From positions 1 through 32,495 of the forward strand of contig JAFMLQ010000022.1 in NCBI GenBank assembly GCA_017852075.1: a stretch of DNA of 32,495 nucleotides, in the 5' to 3' direction. A model generated the notes under the pieces. It was not told the origin of the DNA. It saw only the letters and a program-made list of their open reading frames with translations, and ran no database searches. The position numbers were made by a program, and so were the translations under genes. Each line of letters opens with the position of its first letter. Within the stretch, counting starts at the first letter, position 1. The stretch comes from Flavobacteriaceae bacterium (GTDB lineage Bacteria; Bacteroidota; Bacteroidia; Flavobacteriales; Flavobacteriaceae). Positions 1 through 32,495 of this stretch are shown piece after piece.

Positions 1-14
1 ATTTTTTTTAAAAT

Positions 15-2360
15 TTACTTCATCTTAGTAATTTCAAAAAGATAGCGAAAGTGATTTCTTTCTTTGACAGTACCCGTTTTAGCTCTTTTCTTTGCTTCTT
101 TGTGCAAGTTATTTTGAAGCGCTTTTAAAGAGGCTTTTAAGCGCGGATTTAATTTCTTCTCTTCTGAAAGCATTTTAATGTGTTCCGCAAAACGAATTTG
201 GAGTACCATTCTGGAATCATCCAAAGGGGTTTTAGAATCGATTATACTAGAGTAAATTTCCTCTAGGAGCGCGTCGGGAGAAAGTCCCACCCCCTCGAGT
301 GTCAATCCAGCAGAGAGCATCCTATTGAGCCTCACTACGCTTAAAATTTGATATAAGGCACTGTATTGAATGTTTTGCAATCGTTCCAAACCTCCCTCTT
401 TTTTGATTTTTGAAATCAATTCAGGATCTACCAGCCAATTTTGTGTACTCCAAAGGTGTACGTCTAGAAAACTTAGAGCTTTTCGCTGTTCTGAAGCAGC
501 AACATTTTTATAGGGAGTATTTTGTTGTCCTTTGAACATTAAGGTTTCATTTATTCCACCAATCATTTTGACCACATGATAGACATAACGTCTATATACT
601 CCTAGGAGTTCATTGTACAATTCGTTCAAGTCCTCATAAGACTGTCCTTCAGAGGTTGTCCATTCTTCAAGATTTTGTGCTACTATTTTTAAATTTTTTA
701 GTCCGTATTTACTTGCTTTTACTGGATCATCACCTATGTTTTCGGTTTGTGTATCAGGATCATTCCCCCCAGATCCGAACATAAAAATTGGATTCATACT
801 TTTTTCATCTACCATTTTTTTCAAGGAAACTTTTTCCGTTTCAGAAGTTTCCCCGATGTAATAGCGATAGCCCCATTCGATGGCATAATCGTCGTAAGGG
901 CCCAATTGACGTACAAAGCGGATGTTTTCATCACCTGGCTGAGCTATATAGTTGTACCGTGCATAGTCCATGATGGTGGTAGCAATTCCCATTTTTTGGG
1001 TAAAACTACCTGATCGAAGAGAATCTACAGAATAAGCAGCACTAGCTTTCATATTATGTGGAAGCCCAAGCGCATGACCGATTTCATGAGATATGACGCG
1101 GCGCATCATTTCTCCAATTTCTTCTTCAGAAGTATTTAGTGTTCTCGCTTTGGGATTGGCTGCTCCGGTTTCTAAGAGATAACGATTGCGGTAAGAACGC
1201 AAATGGTTGTGATACCAGATGATATCACTTTCAATAATTTCACCTGTACGTGGGTCTGACACACTAGGCCCTGTGGCATTTCTTGTAGTAGATGCAACAT
1301 AGCGAACGGTAGAATAGCGCACATCTTCAGGGCTAAAATCAGGATCTTCTTCTGGACTTGGAGGATCTTTTGCAATTATCGCATTTTTAAATCCTGCCTT
1401 TTCAAAAACTTGCGCCCAATCCTCTATGCCTTGTTTAAAATAAGGGCGCCATTTGAGTGGCGTTGCGGGATCCAGATAATAGACAATTGGTTTTAGGGGT
1501 TCTACGAGTTCTCCCCGACTGTAAGCATCTTTATCCTTGGGTTCTAACCTCCATCTTCTGATAATTTCAATATTGTCTGATTTTAACGCCTCCGAGCTGT
1601 AATTGTATTTTCTCAAACTAAACCAGCCCACGCGAGAATCCGCATAACGCACTGGCATAGGGTTTTCAGGTAATAGAATGAGGGAATGGTTGACTTGAAA
1701 ACTGAATGTTTGTGCGCGATTATTTCGGGGAGGTTTATTGGCGCTGTAGGTTAGGGTATGACGAATTTCTACATTATTGGGAAAACATTTGATGGTGTCA
1801 ATAAAGCTGCGTTTGGGATCGACATTGCCGATACCAAATTGTTTTTTTTGTGAAGAGCGTAAAATATTAAATCCTGGAGAATCTGTTTTAAAGTAGCTAC
1901 TCACATCAATTAAGAACCGATCGGTTTCTTTGTTTTTGATTGGAAAGGTTGCTAAAATTGGAGGGAAATTATTTTGTGATACACTTTGTGCTATAGGATC
2001 CTCTTGATCAGCAATATTGATATAGCTTTTTTGAGTGAGAACAATTTGAGATCCCTTTTTAGAAAAGTGAATGAGTTGTTCACTGGTTTTGGACCCTGCA
2101 TTTTGATAAGCTTGAAAATTTGCAGGAAATTGAACAAAACGTGTGACCATCAGCAAATCCTTGTCCAATAAATCATTTCCAATTTCAAAATAAATTTCAC
2201 CCTCTTTGTGATAAGAAATTAGTAAGCCCACCTGTTTTTTTAGGCCTTTGGTTAGGGAGTCAATCGATTTTTTATCATCCTCTTTTAACTTAGGCTTTTG
2301 TGCCATAGTGAGACTGTAGTTCAAAAAAAGAAATAATAGGAATAGGTGTGATGTTCGCAT
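15..2360 (-). CDS. Secreted zinc-dependent metalloprotease (DUF5118/DUF5117/DUF4953 family)
   Basis: A 781-residue secreted protein. It opens with a signal peptide (hydrophobic stretch around residues 6-20, then TMAQ, cleavage about residue 21). The central catalytic motif is HEIGHALGLPHN, with H425, E426, H429 and H435 giving the extended HExxHxxGxxH zinc site, followed by a TIMDYARY stretch that resembles a metzincin Met-turn. The N-terminal half (about 30-280) matches the layout of DUF5118 plus DUF5117, and the catalytic half that of DUF4953, all common in Bacteroidota proteins of 750-850 residues, so the length is normal. The physiological substrate of this family is not known to me. The ATG start directly precedes the signal peptide. 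The gene is divergent from the BNR protein, with 92 bases between the two starts. All key residues are present and there is no frameshift. Confidence 0.9.
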   Translation of the reverse strand: MRTSHLFLLFLFLNYSLTMAQKPKLKEDDKKSIDSLTKGLKKQVGLLISYHKEGEIYFEIGNDLLDKDLLMVTRFVQFPANFQAYQNAGSKTSEQLIHFSKKGSQIVLTQKSYINIADQEDPIAQSVSQNNFPPILATFPIKNKETDRFLIDVSSYFKTDSPGFNILRSSQKKQFGIGNVDPKRSFIDTIKCFPNNVEIRHTLTYSANKPPRNNRAQTFSFQVNHSLILLPENPMPVRYADSRVGWFSLRKYNYSSEALKSDNIEIIRRWRLEPKDKDAYSRGELVEPLKPIVYYLDPATPLKWRPYFKQGIEDWAQVFEKAGFKNAIIAKDPPSPEEDPDFSPEDVRYSTVRYVASTTRNATGPSVSDPRTGEIIESDIIWYHNHLRSYRNRYLLETGAANPKARTLNTSEEEIGEMMRRVISHEIGHALGLPHNMKASAAYSVDSLRSGSFTQKMGIATTIMDYARYNYIAQPGDENIRFVRQLGPYDDYAIEWGYRYYIGETSETEKVSLKKMVDEKSMNPIFMFGSGGNDPDTQTENIGDDPVKASKYGLKNLKIVAQNLEEWTTSEGQSYEDLNELYNELLGVYRRYVYHVVKMIGGINETLMFKGQQNTPYKNVAASEQRKALSFLDVHLWSTQNWLVDPELISKIKKEGGLERLQNIQYSALYQILSVVRLNRMLSAGLTLEGVGLSPDALLEEIYSSIIDSKTPLDDSRMVLQIRFAEHIKMLSEEKKLNPRLKASLKALQNNLHKEAKKRAKTGTVKERNHFRYLFEITKMK

Positions 2361-2452
2361 TTTGTTTTTTTTACAATATCAAAAAAAATGATAGATTTTA
2401 ATTGTTTGAGCGCGAATAAAATGTAATTTGGAATTACTTAAACAAAATACTT
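2361..2452. promoter_or_regulatory. Divergent promoter region between protease and BNR gene
   Basis: This short AT-rich spacer lies between two divergent start codons and so must hold both promoters. On the plus strand, TTG at 2402-2404 followed by TAATTTG at 2424-2430 resembles the Bacteroidota -33/-7 pair (TTG and TAnnTTTG), but the -7 element is one base short of consensus. No clear element was found for the minus strand. Confidence 0.35.
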
Positions 2453-5400
2453 ATGAAATCATTGGTTCTCTCTTCATTGTGCGTGCTCTTATTTGTTCCT
2501 TTTCAATCTGTAGAAGCTCAAAAACGAAAAAGTAACACAACTACCAAAGCAACTCCTGAGGTATCTTTAGATGCTTTTTCACTTCGTAACGTAGGCCCAG
2601 CCTTTCTATCAGGAAGGATTGCAGACATCAAAACCCATCCAGAAAACGAAAATGTATGGTATGTAGCTACGGGATCTTCTGGGGTTTGGAAAACCAACAA
2701 CGCAGGAACCACATGGAATCCCATTTTTGACAAGCAATCTTCATATTCTACGGGATGTATTACATTGGATCCGTCCAATCCCGACATCGTATGGGTTGGG
2801 ACAGGTGAAAACGTGGGAGGAAGACACGTGGCCTATGGAGATGGAGTATACCGAAGTGATGATGGAGGAAAGACATGGAAAAACAAAGGTTTGAAAACTT
2901 CGGAACATATCTCAGAGATCATTGTACATCCAGACAATTCTGACGTTGTATGGGTGGCAGCTCAAGGCCCTCTTTGGACCAAAGGTGGAGAACGGGGACT
3001 TTACAAAACGACCAATGGAGGTACTACGTGGAAGAAAGTTTTGGGGAATGACCAATGGACTGGGGTCACCGATATTATGATCGATCCTAGAAATCCACAG
3101 ATTCTTTATGCAGCGACTTGGGATCGACACCGAACCGTGGCTGCGCTGATGGGCGGAGGGCCTGGAACCGCTATATACCGATCTGAAGATGGGGGCGATA
3201 ATTGGACAAAACTCAGTAATGGCCTACCCAAATCTAATATGGGTAAAATCGGGCTTGCCATTTCGCCTCAAAACCCTGATGTTGTCTATGCGGCTATCGA
3301 ATTGGACAGGAAATCTGGAGCCGTATATCGTTCTTCAAATCGAGGGGCATCGTGGGTTAAAATGTCTAATACAGTTTCAGGAGGAACAGGACCGCATTAC
3401 TATCAAGAGCTTTTTGCCAGTCCGCACGAATTTGACCGTTTGTATTTGATGAATGTGCGTGTCCTTACATCAGGTGACGGTGGAAAAACATTTGTACAGT
3501 TAAAAGAAAGTGATAAACATTCTGACAACCATGCCATTGTATTTAAAAAAGACGATCCTAATTATATTATGTTAGGAACCGATGCAGGTATATATGAAAC
3601 TTTTGACAATGCAGAAACATGGAGGTATATCAAAAACCTTCCTTTGACCCAATTCTACAAGGTTGCGGTAAACAATGCTGAGCCTTTTTACCATATTTTT
3701 GGAGGTACGCAAGACAACGGCTCTGCAGGTGGCCCCTCAGCCACGGATGAACGTGAAGGAATTGCAAATAAACACTGGTACAAAACACTCTTTGCGGATG
3801 GGCACCAATCGGCTACCGATCCCGTGTATAATGATATCATTTATGCAGAAACCCAACAAGGGGGGTTGTATCGTGTGGATTTGACTACAGGTGAACAAGT
3901 TTCCATTCAGCCTAAAGCCCGTCTAGGAGAACCCCACGAGCGTTTCAACTGGGATGCTCCAATTTTGGTTAGTCCACACAATCCTAAGCGTCTCTATTTT
4001 GCTTCATATCGCGTTTGGAAGTCAGAAAGTCGCGGAGATGACTGGGAACCCATCTCGGGAGATTTGACTCGAAACGAAAACCGTTTGGCACTTCCTATCA
4101 TGGGACGTACACAAAGTTGGGATAATGCTTGGGATGTAGGAGCCATGTCCAACTACAATACCATTACTTCTCTAGCAGAATCACCTGTACAAGAGGGATT
4201 ACTCTATGCAGGTACTGATGATGGTTTTATTCAAGTATCAGAAAATGGAGGAGATAGCTGGAGAAAAATTCCTGTCACTGCACTCGGATTGGCTCCGCGT
4301 ACTTTTGTCAACGATATCAAAGCTGATTTATTCGATGCCAATACCGTCTATGTTGCCTTGGATAATCACAAAGAAGGGGACTTTAGTCCGTATTTGTTTA
4401 AAAGTACAGACCAAGGTAAAACCTGGAAATCCATCAGCGGGAATATACCAGATCGAACGTTGGTATGGAGAATGGTTCAAGATCCAGTAAAAAAGAATCT
4501 GCTTTTTGTTGGAACAGAATTCGGAATTTACACTTCTCTAAATGGGGGAGAAGAATGGCATAAACTAGGGGGTGCACCTACGATATCTTTCAGAGATCTG
4601 GTCATTCAAAAGCGTGAAAATGATTTGGTTGCTGCTTCTTTTGGACGCGGGTTTTTCATATTGGATGATTACAGTGCTTTACGAGAATTTACAGATGATA
4701 ATCTGAAACAAAAAGCAAAACTCTTTACTCCACGAACTGCGAAATGGTTTGTTCCTAGAAGTAATATTGGCAATACAGGGGCTGATTATTATTTTGCAAA
4801 AAATCCCACCTATGGAGCGGTATTTACTTATCATTTGGCAGAAGATTACAAAACAGCCAAAGAACATCGCACAAAAAAAGAGGCTGATCTGAACAAGAAA
4901 AATGCAAACATTCCCTTTCCAGGATGGGATGCATTGGACGCAGAACGGGAGGAGCAAGCTGCTCAAGTTGTACTCAGTATTCAAGATAGTAAAGGCAATG
5001 TGATCAATAAAGTGAGTCAAAAAGCAAGTAAAGGAAGTCACCGTATTGCATGGAATTTCACTCACTTTAATCCTTATGCAGTTTCGGATCGTTCTTCGCA
5101 GACCAATCGGGGAGGTGCTTTGGCAAAGCCAGGTACTTATCAAGCTTCATTAGCTTTAATTCAAAACGGTAAAGTAACTCCCTTAGATGGACCTATTTCT
5201 TTTGAAATAAAAGCGATTCGTGAGGGTGTATTAAAAGGCATTGATACAGATGCCTATAACTCATATCTTGCTGAAGTTACCTCTGTATATAGTTCGATTG
5301 CTGCAGTTCAAGATGTATTGTCACAAAGTGTCAAAATGCATAAAGCGATGAAAATTGCTTTGAGTAGAGCGAAGATTCTTCCAGGCGCCATTGAAACTAA

Positions 5401-5704
5401 ACTCGCCGAGTTAAATGCGGATTTGATTCGTATAAATAAAGGAATTTCAGGTAGCCCTTCTCGTAGTGAAGTAGGTGAGCGTAATCCTTCTGGAATTCGA
5501 AATTATTTGTCTACAGCTATGACTGGTTTGCAAAATTCATATGGCCCAACACCTTTACATGCCAAGAGTTTAGAAATAGCTAAAACCCTTTTGTCTGAGT
5601 TAAAAACCGAAGTCAAAACCATAAGTGAAACCCGAATTCCTGCGATAGAATCTGCTTTAAAAGCCGCAGGAGCTCCTTACATCATGGGGCAAGGAATAGA
5701 GTAA
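2453..5704 (+). CDS. Secreted BNR/Asp-box repeat protein, sortilin (VPS10)-like beta-propeller
   Basis: A 1083-residue exported protein with a signal peptide ending near VEAQ (residue 23). From about residue 40 to 740 it carries around eleven Asp-box/BNR repeats of the form S-x-D-G-G-x-T-W, for example YRSDDGGKTW, YKTTNGGTTW, YRSEDGGDNW and FKSTDQGKTW. These predict one or two beta-propellers like those of sortilin/VPS10 and 'WD40/YVTN/BNR-like' proteins. The last 300 residues contain a beta-rich segment (about 830-920) and a helical tail with no recognisable catalytic motif. Proteins of this size and design are frequent in Bacteroidota and are often labelled glycosyl hydrolase, but the sialidase arginine triad is not apparent, so I do not assign enzymatic activity. 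It is followed by a strong hairpin terminator. Confidence 0.85.
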   Translation: MKSLVLSSLCVLLFVPFQSVEAQKRKSNTTTKATPEVSLDAFSLRNVGPAFLSGRIADIKTHPENENVWYVATGSSGVWKTNNAGTTWNPIFDKQSSYSTGCITLDPSNPDIVWVGTGENVGGRHVAYGDGVYRSDDGGKTWKNKGLKTSEHISEIIVHPDNSDVVWVAAQGPLWTKGGERGLYKTTNGGTTWKKVLGNDQWTGVTDIMIDPRNPQILYAATWDRHRTVAALMGGGPGTAIYRSEDGGDNWTKLSNGLPKSNMGKIGLAISPQNPDVVYAAIELDRKSGAVYRSSNRGASWVKMSNTVSGGTGPHYYQELFASPHEFDRLYLMNVRVLTSGDGGKTFVQLKESDKHSDNHAIVFKKDDPNYIMLGTDAGIYETFDNAETWRYIKNLPLTQFYKVAVNNAEPFYHIFGGTQDNGSAGGPSATDEREGIANKHWYKTLFADGHQSATDPVYNDIIYAETQQGGLYRVDLTTGEQVSIQPKARLGEPHERFNWDAPILVSPHNPKRLYFASYRVWKSESRGDDWEPISGDLTRNENRLALPIMGRTQSWDNAWDVGAMSNYNTITSLAESPVQEGLLYAGTDDGFIQVSENGGDSWRKIPVTALGLAPRTFVNDIKADLFDANTVYVALDNHKEGDFSPYLFKSTDQGKTWKSISGNIPDRTLVWRMVQDPVKKNLLFVGTEFGIYTSLNGGEEWHKLGGAPTISFRDLVIQKRENDLVAASFGRGFFILDDYSALREFTDDNLKQKAKLFTPRTAKWFVPRSNIGNTGADYYFAKNPTYGAVFTYHLAEDYKTAKEHRTKKEADLNKKNANIPFPGWDALDAEREEQAAQVVLSIQDSKGNVINKVSQKASKGSHRIAWNFTHFNPYAVSDRSSQTNRGGALAKPGTYQASLALIQNGKVTPLDGPISFEIKAIREGVLKGIDTDAYNSYLAEVTSVYSSIAAVQDVLSQSVKMHKAMKIALSRAKILPGAIETKLAELNADLIRINKGISGSPSRSEVGERNPSGIRNYLSTAMTGLQNSYGPTPLHAKSLEIAKTLLSELKTEVKTISETRIPAIESALKAAGAPYIMGQGIE

Positions 5705-5723
5705 AAATTCGTTTAGATCGATT

Positions 5724-5754
5724 AAAAAAGGCTGCCAAGAGCAGCCTTTTTTTT
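5724..5754. terminator. Bidirectional rho-independent terminator
   Basis: A perfect six-base G+C stem, GGCTGC (5730-5735) and GCAGCC (5741-5746), with a five-base loop, is flanked by an A-run on the left and a T-run on the right. The T-run terminates the plus-strand BNR gene. The A-run serves the convergent MscS gene on the minus strand, whose stop codon (5753-5755) overlaps the edge of the element. Confidence 0.9.
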
Positions 5755-7009
5755 AGGGGTTTTGGATGGGAAGACTTGGGCTTAGTTCAAAACACTCCAA
5801 AGAAAAATACTTGGTGGAAGCTAAAAGATGGTCAAAAATATCAGCCGAAATATGTTCGTAGTTCTTCCATTCTTTATCTATACTAAAAACATAAACCTCC
5901 AAAGGAATCCCTTGGGACGTTGGAGCTAATTGTCTGCACATTACAGTCATTTCTGAATTGATCATTGGGTGATTCTCAAGGTAGGCTTCAGTATAATAGC
6001 GGAACAAACCCAAATTGGTAAAGTTTCGTCCGTTGATCAATACATTCTTATTTACCTTCTTTGCTGCATTGGCAGTTTCAATTTCAGCACCTTTTTCTTT
6101 AACATATGAGGTTAAAAGTTCTATCTGCTCTATTTTTTTTAATTCTTCAGCTTCTAAAAAACGAATACTACTGACTTTTATAAGTAAGGATCGCTTGATC
6201 CTTCTTCCTGCAGATTCACTCATACCTCTCCAATTAATGAACGATTCCGAAATCAACTTGTAAGTAGGAATTGAGGTGATCGTTTTATCAAAGTTTTGAA
6301 TTTGAACTGTAGAAAGACTTATGGATATGACATCACCATCAGCCTTATTTTGGGGCATACTGATCCAATCTCCAATCCGAACCGTATCATTTATTGCAAT
6401 TTGTACACTAGCAACAAAACCTAAGATTGTATCTTTAAATACAAAGAGTAAAACTGCGGACAAAGCTCCTAGAGCAGTAACAAAATTCCATACGTCTTTA
6501 CCTGTTAAGATGGATAAAATCAAAATACCCCCCATAAACCAAAGGAAAATCATTACAACTTGAAGATAGCTATCGAGGGGTTTATCTTTTAGTGCAGGTA
6601 CGGTTTTGAGGTAATCGTTAATTGTTTTTAAAACACCCCGTACAAGAGAAATAAAAAAGATTACAAAGAGCGTCTCAAGAATAACCCTTGAGCCATTAAA
6701 AAGAAATTCGTAATGGGACTCAAATAAGTCGGGTATATACGCATAAAGAAAAAAGAGAAAAGGGATATAAGACAAGAGTCTGGGCACTTTATTTTGGAGT
6801 AACAAATCATCGAAAGAAGTTTTGGTTCTTCGCGAAACACGATTAAATACTCCGATAATAATTTTTCGAGATACCCAAAAAATCACCCAACCTATCAAAA
6901 GAATAAGGATAAATAACAGAAGTAATGTCAAGTTTTCTGTCCAAAATAAAGACAATCCCTTTGCTTCTAGAGCTTGAGAGATGTAAGTTTTTAAATTCAA
7001 AGAATTCAT
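5753..7009 (-). CDS. Mechanosensitive ion channel, MscS family
   Basis: A 418-residue inner-membrane protein. Four or five hydrophobic segments (about 25-45, 75-92, 105-125, 150-170 and 180-205) precede a soluble beta domain. The pore-lining helix and the start of the beta domain are recognisable in ALGALSAVLLFVFKDTILGF followed by DTVRIGDWI, the usual MscS arrangement, and continue into a cytoplasmic alpha/beta domain. Members of this family open under membrane tension to release solutes on osmotic downshift. The longer N-terminal membrane part is closer to the YbdG/YnaI-type subfamilies than to the 286-residue E. coli MscS. The ATG start is unambiguous. The gene stands 110 bases downstream of the decarboxylase on the same strand and ends at the bidirectional terminator. 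Confidence 0.88.
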   Translation of the reverse strand: MNSLNLKTYISQALEAKGLSLFWTENLTLLLLFILILLIGWVIFWVSRKIIIGVFNRVSRRTKTSFDDLLLQNKVPRLLSYIPFLFFLYAYIPDLFESHYEFLFNGSRVILETLFVIFFISLVRGVLKTINDYLKTVPALKDKPLDSYLQVVMIFLWFMGGILILSILTGKDVWNFVTALGALSAVLLFVFKDTILGFVASVQIAINDTVRIGDWISMPQNKADGDVISISLSTVQIQNFDKTITSIPTYKLISESFINWRGMSESAGRRIKRSLLIKVSSIRFLEAEELKKIEQIELLTSYVKEKGAEIETANAAKKVNKNVLINGRNFTNLGLFRYYTEAYLENHPMINSEMTVMCRQLAPTSQGIPLEVYVFSIDKEWKNYEHISADIFDHLLASTKYFSLECFELSPSLPIQNP

Positions 7010-7119
7010 AGAATCTATTTTTGCTAAAATAACTTTTTATTAGAAAATTTCAATTTTTGTTTTGTAATGAGGTACAAGTTAAAGTGCCAAGGAATTATTT
7101 GAAGAAGAGGTGCTTAGAT

Positions 7120-8586
7120 TCAGGTGTTAAATAGTTTTGCAGCACACTTTTCAATAGCCTTAACTAAAGTGTAGTAGTCTTCGGAACTACTTAAAGGATT
7201 CATCAATACTGTTCTCAGATAACGTTTATCATGGATTACACAGGAGGTAATATAAAATTCCCCAGAATTGATCAATTCATAGCGGAGGGCGAGTTGTTGT
7301 TGGTCATCAATTTGATCGGGTTTGTATTGAAAACACAAAATATTGGATTGAGGAGGGTAGGGGCAGTAAAAGTTTTGATTTGCATTTAAGATGGCGTATA
7401 GATCAAGGGCTTGTTGAAAGCTATTTTCAATAAATTTCACCATAGCACTTTCTCCTTCTAACGCAAAACTCCAAAAGAGTTTGGTTCCTAAAGCGGACTT
7501 GGTACATTCTACAGTAAATGGCATGGAATCCATACCAATGACCTCATTTTCATGAAAAACATAGCTTCCTTTTTGGTGAAAACTGTTCCACATTTGCTCT
7601 TGGTTTTTAAATAGAACTGCGGTACACAAAGCGGGTACTCTCAACATTTTATGTGCATCCCAAATCACAGAGTCGGCTTGTTGGATACCTTGGACTAATT
7701 TTTTGTATCGCTCAGAGAGCAGCGCTACCGCGCCATGGGCACCGTCAACATGAAACCAAAGTTGATTTTTTTTACAGAATGAAGCCATTTCTTCAAGTGG
7801 ATCAAATAGACCCGTAGAGGTGGCACAGGCATTGGCAACGACAGCCATTACCCTTTTTCCTTCTTCTTTAGTTTTCTTATACACGTCTTCCAAAGCATCG
7901 GTAACTATGACTTCATTTTCATCCACAGGTACAGGAACAAACGCTTTTTTGCCCATTCCCATTATGGAAAGAGCCCTCATGATAGAGTAGTGGGAAGTGC
8001 TGGGGCCCATTACCACCAAATCTTTTGGACTGCCTTCTTCCCATGCCTCTGGGGCAATTGCTGCTCGAGCAGCAGAAAGTGCAGTCAAGTTTGCAATAGA
8101 ACCTCCATGAGTCAAAATCCCACTGCCGTTTTCAGTGATTCGACTAAAATCACATAAATCTTTTCCTTTAAACCAACCCAACTGGCGCAACATCCAATGA
8201 ATCATAAACCCCTCCAGAGTAGCTCCAGCTGGTCCCATTTCATACAATGAGCTGGGATTGTTTATGGTTCCGTGTATCCATTCAGGAATGCCAGACAAAT
8301 CATGAGGAACTGCTACTTGATGCCCTAGATATTTGGGGTTTTTAAGATGATTGGTGTTTTGGAGATAGGTAGTAATAAATTCTTGAAGTTGTGTTGTGTT
8401 TTCGAAGCCCTTTTCAAAAATTGGTTTTACCATCAGCGCTTTTGCAATTTCTTCGGGTGTCTTTTGATTTAAAACGTCACTCGGTTCAGATAGACTTTCA
8501 CGAATATAGTTTTCTAGCGCCGTAGCTACAATTTCATGAGTGGGACCAAAGGGCAATTTAGTTGCAGTTTGATTTCGTATGTTCAT
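7120..8586 (-). CDS. Pyridoxal-phosphate-dependent decarboxylase (group II amino acid decarboxylase)
   Basis: A 488-residue cytoplasmic enzyme of the PF00282 family (fold type I). The motif DAHKML contains the PLP Schiff-base lysine, K313. Upstream, HVDGAHGA supplies the aspartate that pairs with the pyridine nitrogen, and GSIANLTALSAAR resembles the phosphate-binding region. Length and motif order fit the group that includes aromatic L-amino-acid, glutamate and L-2,4-diaminobutyrate decarboxylases. The sequence alone does not fix the amino-acid substrate. The ATG start lies 10 bases after the stop of the DUF983 gene, suggesting co-transcription. The protein is complete, with no missing catalytic residue. 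Confidence 0.85.
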   Translation of the reverse strand: MNIRNQTATKLPFGPTHEIVATALENYIRESLSEPSDVLNQKTPEEIAKALMVKPIFEKGFENTTQLQEFITTYLQNTNHLKNPKYLGHQVAVPHDLSGIPEWIHGTINNPSSLYEMGPAGATLEGFMIHWMLRQLGWFKGKDLCDFSRITENGSGILTHGGSIANLTALSAARAAIAPEAWEEGSPKDLVVMGPSTSHYSIMRALSIMGMGKKAFVPVPVDENEVIVTDALEDVYKKTKEEGKRVMAVVANACATSTGLFDPLEEMASFCKKNQLWFHVDGAHGAVALLSERYKKLVQGIQQADSVIWDAHKMLRVPALCTAVLFKNQEQMWNSFHQKGSYVFHENEVIGMDSMPFTVECTKSALGTKLFWSFALEGESAMVKFIENSFQQALDLYAILNANQNFYCPYPPQSNILCFQYKPDQIDDQQQLALRYELINSGEFYITSCVIHDKRYLRTVLMNPLSSSEDYYTLVKAIEKCAAKLFNT

Positions 8587-8596
8587 CTTCCGTAGT

Positions 8597-8971
8597 TTAT
8601 TTTTTTAGTGATTTGGGATCGTATTTAAAAAAGAATCCCGCCCAAATTACTTTTGAAAGTGCATTGATATAAGGCATTAAAAGGATTAAGGTCCCACAGA
8701 TTATAAAAAAAACACGCAGCAGATGGCCTGTCATTCCAAAAAACAAAAGAATCAAATAAACAGCAATGCTTATTGCTACACCCAGTCCATAGGACACGTA
8801 CATAGAGCCATAAAAAAAACTCGGCTCAATTTTAAACCGTTGATTGCATTTTGGACAGCTTTCATTGACTTTATTGAACTTATTCAGTTGGTAAGGATGC
8901 GCTTCCAAAAGGTTTCCTTTTCTGCATTTCGGACACTTTAAAAAAAGTATAGCGAGGAGTTTTTTGATAAT
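8597..8971 (-). CDS. DUF983 family small membrane protein, probable non-ATG start
   Basis: A small protein with a zinc-ribbon-like N-terminus and two hydrophobic segments. The second CPKC motif (SCPKCNQRF) is followed by FFYGSMYVSYG and a membrane hairpin, the hallmark of DUF983. The frame stays open upstream of the TTG at 8908 for another 21 codons and encodes KCPKCRKGNL, the first cysteine pair that the family always carries. I therefore extend the gene to the ATT codon at 8971, the first sense codon after an in-frame stop. No ATG, GTG or TTG lies in that extension. Starting at 8908 would give a 103-residue protein lacking the first CxxC. Function is unknown; the gene is probably co-transcribed with the decarboxylase 10 bases downstream. 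The gene identity is secure, the exact start is not. Confidence 0.75.
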   Translation of the reverse strand: MIKKLLAILFLKCPKCRKGNLLEAHPYQLNKFNKVNESCPKCNQRFKIEPSFFYGSMYVSYGLGVAISIAVYLILLFFGMTGHLLRVFFIICGTLILLMPYINALSKVIWAGFFFKYDPKSLKK

Positions 8972-9074
8972 TTATTTTTTTCAAAAATACGCTTTTTTGT
9001 TTTTTTCATTTGATGAAAATAACGGCATTATTTCAATAAAATAAATCTTTCTTTTTTGGCTATGGACTTATTTT

Positions 9075-10418
9075 TTAGCGATACTTTGTTTTTTGGGCCT
9101 GAGCTAGTGCCGAAGTTGTCAAATGGTATTTGGTCAACATATTGGTGCGTTCCCAGTCTGGAATTTTTTGTTCTTTATAAAACTCAATAAAGCGTCGGGT
9201 AACTGCTCCAAAATGAGCTTCGTGACCTTCCCTTAAAGAATTTGGTATGACAATCTCCCAACGATCTCCTCTATTTTTAAAAAGAATCCCAGGATATTTT
9301 TTTGCTAATTCACCCATAGTGTTTTCGAATTCGAAAGCATCAAAACCTTCTTTGGGATTGATGTAGAGAGTTGGTGTAAAATTTTCTTGTGCAGTTTGAA
9401 GAATTTCTAAATCTGCTTTTGTCCCCCTCATTATCGAATAATGTGTGTCCCCTGTACCTTCGGGTGCTTTAAAATTCCACATCACTTCTACTTTGGCATG
9501 ATGACCTTTTAGCGTATAGTGCATGGCTCCATTTGCATAAACAAAAAGACTATCATTTTGAATGTAAGGGTTAAGGTATTCTGGATATGTTGTCAACCCT
9601 GTTACCTTTTCAAAGTCTATGGAACTGAGAGCTGTAGTCCATCGTTGAGCCGTCTGCAACACTACCTCTTCGCGTTGAATGGCTTGTTCTGGGAAACATT
9701 CCCAAAAGGTAAGATCTACCAGATGTGCACTGACATCTACAAGACCTTCTCCTTGTTGTAAAGTATCAAAAAACCAAGCAGGACGAATCAAAGGAGTACC
9801 GGACACCTCTTTCGAATAGTGGTGTATAGAGGATTTTACGATAGCTGGTTTTTCAAGGCTTCCCTCAATCAAAGAACCAAAAACACCCTCTCGCTGAGCT
9901 AGTTCTTTTTGAAGCAGAGTAGTAATTTCAGAACGTTCCGTCATGATATCGTAAATCAATAATTTTTTTTCTGCAGCACGACGAAAGGCTGTTTCTAAGT
10001 TATCAAACTCTTGAGGATGAATTACCATGGGTTTGTCAGCAAGGACATGAAATCCGTTCTCTATGGCATCAAGGATATACTTTGTTTTTTTCTTGTTATT
10101 TCCTGAGAGTACTACAACACTTCCTGGTTTTTCTTCTAAAAATTTCTGATAAAAATCGTTTTGATCATATACGATGGTCTTCCATGCGGTCGGTTGATCC
10201 TTACGTTGATTGAAATTTTCTATTCGCTCAAGGTGCAAGTTGAGATCGGCACTTTTTGGTGCATACACATGAACTTCAGGGTTGATCTCAGGATACATGG
10301 TTTTTTGAACTAACGCTGCATGAAAGTGTCCTGGATCCAGTGTGATCCATCGAATTTGGTCCATTTTAGAACATGCGGTAACAAACAGCAATGAAAATAG
10401 TACAGTTATTCTTTTCAT
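9075..10418 (-). CDS. Lipoprotein Gfo/Idh/MocA-type oxidoreductase with 'putative oxidoreductase C-terminal' domain
   Basis: A 447-residue protein counted from the ATG at 10418, one base after the stop of the preceding gene. This start gives a lipoprotein signal, MKRITVLFSLLFVTAC, with the lipobox cysteine at residue 16. A longer reading of 25 residues upstream would bury the signal and run into the preceding gene. The N-terminal Rossmann region contains SVVVLSGNNKKK and LADKPMVIHP, in which D128-K129-P replaces the usual EKP motif. The central motif SAHLVDLTFW supplies the conserved H-x-x-D pair. The C-terminal half corresponds to the putative oxidoreductase C-terminal domain family. It is probably an NAD(P)-dependent sugar oxidoreductase anchored in the periplasm. 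It is the last gene of the nine-gene run; its substrate is not known. Confidence 0.82.
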   Translation of the reverse strand: MKRITVLFSLLFVTACSKMDQIRWITLDPGHFHAALVQKTMYPEINPEVHVYAPKSADLNLHLERIENFNQRKDQPTAWKTIVYDQNDFYQKFLEEKPGSVVVLSGNNKKKTKYILDAIENGFHVLADKPMVIHPQEFDNLETAFRRAAEKKLLIYDIMTERSEITTLLQKELAQREGVFGSLIEGSLEKPAIVKSSIHHYSKEVSGTPLIRPAWFFDTLQQGEGLVDVSAHLVDLTFWECFPEQAIQREEVVLQTAQRWTTALSSIDFEKVTGLTTYPEYLNPYIQNDSLFVYANGAMHYTLKGHHAKVEVMWNFKAPEGTGDTHYSIMRGTKADLEILQTAQENFTPTLYINPKEGFDAFEFENTMGELAKKYPGILFKNRGDRWEIVIPNSLREGHEAHFGAVTRRFIEFYKEQKIPDWERTNMLTKYHLTTSALAQAQKTKYR

Positions 10419-10419
10419 T

Positions 10420-11799
10420 TTAAAATTTGATATTTGAGGTCCCGTAGGGCGCTCTTTGTTTTCTTTGAAGCATTGCGTTGGCTTCCTTGTCATTTACAAA
10501 GCGTTCGTTCTCTGGATTCCATTCCAATTGACGAGGAAGTTTCATGGCAATATGACTAACCAAACATACTGTACAAGCACGGTGTCCAATTTCTACTGGA
10601 GAAATAGGTTCTTTACCACTTTTGATACACTCCAGCCAATTTCCGTGTTGTTCGTCGCTTTTATATAAGTGAATTTCATTTGGACCAATGACTGATTCCA
10701 AAAGTTTAGGATCACTAGCATCTAGTGATTTTACTCCGTTGTTTTCTGGAATGGGATCAGAGGCGGTGGCTCTATATGCTCCACGTGTTACAAAGATCCA
10801 TCCTTCCTCTCCTTCGTAGCGAATTCCATTGGGGTAGCCACCACTGGTAAGCATAGTAATTCCATTTTCATATTCTGCTTTGACCAAGAAATCTCCGTGA
10901 ACATCCCAACTTCCATTCTTTGGAAAATCAGCAATTGCTTCCACTCGGATGGGACCTGTATATTCGGTATTCATTCCCCAAGCAGCAGAATCAAAATGAT
11001 GTTGTCCCCAACCTGTGATCATTCCAGCTCCAAATTGTTCTTTTCTTAACCACCCAGGACGACCATAACCTACCTTGGGGTGGACTAGCATTTCTGCATA
11101 TTCCATTTCTGGAGTAGAGCCTAGCCAAGCGTCAAAATTTAATGCGGAAGGAATAGCTTCTGTTTGGGCAACAGGTCCTGAAGGATCTCCAGGAAGTCCT
11201 ACTTTTACTGTATGCAATTTTCCAATTCTACCATTACGTACCAATTCTGCGGCATAACGAAATTGGGGGGAGGAGCGTTGCTGTGTACCTACTTGAAGAG
11301 TGATTTTTTGTTTTTGGACAATGTTACTGAGTAAGCGACCTTCTTCCACAGTCAATGAGGTGGGTTTTTGCAAATACACATGTTTTTTTGCTAATGCAGC
11401 CTCTATAGCGGGTTGTGCGTGCCAGTGGTCGGGAGTACTGATAATTACTGCATCGATATCTTTATGGGCAATAAGGTCTTGATAATTGTCAAACATTTTA
11501 GTATCTGATTTTTTACCCTTACCTCCGTAATACTGATCCACTAATTTTTTCCCGTCTTTCAATCGATTTTGATCTACATCACATACTGCAATCATTTGTG
11601 CACTGTCATACTGCATGGTACTTGGCATGTCGTGATCTCTTGCAATTCTACCACATCCAATTTGCCCCACTTGTATGCGATTACTCGGAGCATTTTTACC
11701 AAAAACAGAAGCAGGTACAATAGTTGGTAAGCTAGCTGCGATTGCAGTGGCTGATGTTTTTTTCAGAAAGGTTCGTCGATTGAGTTTATTTTTTTTCAT
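10420..11799 (-). CDS. Tat-exported Gfo/Idh/MocA oxidoreductase
   Basis: A 459-residue protein with a twin-arginine signal (NRRTFLKKTSATA, then a hydrophobic stretch to about residue 30), so it is exported folded with its nucleotide cofactor. The Rossmann fold follows with VGQIGCGRIARDHD (GxGxxA type). The lysine motif reads LQKPTSL with Q144-K145-P instead of EKP, and GQHHFDSAAW provides the H-x-x-D catalytic pair. Close relatives occur widely in Bacteroidota and Planctomycetota carbohydrate loci and are thought to oxidise or reduce sugar carbons, often C3. It starts 3 bases after the DUF6807 gene stop and ends 1 base before the next start, so it is in the same operon. Confidence 0.85.
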   Translation of the reverse strand: MKKNKLNRRTFLKKTSATAIAASLPTIVPASVFGKNAPSNRIQVGQIGCGRIARDHDMPSTMQYDSAQMIAVCDVDQNRLKDGKKLVDQYYGGKGKKSDTKMFDNYQDLIAHKDIDAVIISTPDHWHAQPAIEAALAKKHVYLQKPTSLTVEEGRLLSNIVQKQKITLQVGTQQRSSPQFRYAAELVRNGRIGKLHTVKVGLPGDPSGPVAQTEAIPSALNFDAWLGSTPEMEYAEMLVHPKVGYGRPGWLRKEQFGAGMITGWGQHHFDSAAWGMNTEYTGPIRVEAIADFPKNGSWDVHGDFLVKAEYENGITMLTSGGYPNGIRYEGEEGWIFVTRGAYRATASDPIPENNGVKSLDASDPKLLESVIGPNEIHLYKSDEQHGNWLECIKSGKEPISPVEIGHRACTVCLVSHIAMKLPRQLEWNPENERFVNDKEANAMLQRKQRAPYGTSNIKF

Positions 11800-11802
11800 G
11801 AG

Positions 11803-12999
11803 TTAAGGTTTAATTTTAATTTCTATCGGATGTGCAAACTGATCCCATTGATTTTCTGCAGCTTCAGGCTCTAATTTACCATCGTAAACAAGCAATTGAT
11901 ATTTTAAGGTGTAGGTTTTTCCTGGATTTAGGGTCCAGTCAGTTGTTTTAGTTGTGGCAAAGTTGACAAATAAATCTCCTCTATTGTATTGGTTTTCGGG
12001 CCAAACGCGGAGCGGTTCGGGATGATTATAATTTTTAGGATGGGAGAGCATAATTGCCCCTCCATATCCTTCATCAAGTTTTCCATCTACTATACACCAG
12101 CGAGCAGTACTGCCATCTGCATTTTTTCTAGTTTTTCCTTCAGAAGAAAGTACTCTGCTGTTCTGATTGTCCCATTCCTCTGTAGTACGCCAACCAAAAC
12201 CCGCATAGCGGTATTGGATTATTGTAAAGGGTCGATCTGTAGCACATTTGTATTCAATTGTGATGTCTAATAAATACTGGTTTTGATATATGGGAACTAC
12301 TTTGATCTCTTGTGTTTCGTTGAGAGCGACTTTTTGAGTCCCGTTTTTCAAAACGACATGTTCATGCAACACCTTAAACGAGCTAAATACAGCTCCACTT
12401 TCCTTTTTTATTAATTTGGCAAATCGTACCGTTCCTTCTTCTTTAGCCAGATTCCAAAAATCTAAGGTATCTCCCTCAAAACGAGTATGGGTCCAAGGGT
12501 TCCATATTCCGTAGTGATGGTAATGGTCTTTGGGTTGTATTTGGGTCAATCGTTTTCCTTTTGGAGTATTTACAGGATGCAAAAAACCACTTCTTTTATA
12601 GGCAGGATTTACTCCATCAGGAGGGTTTTTTACTGCCATCTGATAGCCTATAATTTTGGTGTCATTTTGATAAATTTCGATTTGCCCTTTGTGTTCTCGT
12701 AGTTTAATCTCCTGATCTATCGTTGGGGCTTCCTTTAAAATCGAATAGACCGTGGGTTCTGCTTCAAGGATCCAATACACGGAATCTCCTTGTATTTGAT
12801 AGGGTATTTCAAATTTTCCACGAGTATTTTTCCCCATTAAACGCAGGTTTTGATTTTGTAAATCTTTGGAAAGTTTCAAATATACCACTGCCTTATTTTG
12901 AAAAGAATACCCTTCGGGGAGTTGCAAATGAATTTCAGATTCCGCACATGAAAAAGCTAGAAAACCCAAAAACAAAATGAATACAAATCGAAAATGCAT
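11803..12999 (-). CDS. DUF6807 (PmoA-like) family lipoprotein
   Basis: A 398-residue lipoprotein counted from the ATG at 12999: MHFRFVFILFLGFLAFSC places the lipid-anchored cysteine at residue 18. The mature protein is beta-rich and contains GFLHPVNTPKG, KDHYHHYGIWNPW and WCIVDGKLDEG, the histidine-rich pattern of the DUF6807 family (database name 'PmoA family'; not related to methane monooxygenase in function). Such proteins sit beside Gfo/Idh/MocA and DUF1080 genes in many Bacteroidota clusters, suggesting a role in modified-sugar processing, but the reaction is unknown to me. An alternative ATG at 13059 overlaps the DctM stop as TAATG and would add 20 residues before the signal; I prefer the shorter form because it begins at the signal peptide. 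Confidence 0.82.
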   Translation of the reverse strand: MHFRFVFILFLGFLAFSCAESEIHLQLPEGYSFQNKAVVYLKLSKDLQNQNLRLMGKNTRGKFEIPYQIQGDSVYWILEAEPTVYSILKEAPTIDQEIKLREHKGQIEIYQNDTKIIGYQMAVKNPPDGVNPAYKRSGFLHPVNTPKGKRLTQIQPKDHYHHYGIWNPWTHTRFEGDTLDFWNLAKEEGTVRFAKLIKKESGAVFSSFKVLHEHVVLKNGTQKVALNETQEIKVVPIYQNQYLLDITIEYKCATDRPFTIIQYRYAGFGWRTTEEWDNQNSRVLSSEGKTRKNADGSTARWCIVDGKLDEGYGGAIMLSHPKNYNHPEPLRVWPENQYNRGDLFVNFATTKTTDWTLNPGKTYTLKYQLLVYDGKLEPEAAENQWDQFAHPIEIKIKP

Positions 13000-13058
13000 C
13001 CTTAAATGTAATTGATTATTTGTGAAAAATAGATTCATGTTAATTTTTGTTGAGGTCA

Positions 13059-14354
13059 TTAAAAACCAAATTTATGAGGAAGCCATAAGGTTATTTGAGG
13101 GACAAAGGTAATTAGACCCAATGCAAAAATCATCGCAATAAACAAGGGAAGTAGAGGTTTTATTACTTTCTCTATGCTGGTTTGAGCAATCCCGACTCCT
13201 ACGAATAACACAGAGCCTACAGGAGGTGTACAAAGTCCGATGCATAAATTGACCACCATTATGATTCCAAATTGAACAGGATCGATTCCTATGGACTTAA
13301 CCACGGGTAAAAAAATTGGAGTAAAAATTAATACAGCAGGAGTCATATCCATAAAGATGCCGATAAATAAGAGTATCAAATTGATCAGTAAAAGAATCAC
13401 AATTTTGTTGTCGCTAATACTGAGTAAAAAGTCACTGAGATTTTGTGGAATATTTTCGTAAGACATGACCCAAGACATACTCATCGATGCTGCGATTAGT
13501 AGTAAGACTATTGCGCTTGTTTTTGAAGATTCCAAAAGGATTTTGGAAAGGTCTTTAATTTTAATTTCTTTATAAAACCAACCCAAAAGGAACGTGTACA
13601 AAACCGCAACTGCGGAAGCTTCTGTGGCTGTAAAAAAACCTGCCACAATTCCCCCGATGACAATAACGAGAAGCAACAAGCTGGGTATGGCATGAAAAAA
13701 TGAGCTAATTACTTCTTTAAAACTACTTCTTTGGGAAGTAGGGTACCCTTTTCGTTTTGCCCAAAGTGCTGCCACAATTATTAAAAATGAACCTGTCAAT
13801 AATCCAGGAAGATACCCTGCTAGAAACAAAGCTGCAATTGAAACGCCTCCGCTGGCAAGAGAATAGACAATCAATACATTGCTAGGCGGAATCACCAGAC
13901 CCATAGTTGCAGAGGTAATATTTACTGCTGCTCCGTATTCTTTATCGTAGCCTTCTTTTTCCATTTCAGGACCTAGAATACTTCCCATAGCCGATGCGGA
14001 TGCCATTGCAGAGCCTGCTATAGCCCCCATCATCATAGCCGATATGATATTGATTAGTGCCAACCCTCCAGGAAGAGTGCCTACTAAGGTTTTAGCAAAA
14101 CGAATTAGACGATGTGCTATGCCTCCATGGGTCATCAGCTGTCCTGAGAGGACAAAGAAGGGTATGGCCAATAAAGCAAAGCTGTCCAATCCTGTTGCCA
14201 TTCGTTGTGCAATGGTTGTTACTGCAGCTAAACTAGGAAGACTAACAAGTAATGTGAAAAATGAAGAAAGTGCGATACTCCAAGCGACAGGAGTGCCCAA
14301 GCCGATAAATACAAAAAAACTTAAAACCAAAATACAAATTGCGAGGAGTTCCAT
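13059..14354 (-). CDS. dctM: TRAP transporter large permease subunit, DctM
   Basis: A 431-residue, very hydrophobic membrane protein with about twelve predicted transmembrane segments. Family signatures include SGQLMTHGGIAHRL, GAIAGSAMASASAMG, VIPPSNVLIVYS and IGIFMDMTPAVLIFTPIF, all typical of the DctM subunit, which carries substrate across the inner membrane driven by an ion gradient. It is of usual length and intact. It starts 2 bases after the DctQ stop and its stop codon forms TAATG with an upstream candidate start of the DUF6807 gene, so translation may be coupled. With DctP and DctQ it forms a complete tripartite system. Its place next to uxaC suggests a uronate as cargo. Confidence 0.93.
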   Translation of the reverse strand: MELLAICILVLSFFVFIGLGTPVAWSIALSSFFTLLVSLPSLAAVTTIAQRMATGLDSFALLAIPFFVLSGQLMTHGGIAHRLIRFAKTLVGTLPGGLALINIISAMMMGAIAGSAMASASAMGSILGPEMEKEGYDKEYGAAVNITSATMGLVIPPSNVLIVYSLASGGVSIAALFLAGYLPGLLTGSFLIIVAALWAKRKGYPTSQRSSFKEVISSFFHAIPSLLLLVIVIGGIVAGFFTATEASAVAVLYTFLLGWFYKEIKIKDLSKILLESSKTSAIVLLLIAASMSMSWVMSYENIPQNLSDFLLSISDNKIVILLLINLILLFIGIFMDMTPAVLIFTPIFLPVVKSIGIDPVQFGIIMVVNLCIGLCTPPVGSVLFVGVGIAQTSIEKVIKPLLPLFIAMIFALGLITFVPQITLWLPHKFGF

Positions 14355-14356
14355 AT

Positions 14357-14815
14357 CTATTCTTTGTGTTGAGTGAGTTTATAAAAAAGAATCAATAGAC
14401 CACTTATTGGAATAATGGCATAGACAATGGCTAATGGAATCTGAAGTGAAGGAGAATTCTGTTCGAGCTTATAAGTAATATAAACCAATCGCCCTCCACC
14501 AACAACCATTCCAAAAAGTGCAAAACTTAGAATTGAAATGCGTACGAAGAGATCAATTTTAGTGCGCTGAGAGTGTTTTAGTTTTTTAACAAAAAAATCA
14601 ATAGCCACATGTTCCTGTTTTCCCGCCACATAAGCCGCACCTAAAATGCCTAACCAAATCATTAAATAACGTGCCAACTCGTCGGTAAACGCACTAGGAC
14701 TAGAAGTAAAAAAACGCGTAAAAACTTGCCATAAGACATTAAAGACCATCACCCCTAAAATAAGAATGAGTACACGTTCCACAATTTGATCAACTTGTTG
14801 TCTAATTTGCTTCAT
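14357..14815 (-). CDS. dctQ: TRAP transporter small permease subunit, DctQ
   Basis: A 152-residue integral membrane protein with four hydrophobic segments (about 14-32, 48-62, 85-105 and 125-148). It includes the DctQ features FNVLWQVFTRFF in the first helix, then FTDELARYLMIWLGILGAAY and EHVAIDFFV. It is the small membrane partner that pairs with DctM. The ATG lies 14 bases inside the end of dctP, an overlap common for translationally coupled TRAP genes. Intact and of usual size. Confidence 0.92.
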   Translation of the reverse strand: MKQIRQQVDQIVERVLILILGVMVFNVLWQVFTRFFTSSPSAFTDELARYLMIWLGILGAAYVAGKQEHVAIDFFVKKLKHSQRTKIDLFVRISILSFALFGMVVGGGRLVYITYKLEQNSPSLQIPLAIVYAIIPISGLLILFYKLTQHKE

Positions 14816-15800
14816 TTCTAATGCGATCTATAAGATTGGCCATTTCAGGATCCTTTTTAAATTGTATGTAAAGTTCTTGTGTAGCTTCTTGAAAACGCTC
14901 TTTTTGAGGATAACTTACTTCTACACCTGCGTCAATTACTGCTTGTAAAGATTTATTTTCAGACTCTATCCAAAGGGCGCGTTGATAAGGAATGGATTGG
15001 TCAACTGCCGTTTGGAGCCATTCTTGTTCTTGTTTGTTTAAACGATTCCACAAATGGGTACTGACCAATAAAACGTCTGGAATCATAGTATGTTCGTCGA
15101 TACTGTAGTACTTACAAACTTCATAATGCCGAGAAAGGTAAAAACTTGGCGGATTGTTTTCTGCACCATCTACAACACCTTGTTGTAGTGCTGTATAGAG
15201 TTCTCCCCAAGAAATGGGAGTAGGGGAGGCACCCAATTGTTTGACCATATCAAATGCAGAAACACTTTCCTGAACTCTAATTTTTAAACCTTTGAGGTCT
15301 TCAGGATCTTCTACAGGGCGTTCTTTGGTGTAAAAGCTTCGACTCCCAGAATCGTAAAAACCAACACCTTTCAACCAATACTCATCCCCTTCTTTGAGCA
15401 ATTCTTTTCCTATAGATCCATCCAATACTCTAAAAAGGTGTGCTTTATCGTCAAATAAGAATGGAAGTCCAAAAATCTTGAGTTTGGGGGCAAAATTTTC
15501 CAATACAGCTCCAGAAACTTTGGTCATGTCTAAACTTCCAATTTGAAGAAGCTCTAGACATTCACGTTCACTTCCCAATTGCTGATTGGGATAAATTTGT
15601 AAACGCATTTTTCCTTGAGAGAGCTCTTTGAGGTAAGTATCGGTTTGGAGCATGGCCTGATGGACTGAATGGGTTACATCTAGTCCGTGTCCTAATCGAA
15701 TAATGCGAACTGAAGAATCTGATTTACAACTTAGAAAAAAGGAAAATACTCCTAAAAGTGAGGTGAGAATTAAGCTCGATTTGTAAATCTTGGATTTCAT
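14802..15800 (-). CDS. dctP: TRAP transporter substrate-binding lipoprotein, DctP
   Basis: A 332-residue solute receptor of the DctP family. The N-terminus is a lipoprotein signal (SLLGVFSFFLSC, cysteine 25), so it is membrane-tethered rather than freely soluble. The family signature is clear: GLKIRVQESVSAFD, in which R175 is the expected carboxylate-clamp arginine, then ALQQGVVDGAENNPPSF, whose aspartate and asparagines line the ligand site. DctP proteins bind carboxylate-bearing ligands; those beside uxaC/uxuA-type genes usually bind hexuronates, so D-glucuronate or an oligouronide is likely here. The start codon overlaps the uxaC stop as ATGA, pointing to a single transcript with translational coupling. 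Confidence 0.93.
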   Translation of the reverse strand: MKSKIYKSSLILTSLLGVFSFFLSCKSDSSVRIIRLGHGLDVTHSVHQAMLQTDTYLKELSQGKMRLQIYPNQQLGSERECLELLQIGSLDMTKVSGAVLENFAPKLKIFGLPFLFDDKAHLFRVLDGSIGKELLKEGDEYWLKGVGFYDSGSRSFYTKERPVEDPEDLKGLKIRVQESVSAFDMVKQLGASPTPISWGELYTALQQGVVDGAENNPPSFYLSRHYEVCKYYSIDEHTMIPDVLLVSTHLWNRLNKQEQEWLQTAVDQSIPYQRALWIESENKSLQAVIDAGVEVSYPQKERFQEATQELYIQFKKDPEMANLIDRIRNEAN

Positions 15801-17215
15801 TTAAAGTCAAAATAGTTTTTTGCATTGTAATAACAGATATCCGACACGATTTTTCCAATCCAAGGGAGGTCATTAGGTAAATGTCCCTTTTCAATATCAT
15901 TGCCAAAAAGATTACAGAGTAATCTGCGGAAGTATTCGTGTCTTGGGAAGGACAAAAAACTACGAGAATCTGTGAGCATTCCCACAAAACAACTGATAAT
16001 TCCCATATTAGAAAGGGTGTTGATTTGATTTGTCATTCCATCGATTTGATCCAAAAACCACCAGCCAGACCCCCATTGGACCTTTCCTTTGCTGCTTCCA
16101 TCATTAAAATTTCCGATTAGGGTTGCCATAATTTCATTATCGGCTGGATTGAGGTTGTATAGTATGGTTTTGGGTAGTTGTTCTTTGAGATCCAATGCAT
16201 TCAAAAATTTTGAAAGCGAAAGGGCAATGGGATATTGTCCAATGGAATCCCAACCTGTATCCGGACCCAATTTTTGAAACATACGACTATTGTTATTTCG
16301 CATGGCTCCCAAATGAAATTGTTGTACCCAACCCAATTTTTGGTAGGCTTTTCCTAAAAAGAGTAATAAGGCAGTTTGAAATTTTTCACTTTCAATTGTA
16401 TCCAATTCTTTTCCCTCCCTTCTTTTTGCAAAAATCCGATCAATTTCCGATTGAGTTGCTTCTCGAAAAGGAATGTATTCCAATCCATGGTCAGACAATC
16501 TGCAGCCCAAAGTGTGAAAATGGTCTATACGCTCTTGGAGTGCTTCGCATAAATCATCAAAACTTTTGATTGGAATCTCCGTTTTGAGCTCTAGTAAATG
16601 AACATATTCATTAAAACCAGATGCATGAATTAAAATTGATTTGTCTGGTCTGAAGGTAGGGAGCATTTGCATGGTAATAGTATTATCAGCAAACGTTTTG
16701 TGATGTTCCAAAGTATCTAAAGGATCATCTGTGGTGCAAAGGGACTCAACCTTCATTTTTTTTAATAAAGATTGCGTACTGAAATCCTTTGAAGTTGTCA
16801 ACGTATTGGTTTCTTGGAAGACTTCAATAGCGTTGCTTTCAGTGAGTAAAGCAGAGATCCCAAAATAGCGTTCTAACTCTAAATGTGTCCAATGGTACAA
16901 GGGATTTCGAATCATGTAGGGCACAGCAGAGGCGTATTGCACAAACTTTTCCTGATCTGATGCCGTTCCTGTAATGTATTTCTCATCTATCCCTAGGGTC
17001 CGTAAAGCACGCCATTTATAATGGTCTCCCTCAAGCCACAGTTGTGTAATGGAGTTGAAAACGGTGTTTTGTGCTATTGCTTTTGGAGAAAGATGGTTGT
17101 GGTAATCAATGATAGGTAACTCCTTTGCATACTCGTGATAGAGTCTTATAGATGACTTTGTTTCTAGCAGGAAATTACTGTGAATAAATGTATTATCAGA
17201 TGGTGTTACTCCCAT
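15797..17215 (-). CDS. uxaC: Glucuronate isomerase (uronate isomerase)
   Basis: A 472-residue cytoplasmic enzyme of the amidohydrolase superfamily. It interconverts D-glucuronate and D-fructuronate (or D-galacturonate and D-tagaturonate). The metal-binding motif DYHNHLSPKAIA lies near residues 34-45, TDDPLDTLEHH matches the family block, and LTDSRSFLSFPRHEYFRR near the C-terminus is a well-known UxaC signature. Length matches E. coli UxaC (470). It lies 12 bases after the Gfo/Idh/MocA gene and overlaps dctP by four bases. With UxuA present and no altronate enzymes (UxaA/UxaB) visible, the glucuronate branch is favoured over galacturonate. Intact, with high confidence. Confidence 0.96.
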   Translation of the reverse strand: MGVTPSDNTFIHSNFLLETKSSIRLYHEYAKELPIIDYHNHLSPKAIAQNTVFNSITQLWLEGDHYKWRALRTLGIDEKYITGTASDQEKFVQYASAVPYMIRNPLYHWTHLELERYFGISALLTESNAIEVFQETNTLTTSKDFSTQSLLKKMKVESLCTTDDPLDTLEHHKTFADNTITMQMLPTFRPDKSILIHASGFNEYVHLLELKTEIPIKSFDDLCEALQERIDHFHTLGCRLSDHGLEYIPFREATQSEIDRIFAKRREGKELDTIESEKFQTALLLFLGKAYQKLGWVQQFHLGAMRNNNSRMFQKLGPDTGWDSIGQYPIALSLSKFLNALDLKEQLPKTILYNLNPADNEIMATLIGNFNDGSSKGKVQWGSGWWFLDQIDGMTNQINTLSNMGIISCFVGMLTDSRSFLSFPRHEYFRRLLCNLFGNDIEKGHLPNDLPWIGKIVSDICYYNAKNYFDFK

Positions 17216-17227
17216 ATAATTTTTTGG

Positions 17228-18550
17228 TTAAACTTTAGGTTCCCATCTTGGAGCGTATTCTCTTTTCCAATTTTGCATTACTTTATCATTGTTAATCACT
17301 TTACCAGTAGATGTGTCAATTTGAAGTGTTTCTTTTGCATCCTGAGCCATATTGGCCAAATGACACATCATGGTTGATATACTTGCATCTTTTATCTCTG
17401 CGGTCAAAGGTTTTCCATTTCTAATGGCTTCAAATAAATTGCCTACATGATTTACATCAAGTCCTCCCTGTCCTCTTGTATCAGTTGTTTGACTGATAGC
17501 ATTTTCAAACTCTTCATGGATCAAATTTCCTCCGAGGTCGTAGCGTTTATAAAAATTACGATCCAGTTGAATTGTACCTTTACTTCCGTAAATGGTAACC
17601 CCGCGTCCGGGTCTTTTGGGTTGAATTAAGCCGCGACTATGCCCCGTCCAAGTAATAAACTTTCCTTTGGGATATTGGAATGTAACCTGTTGATTGTCTA
17701 CAAATTCCCAATCATCTTGATAAGCATATTTACCTCCGAAAGAGGTTACACTTTCCGGGAGATCAACATCTAATGCCCATCGGCAAATATCAATCTCATG
17801 AGTACCGTTATTGTGGACTTCACCGGTCCCCCAATTTCGAAACCAATGCCAGTTGTAGGGATGAATATTATCTTTGTAAGGAGTCCTTGGGGCAGGTCCT
17901 TGCCATAATTCCCAGTCTAAGGTTCTAGGGACAGGCACTAGCTTTCCAATTCCTATTGATTCACGATTATTTGAATAGTAGGCTTCTCCTTTATAGACCT
18001 TACCAATTATTCCATTTCTAATATCAGTAACCGCGTGCATACTCGTAATGGCAGAGCGTTGTTGGTTGCCCATCTGTACTTTCAGACCATATTTTTTTTG
18101 CGCTGCGACTAGCAATTCGTTTTCGTAGGGATTGTGACTACAAGGCTTTTCAACATACACATGTTTCCCAGCTTGCATTGCCAGAATACTCATAGGTGTG
18201 TGCCAGTGTTCTGGTGAAGCAATAAAAACGGCATCGATATCTTTATTTTCTATCAATTTTCTAAAATCTTTTTCGACCTGAGGAACATACCCAATCTTTT
18301 CTTTACTCCACTTGTTGTGTTCGTCTAAAATGATGTCATCCACGTCACAGCTAAAGAGTATTTTCGCATTCTTTTGAAGATTAATTGCTGCTGCGTGCGC
18401 TTTTCCTCTACTTCGAACTCCTGCAATGGCGCAATAAATACGATCGTTTGCACCTAAAATATTTTTCCCAATCATAAAATTGGAATTTAGGGAGGCTGTT
18501 GCTACAACTCCCAAAGAGGTTTTTTTAATGAAATTTCTTCTTGTAGCCAT
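17228..18550 (-). CDS. Tat-exported Gfo/Idh/MocA oxidoreductase
   Basis: A 440-residue oxidoreductase with a twin-arginine signal (TRRNFIKKTSLGVVATA). The nucleotide-binding region contains CAIAGVRSRGKAHA. The catalytic lysine motif is a standard EKP (VYVEKPCSH, K135), and GTHEIDICRWALD provides the conserved H-x-x-D pair. It is the only one of the four related oxidoreductases in this locus with a canonical EKP. It starts 3 bases after the double-DUF1080 gene and ends 12 bases before uxaC. An oxidoreductase directly downstream of a DUF1080 protein is the arrangement expected if the pair oxidises a glycoside and then cleaves the keto product in the periplasm; the substrate is not determined. 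Confidence 0.87.
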   Translation of the reverse strand: MATRRNFIKKTSLGVVATASLNSNFMIGKNILGANDRIYCAIAGVRSRGKAHAAAINLQKNAKILFSCDVDDIILDEHNKWSKEKIGYVPQVEKDFRKLIENKDIDAVFIASPEHWHTPMSILAMQAGKHVYVEKPCSHNPYENELLVAAQKKYGLKVQMGNQQRSAITSMHAVTDIRNGIIGKVYKGEAYYSNNRESIGIGKLVPVPRTLDWELWQGPAPRTPYKDNIHPYNWHWFRNWGTGEVHNNGTHEIDICRWALDVDLPESVTSFGGKYAYQDDWEFVDNQQVTFQYPKGKFITWTGHSRGLIQPKRPGRGVTIYGSKGTIQLDRNFYKRYDLGGNLIHEEFENAISQTTDTRGQGGLDVNHVGNLFEAIRNGKPLTAEIKDASISTMMCHLANMAQDAKETLQIDTSTGKVINNDKVMQNWKREYAPRWEPKV

Positions 18551-18553
18551 AGT

Positions 18554-19942
18554 TTAAAATTCTCTGATTTTGATATTTTTAAAGGAAACTTCATCTCCGT
18601 GATCTTGTAAAAGAATAACTCCTTCAGGCCACTGACCAAATTGTTTCCATTTCTCATACTTACTTTTTTCTACCAAAGCTTCAAACATTTGACTGAAACG
18701 ATCGAATTCTACCACCTTTACGTGATTCAACCAATGCGATACTTTACCTTCCTCTACAACGATTCGGGCATTATTCCAATTCCCAACTCCTTTAAAGTTT
18801 TTTCCTCGACCCACATTAGTTCTATTTTCTGCTCGAATCAAGTCATAAAGAGATCCAACAGTACGATTTCCATTTTTTCCTAACTTGGCGTCTTGGTGAT
18901 TTGCATCATCTAGGAGTTGGTATTCCAAACCGATCGCAGAACCTTCTCCTTTATTTAATTCCGATTTTACGAAGTATTTAATGCCGCTATTGGCTCCTGG
19001 TGTGAGCTTAAAGTCTACGCTCAACTCAAAGTTTCTGAAACTTTGAGTTGTGATGATGTCTCCTCCATTTTGAGATTCTTCACCTCCCGATTTTTCAACA
19101 GTTAAGACACCATCTTTAATATTCCACCCCTGATCTGGGAAAACCATTTTTTTGACTCCTCGCCATCCCTTGGTTGTTTTTCCATCCCAAAGCAATCGGA
19201 AACCAAGACGTTTTTCTTCTTCGGTTAATTGATTTTCTAAATAACTGATTTGGGGAGCTTTGTTTGTCTCCATCATTCGATTCTTGTCTAAAGCTGTTGT
19301 CAAAATCCGAATATTTTTCCATTGTACTTTTTTTCCTTCATCTTCAGGACTTGAGATACTATGAACTTGAAATGCGATAAAACCTTTTGCAGTCATATCA
19401 TCTACAAGGTTGGAAGCTTGTATTCCATTGACAAATGTTTTTAATGTATTTCCTATAGCTTCTATACGATAGGAATTCCACCTTCCATTTGTAAACGCAT
19501 CTTGCCCTTTAGGATTACGAGTAAGGGGATACAGCCAGCCTCTTCGAGCCTCGTCATATATGCCACCTGCCCATTTTCTTGAACTGGTTTCAATTTCACA
19601 TTGGTACCCATGGACTCTACCATCTAAGTAAGTTTTAATACTTTCACTTCGAAATTGTACCCCAGAGTTTAACCCATAATCGATAAGTACCTCAAATTCA
19701 AGAATAAAATCTTCATAGATTTTTTTAGTAGCTAAAAAACTATTTGGAGTATTGGATTTCGAAGTTCCAATTAATATGCCGTCTTCAATTGTGAAATCAG
19801 CTTTTCCGTTCAATTGAACAAAGTGGTCAAGTGTATTTCCCTCCAGTAAATTTTCCCATTGATTTTTTTGACCCACTACCTGAAAATGAGAATTCATAAA
19901 GAGAAAAAGTAGCAAGCCCAGTTTAGTTGTGATTCGTTTCAA
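18554..19942 (-). CDS. Secreted protein with two DUF1080 (3-keto-disaccharide hydrolase) domains
   Basis: A 462-residue exported protein with a signal peptide ending near VVGQ (residue 24). Two concanavalin-like DUF1080 domains (PF06439) follow: the first about residues 28-212, with NSGVQFRSE and GYQCEIE; the second about 247-462, with WDGKTTKGWRG, NSGIKYFVKSE, GLEYQLLDD and LLQDHGDEVSFKNIKIREF. Both keep the NSG strand and the glutamate-bearing strand typical of the family. The family's database name is 3-keto-disaccharide hydrolase; members act on C3-oxidised glycosides. The start is TTG at 19942, because no ATG lies in the open frame upstream and the first internal ATG (residue 16) would cut the signal peptide. 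It is the first gene of the nine-gene minus-strand operon. Confidence 0.85.
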   Translation of the reverse strand: MKRITTKLGLLLFLFMNSHFQVVGQKNQWENLLEGNTLDHFVQLNGKADFTIEDGILIGTSKSNTPNSFLATKKIYEDFILEFEVLIDYGLNSGVQFRSESIKTYLDGRVHGYQCEIETSSRKWAGGIYDEARRGWLYPLTRNPKGQDAFTNGRWNSYRIEAIGNTLKTFVNGIQASNLVDDMTAKGFIAFQVHSISSPEDEGKKVQWKNIRILTTALDKNRMMETNKAPQISYLENQLTEEEKRLGFRLLWDGKTTKGWRGVKKMVFPDQGWNIKDGVLTVEKSGGEESQNGGDIITTQSFRNFELSVDFKLTPGANSGIKYFVKSELNKGEGSAIGLEYQLLDDANHQDAKLGKNGNRTVGSLYDLIRAENRTNVGRGKNFKGVGNWNNARIVVEEGKVSHWLNHVKVVEFDRFSQMFEALVEKSKYEKWKQFGQWPEGVILLQDHGDEVSFKNIKIREF

Positions 19943-20046
19943 TTTGATTTGTTTTAAGTAAACAGTAATACCAACTCAATATAGCAAAAGTTTTTTGTTA
20001 AATTGCAGATATTAATTTGAGTAATTTACCTAATTCCATTAGCAAA
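19943..20046. promoter_or_regulatory. Divergent control region of the two uronate operons
   Basis: These 104 bases separate the first gene of the nine-gene minus-strand run from the first gene of the plus-strand run that ends in uxuA, so both promoters must lie here. The stretch is AT-rich. TTTTTTG near 19990-19996 followed by TTAATTTG near 20012-20019 is a loose -33/-7 match for the plus strand. A small inverted repeat, GTAA-T-TTAC (20021-20029), is present but too short to call an operator. No regulator gene is adjacent. Confidence 0.4.
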
Positions 20047-21240
20047 ATGTCAACAAGAAGATCCTTTATAAAGAAAAGCGCTGCAACTCTTGGTGCCCCT
20101 TTAATTTTGTCGAAACCAACTGTTTTTTCGCTTTTAGAAGCCACACCTTCAGATCAGTTAAATGTCGGAGTAATTGGTACAGGTAGTAGGGGACAAGGCT
20201 TGATGCGAATCCTCAATCAAATTGAAGGAATAAATTTGATGGCTATTTGCGATACACTTTCATTCCGTTTGGAAGAAGCTACTGCGATTGCTCCCAAAGC
20301 AAAGCAATATAATAATCACATTGAAATGCTTTCCAACAAAGATTTAGATGCGGTGATCATCAGTAGTCCATTGTATACCCATGCTACAATAGCCTCAGAT
20401 GCCATTGATGCTTCTGTACATATTTACTGTGAAAAAACGATGGTAAAAGGAGATCAAGATACCTTGGATCTGGTAAATAAAGTAACAAGAAAACATACTA
20501 AAATTTTTCAAACAGGACATCAGTACCATAGCTCTCGATTATATTCTCATGTGGTAGAAATGATTCAAGCTGGGGAAATAGGTCAGGTCAGTGCAATCCA
20601 AGCCCAATGGAATCGAAATGGAAATTGGAGAAGACCCGTCCCTGACCCCAAGTTTGAACGTCAAATCAACTGGCGTATGTATCGCGAATATTCTTACGGA
20701 TTGACAGCTGAACTGAGTTCTCATCAGATTGATTTTTGTAATTGGTTGCTTCAGGAAACCCCTGAAAAAGTCGCAGGTTTTGGTGGAATTGACTACTGGA
20801 AAGACGGTCGTGAAACCTATGACAATACCCATTTGATCTATACTTATCCTAAAGGAGTGAAGGCGACTTTTACCTGTCTTACGTCTAATGCAAAAGACGA
20901 TTATCAAATTAAAGTGATGGGCGATAAAGGTACTGTAATCATTGACTATCAAAATGCATGGAAATATCCTGAAGGAAAATACAATAAGGTTATCTCAGAT
21001 GTAGACGGTGTTTCTGGAGCTACCGCCAGTTGGACAGAGGGAAAAGGGAATCCAATCAACTATAACCACAAGGACCCTACTAGACAAGCCCTTGAAGACT
21101 TTAGAACTGCGATATTAAATAAGACCACTCCAATGTCAAATATTAAAACAGGAGCTGCTGTAGCCTTCGCTGTGGATATGGGAATTCGTGCTATGGATTC
21201 AGAGAAAGTAATTTCATGGGATTCCAAATACAATTTGTAA
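20047..21240 (+). CDS. Tat-exported Gfo/Idh/MocA oxidoreductase with EKT in place of EKP
   Basis: A 397-residue protein counted from ATG 20047, which places the twin-arginine motif STRRSFIKKSAATLG at residues 2-16. A TTG at 20017 would add ten residues and is less likely. The Rossmann motif is VGVIGTGSRGQG. The lysine motif reads IYCEKTMVK, with E129-K130-T131, so the proline of EKP is replaced by threonine while the lysine is kept. LSSHQIDFCNW provides the H-x-x-D pair. It lies 3 bases before the SDR gene and leads the plus-strand operon with uxuA. The likely role is periplasmic oxidation or reduction of a sugar linked to the same substrate as the divergent operon. Confidence 0.85.
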   Translation: MSTRRSFIKKSAATLGAPLILSKPTVFSLLEATPSDQLNVGVIGTGSRGQGLMRILNQIEGINLMAICDTLSFRLEEATAIAPKAKQYNNHIEMLSNKDLDAVIISSPLYTHATIASDAIDASVHIYCEKTMVKGDQDTLDLVNKVTRKHTKIFQTGHQYHSSRLYSHVVEMIQAGEIGQVSAIQAQWNRNGNWRRPVPDPKFERQINWRMYREYSYGLTAELSSHQIDFCNWLLQETPEKVAGFGGIDYWKDGRETYDNTHLIYTYPKGVKATFTCLTSNAKDDYQIKVMGDKGTVIIDYQNAWKYPEGKYNKVISDVDGVSGATASWTEGKGNPINYNHKDPTRQALEDFRTAILNKTTPMSNIKTGAAVAFAVDMGIRAMDSEKVISWDSKYNL

Positions 21241-21243
21241 ATC

Positions 21244-22047
21244 ATGTTTGAACTAAATGACCGAGTGATAGTACTTACCGGATCCACCGGAGTTTTGGGA
21301 GGCTCTATAGCCAAGAGTCTTGCTAAAGAAAAATCAATAGTTATTGTATTGGGCAGAAACGAAGCCTTACTAAAATCACTGACTCTTGAATTAAATGTGT
21401 TTTCAGAATCAAACTACTTTGTTGTAGATGTTTTAAGCAAAGAAGCTCTAATCAAGGTCAAGGAAAAAATCATCCAAAAATGGGGGAGAGTAGATGCGCT
21501 TATCAATGCCGTAGGGGGTAACTTACCTGGAGCGGTAGTAGGAGAAGATCAATCCCTTTTTGATCTTGCTGAAGACGATTTTGATGAGGTAGTTGATCTC
21601 AATTTAAAAGGAACGCTTTTACCTTCTCTTGTTTTTGGCGAGGTCATGAAAGATCAAGGCAAAGGCTCGATTGTCAACTATTCATCTATGGCTGTCGATC
21701 GAACCATCACGAGGGTGGCGGGATACTCGGCCTCCAAGGCTGCTATGGAAAATTTCACCCGTTGGATGGCGGTGGAAATGGCTTTGCGCTATGGAGACGG
21801 TGTTCGTGTCAATGCAATTGCTCCAGGATTTTTTATTGGCAAGCAAAATAAAAAGTTATTGTTGAATGAGGACGGAAGTCTCACGGAACGAGGTGAAAAA
21901 ATAATCCGAAACACCCCCATGAAACGTTTTGGTAAAGCAGAAGAACTTAGTGGTGCCATTCATTTTCTGTGTAGTGATAGTGCACGTTTTATAACTGGAA
22001 TTGTACTTCCTGTAGATGGCGGTTTTAGTGCCTATAGCGGGGTTTAA
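21244..22047 (+). CDS. SDR oxidoreductase, probable D-fructuronate reductase (D-mannonate oxidoreductase)
   Basis: A 267-residue classical short-chain dehydrogenase. It has the cofactor motif TGSTGVLGGSIA near the N-terminus, the INAVGG stabilising motif, a catalytic serine in VNYSSMAV and the Y161-x-x-x-K165 pair (YSASK), then the C-terminal segment APGFFIGKQNKKLL and the closing PVDGGFSAYSG. It lies between a Gfo/Idh/MocA gene (3 bases) and uxuA (12 bases), exactly where the fructuronate-to-mannonate step is needed. E. coli UxuB for that step is a long polyol dehydrogenase; an SDR does the job in B. subtilis-type and many Bacteroidota loci. Function is inferred from family resemblance and position; other sugar alcohol or keto-sugar reductions are possible. 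Confidence 0.85.
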   Translation: MFELNDRVIVLTGSTGVLGGSIAKSLAKEKSIVIVLGRNEALLKSLTLELNVFSESNYFVVDVLSKEALIKVKEKIIQKWGRVDALINAVGGNLPGAVVGEDQSLFDLAEDDFDEVVDLNLKGTLLPSLVFGEVMKDQGKGSIVNYSSMAVDRTITRVAGYSASKAAMENFTRWMAVEMALRYGDGVRVNAIAPGFFIGKQNKKLLLNEDGSLTERGEKIIRNTPMKRFGKAEELSGAIHFLCSDSARFITGIVLPVDGGFSAYSGV

Positions 22048-22059
22048 AATCAATTTAAG

Positions 22060-23238
22060 ATGATCGAGTCCTTCCGATGGTATGGCCCCAACGATGCAGT
22101 TTCACTGAGTGATATCCGACAAGCTGGAGCGGTAAATGTGGTCTCTGCTTTACATCACATTCCCAATGGAGCAGTATGGGAAATAGACGCAATAAAAAAG
22201 CATCAAGCTCTTATTCAAAAAGCAGGTTTATATTGGGGTGTGGTGGAGTCGGTACCTATTCATGAGGATATTAAACAACGTACGCATAATTTTCAAACCT
22301 ATATTGAAAACTACAAAAGAACTCTCGAAAATTTAGCGATATGTGGGATTCATACTGTGTGTTATAATTTTATGCCTGTATTGGATTGGACACGGACTCA
22401 TCTCTATAAACCCCTTGCTGATGGATCTACTGCTTTAGCTTTTGAAATTGATGCAATGCGCGCTTTCGACTTGTTTGTATTAGGACGTTCCCAAGCTCAC
22501 GAAGAATATACCACTGAAGCAATTGCTGCGGCTCAAAGTTATTTTGATACACTGACAAAAGAGGAGATTGAGGCATTGACTAAAAGTATCATAGCAGGTT
22601 TGCCCGGTGCCGAAGAGGGCTACACCCTTGATCAGTTCATTCAGCGCATAGAAGCCTACAAACATTTATCAAAAAATGACCTACAGGAACATTTGATCTC
22701 TTTTCTTGAAGAATTGACGCCAACCTTAGAAAATGTTGAAGTGCGTATGTGTATCCATCCTGACGATCCTCCGCAGTCACTATTTGGTATTCCGAGGGTG
22801 GTCAGTACCGCTGAAGATTTGGAAGTCCTATTTGAGCGTGTACCTTCATTATACAACGGATTGACCTTTTGTACAGGTTCCTTTGGTGTACGAGCAGATA
22901 ATGACCTTATTGCAATGTTTACTAAACACGCATCAAGAATTCATTTTTTACATTTTAGAAGTACTCAAAGGGATGGAAAAGGAAATTTTTACGAAGCCAA
23001 TCATTTGGAGGGAGATGTAGATATGTATGCAATGGTAAAAGCTGCTTTGACAGAAGAAACTAAAAGAAAAAAATCAGGTAGAGCTGATTGGCAAATCCCC
23101 ATGCGTCCTGATCATGGACATCAAATGTTGGACGATCTCAACAAAGTTACCAATCCTGGATATTCTGCAGTTGGAAGACTGCGTGGTTTGGCAGAACTTC
23201 GTGGGCTGGCACTTGGCATTTCAAGGACAGTTGAGTAA
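22060..23238 (+). CDS. uxuA: Mannonate dehydratase
   Basis: A 392-residue TIM-barrel enzyme that converts D-mannonate to 2-dehydro-3-deoxy-D-gluconate. The N-terminal signature FRWYGPNDAVSLSDIRQAGA is followed by SALHHIPNGAVW. The metal-binding and catalytic blocks RMCIHPDDPPQSLFGIPRVV, LHFRSTQRDGKGNF, EANHLEGDVDM and RPDHGHQMLDDL are all intact. Length is typical (E. coli UxuA 394). It follows the SDR gene by 12 bases and completes, with uxaC, the glucuronate branch to KDG. It is convergent with the ThuA-like gene with only 4 bases between stops and no visible terminator. Confidence 0.96.
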   Translation: MIESFRWYGPNDAVSLSDIRQAGAVNVVSALHHIPNGAVWEIDAIKKHQALIQKAGLYWGVVESVPIHEDIKQRTHNFQTYIENYKRTLENLAICGIHTVCYNFMPVLDWTRTHLYKPLADGSTALAFEIDAMRAFDLFVLGRSQAHEEYTTEAIAAAQSYFDTLTKEEIEALTKSIIAGLPGAEEGYTLDQFIQRIEAYKHLSKNDLQEHLISFLEELTPTLENVEVRMCIHPDDPPQSLFGIPRVVSTAEDLEVLFERVPSLYNGLTFCTGSFGVRADNDLIAMFTKHASRIHFLHFRSTQRDGKGNFYEANHLEGDVDMYAMVKAALTEETKRKKSGRADWQIPMRPDHGHQMLDDLNKVTNPGYSAVGRLRGLAELRGLALGISRTVE

Positions 23239-23242
23239 TTAG

Positions 23243-24010
23243 TTAATCCTTTAAAATAAATTCAATTCCCCCTTGTAAGTGCTTTTGAAACCAAGGTAAA
23301 GCATAAAGATCTTTGCTGTGGCCCAAAGCGGTGTACCATTGGCGACCTCCTTCGAGTGTGTTGTACCAACTCAAAGGAGCCCGTTTCGGACGATAGGCAT
23401 TACTATCGTTTTCTGAAACAGTAGATAAGTCGGCTTCTAAAAGTATTTTAAAACTTGGATTTACATTTTTAATAAAATAACATTCGTCATCCAAATCAAA
23501 TGTTGGTGGCAAATGTTTTGTGGAAGAATGATTTTTTCTGTTGACTTTTATAGAAAAGGTTTGAAAAGGTGGGTGTCTTAAAAACGAACCTCCTATGAGT
23601 TTCCAAAACCAAGGCCACTTGCGCTCCGATCCGATGGCTGAGTGCAATCCGCCAAAGCCTTTTCCACTGGAACAGAAGTTTTGAAAGGCATCTCTTTGCT
23701 CTGCATTGTCAAAAGCTTCATTATTTGTATTGGCGAAAATCACAGCATCAAAATCCATAATATTTGGATTTAAGAAAATTTCAGGATTGTCAGTTATTGT
23801 AGTTTCTACCCCGAGTGATTGGCATATTTTTTCTAAGGTTGCAACACTTGTTGCTATATTTTCATGAACATAGCCTTCACCATTTTTAGTGTAGATTATT
23901 AGTTTTTTTCCTTTTACATTTTGATATTGTCCAAAACTTTGCAGAAGTCCAAGAAATAGAAAAAAAACTAATCCCAACTGAAATTGTTTATCTAAGGTTT
24001 TATTTATCAT
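23243..24010 (-). CDS. Secreted ThuA-like domain protein
   Basis: A 255-residue exported protein counted from ATG 24010, which starts directly at the signal peptide (FQLGLVFFLFLGLLQSFGQ, cleavage about residue 25). An upstream ATG at 24043 would overlap the GH95 gene by 13 bases. The mature part is a single ThuA-like domain (PF06283, class I glutamine-amidotransferase-like fold) with KLIIYTKNGEGYVHEN, DAVIFANTNNEAF, FGGLHSA and PLSWYNTLEGGRQWYTALGHS. The Rhizobiaceae ThuA protein acts with the oxidoreductase ThuB on 3-keto disaccharides. Here the exported form sits next to several Gfo/Idh/MocA and DUF1080 proteins and is co-transcribed after GH95 with a 20-base gap. The exact reaction is not known. 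Confidence 0.85.
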   Translation of the reverse strand: MINKTLDKQFQLGLVFFLFLGLLQSFGQYQNVKGKKLIIYTKNGEGYVHENIATSVATLEKICQSLGVETTITDNPEIFLNPNIMDFDAVIFANTNNEAFDNAEQRDAFQNFCSSGKGFGGLHSAIGSERKWPWFWKLIGGSFLRHPPFQTFSIKVNRKNHSSTKHLPPTFDLDDECYFIKNVNPSFKILLEADLSTVSENDSNAYRPKRAPLSWYNTLEGGRQWYTALGHSKDLYALPWFQKHLQGGIEFILKD

Positions 24011-24030
24011 AAATATAAGTTTAGCTAAAT

Positions 24031-26391
24031 TTAAAATGTGCAAACAAAAGGAACTCCAGCTTTTAAGTTCACTTTTATTCTTTGTTTGAGATAGATAAGT
24101 TCTTTTTGAGTATTGCGTTCCGCCAACAATTGAATTTTTTGCAAGCGGTTATTGTTCCACTCCATGTCTACTTTTATATTCCCTCTGGCTTTAAGTCCTT
24201 TAATTTTCCCATTACTCCAGTGGGTGGGTAGCGCAGGGAGTAATCGCAAGATGCCAGTTTCATGGGATTGCACTAAACTTTCAGCTACCCCTGCTGTATA
24301 TCCGAAATTTCCATCAATTTGAAAAGGAGGATGCGCGTCAAAAAGATTGGGAAAAATGGACTTTTGGAAAAGCAGTTCGATGTGTTCCTGTGCCATTGCT
24401 CCATCCATCAAGCGTGCGGCACAGTTGATAAGCCATGCTCGACTCCAACCTGTTCCAGCCCCCCCATTTTCCAAACGGTAATCCAACGTTTTACGCACCG
24501 CTTCAAACAATTTTGGAGTTTTCGACAAGCTAATTTGATCTCCTGGATGAAAACCATAGAGATGAGACATATGACGATGACCTGGTTCCAATTCTTCATA
24601 CTCACGATCCCATTCTAAAATGCGTCCGTCTGAACCTAACTGAAATCCAGGGCGAAGTTGCTTTAATTGTTGAGTGATTTTGGCAACCCATTCAGAGTTT
24701 ATTTTTAACAGATTCGCTGCTTGAAGATAATTGGTAAAAACTTCAGTGATCACTTGCTGATCCATTGCACTCCCTAGACAACTAGCTACTGGAATTCCTT
24801 GGGAATTGAGGTATCGGTTTTCAGGCGAGGTTGAGGGAGCAGAAATCAACATTCCATCTCTTCGGTCTTCTATGAGCCAGTCGCTATAAAAATGGGCCAC
24901 AGCCTCTAATGCGGGAAACCCTCTAGTTTTTAAGAAATCAAAATCTTGTGTAAAAAGATAGTGTTGCCAATAGTGTTGAGCCATCCAACCTCCTGCTCCA
25001 AAGGAGGCACCCCAATAGGCAGTAGGGGCTCTAAGCCAAGTAGGAGCCCATAAATCTGTAGCGTGTGGTAAAAAGGAACCCCGAGCGCCAAAGTTTTTTT
25101 GTGCAGTTTCTCTACCGCTTTCCACTAACCGATCTACAAAGTCGAATAAAGGTTCGTTGAGCTCGTCAAGTTGGGTAAGATTGGCAAGCCAGTAATTCAT
25201 TTGAAGATTAATATTGAGGTGATAATCGGCATTCCAAGGTGCATTGATGTGAGGATTCCACAACCCTTGTAAGTTTGCCGGGAGAGTCCCTTGTCGAGAA
25301 GAACCGATGAGTAAGTATCTGCCGTAATGAAATAGGGTTTCCTGAAGCTCTAGATCAATTGATCCTTGTTTTACAGCTTCCAAACGCGTATTGGTGGGTT
25401 GATTTTGAAGACTGTTGTCTGTGATCAAATCGAATTGTACTCGATTGAATAAGGATTGATGATCTTTGATGTGTCGTTCTTCTAAAAGTGTTAAATTTTT
25501 AGATCGCAAAGCTTCCAACTGTTGGAGGTTTTGTTTTTGATAGTCCTTGTGATAATATGAAGAATTGGAGACGAGATAGAGTTCCAATTCTTGAACTCCA
25601 GTTACAGTTATTGTTTTGTTAGAAGCATTTATAGTGCCTCCATTATGTTTTGTTTTAAGTCTTGTTTGAAAACGAATTCCTTCGTTGATCGGTGCGGGTT
25701 TTGAATTAAATTTACCTTTGCGTTGGGTAATTTCCCCCTCCATAATCAAATCCCCCTCTGTGATATAAGAAGTAACGGTTGGAATCCCTTCGTCTTGTGG
25801 TCTTTGTAGGGTTAGGGTTCCGTTTAGCCCTTTGGGATGAGCACTTTTTATAGCAATGACGATTACTTGGTCTGCAGCCGATGCAAACACGCTTTGTGAA
25901 ACGGGATATCCGTCTGTTTTATAATGAGTTTCCGCGATTGCCTTATTGAGGTTTAAACTTCGCTTATAGTCGGTTATACTGTCGTGATTGAAGTTTATAA
26001 ATAAGTCTCCTAAGGTTTGGTGTGAGCGGATGAGGGTTTTATTAGAAAATTTTTCAACCAAAAGAGAATCCACTTTTTGAATTTCACCCAAAAAAAGTAA
26101 ACTTCGAATTTCTTCTAAATCTTCTGGTGTTCCCTCGGGATGTGTCCAGTCCAAATCTTTAGGCCAGAGTGAGTCATCGTTCAATTGAATTCGCTCTTTT
26201 ATGGGATCTCCAAATACCATAGCTCCTAAGCGACCATTTCCTAGGGGGAGTGCTTCCTCCCATTCAGATGCTGCTTGAGTGTACCATAATGTTTGGTCAT
26301 TTTGATAGACGTTTTCTGTTTGCGTATCGCAACCCTTAAATGAGAAGGTTAGGAGAATGATCAACAATAGAATATATGCTCTCATAATCAT
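24031..26391 (-). CDS. GH95 family lipoprotein glycosidase (alpha-L-fucosidase or alpha-L-galactosidase)
   Basis: A 786-residue lipoprotein (signal LLLIILLTFSFKGC, cysteine 21) of glycoside hydrolase family 95. It has the N-terminal beta-sandwich with LWYTQAASEWEEALPLGNGRLGAMVFGD, then the (alpha/alpha)6 barrel. The motif NINLQMNYW carries N393 and N395, matching the catalytic asparagine pair of the Bifidobacterium AfcA enzyme. SPENRY gives the general acid candidate E524, and PPFQIDGNFG supplies D693. All catalytic positions are filled. The family includes alpha-1,2-L-fucosidases and alpha-L-galactosidases; I cannot choose from sequence alone. It is the only classical glycosidase in the window and is followed by the ThuA-like gene in the same orientation. 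Confidence 0.92.
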   Translation of the reverse strand: MIMRAYILLLIILLTFSFKGCDTQTENVYQNDQTLWYTQAASEWEEALPLGNGRLGAMVFGDPIKERIQLNDDSLWPKDLDWTHPEGTPEDLEEIRSLLFLGEIQKVDSLLVEKFSNKTLIRSHQTLGDLFINFNHDSITDYKRSLNLNKAIAETHYKTDGYPVSQSVFASAADQVIVIAIKSAHPKGLNGTLTLQRPQDEGIPTVTSYITEGDLIMEGEITQRKGKFNSKPAPINEGIRFQTRLKTKHNGGTINASNKTITVTGVQELELYLVSNSSYYHKDYQKQNLQQLEALRSKNLTLLEERHIKDHQSLFNRVQFDLITDNSLQNQPTNTRLEAVKQGSIDLELQETLFHYGRYLLIGSSRQGTLPANLQGLWNPHINAPWNADYHLNINLQMNYWLANLTQLDELNEPLFDFVDRLVESGRETAQKNFGARGSFLPHATDLWAPTWLRAPTAYWGASFGAGGWMAQHYWQHYLFTQDFDFLKTRGFPALEAVAHFYSDWLIEDRRDGMLISAPSTSPENRYLNSQGIPVASCLGSAMDQQVITEVFTNYLQAANLLKINSEWVAKITQQLKQLRPGFQLGSDGRILEWDREYEELEPGHRHMSHLYGFHPGDQISLSKTPKLFEAVRKTLDYRLENGGAGTGWSRAWLINCAARLMDGAMAQEHIELLFQKSIFPNLFDAHPPFQIDGNFGYTAGVAESLVQSHETGILRLLPALPTHWSNGKIKGLKARGNIKVDMEWNNNRLQKIQLLAERNTQKELIYLKQRIKVNLKAGVPFVCTF

Positions 26392-26521
26392 TTAAATGTC
26401 GTGTTTAGGCACCAATTTAGCGGAAATAATTAGGAAATAGAATTTTAGTGGACAACTTTTCTTTTATTGGGAGGAATAATATTTTCAGAATAAATCACTA
26501 TTTTTCTTTTAAAATATACTC
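26392..26521. promoter_or_regulatory. Divergent promoter region between GH95 and PfkB kinase genes
   Basis: This 130-base AT-rich spacer lies between two divergent starts. It must contain promoters for the GH95-ThuA pair and for the kinase-DUF6503-DUF1080 run. TATTTTTC at 26499-26506 is a near match to the Bacteroidota -7 element, but no TTG lies at a suitable distance upstream. I see no convincing operator palindrome. Confidence 0.35.
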
Positions 26522-27418
26522 ATGAACCCAAAAACTATCGTGTGTTTTGGTGAAATTCTTTGGGATCTTTTTCCAGAAGGTAAAAGATTAGGAGGTGCAC
26601 CGTTCAATGTAGCGAACTCTTTGAGAAATTTGGGTGTAGAGGTTCAATTCATAAGTAGTATTGGAAACGATTCCTTGGGAGAGGAAATTCTTGCTGAAGT
26701 GAGGATTCAAGGGATGTCAACCGACTACATACAACGGGATCCAAATCACAAAACAGGAACCGTTCATGTAAATTTGGACGACAAAGGTTCTGCACAATAT
26801 AAAATTTCAAAAGATGCAGCCTGGGATTTTATTTTGGCCCATCCCACTACGATTGAATTGGTAGCCAACTCTAGCGCTTTTGTTTTTGGGAGCCTTATTG
26901 CCAGAGGGTTTTCTTTTAAAGCGTTAAATCGTTTTTTAGATGTAGCACAGTTTCGGGTTTTTGACCTAAACTTGCGTCCCCCTTTTTATAGTCAAGGTTT
27001 GCTGAATGATTTGATGCAAAAGGCAGAATTACTCAAGTTTAACGACGAAGAATTGTACCAAATAGCAGCTGCTTTGGACTCTCCATTCCATACTATAGAT
27101 CAGCATATTGAGTTCATTGCAAAGCAAACCCAAACAGAAATCATCTGTGTCACCAAAGGAAAGTATGGTGCAGTCTTGTATTACAAAGGCGATTGGTTTT
27201 ACAACTCTGGATATAAAATTGAGGTGCAAGATACGGTTGGAGCAGGTGATTCATTTTTGGCTATTTTGACTTACGGATTAATTGAAAAAAAATCGATTCA
27301 AGACACCTTAAACAGGGCCTGTGCCATGGGGGCACTTGTTGCGGGAAGTACTGGGGCTAACCCCAAAATTTCGGAATCCGACTTAATTGCATTTATAGAC
27401 AATACAAAGTTGCATTAA
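26522..27418 (+). CDS. PfkB-family carbohydrate kinase, fructokinase-like
   Basis: A 298-residue cytoplasmic ribokinase-fold kinase. The N-terminal signature FGEILWDLFPEGKRLGGAPF is that of the fructokinase subgroup, and the C-terminal VQDTVGAGDSFLA contains the catalytic base D243 and the anion hole. The sequence VFDLNLRPPFY is the standard PfkB DxNxR block. It would phosphorylate a hexose or keto-sugar with ATP. Fructose is the best guess from the N-terminal signature; a 2-keto-3-deoxygluconate kinase would better complete the uronate pathway but those proteins carry a different N-terminal motif. It is followed by the DUF6503 gene after 35 bases and by DUF1080 in the same direction. Confidence 0.85.
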   Translation: MNPKTIVCFGEILWDLFPEGKRLGGAPFNVANSLRNLGVEVQFISSIGNDSLGEEILAEVRIQGMSTDYIQRDPNHKTGTVHVNLDDKGSAQYKISKDAAWDFILAHPTTIELVANSSAFVFGSLIARGFSFKALNRFLDVAQFRVFDLNLRPPFYSQGLLNDLMQKAELLKFNDEELYQIAAALDSPFHTIDQHIEFIAKQTQTEIICVTKGKYGAVLYYKGDWFYNSGYKIEVQDTVGAGDSFLAILTYGLIEKKSIQDTLNRACAMGALVAGSTGANPKISESDLIAFIDNTKLH

Positions 27419-27453
27419 TTTTTGTTTTATCTTGGTAAATCAAATTTTCTACC

Positions 27454-28161
27454 ATGAATAAAGTCATTTTCTTCTTATTTTATTTATTTGGACTCCAATG
27501 GGTAGCAGCACAGGAGTTTGAAGGGAGTGAATTACTGGATAAAGCCATCGCCTATCACGATCCACAATCCAAATGGAAAACGTTTAAAGGAGATTTTACA
27601 GTGACAATGGAAACTCCAAACCGCCCTTTGAGAAAAAGTAACATTAGGATAGACTTTCCAGCTTCCTTTTTTAAGCTTGAAGTTCAGCAACAGGGCAATA
27701 CCTTAGTTTCTACCCTCGATAATGAAGCATGTCATTTAACGTTTAACGGGGCTACCGATTTTTCAGAATCCATCCAAAAGGAATACCGCTTTGACTGTGA
27801 ACGTGCTAATTTTTATAAAAATTATTACACGTACCTCTATGGTCTTCCAATGAAACTCAAAAACCCTGGAACACTTATCAACTCAAAGGTAAACAAGGAA
27901 CGGATAGATGGAAAGGCCTACTGGGTTTTGAAGGTGAATTACAGAGAGGAAGTAGGTACAGACACTTGGTATTTTTATTTTGATCAAAATACTTACGCAC
28001 TAAAACGGTACCAATTTTATCATGATGAATCCAAAAATGACGGAGAATACATAGTGTTGGAGGGTGAGCTTGATATAAATGGTATCAAGATGCCAAAAAA
28101 CAGAAGTTGGTATTATAATTCGAATGATCAATTTTTGGGAATTGATCGATTGACTAACTAA
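27454..28161 (+). CDS. Secreted DUF6503 family protein
   Basis: A 235-residue exported protein with a signal peptide ending near WVAAQ (residue 20). The mature part is beta-rich with alternating strands and contains WKTFKGDFTVTMETP, FDCERANFYKNYYTYLYGLP and DTWYFYFDQNTYALKRYQFY. This pattern fits DUF6503, which resembles LolA/outer-membrane lipoprotein-sorting folds that hold hydrophobic ligands. No catalytic motif is visible and the function is unknown. It sits between the kinase (35 bases) and the DUF1080 gene (21 bases) on the same strand, so it is probably in that operon. Its link to sugar metabolism is by position only. Confidence 0.75.
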   Translation: MNKVIFFLFYLFGLQWVAAQEFEGSELLDKAIAYHDPQSKWKTFKGDFTVTMETPNRPLRKSNIRIDFPASFFKLEVQQQGNTLVSTLDNEACHLTFNGATDFSESIQKEYRFDCERANFYKNYYTYLYGLPMKLKNPGTLINSKVNKERIDGKAYWVLKVNYREEVGTDTWYFYFDQNTYALKRYQFYHDESKNDGEYIVLEGELDINGIKMPKNRSWYYNSNDQFLGIDRLTN

Positions 28162-28182
28162 CCATTAATTTAACTACTAAAG

Positions 28183-29118
28183 ATGAAAATCAAATTGAAA
28201 AACTATTACCTGCTGATTGTCCTTACTACATGGGGTGCTTCAGCGCAAGAACCAGATAATCTGATAGGAAAGTGGGACTTGGAGGTTCAAATGAATGAAA
28301 AAATAGTCCCTTCCTGGCTAGAGGTAAAGCGATCTGGGGTCAGCACTTTAATTGGATATTTTGTAGAATATAATGGTAGTGCTCGTCCTATTTCAGAAGT
28401 CCAATTTCACAATGGGATTGTTGATTTTAGTATACCGCCACAATGGAATGGATTCAATGATTTGCATTTCACTGCCCAGCTTACTGAAGGGAGGTTAAAA
28501 GGAACAATATTGGGAAGTGATGGAAAAGCGTATCCATTTGAAGGAGAGAGAGCACCCAAATTGATTCGAAATAAAAAAGTGGTTTGGGGAAAACCAAGAT
28601 CCATTTTTACTGGAAAAAATTTAAATGGTTGGCGTTCTTCGGATCCCAACCGAGAGAATCAATGGAATGCAGTAGATGGAGTCCTAAAAAACCCTCATTC
28701 TGGAGTGAACCTTATTACTGAGAAGGCCTTTGAAGACTTTAAGCTACATATAGAATTTCGTTATCCCAAGGGGAGTAATTCCGGGGTGTATCTTAGGGGG
28801 CGATATGAGGTTCAGATCGAAGATAATTATGGGAAAGAGCCAGGATCCACTTATTTTGGCGGGATATATGGTTTTTTGACACCCAACGAGATGGCAGCAC
28901 TGCCCGCAGGGGAGTGGCAAAGTTACGACATCACATTAGTAGGTAGAAGGGTATCTGTTGTGGCCAATGGGAAGAAAATCATTACTGATCAAATCATTCC
29001 AGGAATCACAGGAGGTGCATTAGATAGTAAAGAGGGTATGCCTGGACCCATTATGTTGCAAGGAGACCATGGCTCTGTAGAATACAGAAACATTACCCTT
29101 CAGCTGCCCGAGAACTGA
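28183..29118 (+). CDS. Secreted DUF1080 (3-keto-disaccharide hydrolase) protein with an extra N-terminal domain
   Basis: A 311-residue exported protein with a signal peptide ending near ASAQ (residue 22). Residues about 25-118 form an additional beta domain (LIGKWDLEVQ to YPFEGERAP) of unknown role. Residues about 122-311 are a single DUF1080 domain: SIFTGKNLNGWRSSD, NSGVYLRGRYEVQIED and IMLQGDHGSVEYRNITL. The NSG strand and the following glutamate-bearing strand match both domains of the protein at 18554-19942. A role in cleaving C3-oxidised glycosides in the periplasm is likely by family; the partner oxidoreductase would be one of the four Gfo/Idh/MocA proteins in the neighbouring operons. 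It is last in its run and convergent, at 15 bases, with the sterol-desaturase gene. Confidence 0.83.
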   Translation: MKIKLKNYYLLIVLTTWGASAQEPDNLIGKWDLEVQMNEKIVPSWLEVKRSGVSTLIGYFVEYNGSARPISEVQFHNGIVDFSIPPQWNGFNDLHFTAQLTEGRLKGTILGSDGKAYPFEGERAPKLIRNKKVVWGKPRSIFTGKNLNGWRSSDPNRENQWNAVDGVLKNPHSGVNLITEKAFEDFKLHIEFRYPKGSNSGVYLRGRYEVQIEDNYGKEPGSTYFGGIYGFLTPNEMAALPAGEWQSYDITLVGRRVSVVANGKKIITDQIIPGITGGALDSKEGMPGPIMLQGDHGSVEYRNITLQLPEN

Positions 29119-29133
29119 TAGAGATGGAATCAT

Positions 29134-29997
29134 CTACTTAAATCCATGGACCGACTGTTTTAAAAATCCTTTGGGCAGATGTTCATCATTTGGAAAGCCG
29201 AGTTCTATGGTGCCGCTATTTTCGGGTATGAAATGTGTTTTAAAAAGATAATCCCATAGACTAAGACTGATTCCAAAATTCACTCCTATTTTCTCTTTGG
29301 GTAGGGTATAGGCATGATGGTATAAATGCATGATAGGGTTGTTCAACAGATATTTTAGAGGTCCCCATGAGATCTTGACATTGGCGTGGTTTAGATGTCC
29401 AATGAGGATCGCAAAAAAATGAACGATGTAGGCCTGATCGGGTTCAAAACCTCCTAGGAGCATGACACCAAGGGTTTTAAAAGGCTTGTATAGGATGTTT
29501 TCCATCCAATGATACCGAAAATGAGCTGCAAATCCCATTTCCTTAACGCTGTGATGCACCTGATGAAATTGCCATAAAAAGGGAATTTTGTGCAGCAGTA
29601 TGTGTGTTAGCCATTGAAGAAAATCAAGCAATACAAAAAAGATAAGAATTTGTACCCCAAAGGGCAATGATTTTAGATTTATGATTGTCAGACTGGTAAG
29701 CGTAATTCCTAAATTCTCAAAAAACAGTTCTAGCATACTATAGACTCCTTGGATCGCTATAGCAAACAAGAAAAAATTAAAAAACATATAAAAGGCATCT
29801 AGCCCAAAATCTTTTCTAAAAATACGCTGTTGTTTTCTCCAAGGAAACACGATTTCTAATCCCCAGACAAAAAGTGAAATGAATAAAAGTCCCCAAAAGT
29901 AATTTTGGTACCACGGCACTTCGAAAAGAACGGATTTAAGTGTCCAATTGAGCATGCCTTTAAATGAAGAAAAAAATGCAATAATATAGTCGTACAT
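29134..29997 (-). CDS. Sterol desaturase / fatty acid hydroxylase superfamily membrane protein
   Basis: A 287-residue integral membrane protein counted from ATG 29997; a TTG at 30012 would add five residues. It has four or more hydrophobic segments and the histidine clusters that bind a di-iron centre: HILLH, then FHQVHHSVKEMGFAAHFRYHWME, GHLNHANV and HLYHHAYTL. Together these give the HxxxH / HxxHH / HxxHH pattern of PF04116. Members hydroxylate or desaturate lipids such as sterols, carotenoids or fatty acids; the substrate here is unknown. It follows the cytochrome gene on the same strand with 66 bases between, and no functional link to the sugar genes is apparent. Confidence 0.88.
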   Translation of the reverse strand: MYDYIIAFFSSFKGMLNWTLKSVLFEVPWYQNYFWGLLFISLFVWGLEIVFPWRKQQRIFRKDFGLDAFYMFFNFFLFAIAIQGVYSMLELFFENLGITLTSLTIINLKSLPFGVQILIFFVLLDFLQWLTHILLHKIPFLWQFHQVHHSVKEMGFAAHFRYHWMENILYKPFKTLGVMLLGGFEPDQAYIVHFFAILIGHLNHANVKISWGPLKYLLNNPIMHLYHHAYTLPKEKIGVNFGISLSLWDYLFKTHFIPENSGTIELGFPNDEHLPKGFLKQSVHGFK

Positions 29998-30063
29998 AGT
30001 ACAAAAATACAAACGATAACTGGAACTCTTGTAATATAGGTTACATAGAGATTACAGGTTAAA

Positions 30064-31083
30064 TCATTTTGTTTTTTCAATACCATAAGTCTCTTTGTAG
30101 TATTGAATAATAGGTGGGAATGGGCCGTATTTATGCTGTTTTGGGGAGAAGGAGTCTGTCCAAGGGCCGTAGGGTGTGGAAACTGGTTTTAATTTTTTGT
30201 CTGGATAGTCATCCGCAGTATTATTTTTATGAGGTCTGGAGAAACTATTGATATATCCCGCCACGTGATATGCTTCTTCATCGGTTAGTTTGGGGTTGTC
30301 CCAACGGGCTTGGAGATAGGGCATATTATTTTTAATAAACGCAGCAGCTGTAAGCACGCGATGCATCCCAGCACCATCGTTGAAGGAATCATTTCCCCAA
30401 AGCGGTGGATATTGATACCCTTTTTTAGGTTCGTTATATCGAATTCCCTGCCCTTCTGCACCATGACATAGGATACATTCTTTGGTGTAGATTGATTTTC
30501 CTTTGTTCAGATCAACCGCTACATCCGGAGGTTCAATTTTTGGATAACCTTTGATATTTTTTGTATTTAATTTGGGAAGACCTCCATCCAGCCAATTCAT
30601 ATAGGCAATCATCGCTTTCATTTGAGGTGCGTCTTTTGGAAATGCTTTTCCGTTCATACTGCGTTCCATGCACCCGTTGATGCGATCCGTTAAAGTTCCA
30701 TTTTTATTTGCTCTACCCCCAAATTGAGGAAAACGATCTACAATACCAATCCATGAGGCAGCACCCGATAGGGTTCCTCCGTTGAGATGACAGTTGGTGC
30801 AAGATAAATTGTTTCCTGCAAAACGAAGATTAGGATCGTGCTGTAAAGGCCCCATGTGCAGTGAAGAGGCACTTAACAATAAATATCCCTGTTTGACTTC
30901 TTCAGAAACACTAGGGTTGTTTAGCACCATAATTTCGGAATCCCAATCGACTATTATTTCTTGAGGTGCTGGCTCCCAAAGCTTATCATAATAGATGACT
31001 CCAAAAAAGGTGAGGATCATCAATAAAAAAAGTCCTGTGACCAACACCAATAATCTCCGAATTAGCTTTTGAATAATTTCCAT
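30064..31083 (-). CDS. TsdA-like dihaem cytochrome c (candidate thiosulfate dehydrogenase)
   Basis: A 339-residue membrane-anchored periplasmic cytochrome counted from ATG 31083; a TTG at 31107 would add eight residues before the same helix. Residues about 8-32 form the anchor. Two haem-binding motifs are present: CTNCH (C95, C98, H99) and CILCH (C203, C206, H207). The first domain contains GNNLSCTNCHLNGG and DRINGCMERSMNGKAF, the arrangement of thiosulfate dehydrogenase TsdA, in which the cysteine of the RINxCxxRSMNG block (here C138) is a haem-iron ligand. It is therefore a candidate for thiosulfate-tetrathionate conversion, though other electron-transfer roles are possible. It is divergent from a DsrE-like gene. 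Confidence 0.82.
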   Translation of the reverse strand: MEIIQKLIRRLLVLVTGLFLLMILTFFGVIYYDKLWEPAPQEIIVDWDSEIMVLNNPSVSEEVKQGYLLLSASSLHMGPLQHDPNLRFAGNNLSCTNCHLNGGTLSGAASWIGIVDRFPQFGGRANKNGTLTDRINGCMERSMNGKAFPKDAPQMKAMIAYMNWLDGGLPKLNTKNIKGYPKIEPPDVAVDLNKGKSIYTKECILCHGAEGQGIRYNEPKKGYQYPPLWGNDSFNDGAGMHRVLTAAAFIKNNMPYLQARWDNPKLTDEEAYHVAGYINSFSRPHKNNTADDYPDKKLKPVSTPYGPWTDSFSPKQHKYGPFPPIIQYYKETYGIEKTK

Positions 31084-31228
31084 CAGGACATAAAAATTAA
31101 AATCCAATATACTATTTTATCTGCTTTGTAATGCAACCCGTATCACAAAGCGTTTTTGTAAGATTTGTTTTTGGGTTTTTCTATCTTTAGGCTTTCAATA
31201 TACATTCTTAAACAAATTTTACTCCATT
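31084..31228. promoter_or_regulatory. Divergent promoter region of cytochrome c and DsrE-like genes
   Basis: This 145-base spacer lies between divergent starts. On the plus strand, TTTG at 31155-31158 and TATCTTTA at 31182-31189 match the Bacteroidota -33/-7 pair with one mismatch in the -7 box, about 40 bases before the DsrE-like start. No clear element was found for the minus strand. Confidence 0.4.
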
Positions 31229-31759
31229 ATGAAATCATATTTTTACTTTTTTCTGGCATTAATTTCAATAGGGTTCCTTCACGCTCAGGAATGGCAAACT
31301 CCAGTGATTAAGGGTTATGGAGAGGTGAAATACTTTAGTGAAGCCGCGGTTCAACCCGATACTTCCTTGTCATATGATTTACTTTTCGACATCAAAAGCG
31401 AGGCTACCAAAAGTGGAGTAAACAAGGGATTGTGGGTGATGGCACGGATGTTGAACTTACTTTCTGTGGCCGGAGTTCCTTCCGAAAAGGTTCATTTGGT
31501 AGCTTCTATCCACGGTTCTGCAACTTTTATAACCCTCAATGAAGAAGCCTACCATAAAAAATTTGGCCAACCAAATCCAAATGCAAGCCTGATTCGTCAG
31601 CTCAAAGAAAACGGTGTTGATCTATTTGTTTGTTCACAAGCTACTGCTGCCAGAAAGATCAATCCTGATGATCTTGATGTGCATATCACCCCAGCCTTGT
31701 CCGGGCTCAGTGTTTTGTCCAATTACCAGTTGAAAGGCTATGTCCTAATACCGAATTAA
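31229..31759 (+). CDS. Secreted DsrE/DsrF-like family protein
   Basis: A 176-residue exported protein with a signal peptide ending near FLHAQ (residue 20). The mature part has the DsrE/DsrF/TusD-like fold pattern: LSYDLLFDIKSEATKSGVNKG, a helix LWVMARMLNLLSVAG, HLVASIHGSATFITL and a conserved cysteine in GVDLFVCSQATAAR. In cytoplasmic family members such a cysteine carries sulfur; in the exported Bacteroidota forms the role is not established. Being divergent from a TsdA-like cytochrome makes a role in periplasmic sulfur chemistry plausible. Intact and single-copy here; it is followed by the receptor remnant. Confidence 0.8.
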   Translation: MKSYFYFFLALISIGFLHAQEWQTPVIKGYGEVKYFSEAAVQPDTSLSYDLLFDIKSEATKSGVNKGLWVMARMLNLLSVAGVPSEKVHLVASIHGSATFITLNEEAYHKKFGQPNPNASLIRQLKENGVDLFVCSQATAARKINPDDLDVHITPALSGLSVLSNYQLKGYVLIPN

Positions 31760-31903
31760 AAATTGAGTGGAACTCTAATGGTACCTTCATCGAAAATAGA
31801 CTTTTCATTTATATTTTGACTGAAGTCCTTATTGCTGTCTAACTTCATCTGAAAAACGTGCAAGTTGACGAAAAGATTTACTAACAATATTGTCCATCTG
31901 ACC
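31760..31903. other. Non-coding stretch after the receptor remnant
   Basis: This segment between the DsrE-like stop and the remnant's stop codon holds no convincing gene. In one minus-strand frame a run ending in DEGTIRVPLNF and a stop at 31756 could be the last strand of a lost outer-membrane barrel, consistent with an internal deletion of the receptor, but it is too short to prove. Confidence 0.4.
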
Positions 31904-32305
31904 TCATCTGTTGTCTCCTTCAGCAGAAGGAATTCTCTCACCATTTAGTGTAACAGAATTGAGCCCTGGAGCAAATCCTCTAATGATTATATCTCTCGCT
32001 TCTCCTTGGTCATACTGCATGGCTATACCACTAACTCTTTTTAAAGCATCTCCTATATTAGCATCAGGAAACTTACCAACCTGATCTGAGGAGACTACAT
32101 TGGTAATATTAGCGTCATTTCGCTGTTTGTTTAAAGATTTTACAATTCCACTCTGAAATCCAGAAACAATCACTTCATCAAGTGCATTAATTTCTTGGAT
32201 GAGTAGTTTTATTAGAACTTCATCTGAAGGTTCTATTGAAATAGATTGTGAATCAAATCCAATATAATTAATCTTTGCTTCAGTTGGACCGATTTGAGAT
32301 TGTTG
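31904..32305 (-). pseudogene. Remnant of a TonB-dependent receptor (carboxypeptidase-regulatory end plus plug)
   Basis: Reading leftwards from about 32305, an open frame encodes the end of a carboxypeptidase-regulatory-like domain (AKINYIGFDSQSISIEP), the TonB-box region LDEVIVSGFQSG, and the first half of a plug domain (SSDQVGKFPDANIGDALKRV, QYDQGEARDIIIRGFAPG, TLNGERIPSAEGDNR). It then meets TGA at 31904-31906. No signal peptide precedes it, because a terminator lies immediately upstream, and the roughly 700-residue barrel is missing. The bases just past the stop (GQMD) still resemble the continuation expected in the family (VQMDL), so the stop looks like decay. A stretch to 31756 ending in TIRVPLNF could be a barrel terminus, but this is weak. 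Confidence 0.8.
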
Positions 32306-32316
32306 GCATTGGGGTA

Positions 32317-32342
32317 AAAGAAAAACCCTCCAAATGGGAGGG
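32317..32342 (-). terminator. Rho-independent terminator of the right-edge gene
   Basis: Read on the minus strand, CCCTCC and GGAGGG form a perfect six-base stem with a five-base loop, followed by TTTTTCTTTT. It lies about 60 bases after the stop of the partial gene at the right edge and directly before the receptor remnant, which it therefore cuts off from upstream transcription. Confidence 0.85.
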
Positions 32343-32404
32343 TAATGTAATTTTACCTCAATTTCTGAAAATTAATTAAAATTATATCTTTTTAATTGGC
32401 ATAT

Positions 32405-32494
32405 TTAATTTGAGTGAGCTAGCAATTCAAGTGTTCTAAGTTGAGAAATCAAAAAGTCAGCATATCTTAGAAATCCTAGATCTGTAAAATGAAT
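32405..32494 (-). CDS. 3' end of a probable SGNH/GDSL hydrolase (partial at window edge)
   Basis: The last 29 codons of a gene that enters from the right edge. The visible tail, IHFTDLGFLRYADFLI, then a short helix and a TAA stop, resembles the C-terminal block of SGNH/GDSL-type esterases, where the catalytic histidine lies in a D-x-x-H segment followed by a DLGxxRxAD pattern. If so, H2 of the visible part is the catalytic histidine. The rest is outside the window, so this rests on a short match. A strong terminator follows. Confidence 0.5.
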   Translation of the reverse strand: MHFTDLGFLRYADFLISQLRTLELLAHSN

Positions 32495-32495
32495 A

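Follow-up and report, generated by a model that had tools for sequence, protein, structure and literature searches.

To our knowledge, most descriptions of oxidative glycoside cleavage concern glucosides, lactose and gut glucuronides. A 2024 study in Nature is said to describe glycosidases of gut bacteria that act by stepwise oxidation, elimination and hydration, and we take the structures 8tdf, 8tdh, 8tda and 8tdi to belong to that study; since a glucuronide-specific gut member exists, oxidative chemistry on glucuronides is not in itself new. In Bacteroides, BT2158 is a periplasmic glycoside 3-dehydrogenase according to PMC11300592; PMC9007349 describes BT2157 as a hydrolase of 3-ketotrehalose and proposes that a DUF1080 protein of Caulobacter is a 3'-ketolactose hydrolase.

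Here, we analyzed a window of 32,495 nucleotides (positions 1–32,495 of contig JAFMLQ010000022.1, assembly GCA_017852075.1) from a marine Flavobacteriaceae bacterium. Like Bacteroides BT2157–BT2159 (DUF1080 plus Gfo/Idh/MocA) and the LacABC-DUF1080 systems of Caulobacter and Pedobacter, the locus has exported Gfo and DUF1080 proteins in one operon; unlike them, it has a tandem DUF1080 protein, added DUF6807 and OxrC proteins, a setting of uronate import and catabolism, and Gfo scores far below the family cut-off. It resembles the gut oxidation-elimination-hydration glycosidases in that 8tdf tops all three Gfo searches and the tandem DUF1080 protein matches 8tda (132 bits), but differs in joining these enzymes to a TRAP transporter and UxaC/UxuA, with uncharacterized partners. 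The Ashwell (glucuronate isomerase) pathway with a uronate TRAP transporter is likewise recognizable, with UxaC, an SDR-type D-mannonate oxidoreductase, UxuA and DctPQM all present, although the KDG kinase and KDPG aldolase lie outside the locus and oxidoreductase and DUF1080 genes are interleaved in the uronate operon. What is new here is the occurrence of xylan-enzyme and methyl-transfer genes beside distant cassettes, the predicted PL26/mutarotase-like model of DUF6807, and the loss of glycines in OxrC.

Results

The nine genes of the minus-strand operon (9075–19942) are tightly packed, with intergenic gaps of ≤12 nt or overlaps in ORF coordinates, and a divergent plus-strand operon (20017–23238) holds the three genes for GfoC, the SDR and UxuA; beyond these lie a GH95-thuA pair and then a third DUF1080 domain (Table 1). 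Domains were called with Pfam above the gathering cut-off for 25 of the 29 window ORFs of ≥100 aa. All genes named in an initial annotation of this DNA are present, in frame, at their given positions, including three DUF1080 domains, two in the tandem protein and one in the single-domain protein. Export signals are putative, judged by eye from the N-termini of the translations: twin-arginine motifs in GfoA, GfoB and GfoC, a lipobox in OxrC, DUF6807, DctP and GH95, and Sec-type N-termini in ThuA and both DUF1080 proteins. The probable real starts of OxrC, DUF6807 and GfoC also come from reading the translations. The description of the locus as lacking SusCD holds for the window, where the 25 scanned ORFs gave no TonB, SusC or SusD match and thus no adjacent SusC/SusD pair, but not for its relatives: 4 of 27 genus genomes have SusCD within the locus, and among 69 DUF6807 loci from outside the genus 14 have a SusD nearby. 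A ThuA gene is present in 12 of these 69 loci.

Table 1. Genes of the locus, with strand and the evidence for each assignment
Feature	Positions	Strand	Evidence and remarks
OxrC lipoprotein, Gfo/Idh/MocA fold, PF16490	9075..10493	-	Pfam Oxidoreduct_C + weak GFO_IDH_MocA; likely start ~10418
GfoA, Tat-type Gfo/Idh/MocA enzyme	10420..11799	-	Pfam GFO_IDH_MocA; NCBIfam; twin-arginine motif
DUF6807 lipoprotein	11803..13059	-	Pfam DUF6807; likely start ~12999
DctM, TRAP large membrane subunit	13059..14354	-	Pfam
DctQ, TRAP small membrane subunit	14357..14815	-	Pfam
DctP, TRAP binding lipoprotein	14802..15800	-	Pfam; PDB search
UxaC, glucuronate isomerase	15797..17215	-	Pfam; NCBIfam 598 bits, cut-off 387
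GfoB, Tat-type Gfo/Idh/MocA enzyme	17228..18550	-	Pfam GFO_IDH_MocA; NCBIfam
Tandem-DUF1080 protein (3-keto-disaccharide hydrolase family), exported (predicted)	18554..19942	-	Pfam 3keto-disac_hyd, two stretches; PDB 4jqt 540 bits
GfoC, Tat-type Gfo/Idh/MocA enzyme	20017..21240	+	Pfam GFO_IDH_MocA; likely start ~20047
SDR, D-mannonate oxidoreductase / fructuronate reductase	21244..22047	+	Pfam; NCBIfam 340 bits, cut-off 281
UxuA, mannonate dehydratase	22060..23238	+	Pfam; NCBIfam 540 bits, cut-off 200
ThuA-domain protein, exported (predicted)	23243..24043	-	Pfam ThuA
GH95 lipoprotein, overlapping thuA	24031..26391	-	Pfam GH95
PfkB sugar kinase	26522..27418	+	Pfam
Single-DUF1080 protein, exported (predicted)	28183..29118	+	Pfam 3keto-disac_hyd, one stretch

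UxaC, the SDR and UxuA each exceed their curated NCBIfam cut-offs, which shows, at the level of family assignment, a predicted conversion of glucuronate to KDG, as the initial annotation had it. The TRAP set is complete by Pfam, and the best PDB matches of DctP (4n8y, 4ovr, 4x8r and 4mhf) are presumably TRAP proteins that bind glucuronate or galacturonate; homology thus suggests that DctPQM imports a uronate, the putative transport ligand. The PfkB kinase of the window could be assigned neither to KDG kinase (39 and 72 bits against an NCBIfam cut-off of 400) nor to fructokinase (112 bits against 450). A KDPG aldolase above its cut-off is encoded outside the window on contig C44 of the same genome, where a further DUF1080-Gfo operon has the order DUF1080-Gfo-LacC-like-GMC-kinase-KDPG aldolase, and the PfkB-cluster kinase immediately upstream of the aldolase is a candidate KDG kinase.

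The top NCBIfam model for GfoA, GfoB and GfoC is the BT2158 glycoside 3-dehydrogenase family (BT_2158_fam, NF058561), whose equivalog cut-off of 750 bits is widely missed (128.6, 152.2 and 109.1 bits, respectively). Oxidation at C3 is therefore a putative assignment, and we file the proteins as a variant rather than a member of the 3-keto-glycoside pathway. The glucuronide-3-dehydrogenase 8tdi matches the three proteins at 26–45 bits, GfoC highest (45), and is the top match of none. NAD-type Gfo/Idh/MocA enzyme and DUF1080 (PF06439) partner share one operon, both exported by motif reading, and oxidation of a ring hydroxyl, with C3 chemistry, would be the expected activity.

The initial annotation counted four exported Gfo/Idh/MocA oxidoreductases; three are Tat enzymes, while the fourth, OxrC, has no NAD-loop glycines, which leaves three dehydrogenases in the locus. 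OxrC shares 50% identity and the Gfo fold with PDB 4oo3 (model pLDDT 89.7), and in place of the glycines it has PGHFH, invariant in 38 aligned sequences and set in a near-invariant PGHFHAAL. A GxGxxG-type loop was matched in 86 of 86 GfoA, 20 of 20 GfoC, 6 of 27 GfoB and only 3 of 60 OxrC cluster members, and Tat motifs in 83 of 86 (members >300 aa), 16 of 20, 25 of 27 and 0 of 60, respectively. The argument from loop and Tat signal is not clean, because GfoB so rarely matches the pattern though nearly always carrying the motif; its loop is atypical (GVRSRG), and the 21 of 27 GfoB proteins missed by this crude pattern retain other glycines. OxrC is probably a Gfo fold that does not act as a dehydrogenase.

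Pfam classes DUF6807 as a family of unknown function. Its predicted model (pLDDT 90.8) is a PL26/mutarotase-like beta-sandwich by Foldseek, with PL26 the best solved folds (E from 1e-6, TM by query 0.38–0.48), followed by galactosidase sandwich domains and mutarotases. This likeness to the PL26 exo-rhamnogalacturonan lyase and GalM-type supersandwich lies in the fold of the model; identity is ~10%, the rmsd is large, and unrelated sandwich proteins, for example a virus capsid protein, are also among the matches. No sequence match to a lyase family was found, Pfam at E 0.001 returning DUF6807 alone and PDB nothing up to E 1. An alignment of 70 sequences reveals an invariant His-rich site (H161, D178, H179, H181 and H182), and a lipobox-like motif was matched in only 42 of 99 cluster members.

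To examine conservation we fetched 27 genus genomes with the locus, many of them broken at contig ends. Tandem DUF1080, Gfo and UxaC genes are contiguous in 17 of the 27 (GfoB in 15, a GfoB-like cluster, c31, in two), GfoC-SDR-UxuA in 16 and the GH95-thuA pair in 3; a close GfoA occurs in 8 of 25. The common core in the genus is tandem DUF1080-Gfo-UxaC-DctPQM plus GfoC-SDR-UxuA, and DUF6807-GfoA-OxrC is an accessory cassette, which probably has a uronate substrate of its own.

Outside the genus, of 47 UxaC loci in the family, 13 have Gfo within 10 kb; DUF1080 lies that close to 7, each of which also has Gfo. Of the 31 DUF6807 copies from genomes other than the window's, 4 have UxuA no more than 10 kb away (expected 0.20, P 5e-5), as do 4 of the 13 family DUF6807 loci having GfoA or OxrC (expected 0.085, P ~1e-6). 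UxaC is present in 20 of 21 DUF6807-bearing genomes against 22 of 99 others, by a genome-level Fisher test that ignores kinship and glycan lifestyle. Co-occurrence in related genomes, set beforehand as a test, is thus found in both genus and family. The linkage of oxidoreductase and uronate genes is beyond chance, since gene order is conserved in the genus and the modules recur beside uronate genes in the family. The 69 DUF6807 loci outside the genus include 16 with UxuA, one with UxaC and none with DctM, so that the evidence for a TRAP link comes from the genus and three family loci (L050–L052); 41 have neither a uronate nor a xylan link, and the rows closest to the genus clade in the DUF6807 tree (six rows plus L134 and L137) have no uronate or xylan genes nearby.

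Discussion

We lean modestly toward reading the locus as a route that takes glucuronate units from a glycan or glycoside, the putative substrate, through the periplasm into the cytoplasm; the initial interpretation along these lines is partly supported. The evidence points to a variant of the known 3-keto-glycoside pathway specialized for uronates. The Gfo enzymes would take up NAD and fold in the cytoplasm before Tat export, and would then act on a substrate bearing glucuronate, oxidizing a ring hydroxyl, most likely at C3. Partner proteins, exported and free of nucleotide cofactor (tandem DUF1080 with GfoB; DUF6807 and OxrC with GfoA), would carry out elimination and hydration, after which the same bound cofactor would re-reduce the keto sugar, releasing free glucuronate for import by DctPQM. 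UxaC, the SDR and UxuA would yield KDG, to be processed by the PfkB-cluster kinase and KDPG aldolase of the other DUF1080-Gfo operon. The conserved cluster, with glucuronic-acid-releasing enzymes beside parts of it in some relatives, points to redox removal of glucuronic acid from glycans; if the locus does couple oxidative cleavage to glucuronate import and catabolism, such chemistry enters acidic glycan turnover.

The initial annotation treated the whole as one glycoside-cleaving locus, but DUF6807-GfoA-OxrC is a separate cassette, and some of its distant relatives adjoin GH67, GH115, GH10 or CE15 genes; beside ordinary alpha-glucuronidases, it may serve to process glucuronate that has been released or methylated, not to cleave a glycoside. 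A tentative and somewhat doubtful proposal is that its proteins work together in the periplasm as a three-component machine acting on (4-O-methyl-)glucuronate units, in which NAD-loaded, Tat-exported GfoA would oxidize, DUF6807 with its PL26-like fold would eliminate and OxrC would hydrate, followed by re-reduction. Depending on the bond eliminated, this would be a redox-neutral glucuronosidase in place of GH67/GH115, or else a hydrolytic O-demethylase of sugars through which methylglucuronate becomes accessible to UxaC/UxuA; either would give testable functions to the uncharacterized DUF6807 and PF16490 and a pointer to bacterial handling of 4-O-methylglucuronate, for which the titles and abstract openings of the literature searched name no dedicated demethylation enzyme.

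We consider it rather unlikely that the cassette makes glucuronate for TRAP import from a free but modified uronate, of which 4-O-methyl-D-glucuronate set free by alpha-glucuronidases would be the likeliest, through a periplasmic sequence of oxidation, loss of methanol, hydration and re-reduction. Xylan enzymes occur in 16 of the 69 DUF6807 loci outside the genus (GH67 in 4, GH115 in 5, GH10 in 10, CE15 in 6), GH115 immediately precedes DUF6807 in three (L138, L146 and L158), and L138 unites UxuA, SDR, GH67, GH10, GH115, DUF6807, GfoA and OxrC; yet control family UxaC loci without window-type DUF6807 have the same xylan enzymes in 5 of 46, a share not clearly lower (Fisher P 0.07), or in 5 of 43 after excluding three loci whose DUF6807 genes are of another type, a well supported tree split parts the xylan-linked DUF6807 proteins from the window's, and among 38 genus genomes, most incomplete, GH115 occurs in none and GH67 in two. 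Four Bacteroidales-type loci signal methyl-group catabolism: next to the module they encode MTHFR together with an activation protein of MetH type, three of them within a full corrinoid protein-pterin methyltransferase-MTHFR-activator operon, but these loci are mutually close kin without OxrC, and methanol is only a putative product, as six genomes have no MtaB.

It is unlikely that the Gfo proteins are reductases or epimerization partners completing the work of a membrane LacABC-type dehydrogenase, with exported DUF1080, DUF6807 and ThuA hydrolyzing generic 3-keto products and the uronate neighborhood reflecting mixed-glycan use. Lactose genetics implicate LacABC and a DUF1080 protein in PMC9007349, and GH95 sits beside thuA with no obvious uronate role; against this, the UxaC/UxuA/TRAP linkage is order-conserved in the genus and recurs in the family, and a KDPG aldolase lies at the second site. 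LacA/LacC-like genes, recognized from their N-termini, accompany DUF1080 and Gfo at two other sites of the same genome and could be the real 3-oxidizing system, which favors this reading and counts against the glucuronate route. A mere genomic island, with carbohydrate genes co-inherited or co-regulated for no common substrate, is quite improbable: SusCD, GH95-thuA and the cassette are gained and lost at one chromosomal site of variable content, but UxuA neighbors the cassette in Flavobacteriaceae, Cyclobacteriaceae and Sphingobacteriaceae, and, given the well supported branches of the DUF6807 tree, the uronate label must have changed at least four times.

Gene organization and uronate catabolism

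The locus is real and conserved, and we read it as an oxidoreductive system for glucuronosides and uronates, a reading we consider probable, if not firmly so. The genome (1.91 Mb in 79 contigs, 89% complete; the window is its contig C54) has uncultured Flavobacteriaceae as its closest named relatives, some apparently coastal, going by sample names. ORF and Pfam results place every gene named in the initial annotation in the window. The nine minus-strand genes overlap or lie at most 12 nt apart, and we therefore treat them as one operon, which opens with an exported tandem-DUF1080 protein (D1080x2) and closes with the cassette DUF6807-GfoA-OxrC. The description of the locus as lacking SusCD holds for the window, where a scan of 25 of the 29 ORFs found neither SusC nor SusD, but not for all its relatives, 4 of 27 genus genomes having SusC-SusD inside the locus (SusD identity of the cluster, 71-77 bits). 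The cytochrome c gene just outside the locus encodes a possible electron acceptor, though we saw no sign that it shares an operon with the locus genes.

Gene clusters in the window, elsewhere in the same genome (C44, C39) and in fetched loci (L-numbers)
Genes	Coordinates	Strand	Setting
D1080x2, GfoB, UxaC, DctP, DctQ, DctM, DUF6807, GfoA, OxrC	window 9075-19942	minus	main operon, in order from 19942 to 9075
GfoC, SDR, UxuA	window 20017-23238	plus	divergent operon
GH95-thuA		minus	downstream of divergent operon
pfkB-DUF6503-DUF1080		plus	beyond GH95-thuA
Cytochrome c gene (Cytochrom_C and SoxA-TsdA-type domains)	window 30064-31107		just outside locus
DUF1080, Tat-Gfo, LacC-like, GMC/LacA-like, kinase, KDPG aldolase	L205:10540-16652 (C44, about 74.5-80.7 kb)		second operon, own genome
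KDPG aldolase	C44, 80013-80603		own genome, outside window
DUF1080, Gfo-like, possible TIM-barrel gene, LacA/LacC-like pair	C39 (L103:3539-11050)		own genome
UxuA, SDR, GH67, GH10, GH115, DUF6807, GfoA, OxrC	L138:1606-14274 and upstream		Cytophagales locus
Corrinoid protein, pterin methyltransferase, MTHFR, activator	L150:12041-15839; L210:16719-20000; L211:1543-5214		operons beside DUF6807-GfoA
GH95-like gene	L210:14107-16515		adjoins corrinoid methyl-transfer operon

Scores for UxaC (598 bits against a cut-off of 387), the SDR as D-mannonate oxidoreductase (340 against 281) and UxuA (540 against 200) all pass the NCBIfam thresholds; the conversion of glucuronate to KDG is therefore complete at family level, as had been proposed. 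The best PDB relatives of DctP are 4n8y, 4ovr, 4x8r and 4mhf, which we take to be uronate-bound TRAP proteins, and uronate is the probable ligand of the window transporter. The window PfkB was rejected as KDG kinase and stays unassigned, its best family being fructokinase at 112 bits, where the cut-off is 450. The KDPG aldolase is encoded on C44, where the gene directly before it is a kinase of the PfkB-type cluster. Given the contents of that operon (LacA/LacC labels assigned by reading N-terminal sequence), this genome pairs keto-sugar chemistry with KDG metabolism a second time, at a site unlinked to the first. The C39 cluster is another group of DUF1080, Gfo-like and LacA/LacC-like genes, with labels based partly on N-termini.

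Exported enzymes

The initial annotation counted four exported Gfo/Idh/MocA oxidoreductases, of which the three Tat enzymes stand: GfoA, GfoB and GfoC carry twin-arginine signals, read by eye. For each, the best-scoring NCBIfam model is that of the BT2158 glycoside 3-dehydrogenase family, with scores of 109-152 bits that fall well short of the 750-bit cut-off, and the top PDB match of all three is 8tdf (GfoC 70, GfoA 85 and GfoB 94 bits). The glucuronide-3-dehydrogenase 8tdi scores 45 bits with GfoC, 28 with GfoA and 26 with GfoB; assignment of GfoC to that activity was dropped, since 8tdi is not its best match. PMC11300592 describes BT2158 as a periplasmic glycoside 3-dehydrogenase on which disaccharide and glucosinolate use depends, and PMC9007349 describes the DUF1080 protein BT2157 as a 3-ketotrehalose hydrolase and proposes that a Caulobacter DUF1080 protein acts on 3'-ketolactose. 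D1080x2 aligns to the solved protein 4jqt across nearly its whole length (540 bits). The window locus would be a version, for uronates, of the established 3-keto-glycoside pathway, although its Gfo enzymes share the BT2158 family as best model only far under the cut-off. We infer C3 chemistry for the window enzymes, and the same standing attaches to the division of labour among the exported proteins and to the substrate of the locus.

The fourth protein, the lipoprotein OxrC, has the Gfo fold (4oo3 at 50% identity, Foldseek E 1.3e-60, then other Gfo enzymes, putative or known, from E 2.5e-17) but has lost the GxGxxG-type loop, which occurs in only 3 of 60 members; an invariant PGHFH occupies its position, while the alignment shows Lys-Pro (K154, P155) and H257 retained. 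The Tat motif is found in 0 of 60 OxrC members versus 83 of 86 GfoA members, and a lipobox-like motif in 41 of the 60. The periplasm offers little NAD to Sec-exported proteins, so loss of the loop and loss of Tat export would go together. GfoB weakens this argument: 25 of its 27 members are Tat-exported, yet only 6 of the 27 fit the strict loop pattern, though GfoB retains other glycines in the loop (GVRSRG in the window protein). Judged by its sequence, OxrC is probably not an ordinary dehydrogenase, and a lyase, hydratase or epimerase activity seems plausible.

The predicted structure of the DUF6807 protein is a beta-sandwich (pLDDT 90.8) whose best Foldseek match among solved structures is a PL26 rhamnogalacturonan lyase (E from 1e-6), followed by alpha-/beta-galactosidases, HepC and GalM/hexose-phosphate mutarotases; we take the galactosidase matches to be to sandwich domains. 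Given the low TM scores and a virus capsid protein among the matches, only the predicted fold class appears safe. Thirteen residues are invariant in 70 sequences: H161, D178, H179, H181, H182, W186, D200, W202, N203, H234, E248, R284 and W296. DUF6807 occurs in 1 of 72,556 plasmid records, an uninformative result. One paper mentions it as a bare family number, and in another PF14100 appears as a gene that may share an operon with two metagenomic beta-galactosidases. Titles on TRAP/uronate in Bacteroidetes and fructuronate/TRAP in Flavobacteria, most subscription papers being outside scope, do not describe the arrangement.

Conservation in the genus and family

Of 38 genus genomes, 28 have UxaC (by a partial match in four), and a close GfoA (>=78% identity) is present in 8 of 25. 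Loci were fetched from 27 genus genomes; many are cut by contig ends, and the 20-kb limit split some operons and lowered counts. D1080x2-Gfo-UxaC is contiguous in 17 of these genomes, GfoC-SDR-UxuA is found in 16 and the divergent D1080x2/GfoC arrangement in 16, while UxaC immediately precedes DctPQM in 13, with kinase-aldolase in between in 7. A shared flank of decarboxylase and mechanosensitive channel genes recurs in 18. DUF6807-GfoA-OxrC occurs in 9 of the 27, which is not its prevalence, because the genomes were chosen for UxaC or a close GfoA; GH95-ThuA occurs in 3. The chromosomal site looks fixed and the core common, with SusCD and the cassette as accessory parts. In some relatives uxaA/uxaB-type genes are present as well, and these may use galacturonate in addition. 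Two homologous loci (L091 and L093, in relatives G141 and G131) carry inserted SusC-SusD, a LacI regulator, a single DUF1080, a second DUF6807 and GfoB-like genes.

Across the family (120 genomes, one per genus, own genome included), UxaC is found in 42, DUF6807 in 21 and UxuA in 43 (one a short weak match), and UxaC is present in 20 of 21 DUF6807 genomes versus 22 of 99 others (Fisher 3e-10, uncorrected for kinship). GfoA and/or OxrC lie beside 13 of 31 DUF6807 copies outside our own genome; 11 of these 13 cassettes show all three genes, L053 having no GfoA ORF and L024 ending before OxrC. Four of the 13 have UxuA within 10 kb (0.085 expected, P about 1e-6), compared with 0 of 18 copies without GfoA/OxrC, or 4 of all 31 (0.20 expected, P 5e-5). 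UxuA, UxaC or TRAP genes are near 6 of the 13, and for three more DUF6807 copies, which are of a different type, UxaC is also less than 10 kb away. Among 47 family UxaC loci, a Gfo gene is present in 13; a DUF1080 gene is present in 7, each of which has a Gfo too. The predicted co-occurrence in related genomes was found, and chance co-location was rejected on these synteny counts.

Distant DUF6807 loci and candidate substrates

Of 550 DUF6807 loci found, the best 80 were read, so the 69 outside the genus (L135 and L139, genus members, left out) are biased to near relatives; neighbours were labelled by phmmer bit thresholds of our choosing and Louvain clusters, and not every gene by Pfam. These 69 loci contain GfoA in 54, OxrC in 30, ThuA in 12, UxuA in 16, UxaC in 1, and GH67, GH115, GH10 or CE15 in 16. 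A uronate or xylan link is present in 28, including Cyclobacteriaceae, Sphingobacteriaceae, Chitinophagaceae, Bacteroidales and one planctomycete; Cyclobacterium and Lunatimonas have the order DUF6807-(ThuA)-GfoA-UxuA, and in Pedobacter UxuA and SDR diverge from SusC-SusD-DUF6807-ThuA-GfoA-OxrC. In a tree of 70 DUF6807 proteins, with six genus loci labelled uronate-linked by hand from gene maps, well supported branches force at least 4 uronate-label and at least 7 xylan-label changes.

Several results argue against the main reading. Neither link is present in 41 of the 69 loci, the lineages adjoining the genus clade carry neither label, and a well supported split sets xylan-linked proteins apart. 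The same xylan enzymes occur in 5 of 46 control UxaC loci without window-type DUF6807 (5 of 43 without any DUF6807), no clear difference from 16 of 69 (P 0.07). DctM is found in 0 of the 69, and this absence of TRAP slightly lowers our confidence both in the main reading and in the narrower proposal that DUF6807-GfoA-OxrC is a periplasmic machine for (4-O-methyl-)glucuronate units, which we regard as rather unlikely.

The 4-O-methyl variant derives from the neighbourhoods of distant loci. Four Bacteroidales-type loci have MTHFR and a MetH-activation-type protein after the module, and three of them (L150, L153/L210 and L163/L211) also encode a corrinoid protein and a pterin-binding methyltransferase, which make the operon complete (by Pfam for L150, by homology for the others); these operons may form a sugar O-demethylation system, the first methyltransferase aside. 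GH115 lies directly upstream of DUF6807 in L138, L146 and L158. Together these make 4-O-methylglucuronate a natural candidate substrate. For the window it is only a hypothesis, because MtaB was found in 0 of 6 genomes searched, the four methyl-transfer loci have no OxrC, and GH115 and GH67 occur in 0 and 2 of 38 genus genomes, many incomplete. MtaB was accordingly dropped as support for methanol release. GH67 and GH115, the glucuronidase families searched, were rejected as glycoside cleavers here, being absent from our 89% complete genome. A GH95-like gene adjoins the methyl-transfer operon in L210, and GH95 is also found next to thuA in the window.
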